From Corynebacterium liangguodongii (lineage in GTDB: Bacteria > Actinomycetota > Actinomycetes > Mycobacteriales > Mycobacteriaceae): DNA of 64,000 nucleotides. Position 1 is the stretch's first letter. The number at the start of each line of letters is the position of its first letter. The stretch lies in assembly GCF_003070865.1 (NCBI RefSeq), contig NZ_CP026948.1, forward strand, positions 62,001 through 126,000, given 5' to 3'. The notes beneath the pieces are model-generated. The model was not told where the DNA came from. It saw nothing but the letters and a program-made list of their open reading frames with translations, and searched no databases. Of this stretch, positions 1 to 64,000 are shown in pieces. Both the position numbers and the translations under genes were made by a program.

Positions 1-812
1 GGTGCCCCGAGGACTGCCACTTCTGCTCCCAGTCAGGGCTTTTCGAATCCCCCGTGCGCGCCGTGACCCTCAACATCGAAGAGCTCGTTGAGGGCGCGCG
101 CCAATCCGCCAAGATGGGCGCGAGCGAGTTCTGCATCGTCGCCGCCGTCAAGGGGCCCACAGAGCGGCTCCTCGACCAGGTGGCCGACGCGATCGAGGCG
201 ATCAACGCCGAGGTGGAGATCTCTATTTCCGCCTCGCTCGGCATCCTTGACCGCGACCAGGCCCGCCGCCTGCGCGAGATGGGGGTGTCGCGCTACAACC
301 ACAATTTCGAAACCGCCCGCTCCTTCTTCCCCAACGTCGTGACCACCCACACCTGGGAAGAGCGCAAGAACACCCTCGAGTACGTGCGCGCGGAGGGCAT
401 GGAGGTCTGCTGCGGCGGCATTATCGGGCTCGGGGAGTCTTTAGCGCAGCGCGCCGAGTTCGCCGCCCAGCTCGCCGAGGTCTCTCCGCACGAGGTGCCG
501 ATGAACTTCCTCGACCCGCGCCCCGGCACGCCGTTCGCGGATCGCCCGCTCGTGCCCCAGGGCGAGGCGCTGCGTGCCGTAGCGGCGTTCCGCCTAGCCA
601 TGCCGACGGCGCAGATGCGCTTCGCTGGCGGCACTGAGCTCGCGCTTGGCGACGACGGCACAGAGCGCGGTCTCCTCGGCGGGGCCAACGCGATTATCGG
701 CGGCAACTACCTCACCACTGCGGGCCGACCCATGGAGGCCGACCGCGACGCGATCGACCGCGTGACCAGCCTCGGTATGCCCACGGTCTACGACACGATC
801 AAGGCGCTGTGA
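1..812 (+). CDS. bioB: Biotin synthase BioB (5' end outside window)
   Basis: Radical-SAM enzyme that inserts sulfur into dethiobiotin, the last step of biotin synthesis. The reading frame is open from base 3 and begins with the CPEDCHFC sequence, which is the CxxxCxxC cluster motif binding the radical-SAM 4Fe-4S. Further family segments follow, including the glycine-rich stretch [10 protein letters not shown] and the Arg-containing [11 protein letters not shown] segment. The N-terminal part lies upstream of the window. The stop overlaps the GTG of the next gene (GTGA), so the two are translationally coupled. The family assignment is very safe. Confidence 0.96.
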
Positions 813-1012
813 GGATCCCCGAGAGCACCGAGCTTGCCAGCGCCATCCTCTCCGGCGAGGCTGCCTTCAGCCACCCCGCCGGCCGGTCCTGGGATGTGCC
901 CCGCATCTGCCCGCTCTGCGAGCGCCGCATGGTGGTCAAGCTCAACCCCGTCGGCTGGGAGGCCGCCTGCTCGCGCCACGGCCTCTTCCGTTCGGAGTGG
1001 CTGGAGCGTTAG
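809..1012 (+). CDS. bsaP: Biotin synthase auxiliary protein BsaP
   Basis: Small 67-residue protein starting at GTG, overlapping the bioB stop by four bases. It has the layout of actinobacterial BsaP proteins (Rv1590 type): a CPLCERRM cysteine pair in the middle, a Trp-containing segment and a closing CSRHG. Family knowledge: BsaP is an iron-sulfur-type helper that supports BioB turnover in actinobacteria. The coupling to bioB and the three conserved cysteines support the call. No other domain is visible. It could only be something else if the Cys motif were coincidental, which the context makes unlikely. Confidence 0.85.
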
Positions 1013-1018
1013 CGACCC

Positions 1019-1105
1019 TGAGTGACATCGGTTGCAGCGCTGCTGTCACCGTTGTCACTTTTCCCAGGTCGCATCGTGCAGGGGTGCATCTGATGTCACC
1101 GCCGC
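1019..1105. repeat. Intergenic member of a TGACATCGGTGAC-type dispersed repeat
   Basis: The gap between bsaP and the cspA terminator carries AGTGACATCGGT (1021-1032), CTGTCACCGTTGTCAC, GCAGGGGTG (1078-1086) and TGATGTCACC (1091-1100). The same blocks in the same order make up the 94-bp tandem unit at 55077-55266. No coding potential is seen here. This looks like a diverged copy of a small intergenic repeat; its function is unknown. Confidence 0.45.
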
Positions 1106-1120
1106 CTCGCCCACACAGCA

Positions 1121-1155
1121 AAAACCGCCGGCACCCGATAAGGTGCGGCGGTTTT
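1121..1155 (-). terminator. Terminator downstream of cspA (probably bidirectional)
   Basis: Hairpin with arms AAAACCGCCGGCACC and GGTGCGGCGGTTTT around a short CGATAA loop. A T run follows it on the minus strand, and on the plus strand TTTT also follows. It sits 14 bases past the cspA stop and also lies downstream of bsaP, so it can end both convergent units. Confidence 0.85.
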
Positions 1156-1168
1156 CTCGGGCGTCGGA

Positions 1169-1372
1169 TTAGAGAGCGACGACCTGCTGGGCCTGCAGGC
1201 CCTTGGCGCCCTGGCCGATCTCGAACTCGACCTGCTGGTTCTCCTCAAGGTTGCGGTAGCCGCTGCCCTGGATCTCGGAGAAGTGGACGAAGACGTCCGC
1301 GGAGCCGTCGTTGGGAGCGATGAAGCCGAAGCCCTTGTCGCCGTTAAACCATTTCACAGTACCCTGTGTCAT
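1169..1372 (-). CDS. cspA: Cold-shock protein, CspA family
   Basis: 67-residue single cold-shock domain that binds single-stranded RNA and DNA in the cytoplasm. It shows the start [13 protein letters not shown]1 (KGFGFI) and RNP2 (VFVHFS), and it has normal full length for the family. It is monocistronic, with a hairpin terminator immediately after the stop. The upstream region is AT-richer than its surroundings, as expected for a leader region, but no specific regulatory element is resolved. Several paralogues usually exist in corynebacteria, so the exact letter of the symbol is not certain. Confidence 0.93.
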
Positions 1373-1579
1373 ATCTGTACCTTCAAGTTTCTTCTGGTGA
1401 TGCTACGAGCGACAATATGATTCACTGCCACCGCGAGTCGAAAACGACCGTTAAATCTCTGCGAGCACGTGAATCAATGTGGTGTTTCAGTACTGTGCAA
1501 CAAATTGCGACTGCGCTCAAGCCTGTCACACCTTGGCCTAAGGCCCCGCATCGGGGGTGAAAAACCAGCCCCGTGGCTG

Positions 1580-2416
1580 CTATAGTCCCAGCTCCTCGCC
1601 GAGGGCTGCCGCGAGTTGGTCGAGCGCGTCGGTGGTGTCGGTGAACGATCCCTCCGGGGAGCGTGATGCGATGGCGATGCCGAGCGGGGTGTCGTCGACA
1701 CGCACGAAGCCCATCTGGCGCGAGTGCCACGAGCCGTCGAGGCGGTCGCCGCTCCAGCCGCCCTTGAACGCGGTGCTCTCGAGTGTGCCTAGGCCCCAGC
1801 TCTGTTCTTCGGCAATGTTGCGCATTGCCACGATGACCTCGTTGTCTTCGTCGAGGGTCGATAAGTACCAGGCGTAGTGGGACGCGGCGGCGATTGGCCA
1901 GTTGGAGCGCCCGAAGGTGCGGTGGATGTCGATTGTGGATCCCGTTCGCGCGACGTCCTCGCTCACGCGGGAATCGGCGAGTACCCCATCGCCCTGGCCG
2001 ACGCAGTTGAGGAGCTGCCACGCAGAGGCGTTGTCGGAGTATTCGATCGAGGATTTGATCATGGCGGATATCGTCTCGTCGTCAAAGGCGCAGTAGTCCT
2101 GGGCGGCCAGGGCGATGGGAACCTTGATGGTGGACCACGACGGTAGGGTCTCAAGTTGGCCGATGAAGGCGTTGACGCTGCCGTTGTCGAGCGAGACGCC
2201 GAGCTGGGTGCCCGTGTCCTCCTCGATCGCCTCGAGGTCGTCCTGCAGGTCGGCGAGGGCGGAGATGACGTCAACGGGCGGTTCAGGAGTGACTATGGGG
2301 AGCTGCGGGGTAGCAGGGTCGGCGGAGGCCACGCCGGTTGTCTGGACCGAGCAGGCGGAGGTGAGATAAGCGGCGGTGATGGAGGATAATGCCGCACACA
2401 CGAAGCGCGATGTCAC
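1580..2416 (-). CDS. Secreted lipoprotein of the serine beta-lactamase-like family
   Basis: 278-residue protein with a signal sequence ending in a lipobox (LTSAC, Cys22), then a Pro-rich linker and a class-A beta-lactamase-like domain. The SxxK catalytic motif is STIK (in PSWSTIKVPIALAA), the SDN-type motif is SDNAS, and a KGG stands where KTG is usual. Such corynebacterial proteins are usually uncharacterised penicillin-recognising hydrolases and are not proven to give resistance. The start is GTG. The start codon lies 10 bases after the stop of the App1-like gene, suggesting one transcript. The replaced KTG Thr means beta-lactam hydrolysis should not be assumed. Confidence 0.75.
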   Translation of the reverse strand: MTSRFVCAALSSITAAYLTSACSVQTTGVASADPATPQLPIVTPEPPVDVISALADLQDDLEAIEEDTGTQLGVSLDNGSVNAFIGQLETLPSWSTIKVPIALAAQDYCAFDDETISAMIKSSIEYSDNASAWQLLNCVGQGDGVLADSRVSEDVARTGSTIDIHRTFGRSNWPIAAASHYAWYLSTLDEDNEVIVAMRNIAEEQSWGLGTLESTAFKGGWSGDRLDGSWHSRQMGFVRVDDTPLGIAIASRSPEGSFTDTTDALDQLAAALGEELGL

Positions 2417-2426
2417 GGCGTCGATA

Positions 2427-3429
2427 TTAAGCGCCGCGGTTGAGTTCGTCCCAATAGCGCGCTAAGTCGTCTCCGTCTGCCCCAAAGAGCGCGGGAACAC
2501 CGTGGTAATTGCCAGGTTGCTCGATGGCGGTGGTGCTGCCGTGGGCGAGCACGTGCTCGCGCGAGCTGAGTTCCCGGATGGCCACGAGCTCGATGCGGTC
2601 GGGGTGCTCGGCGACGAGGTCGGAGTAGATCATGGGATCATGCTGGCCGTCGTCACCCACGAGTGTCCATGTGATGTGGGGAAAGTCGATAAGAAGGTTG
2701 CGCAGCCGCACGCGCTTGTGCTCGGGACCCGAGCGGAACAGGCCGGTGGGGGTCGGGCCCCAGTCGGTCAAGAGGAGGGGTCCGCGCGGGTAGCCGTGGT
2801 CGCGGATAAACGCCGTGAGGGTGTCGTAGGTGTTCCACGCGCCGGTGGAGAGGTAGAACACCGGGTCCTCCGGCCCGCGCAGGCTGCGAAGGAATCCCGC
2901 CATTCCGGCAACGGGTTTGCGTGTGTTGGTCTTTTTCACCCAGGAGTTCCACGCCGCGAGCGCGGCCCTGGGAAGCATGGTGACCATGATGGTGTCGTCG
3001 ACATCGGAGACGATGCCGCGGGTGACGGTGTCGGGGATGATCACTACCGGTGCTAATTCCTGGTGCCCGCCGATCGCGAGGGTGATGCGTGCCGTGTGCC
3101 AGCCGGGCTCCAGCCCGTGGCCGGTGATGATGACCTCGAAGTAGCCCTCGTCGTTGGTGCGGGTGCCGATACGCTGGCTGCCAAGCTCCACCGTTACCGG
3201 CGTGTGGGCGACCTGCGCGGTGATGAACTGGCGCCATCCGCGCTCGTTGCCTGTCTCGGCTGAGGCGGGGTCTTTCATGAGCACCCGGCCCATCACGCGT
3301 GCTCGCTCGGGGCTGCCGTAGCCAGTAAATCCCGTGGCACGTGGCTCCCATCCCGCGCGTGCTTTACGACGCACCTGTGAACGCGCCAGGCGATGCTCCG
3401 CCGAACGTGCAATGTCTGCTACACCCATG
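2427..3429 (-). CDS. App1-type phosphatase-domain protein
   Basis: HAD-fold protein with the App1 phosphatidate phosphatase catalytic domain. The DxDxT-like nucleophile motif is SDVDDTI, then comes YLSTGAWN, a basic KR segment and the GDDGQHD motif near the C-terminus. These match the bacterial DUF2183/App1 family. The substrate in bacteria is unproven; a lipid phosphate is plausible. An in-frame TTG allows a start at 3494, but that would run into the metQ promoter region. The ATG at 3429 (MGVADIARSAEHRLAR...) gives a family-like N-terminus and is preferred, though it has no strong ribosome site. It lies directly upstream of the lipoprotein hydrolase gene in the same orientation. Confidence 0.8.
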
Positions 3430-3487
3430 GCAACCCAGGGTAGTGAAGGTGCGCGGGATCGGATTAGACCGTGTTGTCCATCATGTG

Positions 3488-3516
3488 TAGACAAATCGGT
3501 TTGCTTTACCTATCGT
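3488..3516 (+). promoter_or_regulatory. Candidate metQ promoter with partial McbR-like site
   Basis: TAGAC (3488-3492), six bases, then GTTTG resembles a degenerate half of the corynebacterial McbR operator TAGAC-N6-GTCTA, which controls sulfur-amino-acid genes. A possible -10 (TATCGT, 3511-3516) follows, about 40 bases before the metQ start. Only three of five positions match in the right arm, so this is tentative. Confidence 0.3.
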
Positions 3517-3556
3517 AGGCCAGTGGTAACTAACCAAAGGAGAGGGGAGAAGGAAA

Positions 3557-4369
3557 ATGTCGAAGAAGATCCTCGCCGGCGCCATCGCCTCGGCGCTCTT
3601 GTTGACCGGCTGCTCCGCATCTGGGGATCCCGACCAGGACAAGACCATCAAGGTCGCGACCTCGCCCGGGCCGTACTCTGAGCTTTTTAAAGAAGGTATC
3701 GACCCGATCTTGAGCGAGCAGGGCTACACGCTGGAGTACTCCAACTTCTCCGACCTGCAGCAGGCCGATACATCCGTCGCGGAAGGGGCCAATGACCTGA
3801 TCGTCGACCAGCACTCCGCCTATATGAAGGTGTTCAACGACAACACGGGCTCCGATCTCGCCGCCATCACTGAAATCCCGACGGTTCCGTCGGCGCTATT
3901 TTCCAAGCAGCACGCGAGCCGGGACGAAGTAGCCGAAGGCCAGACCGTCGGTGTGCCCCAGGACGCCTCCAACAAGTCGCGCGCGATCAACATTCTCGTC
4001 GACGCCGGCTGGGTGACCATCAAGCCGGAAGCGGATCGGGCCTTGCTGAGCGAAACCGACATCCAGGACAACAAATACAACCTGGAGATCCGCCCGATGG
4101 ACTCGGCCCAGCTCCCGCGCACCCTCGATGACCTCGATTGGGCGGTGATCCCCGGCTCGATGTCTTATGCGTCGAAGGTCAACCAGGAGTGGAGCCATTT
4201 CCAAGAAAACCTCCGCCCGGAGCTGATCCTCGTGGCCGTCACCCGCCAGGATGAGGTGGATTCCGAGTGGGCTCAGGCGGTGGCAGACGCGTACCGCTCG
4301 CCGGAGTTCAGGGAGTTCATGGAAGCGGAGAACACCAACAACTACTGGTTCGTTCCGGAGTACAGCTAG
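3557..4369 (+). CDS. metQ: Methionine ABC importer substrate-binding lipoprotein
   Basis: NlpA/MetQ-family solute-binding protein of 270 residues. It has an N-terminal signal with lipobox LLTGC (Cys19) for membrane anchoring, then the typical opening KTIKVATSPGPYSEL and the mid-protein VGVPQDASNKSRAI segment of MetQ proteins. A strong ribosome site (AAAGGAGAGG) precedes the ATG. It is followed directly by the ATPase and permease genes in the standard metQNI order, which fixes the role as capture of methionine (probably both D and L forms) outside the membrane. Confidence 0.92.
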   Translation: MSKKILAGAIASALLLTGCSASGDPDQDKTIKVATSPGPYSELFKEGIDPILSEQGYTLEYSNFSDLQQADTSVAEGANDLIVDQHSAYMKVFNDNTGSDLAAITEIPTVPSALFSKQHASRDEVAEGQTVGVPQDASNKSRAINILVDAGWVTIKPEADRALLSETDIQDNKYNLEIRPMDSAQLPRTLDDLDWAVIPGSMSYASKVNQEWSHFQENLRPELILVAVTRQDEVDSEWAQAVADAYRSPEFREFMEAENTNNYWFVPEYS

Positions 4370-4373
4370 CCCC

Positions 4374-5363
4374 ATGGAACGGTCTCCAATCATCCGCTTC
4401 GAGCGCCTGTCGAAGGTCTTTGACGGATTCACCGCGCTCGATTCGATTGACTTCGACATTCCGCAGGGATCGATCTACGGCATTATCGGCGCCTCCGGCG
4501 CGGGAAAGTCGACGCTCCTGCGCACGATCAACGGGCTCGAGCGACCGACGGAGGGGCGCGTCGAGGTGCTGGGGAAGGAGCCAGCCAAGCTCTCGCGCGG
4601 AGAGCTCAGCGAGCTGCGAAGGTCCGTCTCGATGGTCTTCCAGCACCACAACCTGTTGAAGTCGAAGACGGTAGCGGAAAACGTCGCCATGCCCCTCGTG
4701 TTGGCGGGCGAGAAGAATGCGGCTTCCGGCGAGCGCGTCCGCGAGGTGCTGGAGATGGTTGGCCTCTCCGACCGCGCCACGCACTACCCTTCGGAACTTT
4801 CGGGTGGCCAGCGGCAGCGAGCGGGGATCGCCCGAGCGCTGGTCACGAGCCCCAAGGTCGTGCTGTGTGACGAACCCACCAGCGCCCTAGATCCCGTGAC
4901 GACGGGCCAGATCCTCGATCTGATCTCCCGCATCAACCGGGAGTTGGGCATCACGGTGGTGATAATCACCCACCAAATGCACGTCATCGCCCGCCTGGCG
5001 GACCTTGTCAGCGTGCTCGACGCTGGCAAGGTGGTGGAAAGTGGCCCCGTGAGCGAGATCTTCATGCGCCCCCGCACGCCGGAGGCAAGAGAGCTCGTTG
5101 GGTCGGCATCGCGCGGCGGAGGGACCGGAAACCCCGAGGATCCCGCTTGCCCACACCAGTTGAGCGTCACCACCATTCGCCCACCCCAGGAGATCATCTC
5201 GGAGGTGGCCCGGCTCAGCGGGGAGAACCCGGTTCTGGTGCGGGCGGACTCGCTGCCCCTGCGCAATGCCACATTGCACAACCTGACCCTTGCAACGACC
5301 AGCCCGTGCGTCCCCGCGTCGCTTAACGACGCCCGAACGACCGCGGAGGTGTATCACCAGTGA
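4374..5363 (+). CDS. metN: Methionine ABC importer ATP-binding protein
   Basis: 329-residue ABC ATPase. Walker A is GASGAGKST, the Q-loop is FQHHNLL, the signature is LSGGQRQR, Walker B is VVLCDEPTSALDP, and the H-loop is IITHQMH. A C-terminal extension of about 90 residues corresponds to the NIL/ACT-like domain, which in MetN binds methionine and trans-inhibits transport. The ATG at 4374, four bases past the metQ stop, is chosen because the protein then starts just before the first ABC strand. Its stop overlaps the metI start. Confidence 0.93.
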   Translation: MERSPIIRFERLSKVFDGFTALDSIDFDIPQGSIYGIIGASGAGKSTLLRTINGLERPTEGRVEVLGKEPAKLSRGELSELRRSVSMVFQHHNLLKSKTVAENVAMPLVLAGEKNAASGERVREVLEMVGLSDRATHYPSELSGGQRQRAGIARALVTSPKVVLCDEPTSALDPVTTGQILDLISRINRELGITVVIITHQMHVIARLADLVSVLDAGKVVESGPVSEIFMRPRTPEARELVGSASRGGGTGNPEDPACPHQLSVTTIRPPQEIISEVARLSGENPVLVRADSLPLRNATLHNLTLATTSPCVPASLNDARTTAEVYHQ

Positions 5364-6022
5364 ACCTACTCGAGACCAGCGTGACCTTCGGCCAGTACAT
5401 GCAGGCGGGTGTGGAAACCGCCTACATGGTGCTGATCTCCCTGGCGCTGGGCAGCGTGCTCGGCATCCCCCTGGGCCTGGCGCTCGTGCTTACCCGGCCC
5501 GGGGCGCTGCGGGGAAACAGGGCTGTCTACTCGGTCCTTAACACATTCGTCAACATTGTGCGTTCCCTGCCGTTTATCATCCTCATGGTCGCGATCGTGC
5601 CGTTGACGAAGCTCATCGTGGGCACATCGATCGGTACCACGGCGGCGCTCGTGCCACTGACGATCTTCGTCGCCCCCTTCATGGCGCGGCTTTTGGAATC
5701 CGCCTTTTTGGATGTGGACCCCGGCATCTACGAGGCAGCCGAATCCATGGGAGCCTCCACATGGCAGACCATCCGGCACTTCCTGCTGCCGGAGGCGCGG
5801 CCGTCGATCATCCTCGCGCTGACAACGTCGACCGTCGTTTTGATCGGGGCGACCGCGATGGCTGGAACTATCGGCGGCGGAGGCATCGGCGATCTCGCGA
5901 TCTCCTACGGGTATCAGCAGTTCGACACGGCGGCGATCCTCATCACCGTGATCATTTTGGTTATTGTCGTACAGGGGATCCAGAGTCTCGGTGATCACTT
6001 GGCCAAGCGCTCGCGACACTGA
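5360..6022 (+). CDS. metI: Methionine ABC importer permease
   Basis: 220-residue inner-membrane permease with five predicted membrane spans and the BPD-transporter EAA loop (YEAAESMGAS...), which contacts MetN. It starts at GTG, overlapping the metN stop as GTGA, and is the last gene of the metQNI operon. Length and sequence are standard for MetI. Confidence 0.93.
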   Translation: MNLLETSVTFGQYMQAGVETAYMVLISLALGSVLGIPLGLALVLTRPGALRGNRAVYSVLNTFVNIVRSLPFIILMVAIVPLTKLIVGTSIGTTAALVPLTIFVAPFMARLLESAFLDVDPGIYEAAESMGASTWQTIRHFLLPEARPSIILALTTSTVVLIGATAMAGTIGGGGIGDLAISYGYQQFDTAAILITVIILVIVVQGIQSLGDHLAKRSRH

Positions 6023-6035
6023 TGGGGGCGGGTGT

Positions 6036-6091
6036 TCAAAGACGAGCATGTGGCCCACCGCGCCCCTTTTCCGCCCAATGCTCGCGTTTGA
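6036..6091. repeat. Imperfect 14-bp inverted repeat after metI
   Basis: TCAAAGACGAGCAT (6036-6049) and ATGCTCGCGTTTGA (6078-6091) are inverted copies with two mismatches, separated by 28 bases. No T run follows, so it is a weak candidate for a terminator or mRNA 3' structure of the metQNI operon. Nothing else is recognised in the rest of the 6023-6231 gap. Confidence 0.5.
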
Positions 6092-6231
6092 ATGTACGCA
6101 CGCCGCGGCGCGACGGCAGTAGATCATCCAGGTTACGGTGACGATAAGGATAAGGCAGGCAACAAGGGGCAAACCTCCTGACCCTAGCCCATCATCGTCC
6201 CGCTCATCCCTACCTGAGAAAGGCATCGAGA

Positions 6232-6573
6232 TTGAATCGCCGTAGCAGTGTTCTCCTGAGCTACCCGCTTGCGGAGCTGTGCGTGGCGCTCCTGTGCGTT
6301 GCGGCCGTGTTGATGTTGCCCTGGAGGACAGCTTCGCAGAGAAGTTCAATCGCGCTTTTCGTCGGGTTGTCGGTCGTCGTCGCCCTTGTGTGGCACTTCG
6401 CGGTGAGCGCTACGCCCCCTGGGCGAAGGTGGGTGCATGCGGCGCTCGGGGCGAGCATTGTGGCAGTTGGCGTGTGTGTCCACTTCACGGTGCAGACTGC
6501 AATTTTGAGCATCCTGAGCATCCCGATTGGGCTGGGCATCGTCATCGCGGCCCTGTGCAGCGCGCTGCGCTGA
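6232..6573 (+). CDS. Hypothetical membrane protein
   Basis: 113 residues with about four hydrophobic segments: LAELCVALLCVAAVLML, a span around SIALFVGLSVVVALVW, one around LGASIVAVGVCV, and a C-terminal one. It starts at TTG, preceded by GAGAAAGG at a usable distance. No family is recognised. It lies between metI and the decayed amn copy, and its composition is still high in GC like the core. The TTG start and lack of homology recognition leave some doubt about expression. Confidence 0.5.
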   Translation: MNRRSSVLLSYPLAELCVALLCVAAVLMLPWRTASQRSSIALFVGLSVVVALVWHFAVSATPPGRRWVHAALGASIVAVGVCVHFTVQTAILSILSIPIGLGIVIAALCSALR

Positions 6574-6606
6574 GCCGGATTTTCCACAAAGCAATCTCCG
6601 GCCATT

Positions 6607-6850
6607 TCAGTAGGCTGGTCTATATGAAGGGGCGGAAAGTGTTGCAGGGGCCGTCGATAGGCTGATCGAGCTCTGCCGCGCCTCCTGCGAGGTGGCGCGG
6701 CGCGCGATCGCGGCGGGAGACGTCGCGGCCTATGACGCTAAGATCCGCGTCTGCTACTCGGACACCCGCACCGCGCCTGAGTACACCCGCGGCGTCGAGG
6801 AACCCTCCGAGCTGCCGACACGCGCGGGCAACGCCGATCACGGGGAAGCG
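6607..6850 (+). pseudogene. Decayed, internally deleted copy of the amn 5' region
   Basis: From about 6607 the sequence aligns with the start region of the intact amn gene at 9207 onward. It includes the -10-like TAGGCT/TACGCT, the ATG (6624 versus 9224) and the codons for VDKLIELYEASCELARRAI. It then jumps to the segment matching YSEIRIPPEYIRGVDG (amn about 9530), skipping roughly 190 bases; both edges carry TACGA-like sequence. It is frameshifted near 6640 and fades out around 6820-6850. This is a non-functional duplicate that marks one edge of the accessory insert 6.85-9.2 kb. Confidence 0.85.
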
Positions 6851-7029
6851 AGCTCTCTTACTCGGATCCGCGCCGAGCCAGTTGGCCTTCGGTAGTTCTC
6901 GGTAACCGGGGAGTGCCGGCGCCGCTACAGAACACTCGAAGTATATTTCCTAGACAAAACAAACAAGGTGCACTACGGTAGTCGTCAGTGTTCTGGCAGG
7001 AAAGTGTCATACTAGCTGGAAGGTTCCCC

Positions 7030-8654
7030 ATGCCTCGTACTCTTAACAAGCTGGCGGCTGCCATTGTGATAACTCTGTTGGCCACCTGTACACGTCCTGT
7101 TGCATCTGCGCAGTCAGCGTTATCGGCGTGGGCCTCATCGGCAGAGTCTTCGGATGGTGTGGCAGTGCCTGACGTGCAGTCAGAGGCTCGTGGGCCTTTC
7201 GCGGTATGGGGTCTTCCTACCCCGCCGGGGGCAGAAGACTATCAGGTCAATCAGGCCTCAGATGAAGAACTCAACCCCCAGGGGCTGGAATCTTGGCATC
7301 CTACTCCTTATCCGAACGCCGAGATCACCGAAGGGCGTATGCGTTCCGATCGGGAGAAAGTGCCGGAAGGCTTTTCCAAGGCCGATGCCGATAAAGCGGA
7401 GGTTACCGAGGCGCGTTTAAGTCCTAGCGGCGCCTCACGTCTACAGGCACGGCAGGAGTGCGGTGTGTACTGGCCGTCTTGGTTCGAAGTGTGCGGCGCG
7501 ATCAAATCCAAATACGACAGTATCGGCGGCCCGTCCAGTTTCCTCAACTTACCGAAGTCGAACGAACTTACCAACCCCGACGGGGTAGGTAAACGCTCCG
7601 AGTTCCTCAACGGATTCATTTACTGGCATCCTACAACTGGTGCCCATAGTGTCAGCCTCCCAGTTTCTTTGGTGTGGCAGCGGCACGGGTGGGAGCAAGG
7701 TTTCCTAGGCTACCCCACTACGAGTGACATGGCGTTGGGTGATCAGTGGTTCAAGCAGGACTTCCAGGGTGGGCACGTCTACACCCATAACGCGCTTCCC
7801 GCTTCCCAAGCCAGCATCCAGGGCGCAATCTACGACAAGTGGCAGTCCATGGGAGCGCAAGACAGTTCGCTTGGCTACCCAATCAGCGATGAACTGACCA
7901 CCCCGACGGCATCGGGAGGTACAACGTGTTCGAAGGCGGAATGATCTACTGGACGCCCACAACTGGATCGCACGAAGTCCTTGACCTTCCTCTAATGATC
8001 TGGGCATTGAAGGGGTATGAGAAGTCAAAATGGGGATATCCGACAGGTACTCCTCAATTGGCTAGGGACGCCCCGGTAGTTGTCGAGCAGCAATTCAGCG
8101 GCGGGCACATGAACGTTTTCGAGGAATTTGAAACTTCAGGCGAGACAGAAATAGGCAATAAGACCGTGGCGAACCTTGTGATCGACCTGCTAAAACAACA
8201 TGGCGTGGAAGTCCCAGGTGAAGCTCAATCGGCAGCGTCAAGCAATGACCCCTTGCGCAGGTCTGCAAGTAAATGCCCCATTCCAGATTCAACGCAGCCA
8301 CAATACGGCACTATCACGATTCCCCCTAGTTATGATTACTGGGCGTGCATTGATGGTTTCAGGGATTGGCCCCACGCCGGATACCATGACTACTGTACGA
8401 AATCGCCCGACCAATTCCCAGCACCTGGGAAGAACGCTGAGTTTAGCGGCGCGTGCGCAAGGCACGACCAATGTATGGAAGCATCTGACACCCGAGGGCA
8501 AGGGTACGGGGCATGCAATAATCAGCTATTCCGCGAGATGGACACTGTTTGCACGTCAGTCTATCCAAAGTCTGACGCTCGGCGTGGTGGGTGTACCAAG
8601 TTCCGCAACACGTATTGGGCTGCAGTGACAGGCCGTCACGTTAGGAACCTTTGA
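7030..8654 (+). pseudogene. Frameshifted secreted LGFP-repeat protein with C-terminal phospholipase A2 domain
   Basis: The first reading frame begins at ATG 7030 behind GGAAGG. It encodes a signal peptide (cleavage near VASA/QS), a conserved region with CGVYWPSWFEVCGAI, then LGFP repeats such as LGYPISDELTTP. Around 7905 the frame shifts and continues from about 7926 (NVFEGGMIYWTP) to 8654. Comparison with the paralogue at 31759 shows CCACCCC-GACGG here versus CCACCCCAGACGG there, a one-base loss. The distal part ends in a prokaryotic PLA2-like domain with HDYC, GACARHDQC (His-Asp catalytic pair) and further cysteines. LGFP repeats are known from corynebacterial mycolyltransferases and bind the envelope. 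If the shift is real, the product lacks PLA2; a sequencing error is possible. Confidence 0.85.
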
Positions 8655-8665
8655 GGTGGCTCAAA

Positions 8666-9178
8666 ATGACGCGGCAAGAGTTTCAGTTCGAAGGCTTCCT
8701 GATAGGGACGTCCATCTTCGTTGTCATCCCGACTGTGCTCACGCTTGTCGTGTTCTTTGCCATCGGGCCGAAGTCCTACCGACCCACGTTGTGGAAGATA
8801 TGTCTTATCGGGGTGCTGACCGGGTTTTTTGCCGCAGCGGCGTGGTTGTCGTGGGATCCGCATAGCCCCATGAGCGAGGTGCTGTACCGTGGGGCGCCCA
8901 CGCAGTTTTCCCCTTGGCAGATCGTTGGTTGCGGTGCGACACTGATCATCGCTAACGCGCTCACTATATGGTGCTGTGAACGCGCTCCGAGTGGAGTTAT
9001 GGCACTTCCTATATCCACGACCGCAGGATTTGCGACGGCGTTTTCGTTTGGGGTCTCTTTCGGTGTATCCACGCAGGAAGCAGTGGGAATCTTTCTTTCC
9101 TACGCGGGAGTTGGGACGCTGCTGCTTCTCACCAACACGGTGTGGTTCATCGTCCTGACTTCCACCCAGTCTCCCTAG
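8666..9178 (+). CDS. Small polytopic membrane protein, candidate partner/immunity protein
   Basis: 170 residues with about five hydrophobic segments and no recognised family. The ATG at 8666 is preferred because GAGGTGG stands six bases before it; a TTG overlapping the previous stop (8651) is also open. It directly follows the LGFP-PLA2 gene in the same direction, 11 bases past its stop, so co-translation is expected. A multispan membrane protein placed right after a secreted lipase-like effector fits an immunity or envelope-protection role, but that is inference only. The amn gene follows 45 bases later with its own promoter. Confidence 0.6.
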   Translation: MTRQEFQFEGFLIGTSIFVVIPTVLTLVVFFAIGPKSYRPTLWKICLIGVLTGFFAAAAWLSWDPHSPMSEVLYRGAPTQFSPWQIVGCGATLIIANALTIWCCERAPSGVMALPISTTAGFATAFSFGVSFGVSTQEAVGIFLSYAGVGTLLLLTNTVWFIVLTSTQSP

Positions 9179-9223
9179 GTGGTTTACAGGGGTCCCCACG
9201 CGGTCTTGAGTACGCTGGGCTGC

Positions 9224-10615
9224 ATGGAGAAGGTCGGAAGCGTTGATGAGGGCGTCGATAAGCTGATCGAGCTCTACGAGGCCTCGTGCGAGCTGGCGCG
9301 GCGCGCGATCCCGGCTGGTGACGCCGATGCGTACGAGGGCGTGCGCTACCCGAAGATCGCCGTGAAGATCGCCACGTGGGTGCCGGTGGATCGCCGCGAG
9401 CCCTTCGGCTACGTCGACGAGGCCGGGACGTATTCGGCCGCCCTGTCGCGCCCTGACCTGATGGCCCCCTACCTGCGCAGCCAGCTCGGCGCGCTGTGCG
9501 CGAACTACGATGCCGTCATCGAGGTCGGCTACTCGGAAATTCGCATCCCCCCGGAGTACATCCGCGGCGTTGACGGGCTCGCGGAGGTGCGCGCCAACAA
9601 CCCCGCCGGGGTGCCGCGGCCCACGCTTGACGACGTCCACGACGGCATCATCGACGGCGAGTGGGAATCCTTCCACGGCGCCGAGAAACCCCTGTTCCAC
9701 TTCGGCCCGCAGCGCTTCGACATCGCGTGCGCCCGCATCGAGCACTACACCGGCATCGAGGTGGACACCGTGCAGCGCTACATCTTGTTTACCAACTACG
9801 CCATGCACACCCGCGAGTTCGTCGCCTTCGGGCTGCGCGCGATGGAAAAACCCGACTCCCGCTACACTCGCCTCGTGCTGCCTTCCGGCGAGGTCGAGCC
9901 GGGGGAGGACCCCGACGATATTGACCTCGGCTCGCCGCGCCAGATGCCGCGCTACGACCTCGTTACCGACGACGGCGACGGCATCACCATGATCAACATC
10001 GGGGTGGGCCCGTCGAACGCGAAGACGATCACGGATTGCCTGGCGGTGTTGCGCCCGGAGGCGTGGATCATGATCGGCCACTGCGCTGGCTTGGACGCGC
10101 GCATGCGCATCGGCGACCTCATCCTGGGCAACGCCTACGAGCGCCACGACAACCTGCTCGATTCCCACATCCGCCGCGATCAGCCGATCCCCGCCGTGCC
10201 CGAGATCCAGCGCACGTTGGAGAAAACGGTGGAGAAAATCTACGGGGAGGACCCCTCGCTCATGCGCACCGGCACAGTGCTCTCCACCGGGGACCGCAAC
10301 TGGGAGTGGAAGACGCCGCAGGAGCTGTGGAACTGGCTGCGCGGCTCCACCGCGACCGCCGTGGACATGGAATCGTGCACCATCGCCGCCAACGGGTACC
10401 GCTACCGCGTGCCCTACGGCACCCTACTCGCGGTCTCCGACCTGCCGCTGCACGCCGTGCCCAAGCTGCCGGCTGGTGCGCAGGCGTTCTACTCCAACTC
10501 GAAGGAGGCGCACGTGATGTGCGCGGTGAAGGCGATGGAGAAGCTGGCGAAGCACCCCGAGCGGCTGCGCACCCGCAAGCTGCGCCGCACCATCGGCGAG
10601 GTCCCCTTCCGCTAA
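9224..10615 (+). CDS. amn: AMP nucleosidase
   Basis: 463-residue enzyme hydrolysing AMP to adenine and ribose 5-phosphate in purine salvage. Full-length match to the Amn family: an N-terminal regulatory part, and a C-terminal nucleoside-phosphorylase-like domain with MIGHCAGLDARMRIGDLILG and the catalytic-region segment ATAVDMESCTIAANGYRY. The ATG at 9224 is chosen because TACGCT (a -10 box) lies at 9211-9216, giving a leaderless or nearly leaderless transcript. The same arrangement is preserved in the decayed copy at 6607. The stop overlaps the ATG of the sirtuin gene. Confidence 0.93.
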   Translation: MEKVGSVDEGVDKLIELYEASCELARRAIPAGDADAYEGVRYPKIAVKIATWVPVDRREPFGYVDEAGTYSAALSRPDLMAPYLRSQLGALCANYDAVIEVGYSEIRIPPEYIRGVDGLAEVRANNPAGVPRPTLDDVHDGIIDGEWESFHGAEKPLFHFGPQRFDIACARIEHYTGIEVDTVQRYILFTNYAMHTREFVAFGLRAMEKPDSRYTRLVLPSGEVEPGEDPDDIDLGSPRQMPRYDLVTDDGDGITMINIGVGPSNAKTITDCLAVLRPEAWIMIGHCAGLDARMRIGDLILGNAYERHDNLLDSHIRRDQPIPAVPEIQRTLEKTVEKIYGEDPSLMRTGTVLSTGDRNWEWKTPQELWNWLRGSTATAVDMESCTIAANGYRYRVPYGTLLAVSDLPLHAVPKLPAGAQAFYSNSKEAHVMCAVKAMEKLAKHPERLRTRKLRRTIGEVPFR

Positions 10616-11547
10616 TGACGTTTAGCGACCCGGCCATCGAGATGGCCCACCGCAGCGCGATCCGTTCCATCGAGCGCGTCGTCGCCGAGACCGTCGAGCC
10701 GGCCGAGCCGGGCGCCGCGCTCGACTACGTCGTCAGCATGCTTGGTGATCCTCAGGTCCTCGTGCTCACCGGGGCCGGGGTGTCTACCGAGTCCGGCATC
10801 CCCGACTACCGCTCGGAGAACGGCCGGCTTTCACAAGGCCGGCCGATGACCTACCAGGAGTTCGCCCACGCCCCGGAGGCGGTGCGTCGCTACTGGGCGC
10901 GCGCCTTCGTGGGCATTCGCTACCTGCGCACCGCGGCGCCGAACCGCACCCACTTCGCGCTCGTCGAGCTCGAGCGCGCCGGGTTGGTCAGCGCAATCAT
11001 CACACAAAACGTCGATGGGCTGCACCGCGAGGCCGGCAGCGCCCGCGTCATCGAGCTTCACGGAAACATGGGCAGCGTGTCCTGCCTGGACTGCGGTGTG
11101 AATGAGGAGCGCACGCTTTTCGACGCCCGCCTCACCGCCGCCAACCCCCACTACGCCGAGTCGGTCCGCGTGACAGGTTCCATGCTCAACCCCGACGGCG
11201 ACGTCGAGCTGCGCGACGGCGACGTCGAGCGCTTCCGCATGATCTCCTGCCGCTCCTGCGGCGGGCAGCGCCTCAAGCCGTCCGTGGTCTACTTCGGCGA
11301 ATCGGTGCCCAGGCGCCGCCGCGACGAGGCCGCGCGGTTGCTCGCGGAATCCACCGGGGTGATCGCGCTGGGCACCTCGTTGGCGGTGATGAGCGGATAC
11401 AAAATCGTGCTTGATGCCCTCGCCGCACACAAGCCAGTCGCAGTGATCAACGGCGGCCCGGGCCGCGCTGACCCGAAAGTGCCGGTGGTGTGGCGCACGG
11501 GCGTCGGCGACGCCCTCGACGCGGTGCTCGACAGCCTCGAGCTGTAA
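10615..11547 (+). CDS. Sir2-family NAD-dependent protein deacylase
   Basis: 310-residue sirtuin. NAD-binding GAGVSTESGIPDYRS, the TQNVDGLH motif with catalytic His in IELHGNMG, and the zinc ribbon CLDC...CRSC are all present, so it should be active on acyl-lysine. An N-terminal extension of about 40 residues precedes the Rossmann core. The start ATG overlaps the amn stop (TAATG), indicating coupling with AMP nucleosidase. This pairing of adenine-nucleotide turnover with an NAD-consuming enzyme may be only positional. Confidence 0.92.
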   Translation: MTFSDPAIEMAHRSAIRSIERVVAETVEPAEPGAALDYVVSMLGDPQVLVLTGAGVSTESGIPDYRSENGRLSQGRPMTYQEFAHAPEAVRRYWARAFVGIRYLRTAAPNRTHFALVELERAGLVSAIITQNVDGLHREAGSARVIELHGNMGSVSCLDCGVNEERTLFDARLTAANPHYAESVRVTGSMLNPDGDVELRDGDVERFRMISCRSCGGQRLKPSVVYFGESVPRRRRDEAARLLAESTGVIALGTSLAVMSGYKIVLDALAAHKPVAVINGGPGRADPKVPVVWRTGVGDALDAVLDSLEL

Positions 11548-11565
11548 GGGGACGGGAGACGTACT

Positions 11566-12168
11566 GTGGTGGCTATGGACGCAGTACTATTCGGGCTCTC
11601 CGGCGTCATCCTCGCGCCGCGCTCCGAGGCGGGGCGCCGAGCGGTCGAGCGGGCGGCCGGCGCGGGCGATACGGCGCGGTTCTGGCGTGCCTACGCGGAG
11701 CTGCGCCCCGACCTCGAGGTCGGGGAAGTCTCGGACGCGCGGTGGTGGCAGCAGGTGGGGCTGCGCGCCGGGCTGGCCGACATCGACGTCTACGAGGCGA
11801 TCGCCGCGGACGCGGCCTCGCTTGCGTCCGAGCGGCGGGACATGGTGGATCTGCTGCTCGAGCTGGTGGATTCCGGCTACGCCGTGGGGGTGATCGATAA
11901 CGTCCCGCTGGGTGTCGCCACGCATGTGCGCGAGTGCCACCCGTGGCTTGCCGAGCTCGACGCGGTGACTTTTTCGTGCGACATCGGGGTGGGAAAGCCG
12001 GACGCGGCCGCCTACCTCGTCGCGCTCGACGCGATGGGAGCTAAGCCCGGCTCCACGCTCTACGTCGATGCGTGCGATGAGTGGCTCGCCGCGGCGGCGG
12101 CCCTCGGAGTGCGCACCGTGCGCTTTACCGAGACGACAGACCTACGAGAGGACCTAACAAAGCCATGA
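11566..12168 (+). CDS. HAD-like protein with degenerate catalytic motif
   Basis: 200 residues with a haloacid-dehalogenase-type layout: GKPDAAAY near residue 140 and YVDACDEWLAAAAALG as motif IV. However, motif I reads LFGLSGV where LFDLDGV is usual, so both catalytic aspartates (nucleophile and acid/base) are replaced by Gly and Ser. The rest of the fold looks intact and the frame is clean. It is therefore probably a non-hydrolytic HAD homologue, perhaps a binding protein. It starts at GTG 11566 behind GGGAG; an ATG at 11575 is the alternative. It is coupled to the next gene by an ATGA overlap. Confidence 0.75.
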   Translation: MVAMDAVLFGLSGVILAPRSEAGRRAVERAAGAGDTARFWRAYAELRPDLEVGEVSDARWWQQVGLRAGLADIDVYEAIAADAASLASERRDMVDLLLELVDSGYAVGVIDNVPLGVATHVRECHPWLAELDAVTFSCDIGVGKPDAAAYLVALDAMGAKPGSTLYVDACDEWLAAAAALGVRTVRFTETTDLREDLTKP

Positions 12169-12689
12169 TCTACACCTTTGAGGGGCACACCCCACGGATC
12201 GATCCGAGCGCCTACATCGCGCCGGAGGCCACCATTATTGGCAACGTCGTCATCGGCGCGGGGGTGAGCGTCTGGCCCGGTGCGGTCATCCGCGGCGACG
12301 TCGGCGCCATCCGCATCGGCGCGCGCTCCAACATTCAAGACGGCGCCGTGGTCCACGTGGACACCGGCGGGGAGACGATCCTGGGCGAGGACGTCACCGT
12401 CGGGCACCTCGCCATGGTGCACGGCTGCCACGTCGAGCCCGCCTCCCTGATCGGGATGAACTCGACAGTGCTTTCCCGCTCGCGCATCGGCGAGTGCACG
12501 ATCGTCGGCGGTGGAGCGGTTGTGCTCGAGGGGCAGGTCGTCCCGCCCTTCTCGGTGGCCGCTGGGGTGCCGGCGAAGGTGCGCAAGGAGCTGCCGGGCT
12601 CCTCGCGTACCGATCGGATCGCCCACGCCGCCCATTATGTTGAGCTAGGGCGCCGCCACCGCGAGGGGCTCGCGCAGCACGAGGTCTAG
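12165..12689 (+). CDS. Gamma-carbonic-anhydrase-like hexapeptide protein
   Basis: 174 residues with left-handed beta-helix hexapeptide repeats from residue 10 to about 130, including DGAVVHVD and HLAMVHGCHV, which supply the metal-binding histidines of the gamma-CA/YrdA family. Its activity could be carbonic anhydrase or a related, unproven one. It starts at ATG overlapping the HAD stop. Its 3' end overlaps the convergent ROK-family gene by 45 bases, an unusually long tail-to-tail coding overlap. Confidence 0.87.
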   Translation: MIYTFEGHTPRIDPSAYIAPEATIIGNVVIGAGVSVWPGAVIRGDVGAIRIGARSNIQDGAVVHVDTGGETILGEDVTVGHLAMVHGCHVEPASLIGMNSTVLSRSRIGECTIVGGGAVVLEGQVVPPFSVAAGVPAKVRKELPGSSRTDRIAHAAHYVELGRRHREGLAQHEV

Positions 12690-13721
12690 GGCGACGGCGC
12701 GGGCGATGTCGCGCACGACCTCGCGGTGGGTCGGGATCATCCGCAGCTCGACGGAGGAGCCGGCGGCGCCGGACGCGCGGACGGCGCGGGCGAAGGGGCC
12801 GGGGGCGAGGGGGTCGTCGATAAACGCGCTGCCCGCCACGACGATCGTGGAGGGGGAGTGGGCCGCGGCGAGGTCTGCGGCCAGTACGCCGAGCTCCCGG
12901 GCGCGGCGGTCGAGCGCGCCTCGGGTGAGCTCTTTGCAGGTGGCGTCGGTGACGGCGTCGATAAGCGTGCGAATGTGGGGCTTGTCAATGGAGTCGATCA
13001 GCCCTTCCGTGGTGAGGTCCTCGCGCTCCACAGCGACCGGCTCCACGCCCCCCGGGGTGGAGATCGCGCAGCCGAGCGAGTCGTCGGCGAACAGGGCCAT
13101 CACCGCCTCCGCGTCGAGCGCGGCGGAGGATTGAAGCTCGGAGCCGACGATGGCGGCCGCGGCGGAGGTCACCACAACGGGCACGGAGAACTGCTCGCGC
13201 AGCTGGGCGCCGATGTCCACCCCGCGCCACCCGAGGTTCGGGGCGTAGACGTCGCCGTCGCCCGTGACCGTGCCGGAGGTGGTCACCCCGACGGTGGCCA
13301 GCGGGCGGTGTACGTCGGCGTTGAGCCTATTGAGCGCCGCCATGACGTGCTGGATGAAATCGTCCTGGCTCATCGCGGCGACAGGGATGTCGACGTCGAT
13401 GCTGCGCAACGTGTGGCCCTTGAGATCGAACAGGGCGATGTAGGTCGACTGTGTGCCCACCGCGATGCCGGCGTGGATGGCCTGCGGCACTGCCAGCTCC
13501 AGCGGAATCGTCGGGCGCCCGCGCCCCGCAGCGCGGGCCAGGTCGGGGCGCTCGGCGACGTAGCCCGCCGCGGCTAGGGCGGCGATGGCGCGTGTAATCG
13601 TGGGTTGGCTCAGCCCCGTCGCCTCCACGAGCTCGCTTCTCGATGTCAGCTCCCTCAGCCGAACGAGGTGCAGGCACTTCGCCGCCGGACTCGACGGGAG
13701 GGAGAAAGGGGCCGAGGACAT
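12645..13721 (-). CDS. ROK-family transcriptional regulator
   Basis: 358 residues. The N-terminal winged helix-turn-helix (residues about 15-60, with TGLSQPTITRAIAAL as recognition helix region) is followed by a ROK/sugar-kinase-like domain with VGVTTSGTVTGDG. This suggests a repressor or activator responding to a sugar or sugar phosphate. The ROK zinc motif CGCxxxGC is not evident, so ligand handling may be altered. A TATATT -10 box lies five bases before the ATG, consistent with a leaderless message. It is divergent from the DUF885 gene, a possible target. Confidence 0.83.
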   Translation of the reverse strand: MSSAPFSLPSSPAAKCLHLVRLRELTSRSELVEATGLSQPTITRAIAALAAAGYVAERPDLARAAGRGRPTIPLELAVPQAIHAGIAVGTQSTYIALFDLKGHTLRSIDVDIPVAAMSQDDFIQHVMAALNRLNADVHRPLATVGVTTSGTVTGDGDVYAPNLGWRGVDIGAQLREQFSVPVVVTSAAAAIVGSELQSSAALDAEAVMALFADDSLGCAISTPGGVEPVAVEREDLTTEGLIDSIDKPHIRTLIDAVTDATCKELTRGALDRRARELGVLAADLAAAHSPSTIVVAGSAFIDDPLAPGPFARAVRASGAAGSSVELRMIPTHREVVRDIARAVALDLVLREPLAVAAP

Positions 13722-13819
13722 GATGAATATAATAACAACCTGATAGGCAGCTTAACGCACGGGCGCCGGTGTAGGAACCAAATGGCAGTTGGGTGGACAG
13801 TTGGATAGACTCTGCCACC
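13722..13819. promoter_or_regulatory. Divergent promoter region (ROK regulator / DUF885 gene)
   Basis: The 98-base gap contains an AT-rich patch with TATATT on the minus strand just ahead of the ROK gene. TAGACT (13806-13811) lies on the plus strand eight bases before the DUF885 ATG. Both look like actinobacterial -10 boxes giving very short or absent leaders. No clear palindromic operator was resolved. Confidence 0.5.
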
Positions 13820-15490
13820 ATGAAGCGAGAGCAAACGGGGCGGGCCCCATCGCTGCTTGATGCGACCTGCGAGGATTTTGTCTACGATCTCGTCGAATTA
13901 TCCCCAACGCTAGCCACGCGAATCGGGCTCGAGGGCCACGACCAGGAGTTGCAGGACTTCAGCCCCGCGTACTGGGACAAGATGGCAGAGAGGATCCGCG
14001 ACCTTCTGGCCGATGTCGATGCGCTCAACGACAACACCGATGAATCCGACGACGAGGACGATTTCGATCACGTCGACAGCCTCACCGCCGCCATCCTGCG
14101 TGACCGCATGATTCAGGAGCTCGACCTGCACCACCGCGGCGAAGACCTGCGGATGCTGAACAACATTGACTCACCGATCCAGCACATCCGCGACGCGCTC
14201 GCGCTGATGCCGAAGATTACGGCGGAAGACCTCGACAACGTCGCTGCCCGGCTGACCAAGGTGCCCGATGCCCTCTCCGGCTACCGCGATTCCCTCGCCG
14301 AGGCGGCGAGCCAGGGTGATGTGGCAACCCACCGCCAGATAGACGCGGTGATTAGCCAATGCGAGGCCCTCGGGGGAGAAGGTTCGATGCTCGAGCGCCT
14401 CGGCGTGGAGGCGGAGTCCGACCCCGTGGCCTGTGCCAAGCGCGCCTTCGAGGAGATGGCGGACTGGCTCTCCACCGAGCTCTCCCCGATGGCCTCGCAC
14501 GACGACAGCGTCGGGCGCGACCGCTACGAGTTCCTCTCCCAGTTCTTCCTCGGCCGCAAGGTTGACCTCGACGAGACATACGAGTGGGCGCTCGACCGCC
14601 TCCGCGAGGTCGTCTCGCAGCAAGAACAGCTCGTGCGCTCGATGTTTTCGGAATCCACGACGATCCACGCGGCGTTTCGCAAGCTCAACGAGGAGGGCCG
14701 CTACGCGCTGCGCACCAGCGACGAGCTGCTGGAATGGATGACAGATTCCGTCCGCGAGGCCTACGCGGTGCTGCAGCGCAACTGCTTTACCATCCCCGCC
14801 GGCGTCGAGCGCCTCGACTGCGCCATCGACCCGGCGGCCTCGGGCGGGCTCAGCTACACCCCGCCCAGCGACGACCTCGTCCGCCCGGGCACGCTGTGGT
14901 GGTCCATGGCCGAGGGTGACAACATCTTGCATACCTGGCACGAGCTCACCCACATCTTCCACCAGGGCGCACCCGGCCACCACGTCATGCACGCTACGGC
15001 CCTTAGCCAGCGAGGGGACCTCAACCTGTGGCGCCGCGCCGTCTACACCAACGCCGCCCACGACGAGGGGTGGGCGCTCTACGCCGAGCAGCTCATGGGC
15101 GAGTTTGGCTACTTCGAAGAGCCGGCGATGAAGCTCGGCCACCTCGACTCGAAGCGCCTCCAGCTCGCGCGCGTGATCGTGGACATCGGCGTCCACCTGC
15201 AGAAGAAGACCCCGGACAAGACCGGGGTGTGGGACGCGCAATACGCCAAGGCGTTCCTGCGAGACAACACGGCCATGCCGGAGTCGCGAGTGAGCTTCGA
15301 GCTGGACCGCTACATGGGCTGGCCGGGCCAGGCGCCCGCCTGCTGTGTGGGCTACCGGGCCTGGCTCGAGCTGCGCGAGGCCGCGCGCGGGCGCGGGATG
15401 AGCCTGCGCGAGTTTCACGACGAGGCCCTGCGGCTCGGCTCCATGCCGATGGATATCCTCGCCGAGGAAATCCTCGGCGAGGACCGCTAG
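13820..15490 (+). CDS. DUF885-family putative zinc hydrolase
   Basis: 556 residues of the DUF885 family, which has a peptidase-like fold. HELTHIFHQGAPGHH (around residue 370) and DEGWALYAEQLM (around residue 420) supply the HExxH-like and distal metal/catalytic residues. No signal peptide is visible, so it is probably cytosolic. The ATG at 13820 is chosen over an upstream GTG because a -10 box sits directly before it. The substrate is unknown; related proteins are annotated as carboxypeptidases or dipeptide hydrolases without strong proof. Confidence 0.85.
   Translation: MKREQTGRAPSLLDATCEDFVYDLVELSPTLATRIGLEGHDQELQDFSPAYWDKMAERIRDLLADVDALNDNTDESDDEDDFDHVDSLTAAILRDRMIQELDLHHRGEDLRMLNNIDSPIQHIRDALALMPKITAEDLDNVAARLTKVPDALSGYRDSLAEAASQGDVATHRQIDAVISQCEALGGEGSMLERLGVEAESDPVACAKRAFEEMADWLSTELSPMASHDDSVGRDRYEFLSQFFLGRKVDLDETYEWALDRLREVVSQQEQLVRSMFSESTTIHAAFRKLNEEGRYALRTSDELLEWMTDSVREAYAVLQRNCFTIPAGVERLDCAIDPAASGGLSYTPPSDDLVRPGTLWWSMAEGDNILHTWHELTHIFHQGAPGHHVMHATALSQRGDLNLWRRAVYTNAAHDEGWALYAEQLMGEFGYFEEPAMKLGHLDSKRLQLARVIVDIGVHLQKKTPDKTGVWDAQYAKAFLRDNTAMPESRVSFELDRYMGWPGQAPACCVGYRAWLELREAARGRGMSLREFHDEALRLGSMPMDILAEEILGEDR
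15457..15482 (+). other. Perfect 11-bp hairpin at the end of the DUF885 gene
   Basis: CCTCGCCGAGG, AAAT, CCTCGGCGAGG forms an uninterrupted stem inside the last codons (LAEEILGED). No T tract follows, so it may be a codon-usage coincidence, an RNA-stability element or a factor-dependent end. In the following 15491-15733 gap I see no supported gene. Confidence 0.45.
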
Positions 15491-15733
15491 GTATCTGGCA
15501 AAACGCACGACGCGGATCAGGCAGATGAACTGGATACGGGCCACAGGTGGTCCTGCTGCGCCAGCGACGGCCCGCGCGCTCGAAGATGGCACCGAGGACG
15601 ACGGATGCGGGCGCTACGATGAGCCAACGGGTTACCGTACTCACCCAGGAAATGCTACTCCGGGTGCCCGCTATGGCCGGCAGAAGTATTCCATATCTAA
15701 GTATCGGCCACGCGGGTGTGTCATTATAGGCCA

Positions 15734-16333
15734 ATGACTAACTCCGATTCACACGCCGCGGAGCGCCCCCGCGTCGGCCGCCCGAAGCGCCGGGCCGCCA
15801 CCGAGGAAAAGATCTACCGTTCGGTGCTCAAGATCGCCCGGGAGAAGGGCTTCGGCGCCGTGACCATTGACGCCGTCGTGGCCGACTCCGGGGTGGCAAA
15901 GACCACGATCTACAGGCGCTACGACGATCGCGTGGACATGCTTATCGACGTCCTGCGCCACCTCACCCTCGATGTCCCCGCCGAATACCCCACCGACCAA
16001 AAGGGATTCGAGCGCTACATCGTCAACCTCCACGACCACCTGGAGAACAAGATCGGCTTGCGGCTCATCGGCGCGCTGGTCTCGAGCTCGGAGGAGTTCC
16101 TCGAGGAGTGGCGCGAGCGCGTCGTCGACGAACTGGTCTCGGGGTTTAGCCGCTACTTCTCCAAGGGCGTGAAGGCGGGCAGCTTCGCCGAAGGGGTTAA
16201 CGGGGGTGTCATCGCCACCATGGTCGTCGGCAGCGTGCTCACGCGCGCGGTGTTCGACCTGAAGAACCGCGAGCGGCACGCCAAGGCCGTAGCCGCCATG
16301 CTGTGGCCGATCATCTCGGTGAAGACGCAATAG
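15734..16333 (+). CDS. TetR/AcrR-family transcriptional regulator
   Basis: 199 residues. The N-terminal helix-turn-helix spans residues about 20-65 (VTIDAVVADSGVAKTTIYRRY), the hallmark of TetR regulators, followed by a helical ligand-binding domain. The ATG at 15734 has TATAGG just upstream as a possible -10. It is convergent with the APC permease gene, only seven bases apart, so the two need not be functionally linked. The ligand is unknown. Confidence 0.88.
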   Translation: MTNSDSHAAERPRVGRPKRRAATEEKIYRSVLKIAREKGFGAVTIDAVVADSGVAKTTIYRRYDDRVDMLIDVLRHLTLDVPAEYPTDQKGFERYIVNLHDHLENKIGLRLIGALVSSSEEFLEEWRERVVDELVSGFSRYFSKGVKAGSFAEGVNGGVIATMVVGSVLTRAVFDLKNRERHAKAVAAMLWPIISVKTQ

Positions 16334-16340
16334 CGGCGCG

Positions 16341-17810
16341 CTACCCCAGGGTCAGCGTGCCCCCCGCCAGGCCGAAGACGGCGGCGATCGCCCCGGCCGC
16401 GATGAGCGCGACGACGCCCCACTCGAAGGCGTTGAAGGCTCGTTCGCGCCGGGCGATGCGGGTGAACACGTACGGGATGAAGCCGGGCACCACGGCCAGC
16501 GCCCCGAAGAGCACGTAGACGGGGTCGGCGGCGTAGATCAGCCAGAGCGAGTAGATCATGCCGACCACGCCCACGGCGAGGTGGGCGCGGTCATCCCGCG
16601 GGGAGGCGGCGGGCCCGGAGTCGTCGAAACGCGTGCCCGCGTGCGGGTGGGTGAGCCCTTTGCCGCGCACGGCGAGGAGCACCAAGTAGAGCGAAGAGAA
16701 GATGTACGGCAGCAGGTACATGATGGTGGCCAGCTGCACCATCGAAGTATACGAGGCCTCGCTAACAAAGAAGATGATGACGAAGGCCTGGATCACCGCG
16801 GTGGAGATGAGCTGGGCGGCAACCGGCGCGCCGGCCGCGTTGGTGCGGCCCAGGCGGTGAGGCAGGATGCCGTCGCGCGCCATCATCACGATGGGTTCGG
16901 CACACAGCATCTGCCAGGAGACGTACGCGCCGAGCACAGACAGGCACAACCCGGTCGAGACCAGCGCGCCGCCCCAGGGCCCGACGACGGCCTCGAGGAC
17001 CGCGCCCATCGAGTTCTCCGGCAGGGCGGCGAGCTCCTCGCGGCTCATCACGCCGTAGGAGAGGGTGGATACCGCCACGAGCAGGGCGAGGACGGAGAGG
17101 AAGCCGACGACGGTGGCGCGACCGACGTCGCTACGCGTGCGCGCCTGCTTGGAGTACACGCTCGCGCCTTCGATGCCGATGAACACCCAGACGGTAAAGA
17201 GCATGATGCCCTGGAGTTGTTCGCCGAACGGGAGCCCTTCGCCCGCGCCCCAGAAGTCGAGGGTGAAGGTGTCCCAACGAAAGCCGAGGAAGGCCACCAG
17301 CACGATGAAGCACAAGATGGGCACCGTTTTAGCCACCGTGGTGACCACGTTCATGAGAGCCGCCTGCTGCACCCCGCGCGTGAGCATGGCGAAGATGACC
17401 CACGTCAGCGCCGATGTCGCCACCGCGAGAACCGCGTTGTTGCGCAGCACCGGCACGTAGTGGCCGATGGTGGAGAAGAACAGGTTGGCGTAGCCCACCT
17501 GCGCGATGACCGAGCCGAGCCAGTAGCCCCACCCCGAAGTAAACCCGATGAAGTCACCGAGGCCCGCGCGCACGTAGGAGTACACGCCAGAATCGAGGTG
17601 GGGTTTTCGCTGCGCGAGGATCTGGAAGACAAACGCGATGGAGAGCATGCCGACGCCCGCGATCGCCCAGCCGACGAGCATCGCGCCGGGGCTGGCTAAC
17701 GAGGCGATGTTCTGCGGCAGGGCGAAGATGCCGGACCCGATGCAGGAACCGATGATGAGCGAGACCAGGGTCCACATGGTGACGGTGTGGGTCTTCGACG
17801 CCGTTGTCAT
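16341..17810 (-). CDS. APC-family amino-acid permease (basic amino acid/polyamine antiporter type)
   Basis: 489 residues with about 12 membrane spans. The N-terminus LVSLIIGSCIGSGIFALPQN carries the glycine-rich TM1 signature of the APA branch of APC transporters (ArcD/LysI-like). It may exchange arginine, lysine, ornithine or a polyamine; the sequence does not decide which. The ATG at 17810 is chosen because the family N-terminus starts there; an upstream in-frame start at 17840 would add ten unlikely residues. It stands alone with no cognate catabolic genes beside it. Confidence 0.87.
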   Translation of the reverse strand: MTTASKTHTVTMWTLVSLIIGSCIGSGIFALPQNIASLASPGAMLVGWAIAGVGMLSIAFVFQILAQRKPHLDSGVYSYVRAGLGDFIGFTSGWGYWLGSVIAQVGYANLFFSTIGHYVPVLRNNAVLAVATSALTWVIFAMLTRGVQQAALMNVVTTVAKTVPILCFIVLVAFLGFRWDTFTLDFWGAGEGLPFGEQLQGIMLFTVWVFIGIEGASVYSKQARTRSDVGRATVVGFLSVLALLVAVSTLSYGVMSREELAALPENSMGAVLEAVVGPWGGALVSTGLCLSVLGAYVSWQMLCAEPIVMMARDGILPHRLGRTNAAGAPVAAQLISTAVIQAFVIIFFVSEASYTSMVQLATIMYLLPYIFSSLYLVLLAVRGKGLTHPHAGTRFDDSGPAASPRDDRAHLAVGVVGMIYSLWLIYAADPVYVLFGALAVVPGFIPYVFTRIARRERAFNAFEWGVVALIAAGAIAAVFGLAGGTLTLG

Positions 17811-17898
17811 GTTCCCAGAGAATAGTGTGTGACAGTTCAAAGAAGGAAAATGGCCGCGGTGGTGCTCCCGCGACCTTCACGGCTCTGGTGCCAAAACC

Positions 17899-18175
17899 TC
17901 ACGGCGTCCGGCGTTGACCGCCGCGGGTAGCGAACTCGTCGAGCAGGTCGAGGACTTCGACAGCCCGGCATGCTCGCGTCCGTTTGTCCAGCATCGCTGA
18001 TGCCAGGATTCCCGTGCTCTCCCGTGCATCCAGTGCCTTGCGCACACTGACCTGCGTTATGTTCAACTCGTCGGCGACAATCCTGGACGTAACCACCGGG
18101 CGCCGCAGCAACAAAGGTATGAGCTTCCACACCAGCGCATCACCACGGGAGCTCACGTCCCCCTCCCACTCACCT
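17899..18175 (-). pseudogene. C-terminal remnant of a Fic-family protein
   Basis: The minus strand encodes about 85 residues ending RAVEVLDLLDEFATRGGQRR. A winged-helix segment (VADELNITQVSVRKAL) precedes this, matching the C-terminal DNA-binding end of actinobacterial Fic/DOC proteins. The Fic catalytic domain (HPFxxGNGR) is absent because the sequence is joined at about 18176 to an aldehyde dehydrogenase fragment on the other strand. It is a truncated relic at the edge of the insertion-sequence cluster. Confidence 0.65.
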
Positions 18176-18180
18176 CTCAA

Positions 18181-18933
18181 GACGTTGAGCTCGGCGGCAA
18201 GAACCCGAACGTGATCTTCGCCGATGCCAACTTCGACGCCGCCATCGACAACGCAATGACCGGGGCGTTCCTCCACTCCGGCCAGGTGTGCTCGGCGGGC
18301 GCGCGGATCGTCGTGGAGGAGAGCCTCCACGACCGGTTTGTCGAGGAGTTCGTGCGGCGCACCGAGCGCATCAGGATCGGCGGGCCGCGTGACGACGCCG
18401 CCGAGACCGGGCCGCTGATCTCCGTCGCGCACCGCGAGAAGGTGGCGGCGTACGTCGACAAGGCCCGCGAGCAGGGGGCGAGCGTGCTCACCAGCGGCAG
18501 GGTGCCCACCTCGGAAGACATCCGGGGCGAGACCGACCTGACCGCCGGGATCTACTACCTGCCGACGATCCTGGATCAACGCACCCGCGACATGGACTGC
18601 GTGCACGAGGAGGCGTTCGGGCCGGTCGTGACCATTGAGACGTTCGGGACCGAGGACGAGGCCGTGGCGATCGCAAACGACACCGACTACGGGTTGGCGG
18701 GCGCGGTGTGGACCTCCGACGCGGGCAAGGCCGAGCGCGTCGCGCGCCGCTTGCGCCACGGGACGATCTGGAAAAACGACTTCCACCCCTACCTGCCGCA
18801 GGCGGAGTGGGGCGGGATGAAGCAGTCCGGCAACGGCCGTGAGCTCGGGCCGACGGGACTGGCCGAGTACCAGGAGCTCAAGCACGTCTACACCACCCTC
18901 GCTCCCGCGGTGACCGGGCAATTCAAGGGGTAG
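18181..18933 (+). pseudogene. 3' half of an aldehyde dehydrogenase gene
   Basis: About 250 residues of an NAD-dependent aldehyde dehydrogenase of the betaine-aldehyde type. They start inside the catalytic-Glu motif (ELGGKNPN) and include the nucleophile region GQVCSAGAR and the C-terminal GGMKQSGNGRELG. The N-terminal roughly 240 residues with most of the NAD-binding domain are missing; upstream sequence switches to the fic relic. The remaining frame is undamaged, which suggests recent truncation, but the product cannot be a working enzyme. Confidence 0.85.
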
Positions 18934-18981
18934 GGTCAAACGGTTCACGGCAGACGTACCCGCTCGAGTCCACCGTCTTAC

Positions 18982-19248
18982 CTACGACCTGTTGCGGCAG
19001 TCGAGGTACCTGTTGCCGTCTTGGCCTTCCCGATTACTTGACTGATAACCGAGGCGGGCGTCCATCTCCGCTTGCAGGCCACTGGCCAGTAAGGCCTGCA
19101 GCATGCAGCGCACCGGGTCGTTGGCGTCGGTTGCTGAGACAGCCAACTCCCGGATCAGCGTGGCCACCTCGGGGGTGTCCAAAAGCTTCTTTTCGATCGC
19201 ATCAACCTTGGCCTTATCAACCGCGTCTCGTTGTGTCACAATAGTCAT
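18982..19248 (-). pseudogene. N-terminal fragment of an IS256-family transposase
   Basis: 88 residues beginning MTIVTQRDAVDKAKVDAIE and containing LLASGLQAEMDARLGY, homologous to the first 70 residues of the IS256-type transposase at 20650. A stop follows soon after (CRNRS), with the rest of the gene gone. The upstream side is cut off by the left end of the ISL3 element at 19281. It represents an older IS256 copy in opposite orientation. Confidence 0.8.
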
Positions 19249-20593
19249 TCTGATTTATCTCCTTCGCGTGAGAGCAATCCGGTTCTTCGCGTTTTGGAGT
19301 GCGTAGCTGACCGCAGAGCCCGGTCCGGGGTGGCACAACGTGTAGGGGTCCTGGCCGGTACAAGATGAGAGTTACAACGCTTCCATCTGACCGAACCAGG
19401 ACCCCACTGTGCAGCCTACTGGCAACCTCGTCGCAGACACCATCTGCCGTACCGCGGAAATCGGCCTGACCATCACCGGAGCCGCCGACGCCGGAACCTT
19501 CACCATCATCGACGCCGCCCCGGTAGCTGTGGCCACCACCTGTCCCGAGTGCCGACACCCCGGGAAGAAACGTGATCACGTGGTCCGCCGACTGGTTGAC
19601 CTGCCGGTGGTGGGGTTTCCCACCCGCCTGCACGTTCGTGTCCCCCGATTCACCTGCACCAATCAACAATGTCGGCGGAAAATCTTCCAAGCCTGCCTCA
19701 ACTGCGCCAATGACGGGGCCACGCTCACCCACCGGGTCACCGGCTGGATCCTCCAACGACTGGCCATCGACCGGATGAGCGTGGCCGCCACCGCCAAGGC
19801 CCTTTGGGCGTGGGCTGGGAGTTGGTCAATCAGGTCGCTGTGGACGCCTGCCGGCAGCTCGTCTACGACAACCCCTCCCATCTGGACGGGGTGCGCATCC
19901 TCGGGGTGGATGAGCACGTGTGGAAGCACGCCCGAAAGCCAGGCCAGCCGTCGAACCTGGTGACGATCCTGGTCGACCTCACCCCGCTGGCCGACGGGAC
20001 GGGGCCGGCCCGATTGTTGGATATGCGCCCGGGGCATAGTGCGGACGTGCTGCGCACGTGGCTGCAGGAACGCGACCCTGGTTTCCGTAGTCAGGTGCAG
20101 GTGGTGACGATGGACGGCTTCACCGGCTACGCCACCGCCGTCGACCAGGTTCTACCCCAGGCGAGGAAGGTGATGGATCCATTCCACGTCGTGCATCTGG
20201 CAGCGGACAAGCTCACTGGTTGCCGGCAGAGGCTCCAACGGGAGACCACGGGGCGTCGTGGACGCAAGGTTGATCCCTTGTACAAGCACCGGCGGACCTT
20301 GTTGACCAGGACGAATTACCTCACCGAGCGGCAGAAACAGCGTCTGGACTTGTTGTGGGCCACCGATGGCGACTACGTGGTGCTCCGAGGTGATGTGGAT
20401 GGCTCTCACAGGATATGATCCAGGCCTACGGGCACCCGAAGAAATCGGAGGGCAAGAAGTTGATGGAACGGATCATCAACACCCTGTGTAAGGGCGTGCC
20501 GAAAGGGTTGGAGGAGCTGGCCCAGCTGGGTCGGACGTTGTGGCGTCGGCGCGAGGGGGTGCTGGCTTACTTCGACATCGGGGCGTCCAGCGG

Positions 20594-22036
20594 GAGGGTG
20601 TCAGGAAGTTTGTGTGTGAGGCTCTGATCTAAAAGGAGTTTCACCGATAATGACTACGGTGTCACCGAAGAAAGGCCACGACCCGGCAAGGGTCAACGAG
20701 ATCAGCGAGAAGCTGATGGAAAATCCTGAACTCGCCAGCTTGATCGGCGAGTTGTCCACCTCCACTGACAATGCAAGCGATCTGGTCAAAGGCCTGTTGC
20801 AGGCATCGATCAACGCTGGTCTGCAAGCGGAGATGGATGCACATTTGGGCTACGGCCATGCCGACCGTAAGGCGAAAGCCCGGGTGGAAACCGCACAGGA
20901 GAGCAATCACCGCAACGGGTCGTACACCAAGACCGTTAATTCTGGGTACGGCGCGTTGGAAGTGACCATGCCGAGGGATCGTGCCGGCACGTTTGCTCCA
21001 AAGATGGTGCCCAAAGGCTCCCGTCGGCTCACAGAGCTCGACGACATGATTATCTCGCTGTACGCCGGTGGGATGACCGTGCGCGATATTCAGCACCATC
21101 TCGCCACCACCCTCGGGGTGGATATGAGCCCAGATACGATCAGCACCATTACCGACGCGGTGTTAGAAGAGGTCATGATCTGGCAAAACCGCCAGCTCGA
21201 CGAGTTCTACCCAGTAATCTTCCTCGACGCGCTGCGAGTGAAGATCCGCGATGGCCACCGCGTGGTCAACAAGTCTTGCTACATGGCGGTAGGCGTCGAC
21301 ATGGACGGCATCAAACACATCCTGGGATTGTGGATCGCAGACAATGAAGGCGCCAGTTTTTGGGCATCCGTGTGCGCTGACCTTGCCAACCGTGGGGTCC
21401 AAGACGTGTTCATCGTCTGCTGCGACGGGCTTATAGGCCTGCCGGAAGCCGTGGAGGCAACCTGGCCGAATTCCATGGTGCGAGATGAGTATCGTGCACC
21501 TGATCCGGGCGGCCAACAGGTGGGTGTCCTACCAAGACCGCAAACCCGTATCAAGTGCGCTACGGGAGGTCTACACCGCACCGAACGAGGACACCGCCCG
21601 CGCCGCCCTGGACGCGTTCGAGGCGTCCGAGCTGGGACGGAAGTATCCGCAATCGGTCAAGGTGTGGCGTGATGCGTGGGATCGGTTCGTGCCGTTTCTG
21701 CAGTTCCCGCCTGCGGCACGGCGGGTACTCTACACCACGAATTCGATCGAATCGCTGAATGCTGAACTGCGGAAAGCCACCCGCAACCGCGGCCAGTTCC
21801 CGAACGATACCGCGGCGCTGAAGACGCTGTGGCTGATGATCTGCAACATCGAGGACAAGCGCGCTGCCCAGCGAGCGAAGAAAGCCAAGCGCGCCATCGA
21901 ATGCAACGGCTATATTGAAGGAGCGAAAGCCACCGGGTGGAAACAAGCCATCAACCAACTAGCCGTGGCTTACCCCGACCGATTCGCGGACTACTTGTAA
22001 ACCAAGCCCCCCGCACACAAAGAATCGGACACCCTC
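20594..22036 (+). mobile_element. IS256-family insertion sequence with 8-bp target duplication
   Basis: 1443-bp element with imperfect inverted ends GAGGGTGTC...TTTGTGTG (left) and CACACAAAGAATCGGACACCCTC (right). It is flanked by direct repeats TCCAGCGG at 20586-20593 and 22037-22044. Joining the flanks restores the ISL3 transposase codons for ASSGLVEAINGRLEHLRG. Length, ends and 8-bp duplication are typical of IS256 members. It carries a single transposase gene broken by a frameshift. Confidence 0.93.
20650..22000 (+). pseudogene. IS256-family transposase, frameshifted
   Basis: The first frame runs from ATG 20650 (behind AAAAGGAG) through the mutator-type DDE domain (VIFLDALRVKIRDG, FIVCCDGLIGLPEA). 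At about 21483 one extra base in TGCGAGATGAG shifts the frame; the true continuation (IVHLIRAANRWVSYQDRK) proceeds to 22000 and ends DRFADYL. Together they would give a roughly 450-residue protein. IS256 elements are not known to use programmed frameshifting, so this copy is probably dead. Confidence 0.88.
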
Positions 22037-22190
22037 TCCAGCGGGCTGGTCGAGGCGATCAATGGCCGGCTAGAGCATCTACGTGGAATCGCTCTGGGGT
22101 TCTGCAACCTCGACCACTACATCTTGCGGTGCTTGATTCACTCCGGGCAGCTGCACACCCGGATCAACGCACTCTAAATCGTGAAGAGCC

Positions 22191-23030
22191 GTTAAAAGTC
22201 ATCGGCGTGGACGAGCATGTGGGGCGTCACACCCTCCAGGGGCGACAAGTACGTCACCGTCATCATCGACCTCACCGGTGTACGCGACGGGACCGGGACA
22301 GCTCGGCTGCTCGGACATGATCGAGGGCCGCTCCAAGGCCGTGTTTAAAGACCTGGCTGGGCCAGCGCGACCAGGCCTGGCACGATGGCATCGAGGCCAT
22401 CGCCATGGACGGGTTCACGGGTTTTTAAGACCGCTGCCGTCGAGGAGGTCCCACAGGCGGTGACGGTGATGGACCCCTTCCACGTGGTCCACCTGGCCGC
22501 CGATGCCCTGGACGAGTGCCGACGTCGCACCCAGCAGGACATCTTCGGCCGCCGTGGCCGCGCCGGCGACCCGCTGTACCGGGCCCGTCGCAGCCTGCAC
22601 ACCGGAGCCGACCTGCTCACCGACAAGCAGATCACGCGCCTGCAGGACTTGTTCGCCGATGAGCGTCACACCGCGGTCGAGGTCACCTGGAGCGTCTAAA
22701 AGCGGATGATCGCCGCCTACCGCGACCCCGACCGAGCGACCGGGAAGGCCACCATGACCGCGCTGATCGACACCATCGCCACTGGTGTCCCGGCCGGGCT
22801 GCCCGGGGTCGCCCGCCTGGGGCGCACCCTGGCTCGACGCGCCGACGACGTGCTCGCGTTCTTCGACCGCCCTGGCACATCCAACGGCCCCACAGAAGCG
22901 ATCAACGGCCGTCTGGAACACCTGCGCGGCATCGCCCTGGGCTTTGGCAACCTCGCCCACTACATCGCCCGCAGCCTCCTGGAAGCCGGCGGGTTCAAAC
23001 GACACCTACACCGTTGATTGGGAAGAGCCC
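22191..23030 (+). pseudogene. Remnant of a second ISL3-type transposase/element
   Basis: Directly after the first ISL3 element comes a diverged ISL3 transposase lacking its 5' third. Recognisable parts are KVIGVDEHV, the MDPFHVVHLAADALDECRRR block, an in-frame TAA at 22697 and the C-terminal TEAINGRLEHLRGIALGFG, ending at 23017. TTGATTGGGAAGAGCCC at 23014-23030 looks like its right terminal repeat. Several frameshifts are present. It is a different subtype from the 25000 copy, so at least two ISL3 lineages have landed here. Confidence 0.8.
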
Positions 23031-23227
23031 GATAACAGTATTGGCGACACCATCAGCAGCGTCCAACAGGCCCCTTGCCCTCATCACGTCACGGTGCGCA
23101 GCAGTCGTCTACTTCGACAGCTTCGTCAAAACCAACCGGTCAGCTTCAGAAACAGGCAATGCAGCAGCAGGAGCACTCATGAACACAACATACCCCACAA
23201 CCAGCTATCCATTTGAGAGATACGCCG

Positions 23228-23653
23228 CTAGGAAACATGCACCTTGAAGAGCTTTGAGTGATTCAAACTATTGATGTCGATGGTGTATCCGCCAGAACCA
23301 CTCTTCGTTCGAAAACTTACGACTGTTCCATCGTTGAGCGTGATACTGTTGGGAACGGCGGTATCACCGTTCAAGAAAGCTGAGCCATGCGTTGCGCCGC
23401 ACCACAGACGCCATACCGCTTCATCATTGGGAGCCTGCCATACCCGTCCGTCTCGCCTGTAAACGCCATCAAGATATGAGCGCATTTGGTCGAAATTGGT
23501 ATAGTGAGTGACATAGTTGTCTCCTGGGCAGTCTCGCACGACTGGTTGCGCTTCGGCGATTGGAGAAGCGACTGCGGGAGCAATTAGAGCTAGTCCGATA
23601 GCAGCGAGTGCGGGAATGAAAGCGGTTGCGTTCTTACGCTTAGAGAATTCCAT
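23228..23653 (-). CDS. Small secreted protein of unknown function
   Basis: 141 residues from ATG 23653, preceded by AAGGA. A signal peptide (KKR-like start, hydrophobic core, cleavage near AEAQ) is followed by a roughly 105-residue mature part with two cysteines (RDCPGDN and RLWCGAT) and several Trp/Tyr residues. I do not recognise the family. It belongs to a group of three same-strand small genes of lower GC between two insertion-sequence clusters, which suggests transfer. A longer frame to 23713 exists, but the added residues do not look like a leader. Confidence 0.6.
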   Translation of the reverse strand: MEFSKRKNATAFIPALAAIGLALIAPAVASPIAEAQPVVRDCPGDNYVTHYTNFDQMRSYLDGVYRRDGRVWQAPNDEAVWRLWCGATHGSAFLNGDTAVPNSITLNDGTVVSFRTKSGSGGYTIDINSLNHSKLFKVHVS

Positions 23654-23746
23654 TGAGGGTACGTCCTTAAGAGGCTGGTTAGTTGTCTGCTGGTGAAGGA
23701 GTCTTGGATTCATCGCTACTACTGCGTATTTTCTCGTCGGGTGGCT

Positions 23747-24094
23747 TTACGATGTTTCTTCCCGCGCGCCGTCTTCCCTCTGGGGCCATTCCCCGGTCGG
23801 CCGAATGAAGGTCTCCATCATGGCCCCTACTGGCTGTGGATCGGAGAAGATTTGGTCGGCCACCTCGGCGGGGTCCCAATCGTCGGGGAGGTCAAGGAAA
23901 CCCCCCTCCACCTTGCCGACGGATATCTCCGGACTCTTCTTGAGCACCCTCAAAATGGCCATGACCTCTTCGCGACTTGCAAAGTGCGAGTTGCGGCCAT
24001 TAGCGGCTAGCGCATCCGCAATGCTCGCCCAGTCGCCGATTTCGGCCATGTCGGCGAGGATATTAGCGATTATTTTCTCAGGATTGGTTTCCAT
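23747..24094 (-). CDS. Hypothetical small acidic cytoplasmic protein
   Basis: 115 residues, without signal peptide or membrane span, rich in Glu/Asp and Ala. AAGGAG stands ten bases before the ATG. It is flanked on both sides by genes for small secreted proteins in the same orientation, 96 bases after the upstream gene. A cytoplasmic protein between two exported ones could be an immunity or chaperone partner, but no sequence motif shows this. Not recognised. Confidence 0.55.
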   Translation of the reverse strand: METNPEKIIANILADMAEIGDWASIADALAANGRNSHFASREEVMAILRVLKKSPEISVGKVEGGFLDLPDDWDPAEVADQIFSDPQPVGAMMETFIRPTGEWPQREDGAREETS

Positions 24095-24190
24095 GTATTT
24101 TCAGCTCCTTCGCGATTTGGACTTGAAGTGCCGTCGATTTTTGCACTTCTCAAAGTATTAACATAAGGATGGCCGCCTTCCTACCAGACC

Positions 24191-24622
24191 TTAACACAGT
24201 TCAACGCGATCGATTCGACCCCATGCAAAGGATATGTTGTGGCGTGTTCCGTCGACGACGAGGTGACAAGCAGAATCGGGTGCAAAGGCCATAACAACTT
24301 TGATGCGTAAGTCAAAACCGCAGTTATTGTAGACCTGAACGAAACCCTTTTCCCAGACGGCGTTAATGCAAGATGGTGCCAGATCCCCAGCGTAGGTGGT
24401 TGTCGCGCCCTTGGCGTTATGGGTCTGAGGAAGTTCCGCGATGATCGATTCCCAAGGTTCGTCGTTCGAAATCTTCATCGACTCCCCAGAGGAAAGAATT
24501 CTTACCCGCTCCGACGCGTCTAACAGGTTGGCTTCGACTTGTGCGGAGGCAGTCGGTGTATTAACTGCGCATGCTAGGGCAGTAAGGAAGGCTAACCCTG
24601 CTGCGATGGTGAAGTTCTTCAT
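24191..24622 (-). CDS. Small secreted four-cysteine protein, tendamistat-like cysteine spacing
   Basis: 143 residues with a signal peptide (cleavage near ASAQ) and a C-terminal domain of about 65 residues. It contains SCINAVWEKG, YNNCGFDLRIKVV, DSACHLVV and a terminal Cys. Cysteine spacing is 16, 18 and 24 residues; the alpha-amylase inhibitor tendamistat has 16, 18 and 28 in the same kind of beta-rich context. This suggests a similar disulfide-bonded beta-sandwich found in many actinobacterial secreted proteins. An inhibitory function is not shown. It is probably the first gene of the small island, with promoter sequence upstream in the 24623-24700 region. Confidence 0.6.
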   Translation of the reverse strand: MKNFTIAAGLAFLTALACAVNTPTASAQVEANLLDASERVRILSSGESMKISNDEPWESIIAELPQTHNAKGATTTYAGDLAPSCINAVWEKGFVQVYNNCGFDLRIKVVMAFAPDSACHLVVDGTRHNISFAWGRIDRVELC

Positions 24623-24999
24623 ATGTACTCCGATTCAGTAGGCGCTTTGATTTAAGGGGAGCCCAGGGATGGCTTGTGGTGGATGCTGCCACGGCACCCA
24701 AATTGCTATGTCAGCTGCAGGGGGCGGCCGACGTCCACAGTGTAGCAGATTTTTGTATTTTAACACCTTCGCTCGTCCCTGTTTTTCCGGATGCTGGTGC
24801 GCAATCTGCAACTTCGGGTACTCCGTGTGACTCGGTCAGTCCCCTGGTGGTGTACCTCGCTCTTGATCCTTTGCTGGTGGTTGAATGGGTAGTTGCGTCA
24901 TGTCATCAGTGTTCACCGCCGTCGCCTAGTTGGTGTCGTTGCTGGTGGTCTGGGGTAAGGCGGCAGAGGATGAGCACTTTCCGCCCTAGGTGGTAACAT
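24623..24999. other. Non-coding stretch between small secreted gene and ISL3 element
   Basis: 377 bases with no supported gene on either strand. The part next to 24622 presumably holds the promoter of the secreted-protein gene, but no clear -10 box could be chosen. The rest is T- and G-rich with short repeats of GCTGGTGGT and looks like relic DNA up to the ISL3 left end. Confidence 0.5.
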
Positions 25000-26457
25000 G
25001 GCTCTACAGGATTGAGAGTGCGTAGCTGACCGCAGAGCCCGGTTCGGGGTGGCACAACATGTAGGGGTCCTGGCCGGTACAAGATGAGAGTTACACCGCT
25101 TCCATCTGACCGAACCAGGACCCTACAATGCAGCCTACGTTCAACCTCGTCGCCGACACCATTTGCCGCACCGCGGAGCTGGGATTAACGATCACCGATG
25201 CCGCGGATGCCGGCGAGTTCACGGTCATCAGTGCTCGTCCCATCGACTCCTGCGACAAGTGCCCGGGCTGCGGACACACAGGCCGGCTGCGTTGTCACGT
25301 CGTGCGCCGGCTGACCGATCTTCCCGTCGTCGGCTTCCCCACCAGGCTGCAGGTACGCGTGCCGCGGTTCCTGTGCCTGAATCAGTCCTGTGCCCAGCGG
25401 ATCTACCAGGGCGAACTGGCCTGCGCCGAACGCGGGCGCACCGTCACTGGCCGGGTGACCCGCTGGATTGTGCAACGGTTGGCGATCGACAAAATGAGTA
25501 TCTCCGCCACCGCCAAAGCCCTGGGCTTGGGCTGGGACCTGGTCAACGACCTCGCCCTGGATGCCTGCCGGCACCTGGTCTACGACGACCCCGGCCACCT
25601 TGCCGGGGTGCGCGTGCTGGGCGTGGACGAGCAGGTGTGGAAGCACACCCACCGGGCCGGTGAGCCGGACTCGTTCGTCACCGTGCTCGTCGACATCACC
25701 CCCGTCATCGACGGCGCCGGACCGGCCCGGTTGCTGGACATGGTCCCGGGTCGTAGCGCCGCGGTACTTTGCGATTGGCTCAGCCAGCGTGGGCAGGGCT
25801 TTCGCGACCGGGTCGAGGTTGTCACGATGGATGGGTTTGCCGGCTACGCCACCGCCACCAAACAGGCCCTGCCGCGGGCGCAGGCGGTGATGGATCCCTT
25901 TCACGTGGTGCACCTGGCCGCCGACAAGTTGACCGTGTGCCGACAGCGCCTGCAGCGGATGACCACCGGGCGGCGGGGCAAGAAAAACGATCCGTTGTAT
26001 AAGAACCGGAAAACCCTGTTGACCAGGATTGACTTCCTGACTGATCGACAGCATCGGCGACTCGAGCAACTGTGGGCCACCGACGAAGAGTACGTGGCTT
26101 TGGAGGTGACGTGGTTGGTGTATCAGCAGATCATCGCCGCCTATCAGCACCCGAAGAAAGCCGAGGGCAAGAAGCTGATGCGGAAGGTGATCAGCGCGCT
26201 GCGTTCATCGACGATGCCGAAGGGGTTAGAGGAGATTAAGCAGCTGGGAAACACGCTGTACCGACGCCAGAAGGACGTGCTGGCGTATTTCGATATCGGC
26301 GCGTCCAACGGGCCCGTCGAGGCGATCAACGGGCGCCTGGAGCATCTGCGCGGCATCGCTTTGGGGTTCAAGAACCTCGGGCACTACATCTTGCGATCCT
26401 TGATCCACTCCGGACAGCTGCACACCAAGATCAATGCACTCTAAATCGTGAAGGGCC
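25000..26457 (+). mobile_element. ISL3-family insertion sequence, apparently intact
   Basis: 1458-bp element. The left repeat GGCTCTACAGGATTGAGAGT and the right repeat (reverse complement GGCCCTTCACGATTTAGAGT) enclose one uninterrupted transposase gene. The size and ends resemble IS31831-type ISL3 elements of corynebacteria. Flanks (GGTAACAT versus AGTAAAGA) do not give a clean 8-bp duplication, so one edge may have been altered after insertion. Confidence 0.88.
25128..26444 (+). CDS. ISL3-family transposase
   Basis: 438 residues, full length for the IS31831 branch. The N-terminal zinc-binding part has CDKCPGCGH and CLNQSC, then comes a helix-turn-helix region. The DDE domain follows with VLGVDEQVWKH, VTMDGFAGY and MDPFHVVHLAADK, and the conserved C-terminal block is NGPVEAINGRLEHLRGIALGF. 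The frame is intact with an ATG start, so this copy may be active and could mobilise the neighbouring defective copy. Confidence 0.92.
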   Translation: MQPTFNLVADTICRTAELGLTITDAADAGEFTVISARPIDSCDKCPGCGHTGRLRCHVVRRLTDLPVVGFPTRLQVRVPRFLCLNQSCAQRIYQGELACAERGRTVTGRVTRWIVQRLAIDKMSISATAKALGLGWDLVNDLALDACRHLVYDDPGHLAGVRVLGVDEQVWKHTHRAGEPDSFVTVLVDITPVIDGAGPARLLDMVPGRSAAVLCDWLSQRGQGFRDRVEVVTMDGFAGYATATKQALPRAQAVMDPFHVVHLAADKLTVCRQRLQRMTTGRRGKKNDPLYKNRKTLLTRIDFLTDRQHRRLEQLWATDEEYVALEVTWLVYQQIIAAYQHPKKAEGKKLMRKVISALRSSTMPKGLEEIKQLGNTLYRRQKDVLAYFDIGASNGPVEAINGRLEHLRGIALGFKNLGHYILRSLIHSGQLHTKINAL

Positions 26458-26557
26458 AGTAAAGAGCTTGCTGGAAACGTTCGTTCCGGGTGGCGATGGC
26501 GCGGCGCAAAGCCTTCTTGAGGCGTGGCAGACGGCTCACCCTGAATCGTCCTAGTGC

Positions 26558-28807
26558 TCATTCCTTCCGCATGTGTCTCTTCGTCCGCGCCGTCGCCGCC
26601 GCCGTCCACGGGTCCTCCGGCCAGGGGTGCTTGGGGTAGCGCCCGCGCATCTCTTTGCGTACCTGAAGGTAGGGGCCGTTCCAGAAGCTCTCCAGGTCGT
26701 CGGTGACGGCCAGCTCGCGCCCGGCCGGGGAGAGGAGGTGGAAGAGCACCTTCACCCCGGCGCACGTCGGCGACTGCGCCAACCCGAAGCATTCCTGCAG
26801 CTTGACGCGCACGACCGGACGTCCCATCGCGTAGTCCACCCGCGGGTGCGAGCCGCTGGGCACCGCGAGACGCTCCGGGGCGAGCTCGTCCAGCCGCGCG
26901 GCCTCGGGCCAGGGCAGCTGCCGCATCAAGGCCGAGCGCATGTCGAGCCTGCTTATCGACGCCCCCTTGGCCACCTCCCCAATCTCTGGCGAGTAGTCCC
27001 CCTCCTCGACATTCGGCCAGGGCTCGCCAATCCGCTGGTGCAGGAAGTCGATGCGGTTTTTGAGCTGTTGCGCGCCCTCGTCCAGCGTCAATGCGTCAAA
27101 GTCGAGGCCGGCCAGTGCCTCCATCGCTTCCTCGGGGGTGAGCCTTACCGGCGTGGAGCTCAGCTCGATCGCGCCGATCGCGGTGACTTTCCGGCCGCGC
27201 ACTGCGCCGTCGATAAGCGATGCCCTGGTGTCCTCTGTGATGCGTTCGGCGGGCAGGGCATAGGGCGCCGCGGAGCGGATCACCGCCCCTTTCTGCGTGA
27301 GCTGGACCTCGGCGGCCGCGATCCACTCGGGTTGTCCCATTCCGGCGTCGAGGGTGGCGCGGGTGCCGCTGGCCAGCAGGTAGCCTTCGTCGAGGCGCTT
27401 GGCCACCCAGCCCGGGTAGGCCGCGGCGACGACGTCGCCGGCCGGGACGGGATCGGTGTGGGGGACCAGCTTCTCCAGGCGGCGCACCTGGTTGCGCGGG
27501 GCACGCGCCCGCGATAGGTCGCCGCCCATCCCCTCCGCGAGCGCCGCGACGGTCTCCGCCGCTCCGCTTCCTTGGCGCAAGAGCGCCGCACCGAGTCGGG
27601 GATCCAGGGGCAGCGACGCGAGCTTCCGCCCGAACTCGGTGATGCCCGAGCCGTCCAGCGCGCCGAGCTCTGCGAGGGTGGCCTTCGCATCCTGCATCGC
27701 CTGCGCCGGTGGGGCATCGAGCAGAGGCAGGTCGGGCGAGCCCCACGCCGCCATCGCCAGCGCGGCCGAGGTGAGGTCGCTGGTGGTGATCTCCGGGGCG
27801 ATGTCGGGGGCGAAGTGCTGGTAGTCGGCCTGCGAGTAGGCCCGCACGACGGTGCCGGGGCCGAGGCGGGCGCCGCGGCCTGCGCGCTGGTCGGCGCTCG
27901 TCTTCGCCGCCGAGACGGTCACCAGGCCGGTCATGCCGCGGGCGGCATCGCGACGCGGCACCCTTGATAGCCCCGCATCGACGACGCGGCGCACGCCGGG
28001 AACCGTGATGGAGGATTCCGCGATCGACGTGGCGACGACGACGCGTGATGTTCCGTGAAGCGCCCGGTCCTGTTCCGTGCTTGTGAGGCGGCCGTGCAGG
28101 GGCGCGGCGTCGTCGACAAGCGAGCAGACGAGCTCGACCTCGCGCACGCCGGGAACGAAGACGAGGGTGCGCTCGTCGGCGTCGCACAGCGTGGCGACGT
28201 GCCGGTAGAAGTCGCGGCTTCCTTGCGCGCGCTCGGGGTGCGGGGCGTACTCGATGCTAAGCGGGTGGGTGAGTGCCTGCGTGCGCAGGATCTGCGCGCC
28301 CAGGTGGTCGGCGAACCTCTGCGCGTCGAGGGTCGCTGACATCGCTGCGAGGTAGAAGTCCTCGCGCAGGATGGCGACCTCCATGCACATCGCGAGTACC
28401 AGGTCGGTGTCGAGCTGGCGCTCGTGGACCTCGTCGATGACCACGGCGCCCACGCCGTCCAGGCCTGGGTCTGCGAGCAGCCGGTTCAGCAGGACGCCGG
28501 GGGTGCAGAACTCCACCAGGCGCCCGGGGGCGTGTTCGCCGCGGATCGAATATCCCACGCGGTCGCCGAGCTCGCTTTTGTCAAGCTGCGCTAGGCGTTG
28601 CGCGGCGGCGCGCACGGCCACCCGGCGTGGCGCGGTGACCAGCGTCTTTCCCGCTTGGTTGGCGATGGCCGGCGGGATCAGCGTGGTCTTTCCCGTACCC
28701 GGCGGGGCCTCGACGACGAGCGGGCCGCGGTCCGGCAGCTGGTCGATCACCGCGGCGACGGGCAGGCCTTCGCCGATTGTGGCGAGGTCGAAGGCGGCGG
28801 GGGACAT
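26558..28807 (-). CDS. hrpB: ATP-dependent RNA helicase HrpB
   Basis: 749-residue DEAH-type helicase. Walker A is PPGTGKTT, motif II is DEVH, SAT is MSATLD, motif V is VVATSIAESSITV, and motif VI is QRAGRGARLGPG. These are followed by the HA2 region and the HrpB-specific C-terminal domain ending YPKHPWPEDPWTA. The length is slightly shorter than the usual 800 or more residues but all motifs are present. It is transcribed toward the ISL3 element and separated from it by 100 bases of unassigned DNA. The cellular role of HrpB in actinobacteria is not well defined. Confidence 0.92.
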   Translation of the reverse strand: MSPAAFDLATIGEGLPVAAVIDQLPDRGPLVVEAPPGTGKTTLIPPAIANQAGKTLVTAPRRVAVRAAAQRLAQLDKSELGDRVGYSIRGEHAPGRLVEFCTPGVLLNRLLADPGLDGVGAVVIDEVHERQLDTDLVLAMCMEVAILREDFYLAAMSATLDAQRFADHLGAQILRTQALTHPLSIEYAPHPERAQGSRDFYRHVATLCDADERTLVFVPGVREVELVCSLVDDAAPLHGRLTSTEQDRALHGTSRVVVATSIAESSITVPGVRRVVDAGLSRVPRRDAARGMTGLVTVSAAKTSADQRAGRGARLGPGTVVRAYSQADYQHFAPDIAPEITTSDLTSAALAMAAWGSPDLPLLDAPPAQAMQDAKATLAELGALDGSGITEFGRKLASLPLDPRLGAALLRQGSGAAETVAALAEGMGGDLSRARAPRNQVRRLEKLVPHTDPVPAGDVVAAAYPGWVAKRLDEGYLLASGTRATLDAGMGQPEWIAAAEVQLTQKGAVIRSAAPYALPAERITEDTRASLIDGAVRGRKVTAIGAIELSSTPVRLTPEEAMEALAGLDFDALTLDEGAQQLKNRIDFLHQRIGEPWPNVEEGDYSPEIGEVAKGASISRLDMRSALMRQLPWPEAARLDELAPERLAVPSGSHPRVDYAMGRPVVRVKLQECFGLAQSPTCAGVKVLFHLLSPAGRELAVTDDLESFWNGPYLQVRKEMRGRYPKHPWPEDPWTAAATARTKRHMRKE

Positions 28808-28857
28808 GGGTTCCAGGGTAGCGGGCGCGGTGTCGCCGCAAAGTCATACACCAGGAG

Positions 28858-28941
28858 TCATACACCCAAAGGCAGATAGATCGCCGTTGGAAAAGGAGTG
28901 ACCAATCGGTGACGGTGAACTATCTGCCTTTGGGTGTATGA
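28858..28941. repeat. Perfect 22-bp palindromic element
   Basis: TCATACACCCAAAGGCAGATAG (28858-28879) and its exact reverse complement (28920-28941) enclose a 40-base centre. A partial third arm, GTCATACACCAGGA, precedes it at 28842-28855. It lies between the hrpB start and the sulfur-module operator. It resembles a REP/MITE-like mobile palindrome or a very stable RNA hairpin; no T run follows either arm. Confidence 0.8.
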
Positions 28942-29021
28942 GTCTCGCCGGGCCGCCCCGCGCCGGGGGAAGATGTGGCACTCGGGCCCTAGCCCCGACA
29001 ACCCCACCCCCTTGCGCCCAA

Positions 29022-29041
29022 TATACCCCCCGGGGTATAGT
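29022..29041 (+). promoter_or_regulatory. CsoR/CstR-type operator overlapping the -10 box of the sulfur module
   Basis: The palindrome ATACCCC-CC-GGGGTAT (29023-29038) matches the GC-rich A/T-flanked operators of CsoR-family repressors. TATAGT (29036-29041) serves as -10 and ends seven bases before the ATG at 29049. Repressor binding would therefore cover the promoter. The likely regulator is the CstR-like gene at 30820. Confidence 0.75.
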
Positions 29042-29048
29042 CACGCTC

Positions 29049-29201
29049 ATGTGTTACCCGACGACATGCAACACGTGCCACAAGACCACCTGGGCCGGCT
29101 GCGGCCAGCACATCGACAGCGTCAAGGCGCAGGTCCCCGCGAACCAGTGGTGCACCTGCCCGCGAGAGGCCCCCAAACCTAAGTTCCGGCTCTTCGGATA
29201 G
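29049..29201 (+). CDS. Small cysteine-rich protein, first gene of the sulfur module
   Basis: 50 residues beginning MCYPTTCNTCHKTTWAGCG and ending in a basic tail. Six cysteines lie in the pattern C, CNTC, C, CTC, a zinc-ribbon or thiol-carrier look. It is a known type of uncharacterised actinobacterial small protein. The -10 TATAGT just upstream predicts a leaderless mRNA starting at or near this ATG. Thirteen bases separate it from the CoA-disulfide-reductase gene, so it should share regulation and may handle sulfane sulfur or metal. Function not shown. Confidence 0.7.
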   Translation: MCYPTTCNTCHKTTWAGCGQHIDSVKAQVPANQWCTCPREAPKPKFRLFG

Positions 29202-29213
29202 GAGAAAAGTCCC

Positions 29214-30818
29214 ATGACAACCACAGTCATCATCGGCGGCGTCGCCGGCGGCATGTCCGCCGCCACCCGCCTCCGCCGCCGCGACGAGGACATGGAGATC
29301 ATCGTCCTCGAGGCCTCCGGCTACGTTTCGTTCGCCAACTGCGGCCTGCCCTACCACCTCTCCGGCACCATCGAGCAGCGCGAATCGCTGCTGCTCCAGA
29401 CCCCCGAATCCCTCAACTCCCGTTTCAACCTCGACGTCCGTGTCAACACCCGCGCGACGAAGATCGACCGCGACGCTCAGACCGTGACCACCGAGGCTGG
29501 GGAGACCATTTCCTACGACTACCTCGTGCTTTCCCCGGGCGCGACCCCGGTGCGCCCGCCCATCCCCGGGATCGAGCGCACGCTGAGCCTGCGCACGGTC
29601 GAGGACCTGGACGCCATCAAGGCGGCAACGCAGGGCGCTTCCAGGGCCGCGATCATCGGCGGCGGCTTCATCGGCCTCGAGGTCGCCGAGAACGTGGCGC
29701 ACCGCGGCGTCGAGGTCACCATCATCGAGGCCAGCCCCCAGATCATGGGCCCGCTGGATCCCGAGATGGCCGTCATCGTGAAGAAACGCCTCGAAGACAA
29801 TGGCGTCACGGTGCTCACGTCTACCGCCGCCGCGGAGTTCACCGAGCAGGGCGTGACCCTGAGCGATGGGACCACCATCGACGCCGACGTCGTCATCGCC
29901 GCGATCGGCGTCAAGCCCGCCAGCACACTCGCCTCCGAGGCCGGCCTCGAGGTCGGCGAGCGCGGCGGCATCGTCGTCGACGACCACATGCGCACCTCCG
30001 ATCCGCGCATCTTCGCCGTCGGCGACGCCACACAGAAGCGCGACGCCGTCAATGACGAGCCGACATTGGTGCCGCTCGCCCAGACCGCCAACCGCCACGG
30101 CCGCCTAGTCGCCGACGTGATCACCGGGCGCGACACCGCCGCCCGCCCCGTGCTCGGCACAGCGGTTGTGGGCCTGTTCGGCCTGGCTGCGGCATCGGTG
30201 GGCTGGAACGAGAAGCGCGCCCGCGCCGCTGGCCGCAACGTGCGCACCGTCTACCTGCACCCGTCCAACCACGCCGGCTACTACCCGGGCGCGAGCCAGA
30301 TCCACCTCAAGCTTGTCGTCGACGCCGACACGGATGCCATCCTCGGCGCCCAGGCCATCGGCGAGGACGGTGCGGATAAGCGTATCGACGTCATCGCCAC
30401 CGCCATGCGCGGCGGGTTGAGCGCCTCCGACCTGGCAGACCTCGAGCTCGCCTACGCCCCGCAGTTCGGTTCCGCGAAGGACCCGGTCAACATGGCCGGC
30501 TTCATCAACGACAACATCGCCGGCGGCGAGCGCACGGTGGCCTACCACGAGATCGAGAAATACAAGGAAGACGGCTGGCAGCTTGTCGACGTCCGCACGC
30601 CCGCCGAGTACTCTAAGGGCACCATCACCGGGGCGATCAACATCGAGCTCGATTCGATCCGCGACCGCATCGACGAGTTCGAAGGCCAGAAGGTCGTGGT
30701 GTTCTGCCAGGTCGGGCAGCGCGGCCACACGGCGGCCTCCCTGCTGGCGGGCCGCGGCATCGAGGTCGCTAACGTCGGTGGAGGGTATCTCACGTGGAGC
30801 TTTGGTCAGGAGGTCTAG
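29214..30818 (+). CDS. CoA-disulfide reductase/persulfide reductase with C-terminal rhodanese domain
   Basis: 534 residues. The N-terminal FAD domain is VIIGGVAGGMSAATRLRR, the redox cysteine is in SFANCGLPY, the NAD(P)H domain is AIIGGGFIGLEVAENV, and a second FAD contact is IFAVGDATQ. Then comes the dimerisation domain and, from about residue 440, a rhodanese domain with active-site CQVGQRG. This fusion (CoADR-Rhd type) reduces CoA persulfides or polysulfides and moves sulfane sulfur. A good ribosome site (AGGAGAAAAG) precedes the ATG. It sits between the small Cys-rich gene and the CstR-like repressor in one operon. Confidence 0.9.
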   Translation: MTTTVIIGGVAGGMSAATRLRRRDEDMEIIVLEASGYVSFANCGLPYHLSGTIEQRESLLLQTPESLNSRFNLDVRVNTRATKIDRDAQTVTTEAGETISYDYLVLSPGATPVRPPIPGIERTLSLRTVEDLDAIKAATQGASRAAIIGGGFIGLEVAENVAHRGVEVTIIEASPQIMGPLDPEMAVIVKKRLEDNGVTVLTSTAAAEFTEQGVTLSDGTTIDADVVIAAIGVKPASTLASEAGLEVGERGGIVVDDHMRTSDPRIFAVGDATQKRDAVNDEPTLVPLAQTANRHGRLVADVITGRDTAARPVLGTAVVGLFGLAAASVGWNEKRARAAGRNVRTVYLHPSNHAGYYPGASQIHLKLVVDADTDAILGAQAIGEDGADKRIDVIATAMRGGLSASDLADLELAYAPQFGSAKDPVNMAGFINDNIAGGERTVAYHEIEKYKEDGWQLVDVRTPAEYSKGTITGAINIELDSIRDRIDEFEGQKVVVFCQVGQRGHTAASLLAGRGIEVANVGGGYLTWSFGQEV

Positions 30819-30819
30819 G

Positions 30820-31080
30820 GTGAAATTCGACGAGGCGGAGATAAGGCCGTCGATAAGCAGGCTCAAGCGTGCGCGCGGGCAGCTCGACGCCGTAATCCGC
30901 ATGATGGAGGAGGGACGCGACTGCGAGGAGATCATCACACAGCTCGCGGCCGCGGACAAGGCGGTAAGCCGCGCGAGCTACCAGGTGCTTGTGCGGATGA
31001 TGGAGCGCTGTTTGACCACCGACGGTGTGGATAGTCCAAATGTTGCCGACATGGAGAAGATGTTCCTCTCTTTCGCCTGA
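30820..31080 (+). CDS. CsoR-family repressor, CstR-like (per/polysulfide sensor)
   Basis: 86 residues, all-helical DUF156 family, starting at GTG directly after the reductase stop. The sensing cysteines are Cys35 (RDCEEI) and Cys64 (MERCL), 29 apart as in CsoR/CstR. The copper-ligand histidine expected four residues before the second Cys is Met60 here, so copper sensing is unlikely and thiol persulfide sensing is favoured. The neighbouring CoADR-rhodanese gene and the palindrome at 29023-29038 support autoregulation. The family is certain; the CstR subtype is inferred. Confidence 0.85.
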   Translation: MKFDEAEIRPSISRLKRARGQLDAVIRMMEEGRDCEEIITQLAAADKAVSRASYQVLVRMMERCLTTDGVDSPNVADMEKMFLSFA

Positions 31081-31092
31081 CTAAGGGCTAAG

Positions 31093-31638
31093 ATGAGCGT
31101 CGTCATGAGACGCCTATTCGCCGCCGTCTTGCCGCCGGACGAGGTCAAGGAGCACCTTGTCCGCGCGTTGCGCCCCATCCGCGAGCTCTCCTCCGAGCTG
31201 AGGTGGGTGGATCCCGATACGTGGCACCTCACAATGGCGTTCTACGGCAACCAACCAAATGACGCCGCCGCGGTGACCGACCACCTTGCCCAAGCCACAG
31301 CTTTTCGACGCCCCTTGCGCCTCCACCTGAGAGGAGCGGGGGCGTTTGATCGTCGTACCCTCTGGATCGGAGTCGGCGGGGACAAGCCGCAGCTGCGCGA
31401 GCTGATGGCGGATTGTTCGGTGGAGGTTGACAAGCGGCAGCGGGCCCACCTCACGGTTGCCAAACGTTGTAGCCGCACCCGCGATGTGTGGCTGATGGAT
31501 GATCATTCCCGGGCCCTGTCTGTGTACTGCGGTCCCGAGTTCTGGGTCGATGAGGTCCACCTCATGGAGTCGCACCTGGGTAAGGGGCGCGGTGGCGGAC
31601 CGCGCTACGAGATCGTGGATACGTTTTACCTGCGCTAG
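31093..31638 (+). CDS. thpR: RNA 2',3'-cyclic phosphodiesterase (2'-5' RNA ligase family)
   Basis: 181-residue 2H phosphoesterase. The two catalytic HxT motifs are WHLTMAF (about residue 44) and AHLTVAK (about residue 118), with the usual bilobal spacing. Family members open 2',3'-cyclic phosphates on RNA; a tRNA-processing or RNA-repair role is typical. It starts 12 bases after the repressor stop, possibly in the same transcript, though the function is unrelated. It is the last core gene before the LGFP island. Confidence 0.88.
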   Translation: MSVVMRRLFAAVLPPDEVKEHLVRALRPIRELSSELRWVDPDTWHLTMAFYGNQPNDAAAVTDHLAQATAFRRPLRLHLRGAGAFDRRTLWIGVGGDKPQLRELMADCSVEVDKRQRAHLTVAKRCSRTRDVWLMDDHSRALSVYCGPEFWVDEVHLMESHLGKGRGGGPRYEIVDTFYLR

Positions 31639-31758
31639 GAGGTTCGTGTGGGCAGTTTTAGAGAACATTTTTGCAGATTGTACTGCGGCATTGACAGGCA
31701 GCTTGTAGCCTAAGGGCAGCCAGCGCACATCACAACACCAGGAATTCAGAGGAATTCA

Positions 31759-33426
31759 ATGAAACTGCAGGTAAAGAAGTATCTAGCAGCTTTGTCCATC
31801 CTTGTCTTCATGGCCGCGCATCCCACTGCCGCCACAGCCCAGACCGCCTCATCAGGCTCATCCTTACATGACGGCATCTCCCCACCGGAGACGAATGAGG
31901 GGCAACCTATACCGGATACGGCCGGAGAACCTATAGCAGTACCGTTGGAGGGTCCTTTCGCCGAGTGGGGTATCCCGACTCCTCCCGGGGCTGAAGGCTA
32001 CGAGGTTAACCAGGTCACGCAGGAAGAACTCAATCCCCAGGGCCTGGATCAGTGGCACCCCACTAACGATCCACAAAGCGAGATCATTCCGGGGCAGATG
32101 CGCTCGGACAAAGAAGAGGTCCCGGCAGGGGTCAGCAAGGCTGATGCAGATCAAGCTGAGGTTAAAGAGGCCAGGCTGACCAGCCCGGATACCCCTACGC
32201 TGAATGCCCGACCAGGATGTAGCGTGTATTGGCCGGCACCGTTTGAGGTCTGCGGCGCAATTAAAAATCTCTACGACTCCATCGGTGGACCAACCAGTTT
32301 CTTGCTTCTTCCGAAGTCTAATGAGCTGGTCAACCCGGACGGGGTGGGAAGGCGCTCCGAGTTTGTTAACGGGTTTATCTACTGGCATCCCCGCACGGGT
32401 GCGCACAGTGTGAGCATCCCCGTGTCCACGGTGTGGCAGCGGCACGGGTGGGAAAACGGGTTCCTTGGCTACCCCACCACCAGCGACATCTCACTGGGCA
32501 ACCAGTGGTACGTCCAACACTTTGAAGGCGGACACGTCTACACGCATAATGCGCTACCTGCTACGCAGGCCAGCATCCAGGGAGCTATCTACGACAAGTG
32601 GCAATCCATGGGCGGACACAACAGTGATCTTGGCTTTCCCATCAGTGATGAGTTGACCACCCCAGACGGAATCGGACGCTACAACGTCTTCGAAGGCGGA
32701 ATGATCTACTGGACACCACAACACGGAGCACACCCGGTTACGGATCCTGTGCTTCTTGATTGGGCCGCAGCGGGTTACGAGAAAAGCTCCTACGGATACC
32801 CCACGGGAGACCCGAAAGACGAGGGGGTATCTGTCACTCAAGACTTTGAAGGTGGCACTTTGGAGTCTTTCAAGGTAGAAGAGATGCCAGGTGGTGCGCT
32901 CATCGGTACTATACCTTACCTGGAGTTTCCCAGTGACCAGCTAGCAGCAGAGTTCTTCGACCGTGTGGAGGCTGGACTGGAAAGTATCCCTAAACCGGAT
33001 TCGGTTAGTCTCCAAGCGGCAGGGAAGAGGTACGGACCTTGTGAACTTTCGATAGACTCCCCGCATGCTCGCAAAAGCTCCGCATTTAACGCGGTGGGCT
33101 TCAAGCCCCGCACGAAATGCTCTGAAAGGGTACTTAAGGTAATGCACACTAATACGTTGCGCTATAAGTACTTTGCAACATGGCGAAAGGCACCAAATCT
33201 AAGAGGCAGGTATGACCCCGCTCCAGATTACAAGTACAATCAAAATTCCAGCCTCCCGTATGAGTACTCAACTCTAGATTTGGAACAGGATTGTGCTGGT
33301 CGAGGTGTTGAAACCTTGTTCGTCGGCGTAACAGAAGGAAAGATTGTTACCACGACTGGTACTTTTTACGCACGCGTGTATAGCAAACCCAGCCGCGTAG
33401 GATGTAAGATCCCCGGCAATGACTGA
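31759..33426 (+). CDS. Secreted LGFP-repeat protein with unique C-terminal domain
   Basis: 555 residues, intact. A signal peptide (cleavage near ATAQ) is followed by an N-terminal region closely related to the 7030 gene (PTPPGAEGYEVNQ, MRSDKEEVP, CSVYWPAPFEVCGAI). LGFP repeats follow from about residue 170 to 360 (PKSNELVNPDGVGRRSEFV, LGFPISDELTTPDGIGRYNV). From about residue 375 it diverges completely from the paralogue. The last 175 residues have four cysteines (PCELS, TKCSE, DCAG, VGCKI) and an SPHARKSS segment, with no PLA2 motif and no family I can name. LGFP repeats bind the corynebacterial envelope, so the protein is probably displayed there. It overlaps the next gene by eight bases (ATGACTGA). 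Confidence 0.85.
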   Translation: MKLQVKKYLAALSILVFMAAHPTAATAQTASSGSSLHDGISPPETNEGQPIPDTAGEPIAVPLEGPFAEWGIPTPPGAEGYEVNQVTQEELNPQGLDQWHPTNDPQSEIIPGQMRSDKEEVPAGVSKADADQAEVKEARLTSPDTPTLNARPGCSVYWPAPFEVCGAIKNLYDSIGGPTSFLLLPKSNELVNPDGVGRRSEFVNGFIYWHPRTGAHSVSIPVSTVWQRHGWENGFLGYPTTSDISLGNQWYVQHFEGGHVYTHNALPATQASIQGAIYDKWQSMGGHNSDLGFPISDELTTPDGIGRYNVFEGGMIYWTPQHGAHPVTDPVLLDWAAAGYEKSSYGYPTGDPKDEGVSVTQDFEGGTLESFKVEEMPGGALIGTIPYLEFPSDQLAAEFFDRVEAGLESIPKPDSVSLQAAGKRYGPCELSIDSPHARKSSAFNAVGFKPRTKCSERVLKVMHTNTLRYKYFATWRKAPNLRGRYDPAPDYKYNQNSSLPYEYSTLDLEQDCAGRGVETLFVGVTEGKIVTTTGTFYARVYSKPSRVGCKIPGND

Positions 33427-33931
33427 CAATATTCCCCGCGTTGTTGCCCCGCCTCGTATCTATCTGGCGTATGTGAAACGTTTTCGCCTAGATACTCCCC
33501 GCCATCCGCTACAAATCCTGGCTGGGGCTAGTTTCGAGGAAAAGACGGTCCTCGACTGGATCGATGAGGGGAAACGGATAAACCACGATATTTGGTACGA
33601 GGACATTCCCATCGATGATTACCCTCATTCCGGCGCCGCACCGCGTGAAATCCTCGTCCAATTCACCGGCCCCTTTATGGACGAAGACCCCTGGAACCGG
33701 GATCTTCAATGGTCGGATCCGGTAGGACGTAAGGCTCGTGTCCCAGGAGATTTCCTGGGAATCGTGCGTCCCCAACCTGAACGGGAAGGAACACTAAACG
33801 AAGACGGCTACTTAGGCGATAACATGTACCTGTGGCGGGTCCCGTGCCCATGGAAGAGTCGTTTCTTGCTGTCACCGTTCACAGAAAGAAGTAACGAGAA
33901 CATTAATTACGGTCGGCCTTACTCAGTTTGA
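33419..33931 (+). CDS. Hypothetical protein coupled to the LGFP gene, candidate immunity/partner
   Basis: 170 residues, rich in Pro, Asp, Glu and Trp, with no signal peptide or membrane span, so presumably cytosolic. It starts at ATG inside the last codons of the LGFP gene, which ensures coupled translation. I recognise no family; WYEDIPIDDYP and DEDPWNRDLQWSDPVGRK are distinctive segments. Its position matches that of an immunity or cognate partner of the LGFP C-terminal domain, but that is inference. Base composition is less GC-rich than the core, as in the rest of this island. Confidence 0.6.
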   Translation: MTDNIPRVVAPPRIYLAYVKRFRLDTPRHPLQILAGASFEEKTVLDWIDEGKRINHDIWYEDIPIDDYPHSGAAPREILVQFTGPFMDEDPWNRDLQWSDPVGRKARVPGDFLGIVRPQPEREGTLNEDGYLGDNMYLWRVPCPWKSRFLLSPFTERSNENINYGRPYSV

Positions 33932-34302
33932 GTAAGGGGCGAGCCGGAGGCAGCGAGGTGCTTCCGGGAAAAATCATCGCTGAGCTCAGCTTTGACTTCT
34001 GGCGCTTCCTCTTAAGCAGTTACTACCAGGCGAGCATTTGGCCTCAGGTAGAGAAGGCCTTGAAGCAAAAGCCCGGCAGCAGACAGCATTTTGAAGCTCT
34101 TGTAGCTACTATCTACGAGATGCGAAACAGGTGTTCTCACCACGAATCCATCGTTCAGCAAAGCGATATATCCCGCGAAACTGACTATCTCGACTCAATT
34201 GATAACGCTATCCAGATGGTGGCAAACTTCATTGATCCTGATGCTGCGACATGGATTAAGGGCAATTCCCGAGTCCCTACTGTCCGAGCGCAACGACCAT
34301 AG
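33928..34302 (+). pseudogene. C-terminal part of an Abi-like (HEPN) protein
   Basis: About 124 residues with GKIIAELSFDFWRFLLSSYY and EMRNRCSHHESIV, the hallmark end of actinobacterial Abi_2-type abortive-infection proteins. RNRCSH fits the HEPN RNase motif Rx4H. Full proteins are clearly longer, and the N-terminal part is replaced here by unrelated sequence. The only start is a TTG overlapping the previous stop, so expression is doubtful. Probably a 5'-truncated phage-defence relic trapped in the LGFP island. Confidence 0.7.
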
Positions 34303-34389
34303 CTGCCTACCGCAACACCAAGGCCGTCATCGACACTGGGGTGTACTTATAGACACAATGGCGCCCCTCAGCCACCACGCATTCCTCCG

Positions 34390-34983
34390 GTGAGGTTGGC
34401 TAATGGTTTGGATCGGCATTCGCGGCCTCTCCACGGGGACCCGTTTGCTTTGCGAAAACTCGTCTGGACCGGGGATCTCCACTGGGCTGACCGAAAACCT
34501 CGGCGGAAAGTAGACAATAACGTTTGCCCAGATAATAAGCACAAAACAGGCCATGCTCCGCAGGACCTAACCCCCTTCGCAGCAATTACAACCGCGAAAT
34601 ACGACGATGGGGGTGTCGGCATTCCAGCCAGATACGTTTATGACCCCTCGAAAGGAAACTTGCACGACTACTGTTCGTCTTCACCTGACTTCTTCGACCC
34701 GACGGCATCGCCAGATTACCCCTACGCTGAACGTGCTGTTATCGCGGATTTGCGCGGTTCATGCGCCCGTCATGATCTATGCTATGAGCAATATGATGCC
34801 GATTCGGGAATGCGCTACGCTTGCAACCGGCAGTTCGAAAAAGACCTCATCACAGTGTGCAACAACGTGTATGTAGACACCCCTCGAAACCTTCCCCCAT
34901 GCCGCAGGAACGCCCGCATGTACTACGACGTAGTGGTAGTAGCACACCCTTCCCATTGGGAAGGGCACATAAGTAACCCTTAG
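34390..34983 (+). CDS. Orphan phospholipase A2-domain cassette without secretion signal
   Basis: 197 residues from GTG. The first 45 residues are non-descript and have no signal peptide. The C-terminal 130 residues are a prokaryotic PLA2-like domain similar to the end of the 7030-8654 gene: LHDYCSSSPD, GSCARHDLCYEQ with the His-Asp pair, YACNRQF and a further Cys. With no LGFP scaffold or export signal it looks like a displaced C-terminal toxin-type cassette. It is followed nine bases later by a lipoprotein gene. If translated alone it would stay in the cytosol. A true start is uncertain. Confidence 0.65.
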   Translation: MRLANGLDRHSRPLHGDPFALRKLVWTGDLHWADRKPRRKVDNNVCPDNKHKTGHAPQDLTPFAAITTAKYDDGGVGIPARYVYDPSKGNLHDYCSSSPDFFDPTASPDYPYAERAVIADLRGSCARHDLCYEQYDADSGMRYACNRQFEKDLITVCNNVYVDTPRNLPPCRRNARMYYDVVVVAHPSHWEGHISNP

Positions 34984-34992
34984 AGGAAAAGC

Positions 34993-35565
34993 ATGACTAA
35001 GACCTGCGTTTACAGACGCCAAAAGCAGCTAGCCGGGGCCGTATGTCTCACCGTTTTTGCGATTACAGTGCTGCCATCCTGCGGCAACCTTGTATACACG
35101 GACATTGAGGGGAAAACAGGGGTAGCCCTAAATGCAAGTAGCGAAATCGAAATCTATGTTCAGCCTTGCGGCACGAGGATAGACCAAATCACCATATCCG
35201 GGGAGTTGAAACAACCAACCAATGAACCCAACGATACCTCAGCTCCGTCCACAGGGGGTAATCCTGATTTTGGGAAGCTGAAAGCCGATGTTCCCCAACA
35301 GGACCTGTTTGCTGTCAACCTCAGTAGTCCCACCGCCCCATGGAAAATCGAATCGCCGATCAACCTGCCGGCAGATGAATCCGCGTGGCTTCTCATTAGT
35401 GCATTCTCGTCTAGTCAAGATAAAGAGACCGCGGGGGTAGCAGTGCAAAAAGAGTCGCTCCTCCAACTTCAGCCTGGTGAAATTCTCATCGGCAAAAGTA
35501 CAGTTATAGGAGGGTCTGGGACCAGCATTGTCACACAGGAAGAGTTCAGCCAATGTGCTGACTAG
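34993..35565 (+). CDS. Lipoprotein of unknown function next to the PLA2 cassette
   Basis: 190 residues. An N-terminal signal with lipobox VLPSC (about Cys31) predicts anchoring on the outer face of the membrane. The mature part is rich in Ser, Thr and Pro with two further cysteines (QPCGTR, SQCAD), one at the very C-terminus. GAGGAAAAG stands directly before the ATG, nine bases after the PLA2 stop, so both are co-translated. A surface lipoprotein beside a phospholipase cassette is a plausible immunity protein; no homologue is recognised. Confidence 0.6.
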   Translation: MTKTCVYRRQKQLAGAVCLTVFAITVLPSCGNLVYTDIEGKTGVALNASSEIEIYVQPCGTRIDQITISGELKQPTNEPNDTSAPSTGGNPDFGKLKADVPQQDLFAVNLSSPTAPWKIESPINLPADESAWLLISAFSSSQDKETAGVAVQKESLLQLQPGEILIGKSTVIGGSGTSIVTQEEFSQCAD

Positions 35566-35582
35566 ATCTGGTTAAAATCGCC

Positions 35583-35603
35583 CCTCTGAGAGAGGAAATT
35601 TTT
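35583..35603 (+). terminator. Weak terminator candidate after the lipoprotein gene
   Basis: The short hairpin CCTCT-GAG-AGAGG is followed by AAATTTTT, 17 bases past the lipoprotein stop. The stem is only five base pairs, so efficiency would be low. Confidence 0.35.
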
Positions 35604-35635
35604 CGGGAGCCACAGACTGTAAAAGAATAGGGAAT

Positions 35636-35748
35636 CTACCCGACCCCACTAGCAAGGTACTTGTACAAGGTAGTCCACCCGATCCCGAGTCGGTGGGGCC
35701 ACCTCCGACTGAGGTACACCATCAGCTACCCACTGCCTAGGACTTGAC
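35636..35748 (-). pseudogene. C-terminal remnant of a serine recombinase (resolvase/invertase)
   Basis: Read on the minus strand, RQWVADGVPQSEVA followed, after one extra base, by HRLGIGWTTLYKYLASGVG and a stop matches the helix-turn-helix end of Hin/Tn3-type resolvases. The catalytic domain is missing and the frame is broken. It marks the downstream border of the LGFP island and hints that the island came with a mobile element. Confidence 0.65.
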
Positions 35749-35858
35749 CCGGCGGCAAACCAGGCTGTGGTGCGCTGCGCGTGGACGTCGACAAGCATTA
35801 ATGCCCCTGACGCCGCCTACTCGAGCGAACGTTCTCTTGCATGTGAGGGGGTTTAAGT

Positions 35859-36165
35859 TCATAGCGAACGCTTCACCACGGCCGGTACGCCCGCCACGAG
35901 GGAGTTCGCGGGCACATCGGCTGTGACCACGGACCCCGCCGCGATCACGCAATTGTCGCCGATAGTCACCCTCGGCATCACCATCGCACCGGCGCCGAAC
36001 CAGCAGTTATCGCCGATCGTGATCGGGTGGGCGATCTCCCAACCTGCGGCGCGCTTGGCGTGGTCGTCCACGGGGTGGCCCACGGTGATCAGTTGACACG
36101 CGGGTCCGAAAAGCGTTCCAGCCCCGATGGTCACCGGCGCGAGAAGATCGCGAGCGCCGATGCCG
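35859..36165 (-). pseudogene. Truncated maltose O-acetyltransferase-like gene
   Basis: About 100 C-terminal residues of a left-handed beta-helix acetyltransferase: APVTIGAGTLFGPACQL, the HPVDDHAKRA loop, HPITIGDNCWFGAGAMV and the closing VVTADVPANSLVAGVPAVV. The first half, with the usual N-terminal helices and catalytic His, is absent. The upstream sequence instead encodes the end of a small membrane protein in another frame. It is likely a deletion product rather than an active enzyme. Confidence 0.75.
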
Positions 36166-36274
36166 CAAGCACCACCAGCGGGGCAGCCCACGTGCCCTCG
36201 GAGAGGAAGTACGCCGCAACCACCACGGCGACCACGACAGCGGCGACGACGGCCACGTTGAAATCTCTGGTCAT
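36131..36274 (-). CDS. Small membrane protein (47 residues)
   Basis: MTRDFNVAVVAAVVVAVV begins a 47-residue protein with two hydrophobic spans separated by FLSEGTWAAP and ending FSRR. TAGCGT lies seven bases before the ATG and would give a leaderless transcript, as in many neighbouring genes. It overlaps the truncated acetyltransferase in another frame. No family recognised. The clear promoter spacing supports it as real despite its size. Confidence 0.5.
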   Translation of the reverse strand: MTRDFNVAVVAAVVVAVVVAAYFLSEGTWAAPLVVLAASALAIFSRR

Positions 36275-36309
36275 GCGGCTCACGCTACCAGCAGCGGTAG
36301 GTTGAGGGC

Positions 36310-36957
36310 ATGCTTATCGACGCCTCCGCCCTGCCCCGGCCCCCTAAGCGCATCATGCCCGGTGTCGTGCACCTGCCGAACTTCCTGCAGCTCGAGCAGC
36401 AGGCGGAGTTGGTTGTGCAGGCGCGCGAGATCGCGCGCAGCGTCGCCGGTACCCCGGTGGCGATGCGCCGCCCGATGGTTGGAAAGGGCCAGATGAAGGC
36501 CTACCTGCTCTCCTTGGGGTGGTTCTGGGCGACGAACCCCTACCGGCTGGTCCGGCAGGTCGACGGCTACGCCGTACCGCCGGTCCCGGACAACTTCCAG
36601 GGCATCGCCGATCGCGTTCTCGCCGCCGCCCGCGAGGTCGACGAAGCGGTGGGGCAGTCGATCCGCGTGGAGACGGCTCTGGTGAACTTCTACCCGCCGG
36701 GCGCCGGCATGGGCGAGCACGTCGACGGCCAAGAAGAGGCCGAAAACCCGGTGGTGAGCCTGTCCATCGGCGACGATATCCTGTTTCGGATCGAGGGCCG
36801 CGAGGTGCTGCTCATGTCTGGCGACGCGCTGGTCTTCGGCGGACCCGCGCGCCGGGCCCGCCACGGGGTGGCAGGCGCCAGGGCCGGCACGGGACCGGCG
36901 GGCACGGGCCTGGCAGAGGGCAGGATCAACATCACGATGCGCCAGGTGCACAGATAA
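36310..36957 (+). CDS. alkB: AlkB-type alpha-ketoglutarate-dependent DNA repair dioxygenase
   Basis: 215 residues of the Fe(II)/2-oxoglutarate oxygenase superfamily. The metal triad is HVD (GEHVDG) and the distal His in RARHGV, and the 2-oxoglutarate-binding arginines lie in GRINITMRQV. The substrate-lid segment NFYPPGAGMGEH is typical of AlkB. It reverses alkylation damage on DNA or RNA bases. TAGGTT (36296-36301) eight bases before the ATG suggests a leaderless message. It is followed by an SDR gene. Confidence 0.92.
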   Translation: MLIDASALPRPPKRIMPGVVHLPNFLQLEQQAELVVQAREIARSVAGTPVAMRRPMVGKGQMKAYLLSLGWFWATNPYRLVRQVDGYAVPPVPDNFQGIADRVLAAAREVDEAVGQSIRVETALVNFYPPGAGMGEHVDGQEEAENPVVSLSIGDDILFRIEGREVLLMSGDALVFGGPARRARHGVAGARAGTGPAGTGLAEGRINITMRQVHR

Positions 36958-36968
36958 GGTGAGAGAGT

Positions 36969-37673
36969 ATGGAACGCATTGCGGTAGTCACGGGCGGATC
37001 GGCAGGCATTGGTGAGGCGAGTGCTCGGGCACTGGCGGCGGACGGGTGGACCGTCTACGTTGCCGCGCGGCGCTACGAGCTCTGCCAGCGCATCGCCGAG
37101 GAGATCGGGGGTGTGGCGGTTGAGTTGGACGTGACTGATCAGGGCAGCGTCGATAAGCTGGCGGCGAAGCTGGAGCGCGTTGACCTGCTGGTCAACAACG
37201 CGGGCGGCGCGAAGGGGGTCGACTACCTGCGCGACGCCGACGAAGAGCGCTGGCGCTGGATGTACGAAACCAACGTCTACGGCACCGCCCGCGTGATCAA
37301 GGCGCTCTACCCGGCGCTGCTTGAGGCCAGCGGACTGATCATCAACATCGGCTCGGTTGCCGGCACCGACGCCTACCCCGGCGGCTCCGGCTACAACGCG
37401 GCGAAGTACGGGCTGCGCGGGCTCACCCGGGCACTGCGCCGCGAGGAGGCGAGCAACCTCATCCGCGTCACCGAAATCGACCCGGGCCGGGTGGAGACGG
37501 ACTTCGCTGTCAACCGCCTCGGAAACGAGGAGGAAGCAAGGGCCGTCTACGAGGGCAAGCTCAACCTCACGGCCGAGGACATCGCGGAGACGGTGCGCTG
37601 GGTCGCCAGTATGCCGGCGCACGTCAACATTGACACGCTCAGCATCATGCCGCTGGACCAGGCGGAACGCTAG
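36969..37673 (+). CDS. Short-chain dehydrogenase/reductase (YdfG-like)
   Basis: 234-residue classical SDR. The cofactor motif TGGSAGIG is at residues 9-16, followed by NNAG, catalytic Ser in IGSVAG and YNAAK (YxxxK). The overall sequence and the PGRVETDF segment resemble YdfG-type NADP-dependent 3-hydroxy-acid/serine dehydrogenases. The start codon lies 11 bases after the alkB stop, and it is directly followed by the LysE gene without a gap, so these form an operon. The substrate is undetermined. Confidence 0.88.
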   Translation: MERIAVVTGGSAGIGEASARALAADGWTVYVAARRYELCQRIAEEIGGVAVELDVTDQGSVDKLAAKLERVDLLVNNAGGAKGVDYLRDADEERWRWMYETNVYGTARVIKALYPALLEASGLIINIGSVAGTDAYPGGSGYNAAKYGLRGLTRALRREEASNLIRVTEIDPGRVETDFAVNRLGNEEEARAVYEGKLNLTAEDIAETVRWVASMPAHVNIDTLSIMPLDQAER

Positions 37674-38276
37674 GTGCTTCCGCTCATAGGGGCGTGGATC
37701 GCGGGCATCGTCAGCCCCGGCCCCGACCTGTTCCAGATCATCCGTATGGGCACGAAGTCCCGGGCCGCGGGCGTGGCCTGCGCCCTGGGCATCATGGTGG
37801 GCAACACGGTCTGGATCGTCGCCTCCCTGGTGGGGCTCAGCGCGCTCATGCAGGCCCGGCCGGAGATCCTCGCCGCGCTCCAGATCATTGGTGGGGCCTA
37901 CCTGCTGTGGATGGGCATCGGCGCGATCCGCAGCACGGGCGGGGCGGCACCGCGCGCCACGGCGGACGCGACCGTGGCGCGGGCGCTGCGCGCAGGCATC
38001 CTCACCAACCTCTCTAACCCCAAGGCGGTGCTGTTCTTCGGCGCGATCTTCGCCCAGTTCGTCCGCCCCGACATGGGTAGCGCGGCGATGCTCGCCATCG
38101 CGGTGACACTCATCGCCATCGGGCTGGCCTGGTTTATCGGCTTCGCGCTCGCGGTGCGGCAGCTCGCCGCCCCCATCGAGCGCTACGGCTTCGTTATCGA
38201 CCGCGTCACCGGCGCCATCTTCGTCGCCATCGCCCTGTGGATGCTTCTCGAAGGGCTTTGCGCCGTCGCCCGCTAA
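37674..38276 (+). CDS. LysE-family amino-acid exporter
   Basis: 200 residues, six membrane spans, RhtB/LysE superfamily. The N-terminal signature SPGPDLFQIIRMGTKSRAAG and the second repeat LTNLSNPKAVLFFGAIF are diagnostic. It starts at GTG immediately after the SDR stop. It probably exports an amino acid or small metabolite, possibly one touched by the adjacent SDR, but this is not determined. Confidence 0.9.
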   Translation: MLPLIGAWIAGIVSPGPDLFQIIRMGTKSRAAGVACALGIMVGNTVWIVASLVGLSALMQARPEILAALQIIGGAYLLWMGIGAIRSTGGAAPRATADATVARALRAGILTNLSNPKAVLFFGAIFAQFVRPDMGSAAMLAIAVTLIAIGLAWFIGFALAVRQLAAPIERYGFVIDRVTGAIFVAIALWMLLEGLCAVAR

Positions 38277-38286
38277 GCTTGAGCGC

Positions 38287-38568
38287 GTGGATGTAGAGAT
38301 CAGCGGGGATTCGATCAAGCTCGGGCAGTTTCTCAAGGTAGCCAACGTCGCCGAGACCGGCGGGCACGCCAAGGAACTCATCTCGGGCGGCCAGGTCACG
38401 GTCAACGGCGAGGTGGTCACGGCCCGTGGGCACATGCTTGTCGACGCCGACGTGGTCACCGCCGCCGGCCAGAGCCTCACAGTAGTCACCGGTGCCGAGG
38501 GCGGCGACTACTTTGATGAGCGTACCGCGAACGACGACTTCGACCCGGAGAAGTGGAGGAACATGTAA
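38287..38568 (+). CDS. S4-domain RNA-binding protein
   Basis: 93 residues from GTG. It consists almost entirely of an S4 domain (IKLGQFLKVANVAETGGHAK, then GGQVTVNGEVVTARG), of the YbcJ/RqcP-like small class associated with ribosomal RNA. The C-terminal tail is acidic. It starts ten bases after the LysE stop and its TAA touches the ATG of the VOC gene, so translation is coupled. Confidence 0.85.
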   Translation: MDVEISGDSIKLGQFLKVANVAETGGHAKELISGGQVTVNGEVVTARGHMLVDADVVTAAGQSLTVVTGAEGGDYFDERTANDDFDPEKWRNM

Positions 38569-39357
38569 ATGCCCGCCTTCGAAGCGCTGCCGGGGATGCC
38601 GTATTGGCAGGATCTCGCGACCGTTGACACCACCAAGTCCGCCTACTTCTACTCCAAGTTGCTCGGCTGGGAGGTCGAGGGCGACCTCTACCGGATGGCG
38701 CGCACGCAGGGATTGCCGGTGGCAGGGTTCATCGGCGGGCTCGACGACCCGACGATGAGCGATGCCTGGGTGACCTACTTTTTCACGCGCGATGTGGAGG
38801 GGGTGAAAAGGGGCGTCGTCACGCGCGGCGGTGAGGTGCTGGCTACCGCCGAGGTGTCGCTGGGAACGATGGTGCTGTGCGCAGACCCGGCCGGCGCCAT
38901 CTTTGGCGTGATCGAACCGGCGGGGGAGGACCAGTTCGTTGCGGCCGGGGAGCCGGGCACTCCCGTCTGGCACGAGTACGTCGCGCTCGATCGCGCCCGT
39001 GAATGCATCGACTTCTACGCCGAGCTGTTCGACTGGGAGGTGACGCACTCGCAGGGCTACTACCTGGCCACCGCCGAGGGCGCACCCTTCCTCGGGCTGC
39101 GGGACGATTCGGGGAACGCGGACGTCGCAGCACTCGCCGGGTTCTGGGAGACCTATTTCGGCGTGGAGGACGTCGCGCGTGCGGCGCGTCGCGCGCAAGA
39201 GCTCGGTGGCGAGGTCGTACACGGCCCCGAAGACTCGCCCTTTGGACCCCTCGTCCTCGTGGCCGATCCGACCGGGGCGACCGTGACGCTCTGCGAGGTA
39301 GAAGCTCCTGCGCCTGAGGAGCTGCTCAGCGAGTCCGACTCCGTGCTGGGCCTGTGA
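38569..39357 (+). CDS. Two-domain VOC (glyoxalase/bleomycin-resistance fold) protein
   Basis: 262 residues with two VOC modules, residues about 8-120 (FYSKLLGWEV, then AGAIFGVIEP) and 130-250 (DFYAELFDWEVTH, then DPTGATVTLCEV). This resembles the mycobacterial antigen Cfp30B type, whose role is unclear and may be an intracellular lyase or binding protein. Its stop overlaps the next gene by a GTGA. Confidence 0.85.
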   Translation: MPAFEALPGMPYWQDLATVDTTKSAYFYSKLLGWEVEGDLYRMARTQGLPVAGFIGGLDDPTMSDAWVTYFFTRDVEGVKRGVVTRGGEVLATAEVSLGTMVLCADPAGAIFGVIEPAGEDQFVAAGEPGTPVWHEYVALDRARECIDFYAELFDWEVTHSQGYYLATAEGAPFLGLRDDSGNADVAALAGFWETYFGVEDVARAARRAQELGGEVVHGPEDSPFGPLVLVADPTGATVTLCEVEAPAPEELLSESDSVLGL

Positions 39358-40148
39358 GAACATTCGCTGCCCTAGCGGCGACGGCGGTGCTCGCCGCCGC
39401 GCTCGCATCGACGGTCGCCCCCGCGGGAGCCTACGAGGTCGCTCGCGACTTCGACAGCGATCGCACCGCCCTCGCCGTCGTCCACCCGGACGGGCGCTGG
39501 TCCGGATCGGAGGACGCGCTCGAGCCGCGCCCCGCCCTTTCCCTGGCCAAGCTCTACCTCGGCTACTGGGTGTTATACAACGGCACCGAGGAGGACAAGG
39601 ACTTGGTCGAGGAGATGATCGCGCTCTCCCGCGACGACTACGCCCAGCGCCTCGACCGCAAGTACCCGCAGGCCATCGGCGAGATCGCGGACGACTTCGA
39701 CCTGCAAGACACCGCCCGCTACGGCGCGTGGGGGAGGACGGAGACCTCGGCCTACGATGTGGCGACCTTTATCGCCTCGATCCTGTGGGATCCGCGCGCC
39801 GAGCCGCTGCTCGACGGCATGCGCCAGATGCAGGAAAAGGCCCGTGACGGCTTCGATCAGCTCTTCGGCGCCGCCACCTTGGACCGCGTCGAGGGCATGA
39901 AGACGGGGTGGTCCGACGACCAGGAGTCTCAGACCGGCAGCGTCGCCTTCGGCGAAATTGGTGACGACGTCTGGGTCGTCGCCGCCCTGACCTGGGGAGA
40001 CGCCGAAGAGAACACGGCAGATGTGAAAAAGGGCGTCAACCAGGTCGACGACCTCGCGGCGCTGAAGCTGCGGCTGAGACGGGGCATAAGCGGCTGGCAG
40101 CCCGGAGACGGACTGCCGGTGAAGTTTACGCCGCTAGACCTCGGCTGA
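39354..40148 (+). CDS. Secreted serine hydrolase of the penicillin-binding/beta-lactamase fold
   Basis: 264 residues starting at GTG, overlapping the VOC gene stop. A signal peptide (cleavage near PAGA/YE) is followed by a SLAK motif (SxxK) near residue 62, a possible second motif around TSAYD and KTGW near residue 183 (KTG box). These are the landmarks of class-A-like D-Ala-D-Ala-recognising enzymes. The annotated type in corynebacteria is an uncharacterised exported hydrolase; peptidoglycan is a plausible substrate. The 3' end overlaps the convergent gene by 15 bases. Confidence 0.75.
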   Translation: MRTFAALAATAVLAAALASTVAPAGAYEVARDFDSDRTALAVVHPDGRWSGSEDALEPRPALSLAKLYLGYWVLYNGTEEDKDLVEEMIALSRDDYAQRLDRKYPQAIGEIADDFDLQDTARYGAWGRTETSAYDVATFIASILWDPRAEPLLDGMRQMQEKARDGFDQLFGAATLDRVEGMKTGWSDDQESQTGSVAFGEIGDDVWVVAALTWGDAEENTADVKKGVNQVDDLAALKLRLRRGISGWQPGDGLPVKFTPLDLG

Positions 40149-40898
40149 GAAGCGGCCTACATACGCCGCGACTTCGGTGATGCGCCGCCGCGCCTCCGCG
40201 GGGGTGGAGATCCCCTCAGCCGCGTAGTATTCGATGACGTCCGCGCCGGGCGCGCGCACCCCCGCCCCACGCGCGGCCTGCACGAGGGTGGGGCCGGTGA
40301 CCGACGGGCGGCTGGGAAACGACAGCACTGCGGCATCAGCGCTGGTCGCGGCGCCATCTCCGGCGAACCACGCCACCACCGCGGTGGCCCCGCGCGAGCG
40401 CGCGTAGGCGATGGCGGGCTCGATGAGCTCACGCGTGTCGACATCTATTGCCACCGCTCCGGACAGCGCCACTACCGCGGCGACCTCGGGCTGCCAAGAA
40501 AACTCCCGCGCCCGTGGCGTGGGCGGCCCGGCGGCGATAACCCACACCCCGGTTGTGCGATCAGCGGGTCGAATGCACGCCCCGTAGTCGCAGGTGCCCA
40601 CCTCCACGCCGGCGCTGAAAGCCACCCCCGGCATGGTGTGGTCGACCGCGGAGCCGAGCATAAGCATCGCCGCGTGCGTGAGCCGGTCGGGCATGAGGGC
40701 GAGGTAGCGGTCAAGCTCGTCCGCATCGGCGCCGTTCGGGCGCGGGTAGGTCGCCTCCATGTAGGAGCGGATCTGTTCGAACTGCAGGCTGTCCGGGAGG
40801 GTGCGGCGCACCCCACCGACGTTGAAGTTCGGGTCTTCTTGCTCGTTGAGCGGGTAGGAGTCGCCCTCGGCGCCCTGCTCGAGCGGCCCGACTACCAA
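40134..40898 (-). CDS. Hypothetical protein, possibly alpha/beta-hydrolase-like
   Basis: 254 residues from a TTG whose G lies within the Trp codon before the stop of the upstream M13 peptidase gene (overlap of seven bases). No signal peptide is seen. Segments GVWVIAAGPP and ATAVVAWFAGDG look like strands of an alpha/beta fold, but no catalytic GxSxG is present. A pair of cysteines (TCDYGACIRP) is notable. I do not recognise the family. Tight coupling suggests it works with, or is simply co-expressed with, the peptidase. Confidence 0.55.
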   Translation of the reverse strand: MVVGPLEQGAEGDSYPLNEQEDPNFNVGGVRRTLPDSLQFEQIRSYMEATYPRPNGADADELDRYLALMPDRLTHAAMLMLGSAVDHTMPGVAFSAGVEVGTCDYGACIRPADRTTGVWVIAAGPPTPRAREFSWQPEVAAVVALSGAVAIDVDTRELIEPAIAYARSRGATAVVAWFAGDGAATSADAAVLSFPSRPSVTGPTLVQAARGAGVRAPGADVIEYYAAEGISTPAEARRRITEVAAYVGRFSAEV

Positions 40899-42799
40899 AT
40901 CTGCACCCGGTCGGCGGGGGCGACCCACATCGCGGAGTCCTCGCGCACATCGAACGCGTCGTAGAACTCCGGGATGTTGCCCGCGATGACGTTGCAGCGG
41001 AACTCGTTAGGGGAGTGCGGGTCGATGGCAAGGAGCTGTGCGGCCATCTCCGGGCGCGTCTTGGAGCGCCACACCCTCGCCCACGCCAAAAACAGGCGCT
41101 GGAGGCCGGTGTAGGTTCCCTCGAGCTCGCCGAACGGCTGGGCGGGGCCGTCGCTCAGCCCGTTGTCATCGAGGTAGAGCTTGTAGGCCGCCACCGCGAT
41201 TCCCAGGCCGCCGAGGTCGCCGATGTTCTCACCGAGGGTGAACTCGCCCTTGACCCCGCTGACCCCCTCGGTGCCCTGCAGCACGGCGGGGACGAGGCCG
41301 TTGAACTGCTCAACGAGCTTCGAGGTGAGAGAATCGAAACGTTCGCGATCCTCCTCGGTCCACCACGAGTTGAGGTTGCCGTGGCCGTCGTAACGCGAGC
41401 CCTGATCGTCGAACCCGTGGCCGATCTCGTGGCCGATCACCGCCCCGATCGCGCCGAAGTTCTCCGCGGCGTCGGCCTCGGCGTCGAAAAACGGCGGCTG
41501 CAAGATCGCGGCGGGGAAGGTGATGTCGTTGACCACCGGGTTGTAGAAGGCGTTGACAGTCTGCGGGGTGGTCACCCACTCGCCGCGGTCGGCCGGGCGG
41601 CCCACCTTACCCAGCTGGTAGTCGTGCTCGAACGCAGCACCGCGGCGCACGTTGGCGATCAGGTCCTTGCCGGACTGGCTGAACTCCAGGCCGTCGAAGC
41701 TGCGCCACGAATCGGGGTAGCCGATCTTCGTGGCAAATTGCTCGAGCTTCTCCAGTGCGCGGGCGCGGGTGTCCTCGCCCATCCACTCGAGCCGGGAGAT
41801 GCGCTCACGGTAGGCGCGCAACAGGTAGCCCACAAGCGCGAGCATGTGCTCCTTCGACTCAGGCGGGAAGTGCTTCTCCACGTACCGGGCGCCGATCTCC
41901 TGGCCCACGAGGGACTCCGCGAGGCTGACCCCGCGCTTCCAGCGGTCGCGCTGCTCGGTCGCCCCGGCGAGCTTTACGCCGAAGAATTCGAAGTTCGCCG
42001 CCCCGATGTCTTCTGGGAGGAGCCCCGCGCGCGAGCGCAGGATGTTCCACGCGCCCCACAGTTGCCAGTCAGCCAGCGTCTCGGGACGCAGCATCTGGCC
42101 GAGCGCCTCAGTATAGGAGGGCATCATGTTCACCACCGGGCCCTCGCCCAGGCCCGAGCCGCGCAAAATCTCCTGCACCAGCGGAGGAAGCTCACCTAGC
42201 TCGACCGGGTTATAGGTCGCGATCGCGTCGCGGGACCGAACCACATCCCAGTGGCTCGCCGCGAGTTGGGTCTCGAGGTTGACCACGCGCTCCGCGGCCA
42301 CCTCGGCGGGCAGCCCGAGCAGGGGCGCGGAATCGAGGTAGCCCAGCATCCGAGCGACGTGGGCCTTGTACTCCGCCAGGGTCTGTGCATGCTGCTCCTC
42401 GCGGTAGTACGCCTCGTCCGGCAGCCCGAGGCCGCTTTGCACGACGTAGGCGATCGAGTCTTCGCCCTGGGAGTCTTTCTCCACCCAATAGGTCACGGGC
42501 GCGCCGACGCCGACGCGCTCGAGCTCACCGAAGCTGCGGGCCAGCTCCGTGATGTTGGATACCGCCAGCTTTTGCAGGTCCGGCTCGAGCGGGGCGAGGC
42601 CGGCCGCGTTGATCTCGGCGGTATCCATGAAGGACAAGTAGAGATCGCCGCCGCGCCCGACGCCGTCTTCCAACAGGTCGCGGACGTCCGCTTCGGACTT
42701 GTCCCGCAACGCGTAAAAGGCGCCGTCGATGCCGCGATCGGCCGGGATCTCGTGGGTGGCCACCCACTGTCCGTTCACTAGCTCAAAGAGGTCATTCAT
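40892..42799 (-). CDS. pepO: M13-family zinc endopeptidase (PepO/neprilysin-like)
   Basis: 635 residues. Zinc motif HEIGH (VIGHEIGHGFDDQG), NAFYNP substrate-binding segment, ENIGDLGG (third zinc ligand Glu) and a C-terminal PNEFRCNVIAGN. All are diagnostic for M13 peptidases. No signal peptide or membrane anchor is visible at the start (MNDLFELVNGQW), so it is likely cytosolic like other bacterial PepO proteins. It is transcribed with the cutinase/emb block upstream. Confidence 0.93.
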   Translation of the reverse strand: MNDLFELVNGQWVATHEIPADRGIDGAFYALRDKSEADVRDLLEDGVGRGGDLYLSFMDTAEINAAGLAPLEPDLQKLAVSNITELARSFGELERVGVGAPVTYWVEKDSQGEDSIAYVVQSGLGLPDEAYYREEQHAQTLAEYKAHVARMLGYLDSAPLLGLPAEVAAERVVNLETQLAASHWDVVRSRDAIATYNPVELGELPPLVQEILRGSGLGEGPVVNMMPSYTEALGQMLRPETLADWQLWGAWNILRSRAGLLPEDIGAANFEFFGVKLAGATEQRDRWKRGVSLAESLVGQEIGARYVEKHFPPESKEHMLALVGYLLRAYRERISRLEWMGEDTRARALEKLEQFATKIGYPDSWRSFDGLEFSQSGKDLIANVRRGAAFEHDYQLGKVGRPADRGEWVTTPQTVNAFYNPVVNDITFPAAILQPPFFDAEADAAENFGAIGAVIGHEIGHGFDDQGSRYDGHGNLNSWWTEEDRERFDSLTSKLVEQFNGLVPAVLQGTEGVSGVKGEFTLGENIGDLGGLGIAVAAYKLYLDDNGLSDGPAQPFGELEGTYTGLQRLFLAWARVWRSKTRPEMAAQLLAIDPHSPNEFRCNVIAGNIPEFYDAFDVREDSAMWVAPADRVQIW

Positions 42800-42808
42800 G
42801 CCACCACT

Positions 42809-43684
42809 CTACGCGTGCGCCGTGATCCATCCCGCGGCCTCGCGGCGGTCGGGGCCTTCGTAGCCGCCGTGGGCGGTGATCCCGGCGGCGAGCTTGAACA
42901 CGTCGAGGCCCAAGGTAGCCAAGACGTGGGCGACCGGAGCTAGCGGCGCCAGTCCGCTGGCCAGGCCAACCTGCATCGCCGGGGCGACCAGCCCGCGCAG
43001 GCTAGGAGGCATGGAGCACACGACGTCGTCGGCGTGGCAGATCTCCAACACCCGCGGCCCGAGTTCGCCGTAGCCCTCGGGCAGCGAGCCGAGCGCACCC
43101 CTCGAATCGGGCGGGGTCCCGGGCGATAGCACCGCGCCGTTGCCGCCCTGGTGGGGGTTGGAAAACAGCGCCACGGAGCCGACCCTTTCGGGGCCGATCG
43201 GGCCGCGGCCGTGGGCGATGTCGCTGGTCATCTGCGAGGTGATGTGGGCGCCGAGGGAGTAGCCCGTGAAGCTAAAGCGCGCCTCGGGGCAGCGCTGGGC
43301 GAGGGTGGTCACCGCGTTTCGGGTCTCGCGGTAACCATCGTCGAAGGCAGCGGGGTAGGTATCCACGGCGAAGGGCAGCGAGCGGTAGGACACCCACAGC
43401 GCCTCCACGGCCCCGTGGGTCTGTGCCTCGACAATCAGGCCGGTGCTAAAGACGTTGCCGCCGTGCGGGATCGCGGTGGGCAGACCTTCGACGGTGTTGG
43501 CGCCGCCGGGCACGGCGATGAGGTAGTGCGCGCTGCAGCCCTGCTCGTTGACCACGGTGTTCGCCCTGTTCGACGAGATTTCCTGTGCCCCGGCAGGCCG
43601 CGGTGTCGCACCGATGGTCACGGCGGCGAGAAGTGCCGCAGCGCCCAGCGCGTTGATGAATGTCCTTGCTGTGCTCGCTGCCAT
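42809..43684 (-). CDS. Secreted cutinase-family esterase
   Basis: 291 residues. A signal peptide (cleavage near PAGA/QE) is followed by a cutinase domain with the nucleophile motif FTGYSLGAH, a paired cysteine region (CHADDVVC), and the catalytic Asp and His expected at DDVVC and near the C-terminus. Actinobacterial cutinase-like proteins act as lipases or esterases, in mycolata often on envelope lipids. It is located five bases after the embC stop, in the same direction, which favours an envelope role. Confidence 0.88.
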   Translation of the reverse strand: MAASTARTFINALGAAALLAAVTIGATPRPAGAQEISSNRANTVVNEQGCSAHYLIAVPGGANTVEGLPTAIPHGGNVFSTGLIVEAQTHGAVEALWVSYRSLPFAVDTYPAAFDDGYRETRNAVTTLAQRCPEARFSFTGYSLGAHITSQMTSDIAHGRGPIGPERVGSVALFSNPHQGGNGAVLSPGTPPDSRGALGSLPEGYGELGPRVLEICHADDVVCSMPPSLRGLVAPAMQVGLASGLAPLAPVAHVLATLGLDVFKLAAGITAHGGYEGPDRREAAGWITAHA

Positions 43685-43689
43685 GCCTT

Positions 43690-46600
43690 CTAGTCTTTCT
43701 TCTCTTCGGGGTCGCGGATCTTCATCGGGCCAGGGGTGAACCAGCCCCAGCGGGTCGCATTGTCGTGTTCCACTGCTGCGACCTGCGGGACCTCGCCCGC
43801 GGAGTTCGTGCGCGGTTCGTACTTCGCCACAGAACCCCAGTCGCGCGCCCAGTCGTTTCGCAGGTATCCGGGGATGTCGTAGGAGTAGTTCACCGCCTCC
43901 GTGGTCGCCAGCGCGCCGCCGCCCAGGAAGTCCATGAAGCCGGAGAGCTGGGCCTTGCCCGGGGCGTCCGGCATGATGCGGAACTCAGGGATCTCCGCCA
44001 CGCCCGCGTAGTGGTTGAAGGTGCGCTGGCAGGGGTACTGCAGCGCCACCGACCAGTCCAGCAACCCGGGGGTGGAGGGGGCGAAGACATCCCCGAGAGG
44101 CGCCAGCGTGGGCACGCGCGGCGGGGTCAGCGCCATCCAATCCCGATCCGCCAGCGAGGAGTCCTCTGCAACGAGGCGGACCACGTCTGCCTCCTCGGGC
44201 AGATCCGCGATGGGGTAGCGCAGGTTGCGCCACGACGGGGTCGGGCCCTGGTCGAGCATCTCGACCTCCCCGAGGCGCTCGACGGAGGTGCCGTCGCGAA
44301 GCGCGCCGTACTCGAGCTTGAGGTCGGCGCCTTCTTGCTCCACGCCGTTGATGTCCTTGTGCGCGATGCGCCCGGCGGCGGAGGCGACGACGAGCGGAGC
44401 GTCCTCGCGCGCGGGCGGGAGGGCGAACCAGGCCGTCTCGAGCTGGGCCGAGCCCGTCGGCTCCTCGGAGTAGGACCCCAGCATGGGAACTTTGGTGTAG
44501 TCGAGGTTAAACGGCAGGCGGACGGTCGAGCCGTTGGCCCCGCGCATGGTCTCCGGGCGGTTGCCCTGGGTGCTCGTACGGGTGGTGGACTGCTCCTGCT
44601 CGGTGGTGGCCTTCGCGGCATCCGCGGAACCCGACCCTGCGTTGGTGTTGGTGCCGGTGCCGTTGCCGGTGGTGGCGCTATTGGTGGCCCCGCTCGGGTC
44701 GAGGGTCGAGGCCGAGGCGTTGTTATTGGCATCGGTGCGCGGGCTCGACGCGGACGAGCTGGAGTCCTCCTCCACGATGAAGGAGGGCACGCCCTCCGGG
44801 TCGAACCCGCGGTTATCCCCGCTGTCGAGGGAATCGGCCAACGCGACGCCCCCGATCGGGGAGAGGAAGGACTCGTTCGTGTTGGTCTCGAGCAAGACGT
44901 CGGAGCCGAGCTGGCAGGAATTTCCGGCGAAGGTGCGAACGTTACCCATCCCCACCGAGTAGGCCGGGGCCTGGTCAAGGAAAGCCTTGACAAAGGTGAG
45001 GCAGGAAAACGCCACCATGAGCGCGGCGACGATCGCGATCGGGGCGGACATGAGCCCCGCGAAGCGGCCCGCGCCCACGCGCGTTGCCCGGGCGTGCCGG
45101 AGCGATTGGAAGACCCCGATCATAAGGATCACAAGCGCGATGACGAGCACGACAGTGTTGGCCTCCACGGCGTGGAGCTGCACCGTCTTATCCCACCACG
45201 GCACCCCGAAGGAGGAGACGTACCACCAGCCGTTCCACCCGGCCAGGGTCACGGCCATGAGAAACGCCACCCCGGCAAGCGCGAAGGTGCGGTTGCGCGC
45301 CGAGCGCAGTGCGATGTGGGAGAGCACCACGGCGCCGAGGGCGGCCACCGCCCCGCCGATCCCCGCGTAGATGCCGAAGTGGTGGGTCCACTTCGTCGGG
45401 GTGAACATGAGGAAGAACGTCGAGAGCGCCACGATGAGAACCAGGCGCACCGTAGGCCCCTTCGCCGCGCCGGGGATGGAGCCCATCCGCACGAGCGCCC
45501 AGGCGATAAGCCCCAGGCAGGCGAAGAAGACGAAGGTGGGGAAGCGCCTGGTCATGGAGCCGTCCACGGTCTGGTCGAACAGCGTGCCGTAGCGCACCCA
45601 CTCCGAGTACCAGTCCAGCGCGGGGCCCACCTTCGAGCGCACCGAGGTCGCCTCGAGCACGGTGGCTAGCGTCTGGTCGTGGAACACCGCGAGCATCACC
45701 GCGAAGCCCGCGGCGAGGAACGGGGCGATAAAAGCCAACCGGGGGGCATGGGGCAAGCGGCGCTCCATGATGGCGAAAAGCGCCGGTAAGGAGATGAGGA
45801 ACACGCCGACGGCGGCCAGGCCGGTCGGTCCGCAGGCGAGGGTGAATGCGGCCAGGATCGTGCCCACCGCGGCCGGGAAGAGTCGCTCGGTGGCGATCGC
45901 TCGCTCGAAGGACGCCCACGTGGCAATGAGCCCGAGCGCGATGATCGGCTCCGGGCGGGTGCCGTTGTTGTAGGGCAGCCAGAAACTCAAGAAGACCAGC
46001 GCGGCAGTCCAGTGGGCCATGCGCCTCTCGGCAACGACGGGCCCGAGCCGCGGCAGGAGCTCCCGGGAGAGGATCCACCACGTGGCCACGCCCGCGAGTA
46101 ACGACGGCAGGCGCATCCACATCGACGCCGTGGAAATCTGCGCGAAGGCGGAGAGGATGTCGTAGTACGGCGAGCCGAAGGGAGATTCCGGCACACCGTA
46201 CCAGCGGTAGTAGTTCGCCATGTAGTCCGACTTGGATGCGACCCGCGCCATGGTGAGCAGGTAGCCGTCATCGGAGGTGTTCGCCCCGAAGATGTGCCAG
46301 AAGCCGAGCACGGCGAGCACGAGAGCGTCGAGGGGGCGGAAGGTGCGCCACTGGCTGCGCAGCAGCGGGAAGCGGCGGCCGTCGCGCGCGTCGAGGCGCC
46401 ACAGCGCCCAGAGCGCGACGATGAGGGAGGCCGCGCCGAGCGCCATCGCGCCGGATTTCAGCGCGGTCGGCGAGGAGGTGAAGCGGGAATTGACGTTGAC
46501 CTGGGCGGCGAGCCCGGCGTCGACAAGCGTGCCCGCTTCGCCCTCTAGCTCGCTGTAGATGCCGGTGACCTGGGGGCGAAGGTCTTCCTCGCCGTCCTCG

Positions 46601-47100
46601 CTGAGGTCCGTGCCGGAAATTGCGATGCTCGTACCCTCCGAGGTGGCGGAGACCTCAAGCAGTGCGCTCGCGGGAAGGGAGGCAACCTGTGCGGCATCGA
46701 GCTCGAAGAGCACCTCGTTGAGCGAGGTGACGAGCAGGCCGCCGTCCGGCGCGGAGACGAAGAGCCCGCGGTCGCTGGCCTCCTGGGAGGAGGCGGGCAG
46801 GGTGCCCGCGATGAGCGTCTCGCCGTCACGCAGCGCCGCGATGGACTCCTTAACCGGGACATCGAGCTCGATCGACTCGGGCGCCAGGGAGATCAGCGGT
46901 GCGTTGATCGAGCCCAGCGACTCGTTCTGCGGCCAGCTCACCGTCGATTCCACCTGGTTGATCGGGAGGATGGGGGTGAGCAAGAAGCAGGTGAACGCGA
47001 GGAGCCCGGAGACGATGGCGCACAAGACCAGCGGACGGGGGGCGCGGTTTTCGGCTTCGGCTAACACGTCGTTGAACTCTACTGGGCGGTGCGTGCTCAT
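43690..47100 (-). CDS. embC: Arabinosyltransferase EmbC (single corynebacterial Emb)
   Basis: 1136-residue GT-C enzyme that extends the arabinan of arabinogalactan from decaprenyl-phospho-arabinose. About 13 membrane spans are visible. The early periplasmic loop includes the GT-C acidic motif (the region NTSDDGYLLTMARV), and the large C-terminal carbohydrate-binding part is extracellular. A Ser/Thr/Asn-rich insert (about residues 770-830, with NNNASAST and TGNGTGTNTN) is longer than I would expect. The start overlaps the aftA stop as ATGA. In mycobacteria, Emb proteins are the ethambutol targets. Confidence 0.95.
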   Translation of the reverse strand: MSTHRPVEFNDVLAEAENRAPRPLVLCAIVSGLLAFTCFLLTPILPINQVESTVSWPQNESLGSINAPLISLAPESIELDVPVKESIAALRDGETLIAGTLPASSQEASDRGLFVSAPDGGLLVTSLNEVLFELDAAQVASLPASALLEVSATSEGTSIAISGTDLSEDGEEDLRPQVTGIYSELEGEAGTLVDAGLAAQVNVNSRFTSSPTALKSGAMALGAASLIVALWALWRLDARDGRRFPLLRSQWRTFRPLDALVLAVLGFWHIFGANTSDDGYLLTMARVASKSDYMANYYRWYGVPESPFGSPYYDILSAFAQISTASMWMRLPSLLAGVATWWILSRELLPRLGPVVAERRMAHWTAALVFLSFWLPYNNGTRPEPIIALGLIATWASFERAIATERLFPAAVGTILAAFTLACGPTGLAAVGVFLISLPALFAIMERRLPHAPRLAFIAPFLAAGFAVMLAVFHDQTLATVLEATSVRSKVGPALDWYSEWVRYGTLFDQTVDGSMTRRFPTFVFFACLGLIAWALVRMGSIPGAAKGPTVRLVLIVALSTFFLMFTPTKWTHHFGIYAGIGGAVAALGAVVLSHIALRSARNRTFALAGVAFLMAVTLAGWNGWWYVSSFGVPWWDKTVQLHAVEANTVVLVIALVILMIGVFQSLRHARATRVGAGRFAGLMSAPIAIVAALMVAFSCLTFVKAFLDQAPAYSVGMGNVRTFAGNSCQLGSDVLLETNTNESFLSPIGGVALADSLDSGDNRGFDPEGVPSFIVEEDSSSSASSPRTDANNNASASTLDPSGATNSATTGNGTGTNTNAGSGSADAAKATTEQEQSTTRTSTQGNRPETMRGANGSTVRLPFNLDYTKVPMLGSYSEEPTGSAQLETAWFALPPAREDAPLVVASAAGRIAHKDINGVEQEGADLKLEYGALRDGTSVERLGEVEMLDQGPTPSWRNLRYPIADLPEEADVVRLVAEDSSLADRDWMALTPPRVPTLAPLGDVFAPSTPGLLDWSVALQYPCQRTFNHYAGVAEIPEFRIMPDAPGKAQLSGFMDFLGGGALATTEAVNYSYDIPGYLRNDWARDWGSVAKYEPRTNSAGEVPQVAAVEHDNATRWGWFTPGPMKIRDPEEKKD

Positions 47101-48965
47101 CGGGAACGGACCACCACCACGAACGGTCCGATCTGGGCTTTATCCCACTCGGGGGAGTCGAACGAGGCGGGGTTGAAGAACAATCGCTCGTAGACCATGT
47201 TCGGTTCGTTGGGGAAGATGTCGTGGCCCACGTGGGTCTTATACGGCTCAGATTCGTCGTCAAGGTTGCCGCGGAAGAGGAACACGTCGGGCGCGCGCCA
47301 CGGCAGGGAGTCGAGGGCCGCGAGCATCTCCTGCGGGTCTTCCAGGGCGTCGTAGGAGCCTTCCGCGAGCGTCGTGAGCGCCTCCACTCGCCGGTCGTAC
47401 TCGCCGAGGGGGTTGGCGTAGTGGCTGGTAAACGCGTTGAAACCGTAGTAGGGGTTCATGGCCATGAAGTTGATCTCATCGGTGAGTACGACGGTATTGG
47501 TCGGCTCAAAGCCGTGCGCGGAGATGAAGCTGCGGACCTCCCCGTAGTAGCGCCCGGCGTCGGCCGGGAAGCGGTCGGCGCGCTCGCCGTTGCCGTCCGT
47601 ATCGGCGTAGGCCTGGTCGATGTGGGCCTGGTTTTTCTCGGGAATCTGCTGGATGTAGAGTCCCCCGGCGGCCGCGAGCAGGATCACCCCGGCCGCGGTC
47701 GCGGCGGGGGCGAGCGAGCCGAAGGCGCGCTCGAGGAGCGGGCCGGTGTGGGACAGCGCGACGAGGCCGGCGGTGGCGAAGAGCAGCAGGATGAGCACCT
47801 CGACGCGGAAGCCGAGCAGCGTGGTGCCCAGCAGTGGGGTGACCATGGAGGCGAAGACCCACGCGTAGCACACCGCGATGGTGACCGCGAGCCCGGTGAC
47901 CGCGGGGCGGCGGATCGCCGCGCACAGGTAGAACAACCCGATCAGCGAGAGCACCCCGAGCACGGAGAACGTGAAGAACGGTAGCGGGAACTGGGTTCCG
48001 TGCACCGGCAGGAAGTGGTTCGCCGTGGACCTCGCCTGGTAGTCGCCGAAGGCGAGGTTGTAGAGGTAAGGCCCCCACGAGAGCAGGGCGATGCTTAGCG
48101 ACGCCACACCCACCGCAACCAAGTGCACCAGCGGCACCCAGGAGCGGCGCGCAAGGGCGAGGCCGAGCGCCAGGGCGACTACGCTCAAGGCGGTAAGAGC
48201 GGTAAAGAGCGTGTAGAAGGTTGCGGAGACCCCCAGGTAAAGGGCGAGGGCGGCGGTCGCCGTCCACGACCCCGCAAGCGCCTTCGAAGCCGCGACCGCC
48301 GCGGCCGGCACGAACATGGCGACGATCGCCGCGTAGGGCTCATCCGGGGTCTCGGTGAGCACGATCGCGGTGGTGGCCAGCGCGATCGCGGTCGCGAGCG
48401 GCAGGGAGCCGGTGAGCGCGCGCCACACCGGCGTCAGCGCCGCGGCGGCGGCAGCCAGGGACACCAGCGCCCACGGCTGGTAGACCTCCCAACCGTCCAT
48501 GCCGAGTGCCCCCGCCATTCGCCCGCCGAGCCAGAACCAGCCGATGGGGTAGAAGGTGGGCAACCCGACGTAGTTCATGTCCTGGTTGGACATTGTCTCA
48601 GTCATCCGGGACAAAAACTGGGTGCGAAAGCCCTGGTCGACCTGGACCCCGTCGAGGTAGAGGCGGGTTGCGCTCAGCGGGATGCCCAGCGAGGTGACAA
48701 CCAAGCCGGCCGGGGCGAGCGCGGCGATGACCTCGGTGAGCAGCGCTCGCGCGCCGCGGATCCACGCCCACAAGGCCGCCGCGGTGGCGACGATGAGGAG
48801 CATCGAAAACGCCGTCGCCAACCCGCGGGTCACCATCGAGGTGTTAAACGCGGGCAGGGATGCCGAGCGGAGGATGAACCAGGAAAGTAAAGCGAGCACG
48901 GCCGCGCCGAGCGCGGATGCCGCGACCCGCGCGACGTGCGCGCCTACCCCGCGAGTGTCTGTCAT
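47097..48965 (-). CDS. aftA: Galactan 5-O-arabinofuranosyltransferase AftA
   Basis: 622-residue GT-C membrane enzyme that places the first arabinose residues on galactan. It has about 11 spans and a C-terminal periplasmic domain; the GT-C family acidic motif is expected in the first loop (LYLDGVQVDQGFRTQF). The ATG at 48965 is chosen, immediately downstream of the dprE2 stop region; the frame stays open far upstream but that is dprE2 antiphase. It overlaps embC, matching the Rv3792-Rv3793 order. Confidence 0.94.
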   Translation of the reverse strand: MTDTRGVGAHVARVAASALGAAVLALLSWFILRSASLPAFNTSMVTRGLATAFSMLLIVATAAALWAWIRGARALLTEVIAALAPAGLVVTSLGIPLSATRLYLDGVQVDQGFRTQFLSRMTETMSNQDMNYVGLPTFYPIGWFWLGGRMAGALGMDGWEVYQPWALVSLAAAAAALTPVWRALTGSLPLATAIALATTAIVLTETPDEPYAAIVAMFVPAAAVAASKALAGSWTATAALALYLGVSATFYTLFTALTALSVVALALGLALARRSWVPLVHLVAVGVASLSIALLSWGPYLYNLAFGDYQARSTANHFLPVHGTQFPLPFFTFSVLGVLSLIGLFYLCAAIRRPAVTGLAVTIAVCYAWVFASMVTPLLGTTLLGFRVEVLILLLFATAGLVALSHTGPLLERAFGSLAPAATAAGVILLAAAGGLYIQQIPEKNQAHIDQAYADTDGNGERADRFPADAGRYYGEVRSFISAHGFEPTNTVVLTDEINFMAMNPYYGFNAFTSHYANPLGEYDRRVEALTTLAEGSYDALEDPQEMLAALDSLPWRAPDVFLFRGNLDDESEPYKTHVGHDIFPNEPNMVYERLFFNPASFDSPEWDKAQIGPFVVVVRSR

Positions 48966-48985
48966 GGCTAACAGTGTGTCATAGC

Positions 48986-49750
48986 TTAAAAATTCAGCCG
49001 GCGCATGATCGGCGCCGGGATGTGCTGGAGCACGAAAGAGATCGGGCCGAACGCCTTGTGCACGAAGACCGCGCGCTGCCCGGCGAGGGCGGCCTCCACG
49101 GCGGCCTTGGCGACGTCTTCCTTGTTCACCGTCAGCGGGGCCTCGTCTAGCCCCTCGGTCATCTTCGTGCGCACCTGGCCGGGGCGCACGACGGTCACCC
49201 GCACGCCGAAGTCCCGCAGCGCCTCGCCGAGCTGCAGGTAGAACCCGTCCATGCCCGCCTTGGAGGCGCCGTAGACGAAGTTCGACCGGCGCACCTTCTG
49301 GCCCGCGACGCTGCTCATGGCGATGATGGTCCCGTGGCCCTGCGCCTTGAAGCGCTGGCCGAGCAGCACGCCGACCGAGACGAAGGCCGTGTAGTTCACC
49401 TCGGCGGATTCCACCGCGGCGGCCTGGTCCTGCCAGAGCTGCTCCTGATCGCCGAGGGTGCCGAAGGCGACGATGGCGACATCGACGTCCCCGCCGGCGA
49501 AAGCGGCCTCGATTGCGGCGGGGTGCGAGGCGGTATCGCGAGCGTCGAAGTCGACGACGCGGACCTCGCCGGCGCCGGCTGCCTGGGCCTCGGTCACTGC
49601 GGCGTCGATACGCGGGGAGCCCTCGCGCGCGGCGAGCGTGACGGTGGGGCTGCCGCCGCGCGAGGCGAGCTCGCCGACGATGGCCAGGCCGATCTCGGAG
49701 GTGCCGCCGAGAAGAAGGATGTGCTGTGCTTGTCCTACTGCGTTGAGCAT
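48986..49750 (-). CDS. dprE2: Decaprenylphosphoryl-2-keto-ribose reductase DprE2
   Basis: 254-residue SDR. Cofactor motif LLGGTSEIG, VAFGTLGD, the catalytic YGASK with Ser before it (MSSVAGQ), and VRPGQVRTKM. It reduces the 2-keto intermediate to decaprenyl-phospho-arabinose together with DprE1. AAGGAG is nine bases before the ATG. It is the second gene of the dprE1-dprE2-aftA-embC block. Confidence 0.94.
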   Translation of the reverse strand: MLNAVGQAQHILLLGGTSEIGLAIVGELASRGGSPTVTLAAREGSPRIDAAVTEAQAAGAGEVRVVDFDARDTASHPAAIEAAFAGGDVDVAIVAFGTLGDQEQLWQDQAAAVESAEVNYTAFVSVGVLLGQRFKAQGHGTIIAMSSVAGQKVRRSNFVYGASKAGMDGFYLQLGEALRDFGVRVTVVRPGQVRTKMTEGLDEAPLTVNKEDVAKAAVEAALAGQRAVFVHKAFGPISFVLQHIPAPIMRRLNF

Positions 49751-49765
49751 GAAAAAGTTCTCCTT

Positions 49766-51181
49766 TTAGTTGAGCTCGAGGCGGCGCGACATGTCGGAGG
49801 CGAACACCCCGGTCGGATCGATCGCTCGGCGGGTCTCCAGCCAACCCGCCAGGCCCGGGTACATCGCGTGGAAGTTCTCGGCAGAGGTGCGCGACTCCTT
49901 GGCCAGGTAGAGGCGGCCCCCGAACTCCATGACCTGCTCGTCGAGGCGGTCGAGGAACTCGCCGAGGCCGGGGCGGATGGGGAAGTCCACGCACACGTTC
50001 CAGCCCTTCATCGGGTAGGACAGCGGTGCTCGGTTGCCCTCGCCGAAGAGCTTGAACACGTTGAGAGCGCTGTAGTGGCCCGAGGCCTGGATCTGGTAGA
50101 TGATGTCCTTAAACGGCTCAACTGCATCGGTAGGCACGACGAACTGGTACTGCAAAAAGCCCTTCGAACCGTAGCCGCGGTTCCACTCGCCGATGAGATC
50201 GAGCGGCTGGTAGAACTGCGTGAGGTTTTTCACCTGGTTGCGCGCCGGCGCGCCCATGAGGTAGTACGCCTCTCCAATCGCCATGAGCGAGAGCTTGTTC
50301 ATCGTCCACGACGGGAAGACATCCGGCACTGTCATCAGCTGCGGCGCGTTGAACTTCAGCGGATCCTTCGCCAGCTTCGGGGCGAACTCCTCGAGCTGAG
50401 CCAGGGTGGCCAGCGAGCCGCGCGAGATCGTCGAGCGGCCCGTCTTCGGCGGCGCCGAAATCGCGTCGAACCAGGCCGACGAGTACGTGTAGTTGACCTC
50501 GGAGCCGTCGGAGTGCGCCGCAATCGTCTCGTCGAGGGTGTCGGTGCGGTCGGTATCGGCGATGAAGTAGGCGGTCTCTGTGCGCGTCATCTCGATGCGG
50601 GCGCGCAGGATAATGCCGGTGAGCCCCATGCCGCCGACCGTGGCCCAAAACAGCGTCCCGTCCGGGTCCTCGGCGGTACCGTGCGGCTCGAGGTGGAGCA
50701 CGCGGCCGTCGGCGACGAGCAGCTCCAAGGAGACGACGTGGTTGCCGAAGGACCCGGCCGAGTGGTGGTTCTTGCCGTGGATGTCCGGCCCGATCGCGCC
50801 GCCGATGGTGACCTGGCGGGTGCCGGGCAGCACCGGGACCCACAGGCCGTAGGGCAGCGCAGCCTTCATGAGCTGGTCGAGGGTGACGCCCGCGTCGACA
50901 TCGACAATCGCGGTGGCAGGGTCGATGGAGTGGATGCGGTTGAGCGGGCGCATGTCCACCACCAGGCCGCCGCCGTTTTGCGCCGGGTCGCCGTAGGAGC
51001 GGCCCATGCCGCGGGCGATCACGCCGCGGCGGGCGTGGGCGGGAAGTGTCGCGTTGTCCTCGGCCACCTGCGCAACGGCGCGCTTGATCACCTCGACGTC
51101 CGGGGTGGAGAGCACGTGCGCCGTCGACGGCGCGGTGCGGCCCCAGCCGTGGAGCGATTCAACGTCAGTGTGTAATTGCAT
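49766..51181 (-). CDS. dprE1: Decaprenylphosphoryl-ribose 2'-oxidase DprE1
   Basis: 471-residue FAD enzyme of the VAO type. It has the flavin-binding stretch [29 protein letters not shown], and near residue 400 the [10 protein letters not shown] segment. Its Cys is the residue equivalent to mycobacterial Cys387, which benzothiazinones trap. It should therefore be drug-sensitive in principle. TAGGCT lies seven bases before the ATG, giving a leaderless start. It opens the arabinan operon. Confidence 0.95.
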
Positions 51182-51202
51182 GCGCCCCAGCCTAGTCGAG
51201 CC

Positions 51203-51439
51203 CTAGAGGTCCATGAGGTCACGAATCTCTGGCGGCAGCTCGCTTTGCGACGTGATCACCGGGCGGCCCGCGGCCTTGTGCTCCCGCAGGATTTCGTAGA
51301 CGCGGGTGCGCGAGGCGCTATCGAGAAACGGCAGCTCCTCGGCGAAAAGCCGCACCATGAAATCGGAGAGCGGGGCCTCGACCCGCTGCGCGGCCTCGTG
51401 GATCGCGTCCGGATCATCGCCCTTGTAGTGCTTCCTCAT
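51203..51439 (-). CDS. Hypothetical protein (78 residues)
   Basis: Small charged helical protein starting MRKHYKGDDPDAIHEAAQ with no signal or membrane segment. Its own promoter-like TAGGCT lies eight bases before the ATG. It sits between a divergent membrane-protein gene and dprE1, in the dprE1 direction, with 21 bases between its stop and the dprE1 start codon. No family recognised. Confidence 0.6.
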   Translation of the reverse strand: MRKHYKGDDPDAIHEAAQRVEAPLSDFMVRLFAEELPFLDSASRTRVYEILREHKAAGRPVITSQSELPPEIRDLMDL

Positions 51440-51447
51440 GGTTTTTC

Positions 51448-51457
51448 AGCCTACGAT
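51448..51457. promoter_or_regulatory. Overlapping divergent -10 boxes
   Basis: AGCCTA (51448-51453; TAGGCT on the minus strand) and TACGAT (51452-51457; plus strand) share the bases TA. They serve the two divergent leaderless genes starting at 51439 and 51466. RNA polymerase could bind for only one direction at a time. Confidence 0.5.
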
Positions 51458-51465
51458 GGGGCCAC

Positions 51466-51897
51466 ATGAGCGCACCAATCGACTACAACTCCCTCGACGA
51501 CACCTCAGCCGGGCGCATCGCGCAGGCCGGCTTCATCGCCGCGATGTTCGCCGTGCCGGACGTGGTCCAGGGCCGCGGGGCCCGCGCGGCGGCGTGGACG
51601 GGGCTGGCGGCGGCCAACCTTGCCGCGATCGCCGTGATGAACGCCGTCGACGAGGACCCCCGCAACGACCTCACCGCGGCGGTGGAGCGCGCGCCGGAAA
51701 AGGCGGGGTCGCCCGCGCAGACATGGGGGGTGCTTGGCCTGGGCGTGGCCGTCCTCGGCGCGTTGACGTATGTGAACGTCGCTTTCTACAAGGCGGCGGC
51801 CGGGTGGCTGCGCCGCCGCGGCGTGTCCCGGCCGTACTCCGCGCTCGGGTTCCTCGCCGGGGCCGGTTACATCGCGGCGCGGCGGCTCGCGACATAG
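51466..51897 (+). CDS. Hypothetical membrane protein
   Basis: 143 residues with two to three hydrophobic segments (GFIAAMFAVPDVV, LAAANLAAIAVMN, LGLGVAVLGALTYV) and a basic C-terminus. TACGAT stands as -10 close to the ATG. No recognised domain, but genes of this kind commonly lie near dprE1 in corynebacteria. Its stop is 13 bases before the next gene. Confidence 0.65.
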   Translation: MSAPIDYNSLDDTSAGRIAQAGFIAAMFAVPDVVQGRGARAAAWTGLAAANLAAIAVMNAVDEDPRNDLTAAVERAPEKAGSPAQTWGVLGLGVAVLGALTYVNVAFYKAAAGWLRRRGVSRPYSALGFLAGAGYIAARRLAT

Positions 51898-51910
51898 CAG
51901 GAGGCAACCC

Positions 51911-52774
51911 GTGCCGCTCGCCGAACACCGCGCCCCCGTCATCGACCTCGCCCTGGTGCGCCCCCGCGCCGGGACGCGATCGACCTACGTCGTGCGCGCG
52001 AGCGCCCGCGGCAGCGAGGAAGACGCCTACCGCTACATCGGGATCGACGAGGCGGCCACGCTTGCCGACGTCTCACGCGCCCTCGCCCTCTCCTTCGGCT
52101 TTCACGGCTGCCCCGCACCCTCCGGGTTCAGCGAGCGCCCCGGCGCCCCCACCGAGCTCGCCCAGCCAGACGGGGAGACCACCCTGGGCGAGGCCCTCTC
52201 TGGGGCGCGCACCACGATCTTCTACCACTGGGGGCTGTGGCAGTTCGAACTCGAGCTCGTCGAGGCCTACCCGCGCGACGACAACACCCCGCCCGCCGTC
52301 GTGGTCGCCGGTGCGGGCGACTTCGCCGGCGCGGAGTTCCGGATCGACGAGATCAACCGCGAGCTCATTGGCGACGACTCCGCCCGCGCCGTGCTCGCCC
52401 AGGCCCGCCCGGAGGTGCGCGACATCGTCGAGCGCTCCGGCATGTACGACTATGTGCTCCTGCTCAAGGCGGTGGACCTGGGGCGGGTGGAGGGGGCGTC
52501 GATAAGCGAGGTGCCCAGGGAACGCACCCCGCTCGGCCGCGATGCCTTCTACACGGTCGTGCTCGCGCTCGCCTGCCTTGCCGACGCCGAGACGACCGAC
52601 ACCGTCATCGAAGCCACCTTCGCCGCCCTCGGCCACACCGGCTACCGGGCCCGCGACGTGCGCGAACTATGCGCCGGCTCGCTCGTGCGCCTCGCCGCGC
52701 TCGGTGCCTACGGGGCCGGCGCGCACGCCCCGGTGGCGCGTCTCGATGTCTACAGAGCGCTTTTGCGCGGGTAG
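51911..52774 (+). CDS. Protein with plasmid pRiA4b ORF-3-like domain
   Basis: 287 residues from GTG behind GGAGGCAACCC. Residues about 10-110 (RYIGIDEAATLADVSRALALS, then TTIFYHWGLWQFELELV) match the pRiA4b Orf3/IS1096-passenger fold. The remaining helical part is unassigned. The family is found on plasmids and chromosomes with unknown function. It is followed 11 bases later by the GtrA gene. Confidence 0.7.
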   Translation: MPLAEHRAPVIDLALVRPRAGTRSTYVVRASARGSEEDAYRYIGIDEAATLADVSRALALSFGFHGCPAPSGFSERPGAPTELAQPDGETTLGEALSGARTTIFYHWGLWQFELELVEAYPRDDNTPPAVVVAGAGDFAGAEFRIDEINRELIGDDSARAVLAQARPEVRDIVERSGMYDYVLLLKAVDLGRVEGASISEVPRERTPLGRDAFYTVVLALACLADAETTDTVIEATFAALGHTGYRARDVRELCAGSLVRLAALGAYGAGAHAPVARLDVYRALLRG

Positions 52775-52785
52775 GATTATCGCCC

Positions 52786-53271
52786 GTGCCTTCCCAAAAA
52801 GCCTCTTTGCTGAGCCAGCTAATCCCCTTCGTCATCATCGGCGTGGGCTGCGCGGTGGTCGATTTTGGGATCACGTACCTCCTGACTTCTCCCTTCGGGC
52901 GCATGCCGGCCAAGGCGATCGGTTGGTGCTTCGGCACCCTGATCGCCTACCTGCTCAACTCCAAGTTCGCCTTCCAAGCCAAGGTCAGCGCCAAGAAGGC
53001 GGGGGCGGTGTTCATCCTCTACGGGGCGACCTTCGGCGTGCAGCTGCTGCTCTACGCCGTGACGGAACCGCCGCTCGCAGCGCTCGGATTTGTCAACCCG
53101 TGGAAGGACGGCATCTCCTTCATCATCGCCCAGGGCGTGGCCACCGTGACCAACTTTGCCCTGCAGCGCCGCCTGATCTTCCGGGCGGAGACGAAGATCG
53201 TCTCGTCTGCCGAACCGCGCGCGTTTAAGGACGCCGAAAATCCTCCCGCGCCCCCATCCGCAGTAGCGTGA
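52786..53271 (+). CDS. GtrA-family membrane protein (Rv3789-like)
   Basis: 161 residues with four membrane spans typical of GtrA (FVIIGVGCAVVDFGITYLLT, KAIGWCFGTLIAYLLNSKFAF, then FALQRRLIFRAE). Its neighbourhood with dprE1 mirrors mycobacterial Rv3789. Published proposals for Rv3789 include flipping decaprenyl-phospho-arabinose and recruiting AftA. It starts at GTG with TAGGAT as -10 eight bases before. Its last 47 bases overlap the convergent glfT1. Confidence 0.85.
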   Translation: MPSQKASLLSQLIPFVIIGVGCAVVDFGITYLLTSPFGRMPAKAIGWCFGTLIAYLLNSKFAFQAKVSAKKAGAVFILYGATFGVQLLLYAVTEPPLAALGFVNPWKDGISFIIAQGVATVTNFALQRRLIFRAETKIVSSAEPRAFKDAENPPAPPSAVA

Positions 53272-54139
53272 GCCACTTTGTGAACTCCTGCGGGTTTTTC
53301 CTTTGCACGAGGAAGAACCACCCGAAACGCACGACTTCCTGTAGTTTCATCGCCCGCATTCCGCGCTGGTTGATGATGTAGCCGCGGTTGCGGTAGGTGA
53401 AGTAGCGCTTCGTCTCGTTGTCGGGCCACTGCGCGTGGGCGCGCCCGCCCATGATGGGGTGGAACTCGCTGGATCCGTCGGGGTGGAGGTAGTAGGCGGT
53501 AAGCGCGGTGCCGTATTTCAGGCCCGATTGCGCTAATCGACGGTGGTACTCCACCTCATCGCCGCGGATGAATAGCCGGTAGTCGGGCACCCCGATGCGT
53601 TCCATTGCTTTTGCGCTGATCAGGGCGCCGTTGAACAGGGAGGCGTACTGGGGGAGAAAGTCGCCCTCCAATTCGCTGGTCTCGCGTTTCCAGGTCAGCC
53701 CCTGCCGTAACGGGAAGGCGAGCTTGGTTGGATCCTCGAGATTGGCCACGATCGGGCTGACCTCCGCGAGGCCTTCTCTCGTGGCTACTCGGTAGAGCTC
53801 CGCGAGGACGTTGTCATCGGCGGGTCGGCCGTCGTCGTCGGCGCACCAGATAGCGTCCGCCCCGAGAGCGAGGGCGTGCAGGAAGCCGTAGGCGAACCCG
53901 CCGGCGCCGCCGAGGTTGGTCTTCGAGGGGAGGTAGACGCCGCGCTCGGGGCATAGCGCCTCGAGCAGCTCTCGTACTTCCGGCTGGTTCCCGTTGTCCA
54001 CCACGATGATCCAGTCCACCCGGTGCGTCTGCTCGGCCACCATGGTGAGCGAGTGGCGCAAGAGCTCGACGCGGTTATGGGTGACAATCACGGCCGCGGT
54101 CGTGCCGTTTGGGTCCAGGGTCGTGTCCATACACTTCAT
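53225..54139 (-). CDS. glfT1: Galactofuranosyltransferase GlfT1
   Basis: 304-residue GT-A glycosyltransferase. The N-terminal VIVTHNRVELLRHSL, NLGGAGGFAYGF and the metal-binding CADDDGRP are typical of actinobacterial GlfT1 (Rv3782), which adds the first galactofuranoses to the rhamnosyl-GlcNAc-lipid linker. Starts MKCMDTT (54139) and MDTTLD (54130) are both possible. The 3' end overlaps gtrA by 47 bases tail to tail. In mycobacteria it sits between wzm and wzt, but here it is separated from both. Confidence 0.92.
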   Translation of the reverse strand: MKCMDTTLDPNGTTAAVIVTHNRVELLRHSLTMVAEQTHRVDWIIVVDNGNQPEVRELLEALCPERGVYLPSKTNLGGAGGFAYGFLHALALGADAIWCADDDGRPADDNVLAELYRVATREGLAEVSPIVANLEDPTKLAFPLRQGLTWKRETSELEGDFLPQYASLFNGALISAKAMERIGVPDYRLFIRGDEVEYHRRLAQSGLKYGTALTAYYLHPDGSSEFHPIMGGRAHAQWPDNETKRYFTYRNRGYIINQRGMRAMKLQEVVRFGWFFLVQRKNPQEFTKWLTLLRMGAREDFRRP

Positions 54140-54186
54140 TGTGCACGAGGGGAACCGTTGGGGGCCGAGCGGGACTCTAATGAAGT

Positions 54187-55095
54187 ATGAGACCTTTCAA
54201 CGGCATGCCCCTTGGCGACTCGTGGGGCATCACCCAACACCCGGGCCCGGGATACGTCCAGATTTCCACGCGCCGGTACGTTCCTCCGGAATCTCTGCGG
54301 CCGGACTGGGCCGTCGAGCTGCAGGCGAAATTGCACCCGCGCGGAGTGCGCTACGCAGCGCCCGCCGCTGCGCGTGCTTTGGCGAACGCCATCGAGCATC
54401 CCACCAGCATCATTACCGGCTACAGCGCTTTGGCAGTCTACGGATTGCCCCATTTGGCCGAAGGGCACGATACGACCCTCGTTGCCCCCGTAGCATCGAA
54501 CTCGATAGGTGGGCCGTGCACGCCGACGGTGACACGGCGCGGCTGCAAAGCGACGGAGGCGTGGACTGTGTCAGTTCACGGCTACCCCTTCCGCGTCGCT
54601 TCCCCGGCCGTTGCGACGGCCCAAGCCTTAAAGAGCCTCGAGCAGTTACCCGCCGTGCAGCTTATCGACGCCTCGAGGCGCCACCTCGGAGTCTCGCCTG
54701 AAGAAATCAAACTGGCTTGTCGCAGGCGCGTCAGCAAGAGGTGGGTAGAGAAGGTTTTGCGGCTCTCGAGCGCCCACGCAGATTCGCCCAAGGAGACTGA
54801 AATGCGCTTAATGACAGTGGACATAGCCGCAGATTTCAACCTCACGCTACGCGAGCAGCACCCCCTTCTGCTAGGCACTCAACTCATCACAGTTTTCGAT
54901 CTTGCCCTTCTCGAGCCCAAGATCGGACTCATGTACGACGGGCAGCACCATTGGGAGTATCAACAGCGGCAGAAGGATTCCCTCATCAACCTCGAGGCTA
55001 CGGCCCAAGGGTGGACCGTCCTCCGATTCTCCGCGGGGACTCTTCCAGAGTTGCCCTCTCGCCTACGGCGATTGCTCGCGGCGGTGGGTGGGTGA
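54187..55095 (+). CDS. DUF559-like protein with PD-(D/E)XK-type C-terminus
   Basis: 302 residues. The N-terminal part resembles an AbiEi-like transcription/antitoxin-type helical region (ITGYSALAVYGLPHL). The C-terminal 110 residues contain SPKETEMRLM, LMYDGQHHWEYQQRQKDSL and GWTVLRFSAGTL, the pattern of Vsr/DUF559 endonuclease-like domains common in corynebacteria and mycobacteria. A nuclease role is inferred from the fold only. It stands between glfT1 and wzt, breaking up the galactan cluster. The last codons run into the 94-bp repeat. Confidence 0.65.
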   Translation: MRPFNGMPLGDSWGITQHPGPGYVQISTRRYVPPESLRPDWAVELQAKLHPRGVRYAAPAAARALANAIEHPTSIITGYSALAVYGLPHLAEGHDTTLVAPVASNSIGGPCTPTVTRRGCKATEAWTVSVHGYPFRVASPAVATAQALKSLEQLPAVQLIDASRRHLGVSPEEIKLACRRRVSKRWVEKVLRLSSAHADSPKETEMRLMTVDIAADFNLTLREQHPLLLGTQLITVFDLALLEPKIGLMYDGQHHWEYQQRQKDSLINLEATAQGWTVLRFSAGTLPELPSRLRRLLAAVGG

Positions 55096-55266
55096 CATCG
55101 GTGACAGGTCGCTGCGTGGTGTCCTGGGGATAGTGACATCGGTGACGCAGGGGTGGTCGTTGGTGTCACGCGCGGCGGTGGGTGGGTGACATCGGTGGCA
55201 GGTCGCTGCGTGGTGTCCTGGGGATAGTGACATCGGTGACGCAGGGGTGGTCGTTGGTGTCACGCG
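55077..55266. repeat. 94-bp tandem repeat, two copies
   Basis: Unit 1 (55077-55170) and unit 2 (55171-55264) are identical except for one base (GTGACAGG versus GTGGCAGG). Each contains TGACATCGGTG twice and GCAGGGGTGG once. The first unit starts inside the 3' end of the DUF559-like gene. Related blocks occur at 1019-1105. The two copies are almost unchanged, so the duplication is recent. Confidence 0.9.
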
Positions 55267-55289
55267 TGGCGCACCAGCCAAAGCCACCC

Positions 55290-56078
55290 CTACATCCCGT
55301 GGAACCTCTCCACCAACTCGGCGACATACCCCCCGGCCTCCGGCCCCTCGTAGGCGGTAACCACGTCGGAGACGAGGCCGGCCTGCCTGATCTCGCCCTT
55401 GTCCACCCACAGGGCGGTGGTGCATAGCTGGGCTAGGAAGTCGTTGGAGTGGGAGGCGAAGACGAGGATGCCGGAGCGCTCGACCATCTCGGCGAGCTTG
55501 ACGCGGGCCTTGGCCATGAAGGCGGCATCGACGGCGCCGATTCCTTCGTCGAGAAGCAAGATCTCGGGCTCGATGGAGGTGACCACCCCGAGGGCGAGGC
55601 GCACCCGCATGCCGGTGGAGTAGGTGCGCAGCGGCATGTCGAGGTAGTCTCCGAGCTCTGAGAATTCGGCGATTTCGTCGATCTTGGCTTTCATCTGGCG
55701 GCGCGACTGCCCCAAAAACAACCCGCGGATGATGATGTTTTCGTAGCCCGAGATCTCCGGGTCCATGCCCACCCCCAGGTCGAAGACGGGAGCGACGCGC
55801 CCGCGCACCCGCGCCACCCCCCGTGTCGGCTCGTAGATCCCGGAGAGCAGGCGCAGCAGCGTCGATTTACCGGCGCCGTTGTGGCCGACGAGGCCGACGC
55901 GGTCGCCCTCGCGCAGGTGGAGGTTGATGTCTTTGAGCGCTTCGACGACGACGGTGTTGGAGGCGTTTCGCCCGATTGCACCGCCGGCGGTGGAGACGAC
56001 GGCCTTTTTCAGCGAGCGCGATTTCGCGTCGAAGATGGGGAAGTCGACGCAGGCGTTGTAGGTGTCGATGGAAACCAC
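55290..56078 (-). CDS. wzt: Galactan exporter ATP-binding subunit Wzt
   Basis: 262-residue ABC ATPase of the polysaccharide-export type. Walker A GHNGAGKST, signature YSTGMRVRLAL, Walker B ILLLDEGIGAVDAAF. It lacks the long carbohydrate-binding C-terminal domain, as the mycobacterial Rv3781 does. It powers export of lipid-linked galactan with Wzm. Ten bases separate it from wzm. Confidence 0.92.
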   Translation of the reverse strand: MVSIDTYNACVDFPIFDAKSRSLKKAVVSTAGGAIGRNASNTVVVEALKDINLHLREGDRVGLVGHNGAGKSTLLRLLSGIYEPTRGVARVRGRVAPVFDLGVGMDPEISGYENIIIRGLFLGQSRRQMKAKIDEIAEFSELGDYLDMPLRTYSTGMRVRLALGVVTSIEPEILLLDEGIGAVDAAFMAKARVKLAEMVERSGILVFASHSNDFLAQLCTTALWVDKGEIRQAGLVSDVVTAYEGPEAGGYVAELVERFHGM

Positions 56079-56088
56079 GATTTACTCC

Positions 56089-56988
56089 TTAAACCCAGTA
56101 CGGGACGCGGAAGCGCCACTGGCGCATCACGAGCACGGCGGCGAGGAGGCCGGCGATGGTGCAGGCACCGACGATGCCCCAGTGGTAGGCGGGCACCTCG
56201 AGCCCGATGAGCGGGCCGCGGACGATCTCGAGGTAGTGGTAGAGCGGGTTGAGCTCGGCGATGCGGGCGCGCTGGGCGACTTCGCCGCCTTGCTCGAGAA
56301 GGGTCTGGGTGGTCCAGACGATAGGGGTGACGTAGAACAGCAGCTGGACGAGGGATTCGAGCAGCGGCGCGACGTCGCGGAAGCGGGTGGCGATGACGCC
56401 GAAGAGCATGGTCACCCACACGCCGTTGATAACCAGCAGCGCCAGCGCCGGGATAGCCAGCAGGGTATTCCACGTCAGCGGGATCCGGAAAATGAGCACC
56501 AGCAGGACCCAGATAACCATGTTGTGCGCGAGGAAGAGCAGCTGGCGCCATACGAGGCGGTAGACGTGGACGGACAGCGCGGAGGGGAGTTGTTTGATCA
56601 ACCCCTCGTTTTCGATGAAGACGTTTGAGCCATCCTTGATGCAGCCGGCGATAAAGCCCCAGACTATGAAGCCGACGGTGACGTGGGGGAGGAACTCGCG
56701 CACCGAGATCTGGAAGAGCATGGAGTAGAGCAGCCCGAGGGCCAGCGCCATGACGCCGGTGGCGATGGTGATCCACAAAGGCCCAAGCACGCTGCGGCGG
56801 TAGCGCTGCTTGATGTCTTGCCAGCCGAGCTGGAGCCAGAGCTCGGATTGGCTCCAGCCGCGGCCGAGGTCGCGAAACGCTGTGCGGAAGGTCTTCGACG
56901 TCGAAGGGGGCGTGTCGGCGCTCCCGTCGCTGGTCATGCGGGTGACGTGGCTAAGCAAGCGCTCTCGTTGCTGGTGGTTGTCCTGCAC
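56089..56988 (-). CDS. wzm: Galactan exporter permease Wzm
   Basis: 299-residue ABC-2 type permease with six spans. The RfbA-like segment LGWQDIKQRYRRSVLGPLWI and the C-terminal NPLYHYLEIVRGPLIG are typical. It works with Wzt in moving galactan across the membrane. The first 45 residues are a polar cytoplasmic extension; a later ATG (MTSDGSAD) is an alternative start. It is transcribed as wzm-wzt. Confidence 0.92.
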   Translation of the reverse strand: MQDNHQQRERLLSHVTRMTSDGSADTPPSTSKTFRTAFRDLGRGWSQSELWLQLGWQDIKQRYRRSVLGPLWITIATGVMALALGLLYSMLFQISVREFLPHVTVGFIVWGFIAGCIKDGSNVFIENEGLIKQLPSALSVHVYRLVWRQLLFLAHNMVIWVLLVLIFRIPLTWNTLLAIPALALLVINGVWVTMLFGVIATRFRDVAPLLESLVQLLFYVTPIVWTTQTLLEQGGEVAQRARIAELNPLYHYLEIVRGPLIGLEVPAYHWGIVGACTIAGLLAAVLVMRQWRFRVPYWV

Positions 56989-57096
56989 ATCTTGGAGGGT
57001 ACCGGGGTGGTGCTGGTGATGTGCGTTGTGGGGTGGGCGTGTGCATAATTGGTAGCGTTGTCTATCGGCGCGGCTTGGGCGTTAAGGAGGTGGGGC

Positions 57097-58341
57097 GTGG
57101 GTTACGATGTTCCCAGCGTGCGCGGCCTTTATACCTCCCTATCCGACGGCTGGATCTACTTCAATGCGCACGATTGCCCGCAGGTGCCCGAGCGGGTATC
57201 GGCGGCCGTGGCGCGTTCTTTCCGCATCTCTCCGGTGGTTTCCACTCCCGAGCCGGCGGGGGGTTCTCACGCCAAGCAGTTCTCGGGGGCCGCGGAGGGG
57301 ACGGGCTTGCTTGTCGACGCCGCCGTCGCCGTCGCCGATCTCGTCGGGGCCACCCCGGACCGCGTGGTGCTCGGGCCGAGCCTTCCATATCTTTACGCGT
57401 CCCTGGCGGCGTCGATACGCCCGCTCGTGCGCCGCGCCTCGACGATCGTGCTCAACAACGTCGACCGCGTCGAGCTGACCTCCGCCTTGCTGCGGACGGG
57501 CGCGGATGTGCGCTGGGCGGCAGCCGATCTGGCCACCGGCGAGCTGCCGGGCTGGCAGTACATGGATCTAGTCGACGGCGCCACGCGGCTGGTTTCCGTG
57601 CCGGCCGCCCACCCGCACCTCGGCGTGATCGCCCCCGTGGCGGAGATCGTGGAGACGGTGCGCGCGCAATCGCGGGCCTGGGTGCTTGTCGACGCCTCTG
57701 CGTACGCCCCCTACCGCCCCATTAGCTTCGATGAGTGGGGCGCCGACATCGTCGCGGTCGATCTGAAAGAGATGGGCGGGCCGGAGATTGCGGCGCTGGT
57801 ATTCCGCGACGCCGCGATGTTTGCCCGTCTTGAATCGATCACCCGCCCGGGTGCCCGCGGGGCGGAGAAGCTCTCGCTGGGAATCTCTCCCGGCCTGGCC
57901 GGCGGGGTGGCCGCCACCGTCGACCACTACGCCTCCTTCCATGATGCCCCGGCGGGGCGTGCGTCGCGCCGCCACCGCCTGGCCACCTCCATGGGCGAGG
58001 CCGCGCGCTACCTCAACGGCCTCCGGGACGACCTGCACACCTTCTTGGGCACCCTGCCCGCGGTCCACATCGTGGGAGTCTCTGGGGAGGCCGCCGCGGA
58101 GACGCAGACGGAGATTGACCGCATCGCGCGGCTGTCCTTCGGGGTAGTCGGGGTGCCTGCGGAGACGGTCTACCAGCGCCTGCTGGCGCACGGGATCGTC
58201 GCCACGCTGACCCCGCCCTCCCCGCTGACGGAGGACATGGGTGTCGACGAGCTCGGGGGAGCGGTGACCGTCTCGCTCAGCCCGTTTAACACCTCCGCCG
58301 ACATTGACCAGCTCATCCGCACCGTCGCCTCGCTCGCTTAA
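57097..58341 (+). CDS. Cysteine-desulfurase-like class V aminotransferase (Rv3778c type)
   Basis: 414 residues from GTG with the strong site AAGGAGG seven bases upstream. The PLP lysine is probably in VAVDLKEMGGP, with a catalytic-core Asp in VLVDASAYAPY. The catalytic Cys loop of true SufS/NifS is not evident, so desulfurase activity is doubtful. It is syntenic with Rv3778c beside the export genes. Its stop overlaps the convergent oxidoreductase by four bases. Confidence 0.82.
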   Translation: MGYDVPSVRGLYTSLSDGWIYFNAHDCPQVPERVSAAVARSFRISPVVSTPEPAGGSHAKQFSGAAEGTGLLVDAAVAVADLVGATPDRVVLGPSLPYLYASLAASIRPLVRRASTIVLNNVDRVELTSALLRTGADVRWAAADLATGELPGWQYMDLVDGATRLVSVPAAHPHLGVIAPVAEIVETVRAQSRAWVLVDASAYAPYRPISFDEWGADIVAVDLKEMGGPEIAALVFRDAAMFARLESITRPGARGAEKLSLGISPGLAGGVAATVDHYASFHDAPAGRASRRHRLATSMGEAARYLNGLRDDLHTFLGTLPAVHIVGVSGEAAAETQTEIDRIARLSFGVVGVPAETVYQRLLAHGIVATLTPPSPLTEDMGVDELGGAVTVSLSPFNTSADIDQLIRTVASLA

Positions 58342-59273
58342 GGGATGAGCACCACCTTGCCGGTGTGCTCTCCCGACTCGAGAAAGTCGTGTGCGCGGGC
58401 GGCGTGGGCAAGCGGGAAAGTCTTGCTCACCGTCGGTTTGATCGCCCCGCTTTCGATCAGCGGCCACACGGCATCGACGGTGCTGGCCACGATTCTGGCC
58501 TTGTCCTCGCGCGGCCGTGAGCGCAGGGTGGTGGCGTGCACCGACTGTCGGCGCGGCATCATCCTGCCCAGGTTGAGCGTGCCCTTCGGCCCGCCCTGGA
58601 CCGCTATCGTGACCAGGCGGCCCCCGATAGCGAGGCTGCGCACGTTGCGCTCGAGGTATGGCCCGCCAACGACGTCCAAGATCACATCGCAGGAGCCCTC
58701 GAGCTCCTCTGCGAAGTCGGCCTCGTTGTAGTTGATGGCAATATCGGCGCCGAGGCGGCGGCAGTACTCCAGCTTCTCGGCGCTGCCTGCGGTGGTGGCC
58801 ACCTCGCAGCCGAGCGCTGCGAGCAGCTGGATGGCAAAAGAGCCAATGCCACCCGCGCCGCCGTGGACGAGGACGCGCTCGCCCTCGCGGACGCCGGCGA
58901 GCATGCCGAGGTTCGCCCACACCGTGCACGCCACCTCGACGATGCTGGCGGTCTCCACCAGCGATAGCCCCGCGGGGACGGGGGTGAGCTGGCCGCGCGG
59001 CACGGCGGCGACCTCGGCGTAGCCACCGCCGGCGAGCAGGCAGCCGACCTCCTCGCCGGTGCCCACGACAGTCCCTGCGCACTCGAGACCCATGGTCTCT
59101 GGCTCGCCGGGCGGCGGCGGGTACATCCCCTTGGCCTGCATGAGATCGGCGCGGTTGACGCCCGCGGCGGCGACTTCGACCACGACCTCGTCGTCTGCGG
59201 GGGCGGGGGCGGGGGCGTCGACAAGCGAGAGCGAGCGCGGATCGTCCGGGTTAGCGAGCGTGATTGCCTTCAT
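58338..59273 (-). CDS. NAD(P)H:quinone oxidoreductase-like zinc-free MDR protein
   Basis: 311 residues of the quinone-oxidoreductase branch of medium-chain dehydrogenases. GVNRADLMQAKGMYPPPPG and VHGGAGGIGSFAIQLL (nucleotide motif) are diagnostic; zinc-ligand residues are absent. It corresponds to Rv3777 next to Rv3778c. It reduces quinones or enones with NADPH; the physiological substrate is unknown. Confidence 0.9.
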   Translation of the reverse strand: MKAITLANPDDPRSLSLVDAPAPAPADDEVVVEVAAAGVNRADLMQAKGMYPPPPGEPETMGLECAGTVVGTGEEVGCLLAGGGYAEVAAVPRGQLTPVPAGLSLVETASIVEVACTVWANLGMLAGVREGERVLVHGGAGGIGSFAIQLLAALGCEVATTAGSAEKLEYCRRLGADIAINYNEADFAEELEGSCDVILDVVGGPYLERNVRSLAIGGRLVTIAVQGGPKGTLNLGRMMPRRQSVHATTLRSRPREDKARIVASTVDAVWPLIESGAIKPTVSKTFPLAHAARAHDFLESGEHTGKVVLIP

Positions 59274-59325
59274 GGCGCCCCAGATTAACGGCCGGAGTGG
59301 GACCGTGGGTAGAATCTGCCCTACT

Positions 59326-59413
<88 letters not shown>

Positions 59414-59417
59414 ATCC

Positions 59418-60545
59418 CTACACCCGATCCAGCGCGCCCAGGATGCGCTGCGCCGCCGCCTGGGGGTCTGCCCACTTGTCCAGGCCGAACAGGCCGATGC
59501 GGAAGGTGGAGAAGTCCTCGCCCTCGCCGATGACGAGGGGGACGCCGGCTGCGATCTGCACGCCGAAGGGCTTGAGCGCCGCACCGGACTTCAGCTCAGG
59601 GGTATCGGCGTAGAGCACCACGACGCCGTTGGACTCGAAACCTTCGGCGGCCACGGACGTGTAGCCGCGGGCGTAGGCGCCCTCGCGCACGGCGCGGCCG
59701 AGCTCGACCTGGCGCTGGGCAAGGGTGTCGAGGCCGATGGCGAGGGATTCCTTCATCACCTCGAGGTTGTGCACGATGGTGTCGGTCGGCAGGGTGGAGT
59801 GGTAGGCCGCCACGCCGTCGCGGTAGCCCTCGAAGATCTCCAGCCAGCGCTTGAGGTCCAGGGTAAAGGAGGTCGATTCGCTGGCAACGACCGCTGCGCG
59901 CCCGGCGGCGCTGAGCATGACGTAGCCGGTCGCGGGGGAGCCCGACCAGGACTTCTGCGGCGCGGAGACGAGCACGTCCACGCCCGCCTCCCGCATGTTG
60001 GTGAAGTCCGCGCCGGCGGCGATGCAGTCGAGGACGAACAGTGCGCCGGCGTCGTGGGCTGCTGCGCCTAAGACCGTGACGTAGTCGGGTCCGAGCGTGG
60101 TGCCGGAGGCGGTCTCGGTGTGGGCGGTGACCACCAGGTCGGGTTGGAAGGAGGCGATGGCGGCGCGGACGTCGTCAAGCGCGGGAGGGGCGTAAGCGGG
60201 GCGCTCGGAGTCGTCGGTGGGCACGGCGTTGAGCACCTTGACCTGGTCGGTGATCTGGTCTTTTTCGATGATCTGGCTCCAGCGGTAGGTGAAGTTGCCC
60301 TGCCGGATAATCAGCACCTTCTTCCCCGTGGCGAGCTGGCGGGCGACCGCCTCCATCGCCCCGGTGCCCCCGCCCGGGATGAGCGCTACGGTCTCGGCTC
60401 CGTAAGTTTCGGTGAGGATGCCGAGCAGCTCCTGGGCCGCGGAGATGAACTTGCGCGACATGTGGTTGAGCGAGCGGTCGGTAAAGACGACCGAGTATTC
60501 GAGCAGGCCGTCGGGGTCGATGTCGGGGCGGGGCAGTTGCGTCAT
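59418..60545 (-). CDS. Alanine-glyoxylate aminotransferase-family protein
   Basis: 375 residues, class V PLP aminotransferase. IPGGGTGAMEAVARQL binds the cofactor phosphate, FVLDCIAAGADF contains the PLP-contacting Asp, and SAPQKSWSG holds the PLP lysine. ATG 60545 is chosen over upstream starts because MTQLPRPDIDPDGLLEYS gives the usual N-terminus. The amino donor and acceptor cannot be fixed; a serine/alanine-glyoxylate or phosphoserine-type activity is possible. The 3' end lies four bases from the tRNA gene. Confidence 0.85.
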   Translation of the reverse strand: MTQLPRPDIDPDGLLEYSVVFTDRSLNHMSRKFISAAQELLGILTETYGAETVALIPGGGTGAMEAVARQLATGKKVLIIRQGNFTYRWSQIIEKDQITDQVKVLNAVPTDDSERPAYAPPALDDVRAAIASFQPDLVVTAHTETASGTTLGPDYVTVLGAAAHDAGALFVLDCIAAGADFTNMREAGVDVLVSAPQKSWSGSPATGYVMLSAAGRAAVVASESTSFTLDLKRWLEIFEGYRDGVAAYHSTLPTDTIVHNLEVMKESLAIGLDTLAQRQVELGRAVREGAYARGYTSVAAEGFESNGVVVLYADTPELKSGAALKPFGVQIAAGVPLVIGEGEDFSTFRIGLFGLDKWADPQAAAQRILGALDRV

Positions 60546-60555
60546 GCGTCCAACT

Positions 60556-61578
60556 CTAGCTGTGGATCGCGTCCCAGGCGCGCAAAAACTGCTCCGCTTC
60601 CTCACGGTTTGTCACCGTCACCCGCAGGCCCTCGGGGAAGGCGCGCACAACAACGCCCTCAGCGGCGAGCCTTTCGCTTATCGACGCCGCATCCACCCCA
60701 GGCAGCCACACGAAGTTGGCCTCGCTGCGCGCCGCCCCGATGCGGTCTGCCACCTCATCGCGCACGGCGATGGTCTCTCCCGTGCGCTGTGCCAGCGATT
60801 CGGGGGCGCCGAGGGAGGCGATCGCCCCGGCCTGGGCCACCGAGCTGACTTGGAAGGGGATGGCGACTTTGCTGAGGGCGTCGATAAGCTCGCGCCGCCC
60901 GAACGCGTAGCCCACGCGCACCCCGGCGAGCCCGTAGGCCTTGGAAAACGTGCGCAAAGCGACGACGTTGGGGTAGCGGCGGATCGCCTCGGTGCCCACG
61001 ACCGCGTCCTCGTCGCGGTTGTACTCGAAGTAGGCCTCGTCGAGGGCGACCGTGACCCGCGGCGGGACCTTGGCCATAAAGGCATCGAACTCGGCGTTGG
61101 TGATGACCTGCCCGGAAGGGTTGTTTGGCGTGCACACGAAGATCAGCGAGGTCGCCTCATCGATGAGCGCGGCCATCGCGTCGAGGTCGTGCCTGCCGTC
61201 GCGGTCAATGGGAACCGGCCGGGGTTTCGCGCCCACGACCTGCAAAAAGATCGGGTAGGCCTCGAAGCTGCGCCAGGCGTAGATGACGTTGTTCTCCGCC
61301 GTGCAGGTCGCCTGCACGAGCTGCTGGAGCAGCGCCGAGGAGCCGTTGCCCACCGCGACCTCGCACGCCTCCACCCCGAGGTGCGCCGCGAGTGTCTCGC
61401 GCAGCTCGACGGCGAACATGTCGGGGTAGCGGTTGGCTCCGGCCGCAGCGGCTGCCATGGCCTCCGCCGCCTCCTCCAGCGGGCCCTCGGCCGACTCGTT
61501 CGACGAGAGCTTCACCGCGTCGGGGAACGCCTTGCCGGGCGCGTACGGGGGAATCGAGGCGATGTCGGGACGGATCAT
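60556..61578 (-). CDS. Histidinol-phosphate/aromatic aminotransferase (HisC2/Pat type)
   Basis: 340 residues, class I/II PLP fold. LSSNESAEGP at the start, CTPNNPSGQ, VALDEAYFEY and RTFSKAYGLAGVRVGY with the PLP lysine are hallmark segments of HisC-like enzymes. Mycobacterial counterpart Rv3772. It could serve histidine or phenylalanine/tyrosine synthesis. ATG 61578 is chosen because TACACT (-10) ends seven bases upstream, predicting a leaderless transcript; ATG 61584 is an alternative. Ten bases separate it from the next aminotransferase gene. Confidence 0.87.
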   Translation of the reverse strand: MIRPDIASIPPYAPGKAFPDAVKLSSNESAEGPLEEAAEAMAAAAAGANRYPDMFAVELRETLAAHLGVEACEVAVGNGSSALLQQLVQATCTAENNVIYAWRSFEAYPIFLQVVGAKPRPVPIDRDGRHDLDAMAALIDEATSLIFVCTPNNPSGQVITNAEFDAFMAKVPPRVTVALDEAYFEYNRDEDAVVGTEAIRRYPNVVALRTFSKAYGLAGVRVGYAFGRRELIDALSKVAIPFQVSSVAQAGAIASLGAPESLAQRTGETIAVRDEVADRIGAARSEANFVWLPGVDAASISERLAAEGVVVRAFPEGLRVTVTNREEAEQFLRAWDAIHS

Positions 61579-61585
61579 GCGCATC

Positions 61586-61591
61586 AGTGTA
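61586..61591 (-). promoter_or_regulatory. -10 box of the hisC-like gene
   Basis: TACACT on the minus strand (61591 to 61586). Seven bases separate it from the A of the ATG, which fits a leaderless start. Confidence 0.5.
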
Positions 61592-61633
61592 TTTGGTTCC
61601 AAGCCCGGGCGTTGGGTAGTATGCAAAAGGTCT

Positions 61634-61725
61634 GGAGACGTGCCAGAGTGGCCGAATGGGGCTCCCTGCTAAGGAGTTGCCCTCTTTGCGGAGGGCCGCA
61701 GGTTCAAATCCTGTCGTCTCCGCCA
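61634..61725 (+). tRNA. tRNA-Ser (anticodon GCU)
   Basis: 92 nucleotides. The acceptor GGAGACG pairs with CGTCTCC and the CCA is encoded. The anticodon loop CTGCTAA between CTCC and GGAG gives GCU. It has a long variable arm and GGTTCAAATCC. It is followed by a strong terminator. Confidence 0.96.
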
Positions 61726-61734
61726 GTGCTTATG

Positions 61735-61762
61735 CCCCCACCTTCTATGCGGTGGGGGTTTT
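61735..61762 (+). terminator. Terminator after tRNA-Ser(GCU)
   Basis: CCCCCACC (61735-61742), eight-base loop, GGTGGGGG (61751-61758), TTTT. It separates the tRNA from the potassium-uptake operon. Confidence 0.85.
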
Positions 61763-61795
61763 GCTTCTCGCCCCGCGCGTCTATGCTGTGCGCTC

Positions 61796-63148
61796 GTGAA
61801 ACTACAACCCTCCCCGGGGTTTCTCGGGCCGGCGCGGCTGACGGCGATCGTCTTCCTTGCGCTCATTCTCGTGGGCACGCTGCTGCTCATGATGCCGTTT
61901 TCCACCGCTGGCCCGCAGTGGGCACCGTTTTTGCCCTCGCTGTTCACGGCGACCTCGGCGGTCTCGCTCACCGGGCTCATCGTCGTGGATACCGCCACAT
62001 ACTGGACGCCGATAGGCCAGGCGATCATCCTGGCGCTCATCCAGCTCGGCGGCCTGGGCATCATGTCGCTTGCCTCGCTCTCCGGGCTGCTTCTCACCGG
62101 GCGCGTGAGCTTTAAAACGCGCAAGACCTCTGCCGCCGAAGGGCGCCCGATCACGGCGGACGGGATCCGCCGCACGCTGATCTTTACCCTGCTGTTCACC
62201 CTCGTGGCGGAGGCGCTGGTGGCGCTCACGCTGGCGCTTCGCTTCATCTTCGCCTACGGCCACTCCCCGGGTCGCGCCCTGTGGGAGGGCGTGTTCCACT
62301 CCGTTTCCGCGTTCAATAACGCGGGTTTTAGTACGAACACCGACAACGCCATCCCCTACGCCGCAGACTTTTGGGTGCTCATGCCGCTGGCCGCCGCGTT
62401 CATCGGCGGCGGGCTTGGCTTCCCGGTGTGGGCGGAGATCCTGCGCCTGGCTCGCCGGGGGCGGGCCGAGGTCCACCGCATTTCCATCACGGCGCGGATG
62501 ACGCTGGCGGGCACGGCGCTGCTGCTGATTGCTGGAACGGCGCTGGTAGCCACCGCCGAGTGGAACGGGGTGCTAGCGGGCATGCCGCTGGGCCAGAAGC
62601 TGCTCAACGCGTTTTTCGCCGGTGCCTCACCGCGCACGGCGGGGTTTAACTCCATCGACTACGCCGATGTACACCCCATCACGCTGATGGGCACGGACGT
62701 GTTGATGTTTATCGGCGGCGGTTCCGCCGGCACCGCCGGCGGCGTGAAGGTCACCACCGCCTGCGTGCTCGCGGCCGCGATGGCTGCGGAGTTCCTCGGG
62801 CGGGAGGAGACCTCCATTGGGCACCGCAGCCTGCCGCGCACCGTGACCCGCCAGGCCCTCTCCCTGACGTTCGCCGGCATCGCGGTGGTCACCGCGGGTA
62901 TCGCCGGGCTGCGGATTTTCGACCCAGACCTCACCGCCGACCAGGTCAACTTCGAGGTGGTCTCCGCGTTTGCCACCGTCGGGCTCTCTACCGGGATCAC
63001 GGCGAGCCTGTCTGCCCCATCGCAGGTTATCCTGTGTCTCATCATGTACCTCGGCCGCGTTGGCCCGACCACGCTCGTTGCCGCCCTGGCCGCGAGGGCG
63101 GTGAGCCGCCGTTACCGCTACCCAGAGGAAAGGCCCTTCATTGGCTAA
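61796..63148 (+). CDS. TrkH/KtrB-family potassium channel subunit
   Basis: 450 residues, GTG start. Four repeated M1-P-M2 units with selectivity-filter-like sequences: SAVSLTGL, FNNAGFST, SPRTAGFN and ATVGLSTG. Together with the downstream RCK-domain gene it forms a K+ (possibly Na+-linked) uptake system. The stop overlaps the next start by eight bases. Confidence 0.93.
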   Translation: MKLQPSPGFLGPARLTAIVFLALILVGTLLLMMPFSTAGPQWAPFLPSLFTATSAVSLTGLIVVDTATYWTPIGQAIILALIQLGGLGIMSLASLSGLLLTGRVSFKTRKTSAAEGRPITADGIRRTLIFTLLFTLVAEALVALTLALRFIFAYGHSPGRALWEGVFHSVSAFNNAGFSTNTDNAIPYAADFWVLMPLAAAFIGGGLGFPVWAEILRLARRGRAEVHRISITARMTLAGTALLLIAGTALVATAEWNGVLAGMPLGQKLLNAFFAGASPRTAGFNSIDYADVHPITLMGTDVLMFIGGGSAGTAGGVKVTTACVLAAAMAAEFLGREETSIGHRSLPRTVTRQALSLTFAGIAVVTAGIAGLRIFDPDLTADQVNFEVVSAFATVGLSTGITASLSAPSQVILCLIMYLGRVGPTTLVAALAARAVSRRYRYPEERPFIG

Positions 63149-63842
63149 CGTTTTTAAGGGATTCGGTGGGCCGAAGCCCAAGATCGACATCCCGCCCGTC
63201 GTCGTCATCGGCCTGGGGCGCTTCGGCGCGTCGCTGGCCACCGAGCTCATGGCCCACGGGGTCGAGGTGCTTGGCATGGACTCCAGCGAGAAGCTCGTGC
63301 GCGAGCAGGCGCACTACCTTACCGACGCCGTGTGCGCCGATTCCACCGACCCGGAGGCCCTGCGCCAGCTCGGCGTCCACGAGGTAGAGCGGGTGGTCCT
63401 CGCCATCGGCACCCACCTGGAGGCGTCCATCCTCACCGCGTCCAACCTCGTGGAGATGGGCGTGAGCGACATCTGGGCGAAGGCGACTTCGGAGGCGCAC
63501 GGGCGCATCCTCACCCAGATCGGCGTGCACCACGTCATCCGCCCGGAGCGTGACACGGGCCGCCGGGTCGCGCACCTGCTCGGCGGCCGCTTCCGCGACT
63601 TCGCCGAGATCGCACCGGACTACGGCGTGACCCGGCTCGCCCCGCCGCCGTCGATCGTGGGCCGGCCCCTCGACATCGCCAAGGTGTGGGACAGCCATGA
63701 CGTGCAGCTCGTCTCGGTGCGCGAGGGCGATGGCAGCTGGTCCCCGCTGCGCAGCGGTGACGTGCTCTCGGCGACCGATTTCATCGTTGTTGCCGGATCG
63801 CCGGCGGCGCTGGAGTCCTTCGCCAGCCGGGGGCAGCGTTAA
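63141..63842 (+). CDS. TrkA/KtrA-family regulatory subunit
   Basis: 233 residues from TTG overlapping the channel gene. RCK-N Rossmann domain with VVIGLGRFGASLA and a VLGMDSSEK acidic end of strand 2 (NAD/ATP binding), then an RCK-C domain (VGRPLDIAKVW...DFIVVAGSP). It gates the KtrB-type channel in response to nucleotides. Confidence 0.93.
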   Translation: MANVFKGFGGPKPKIDIPPVVVIGLGRFGASLATELMAHGVEVLGMDSSEKLVREQAHYLTDAVCADSTDPEALRQLGVHEVERVVLAIGTHLEASILTASNLVEMGVSDIWAKATSEAHGRILTQIGVHHVIRPERDTGRRVAHLLGGRFRDFAEIAPDYGVTRLAPPPSIVGRPLDIAKVWDSHDVQLVSVREGDGSWSPLRSGDVLSATDFIVVAGSPAALESFASRGQR

Positions 63843-63843
63843 G

Positions 63844-64000
63844 GTGGTCTCGCTCAACATGCGCGGCGGTCCGAGCGCGGACGAACTCGCGCGGATCCAG
63901 CGGCAGCTCGCCGGCATGGGCCACCGCGAGCTCGTCGGGGAGATCTCGCGCACTGACCCCACGCGCGGCGCGAAAATCCTGCGGCTGCTGCCACCGGAGC
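63844..64000 (+). CDS. Start of a magnesium transporter MgtE-like gene (3' end outside window)
   Basis: About 52 residues from GTG (or ATG 63859), directly after the KtrA stop. The segment DELARIQRQLAGMGHRELV...RGAKILRLLPPE resembles the N-terminal helical domain of MgtE, where LLPPE repeats are usual. Only the beginning is visible, so the call is provisional. Placement after a K+ uptake operon suits a cation transporter. Confidence 0.55.
   Translation, partial: MVSLNMRGGPSADELARIQRQLAGMGHRELVGEISRTDPTRGAKILRLLPPE

What the first reader, a model, noticed from the sequence alone, without database searches (positions are those of the whole stretch)
6988..35565. Two-locus LGFP-scaffold family with swapped C-terminal domains: a possible polymorphic toxin/immunity system
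The secreted proteins at 7030-8654 and 31759-33426 share signal peptide type, a two-cysteine region (CGVYWP/CSVYWP...FEVCGAI) and LGFP repeats, then change abruptly into unrelated C-termini (PLA2 domain versus a four-cysteine domain). Each is followed immediately by a small gene of unknown family. LGFP repeats are known to associate with the mycolate/arabinogalactan envelope. A constant export and wall-binding part plus variable tips plus adjacent small genes is the hallmark layout of polymorphic toxins, but I know of no described LGFP-based system. A simple exoenzyme family is the main alternative.
Basis: partly seen in the sequence, partly recalled or inferred. Interest (0 to 1): 0.82.

Follow-up and report, generated by a model that had tools for sequence, protein, structure and literature searches.

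The report
LGFP-scaffold swapped-tip toxin–immunity system
Corynebacteria and some relatives appear to make exported, wall-binding proteins with interchangeable toxic tips, each tip paired with its own next-door protector gene, which would be a so far undescribed way for these bacteria to fight one another.

Summary
Both loci carry an exported LGFP scaffold with unrelated tips (PLA2; four-Cys), each followed by a gene of unknown family. Correction: 7030-8654 is not one gene; it is frameshifted. From 242 Corynebacterium genomes I collected 68 intact scaffold proteins with nine tip types. The next gene tracks the tip: homologous in 41 of 240 same-type pairs and 0 of 1138 different-type pairs; 0 of 2000 shuffles reach 41; upstream genes show no link. 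27 neighbour families, 13 with several members, each keep to one tip type. In 15 of 15 held-out broken or orphan modules with both parts recognised, they match. Neighbours of PLA2 and C92 tips are membrane or lipoproteins (24 of 24), those of types 0, 2 and 4 soluble (32 of 32). Tips swap inside the third LGFP repeat. The scaffold also occurs in Nocardia, Rhodococcus and Streptomyces, there also with NucA/NucB DNase tips. Best reading: a polymorphic toxin–immunity system on an LGFP scaffold not described in the papers I searched. Toxicity, neutralisation and delivery are untested.

The parts
7030..7944 (+). Locus 1, first frame: signal-peptide-like start, scaffold, LGFP repeats up to the third, where the frame stops (the ORF listed starts at 6988)
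7926..8654 (+). Locus 1, second frame: rest of the LGFP region and PLA2-like tip (about 8265-8651); the gene is broken as sequenced
8651..9178 (+). Candidate immunity gene of locus 1: 175 aa, hydrophobic; same family as the neighbour of a homologous PLA2 tip in L070
31759..33426 (+). Locus 2: intact 555-aa LGFP-scaffold protein with a type-2 (four-Cys) tip at about 32860-33423
32641..32760 (+). Swap junction in the third LGFP repeat; DNA similar to L025 (93% over 92 nt), L026 (93% over 82 nt) and locus 1 (87% over 83 nt), then similarity ends
33419..33931 (+). Candidate immunity gene of locus 2: 170 aa, soluble; homologous genes follow type-2 tips in L058, L060, L062 and L132
34390..34983 (+). 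Orphan PLA2-like (type-1) module without a scaffold (open from 34303)
34993..35565 (+). Lipoprotein-like gene, neighbour family 3, otherwise found beside PLA2 tips: candidate immunity gene of the orphan module

Best explanation
These are two loci of a multi-copy polymorphic toxin–immunity system. Shown by sequence: an export-type constant scaffold (N-terminal region plus, as a rule, three or four recognisable LGFP repeats) carries one of at least nine C-terminal tip types; tips are exchanged inside the third LGFP repeat; each tip type keeps its own downstream gene families. Inferred: the protein leaves by the general secretory route, the LGFP repeats hold it to the wall core of its own or a neighbouring cell, and the tip poisons a competitor. 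PLA2 and C92 tips would attack the envelope; NucA/NucB tips, and perhaps other tips with soluble partners, the cytoplasm. The downstream product protects the producer in the matching compartment. Locus 1 is a broken PLA2-type toxin gene with a surviving immunity gene. Locus 2 is an intact four-Cys toxin gene with its immunity gene, followed by an orphan PLA2–lipoprotein cassette.
For: Neighbour homology 41/240 same-type against 0/1138 different-type pairs, 0 of 2000 shuffles as high; upstream control 5/299 against 21/1354, 894 of 2000 as high. 27 neighbour families, none mixed. Held-out modules 15 of 15. Replication outside Corynebacterium 9/33 against 0/267. Neighbour topology uniform by type. 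19 of 19 listed scaffold pairs break in the third LGFP repeat. Tip type changes at least 27 times on the scaffold tree of 68, minimum 8. Tip and neighbour share low GC, 0.470 and 0.476, against scaffold 0.534 and flank 0.580. Recognised tips are enzymes listed among polymorphic toxins: PLA2 and NucA/NucB.
Against: No toxicity, neutralisation or delivery data. Most tips, including the window's four-Cys tip, have no known activity. 14 of 27 neighbour families are single members. Several same-type neighbours share no detectable homology (199 of 240 pairs). Tip types also cluster partly on the scaffold tree (27 changes against a shuffled mean of 41.7), so part of the pattern is plain inheritance. 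A crude scan found a signal-peptide-like start in only 49 of 68 (some ORFs lack their first part). Many copies in the genus are broken.
Confidence: 0.87

Rival explanations
1. A family of secreted, wall-bound exoenzymes for nutrition or host contact; the downstream genes are folding helpers, inhibitors or anchors of each enzyme and not protection against the toxins of neighbours.
For: PLA2 and C92-like enzymes also exist as ordinary exoenzymes (general knowledge); no toxicity has been measured; the activity of most tips is unknown.
Against: Soluble neighbours without signal or TM for an exported protein (32 of 32 for types 0, 2, 4), orphan neighbour genes without a toxin and tandem copies, and frequent tip exchange at one place fit toxin–immunity better. 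NucA/NucB DNase tips occur on the same scaffold.
Confidence: 0.08
2. Tips aimed mainly at eukaryotic host cells or predators, with the neighbour only protecting the producer.
For: Many corynebacteria live on animals, and PLA2 can act on any phospholipid membrane (general knowledge).
Against: The scaffold is also in Nocardia, Rhodococcus, Streptomyces and others; LGFP is reported to bind bacterial wall components (passages); dedicated neighbour genes for most tips imply that the tips can harm the producer itself.
Confidence: 0.04

Closest known systems
Polymorphic toxin systems that use a general secretion signal (Zhang et al. 2012, PMC3482391, passages; MafB-type secreted toxins of Neisseria, PMC4287609, listing and start of abstract)
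   Same: Constant exported N-terminal part, variable C-terminal toxin, neighbouring immunity gene, orphan cassettes and several immunity genes in a row; Tox-PLA2 and Tox-NucA occur in the tables of PMC3482391.
   Different: Scaffold of LGFP repeats; LGFP does not occur in the held text of PMC3482391 (300,000 of 357,715 characters). Swap point inside an LGFP repeat. That the label T2SS there means a plain signal peptide is my recollection.
Umbrella (ALF-repeat) toxins of Streptomyces (PMC11062931, passages)
   Same: Actinobacterial, exported, repeat-bearing scaffold with variable toxin domains and downstream immunity genes.
   Different: There ALF repeats, coiled coils and partner lectin proteins; here Pfam finds only LGFP before the tip, and I saw no partner genes like theirs (not searched for).
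MytA/PS1 mycoloyltransferase of C. glutamicum (6swz, 6sx4)
   Same: LGFP repeats of the scaffold match PS1 (E 9.6e-45); those repeats are reported to bind peptidoglycan-arabinogalactan (PMC11299179, passages, citing Dietrich 2020, not seen).
   Different: There the LGFP repeats follow the enzyme domain; here they precede a variable tip, and a family-specific pre-LGFP region is present.

Membership tests
Polymorphic toxin–immunity system | Constant N-terminal export/trafficking part with exchangeable, unrelated C-terminal domains | tested here: met
   Nine tip types on one scaffold, 68 proteins; swap in the third LGFP repeat in 19 of 19 listed pairs; 27 type changes on the tree
Polymorphic toxin–immunity system | Adjacent gene specific to the toxin domain | tested here: met
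   41/240 against 0/1138 pairs; 27 unmixed families; 15 of 15 held-out modules
Polymorphic toxin–immunity system | C-terminal domains drawn from known toxin enzymes | tested here: met
   PLA2, Peptidase_C92, NucA/NucB in 3 of 10 tail regions scanned; most other tips have no known family
Polymorphic toxin–immunity system | Orphan toxin cassettes and extra immunity genes | tested here: met
   Window 34390-35565; L026; additional neighbour-family genes in L062, L069, L078, L117, L119, L122, L128, L132
Polymorphic toxin–immunity system | Tip is toxic and the neighbour neutralises it | not testable with these tools
   Needs expression tests in laboratory strains
LGFP repeat (PF08310) | Profile match over the curated cut-off | tested here: met
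   103.2 and 180.8 bits against a cut-off of 22
Prokaryotic PLA2 (PF09056) for type-1 tips | Profile match over the curated cut-off | tested here: inconclusive
   Window tips reach 16.8 and 27.1 bits against 29.4; 10 of 14 aligned tips match at E up to 0.01, best 8.1e-11; the tip profile finds 1faz at E 1.4e-8
Prokaryotic PLA2 (PF09056) for type-1 tips | His-Asp pair and framing cysteines | tested here: met
   C64, H67, D68, C70 invariant in 14 of 14 rows; that the pair is catalytic is recalled
Umbrella (ALF-repeat) toxins | ALF repeats in the scaffold | tested here: not met
   Pfam finds only LGFP before the tip in the proteins scanned
Type VII (WXG/LXG) toxins | WXG100 or LXG N-terminal domain | tested here: not met
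   Pfam finds no such domain in the proteins scanned

The most novel reading that the evidence does not exclude
LGFP-repeat proteins are a general weapon platform of mycolate bacteria and some other actinobacteria: a freely exported, wall-core-binding scaffold that docks on the walls of rivals and brings interchangeable toxins to, and for nuclease tips through, a mycomembrane without a dedicated injection machine, kept diverse by recombination at a fixed place in the third repeat.
Probability: 0.5. Interest if true: 0.87.

Novelty: new variant of a known kind. Interest (0 to 1): 0.78.

Why it matters
Polymorphic toxins are well known elsewhere, but my paper searches listed none on an LGFP scaffold. 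If true, it gives 27 candidate immunity families and several tip families of unknown activity for direct tests. It also poses a sharp question: how an exported protein without an injection machine gets a nuclease into a cell behind a mycomembrane.

Tried and rejected
Exoenzyme-only reading: set aside as main account because neighbour genes are locked to tip type.

Shared descent of whole loci as the cause of the co-variation: the upstream-gene control shows no link with tip type (5/299 same-type, 21/1354 different-type; 894 of 2000 shuffles as high). Partial inheritance of tips with scaffolds is nevertheless real.

Rows dropped: of the places I fetched 95 regions from 50 genomes. I left out weaker hits (mostly LGFP tails that I took for mycoloyltransferases) and a few contig-edge pieces (G233; G064 C28 and C45). 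76 ORFs counted as intact after leaving out L027 and L146 by hand; 7 with tails under 90 aa and L096 (odd tail) were dropped, leaving 68; 8 near-copies more were dropped, leaving 60, of which 53 had a same-strand neighbour by my rule. Two proteins were split by eye from tip type 1 into 1b. The neighbour listed for L076 3271-4698 looks unrelated; it was kept and dropped. The neighbour of L021 lies on the opposite strand (family 0, its own type) and was not counted.

Against a simple one-to-one picture: L062, L069, L117, L119, L132 and the window carry, beyond the cognate neighbour, a gene of another tip type's family; I read these as orphan immunity genes. In the held-out search (38 loci) 14 loci gave 15 matched modules, 8 only a tip, 5 only a neighbour and 11 neither.
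Full report
What is in the window. The window is bases 62001-126000 of a 2,357,924-bp single-contig genome. At locus 2, 31759-33426 is one open frame of 555 aa with four LGFP stretches. At locus 1 the matching sequence lies in two frames, 6988/7030-7944 and 7926-8654, which meet inside the third LGFP repeat: a broken copy, unless the sequence is in error. The locus-1 scaffold piece is 66% identical to locus 2. The tips are unrelated: PLA2-like against a four-Cys domain without Pfam match. The next genes are a hydrophobic 175-aa protein (8651-9178) and a soluble 170-aa protein (33419-33931); neither has a Pfam family over its cut-off or a PADLOC family, and the 170-aa protein has no NCBIfam match.

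More than two loci. LGFP matches occur at further places of the same genome. L025 holds an intact twin of locus 2. Its DNA is 87-100% identical per 60-nt block from the start codon to about nt 960, unrelated upstream beyond about -60, and unrelated afterwards. Its tip is PLA2-like and its next gene codes for a lipoprotein-like protein of 203 aa. L021 holds a third intact gene with another tip. L022, L024 and L026 hold broken pieces. L026 lacks the scaffold upstream of the junction: 82 nt are 93% identical to window 32657-32738, then similarity ends.

Genus-wide collection. A profile of the scaffold (A2) was run on 242 genomes; 217 have a match at E <= 1e-15, many of them weak matches that I took for LGFP tails of mycoloyltransferases. 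I fetched 95 regions from 50 genomes around the stronger matches. 76 open frames counted as intact and 68 were kept. Their C-termini form nine types: 0 (19 proteins), 1 PLA2 (16), 1b (2), 2 four-Cys (12), 3 Peptidase_C92 (9), 4 (6), 5 DUF6973 (2), 6 (1), 7 (1); 1b was split by eye from the automatic type 1.

Co-variation. In a non-redundant set of 60, 53 had a same-strand downstream ORF of at least 95 aa within 260 bp. Neighbours are homologous (phmmer E <= 1e-3) in 41 of 240 same-type pairs and 0 of 1138 different-type pairs; 0 of 2000 label shuffles reach 41 (mean 7.2, maximum 20). Upstream genes: 5 of 299 same-type and 21 of 1354 different-type pairs, with 894 of 2000 shuffles as high. The pairs are not independent of one another. 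60 neighbours fall into 27 families, 13 with several members and 14 single, and none mixes types. For a held-out test I searched 38 loci or stretches with broken or orphan modules using models made from intact genes only. Where both a tip piece and a neighbour family were recognised, they agree in 15 of 15 modules, including locus 1 (type 1, family 15) and the window's orphan module (type 1, family 3). In 8 loci only a tip, in 5 only a neighbour and in 11 neither was recognised. Some of the 15 come from one genome or are near-copies. A second set, outside Corynebacterium, gave 9 of 33 pairs with homologous tails against 0 of 267 without (25 of 30 proteins had a neighbour).

Compartments. By a simple hydropathy and lipobox scan the neighbour is membrane-bound or lipoprotein-like for type 1 in 15 of 15, type 3 in 9 of 9, type 5 in 2 of 2 and type 7 in 1 of 1. 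It is neither for type 0 in 15 of 15, type 2 in 11 of 11, type 4 in 6 of 6 and type 6 in 1 of 1. The one type-1b neighbour is doubtful, and one type-0 neighbour (L076) looks unrelated. 7 of 68 toxins had no neighbour by my rule. Envelope-attacking tips (PLA2, C92) thus have envelope neighbours; that the other tips act inside the cell is inference.

Swapping. On a quick scaffold tree of 68 rows the tip type needs at least 27 changes (least possible 8; shuffled mean 41.7, so types are also partly clustered). Type 2, the window's type, needs 11 changes over 12 rows; type 0 only 4 over 19. Among 19 scaffold pairs with many shared 6-mers and different tips, DNA similarity ends inside the third LGFP repeat in 19 of 19; the pairs share members and come from few genomes. 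Mean GC is 0.534 for scaffold (68), 0.470 for tip (68), 0.476 for neighbour (61) and 0.580 for flanks (60); scaffold exceeds tip in 66 of 68. Tip plus neighbour therefore behaves like one mobile cassette.

What the tips are. Type 1 is prokaryotic PLA2-like: the tip profile finds 1faz (same sequence as 1kp4) at E 1.4e-8, and the His-Asp pair with its cysteines is invariant in 14 of 14 rows. Type 3 matches Peptidase_C92 and type 5 DUF6973, each over its cut-off in the one protein scanned. Outside Corynebacterium the scaffold occurs in Nocardia, Rhodococcus, Gordonia, Dietzia, Hoyosella, Streptomyces, Saccharothrix and others (a capped list of 80). Of 35 such proteins 30 have a tail of 100 aa or more; 16 of these 30 match a Corynebacterium tip type. 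Three of ten tail regions scanned are NucA/NucB DNases over the cut-off (L160 Nocardia, L175 Streptomyces, L189 Rhodococcus). Tox-PLA2 and Tox-NucA appear in the tables of Zhang et al. (passages). The four-Cys tip of the window stays of unknown activity.

Locus-1 pair. Its PLA2 part is 48% identical to that of L070 and its neighbour 30% identical to L070's neighbour; L070 lies on the contig that names Corynebacterium phocae. So the pair recurs in another species.

How it probably works. Shown: architecture, tip exchange, type-locked neighbours. From published work as cited in PMC11299179 (passages): LGFP repeats of MytA interact with peptidoglycan-arabinogalactan. Inferred: export by the general route (a crude scan found a signal-peptide-like start in 49 of 68), wall docking, intoxication of related bacteria, protection by the neighbour. 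Unknown: passage through the mycomembrane, and whether contact is needed. Streptomyces and Saccharothrix lack mycolates (recalled), so mycolate cannot be the only ligand.

Novelty. Searches of the held library: 'LGFP' with 'polymorphic toxin' (one unrelated paper), with 'toxin' and 'immunity protein' (the same paper), with 'phospholipase A2' (one unrelated); 'LGFP repeat' with 'Corynebacterium' (7 papers) and four LGFP phrases (12 papers), none about toxins by title or start of abstract; 'polymorphic toxin' with 'Corynebacterium' (27 papers, 25 listed); four terms on secreted toxins and immunity in Corynebacterium (127 papers, 25 listed). LGFP is absent from the held text of PMC3482391 (300,000 of 357,715 characters) and from PMC11062931. 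Most subscription papers and bioRxiv preprints are not in this library, so an unseen description is possible. I file it as a polymorphic toxin system on a new scaffold; the functional half of the definition is untested.

Noticed in passing
33928-34302 (+): A 124-aa frame between the locus-2 neighbour and the orphan PLA2 module matches part (positions 128-231 of 309) of the PADLOC model PD-T4-5 (E 1.7e-8) and weakly Abi_2: probably a remnant of an abortive-infection-type gene.
   Followed up: partly
6606-6798 and 9206-9573 (+): Two short stretches before locus 1 are 79% and 80% identical to the start of the gene at 9179-10615, which I read as AMP nucleosidase-like (no family search): locus 1 may sit between a partial duplicate and the full gene.
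   Followed up: partly
L021:4571-5614, L025:8583-9296, and similar ORFs in L058-L061, L063, L071-L073, L075, L085: A protease-like gene (trypsin-like by my reading of its motifs) lies divergently next to scaffold genes of several tip types in close relatives (12 ORFs): it goes with the place, not with the tip.
   Followed up: partly
L159, L163, L167, L181, L190: 5 of 35 scaffold proteins outside Corynebacterium end within 16 aa of the last LGFP repeat: scaffold without a tip.
   Followed up: no
L112:1654-2529 and L140:4033-4920 (-): The neighbour of these two type-0 tips belongs to one family; the L112 one has pentapeptide repeats (PF00805, E 7.3e-17), a fold that mimics DNA in some known proteins (recalled), a hint at a DNA-related target.
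   Followed up: no
L078, L079, L102, L113, L122, L128: Two or more neighbour-family genes of one type in a row behind one toxin gene, like the rows of immunity genes known from other polymorphic toxin systems.
   Followed up: no
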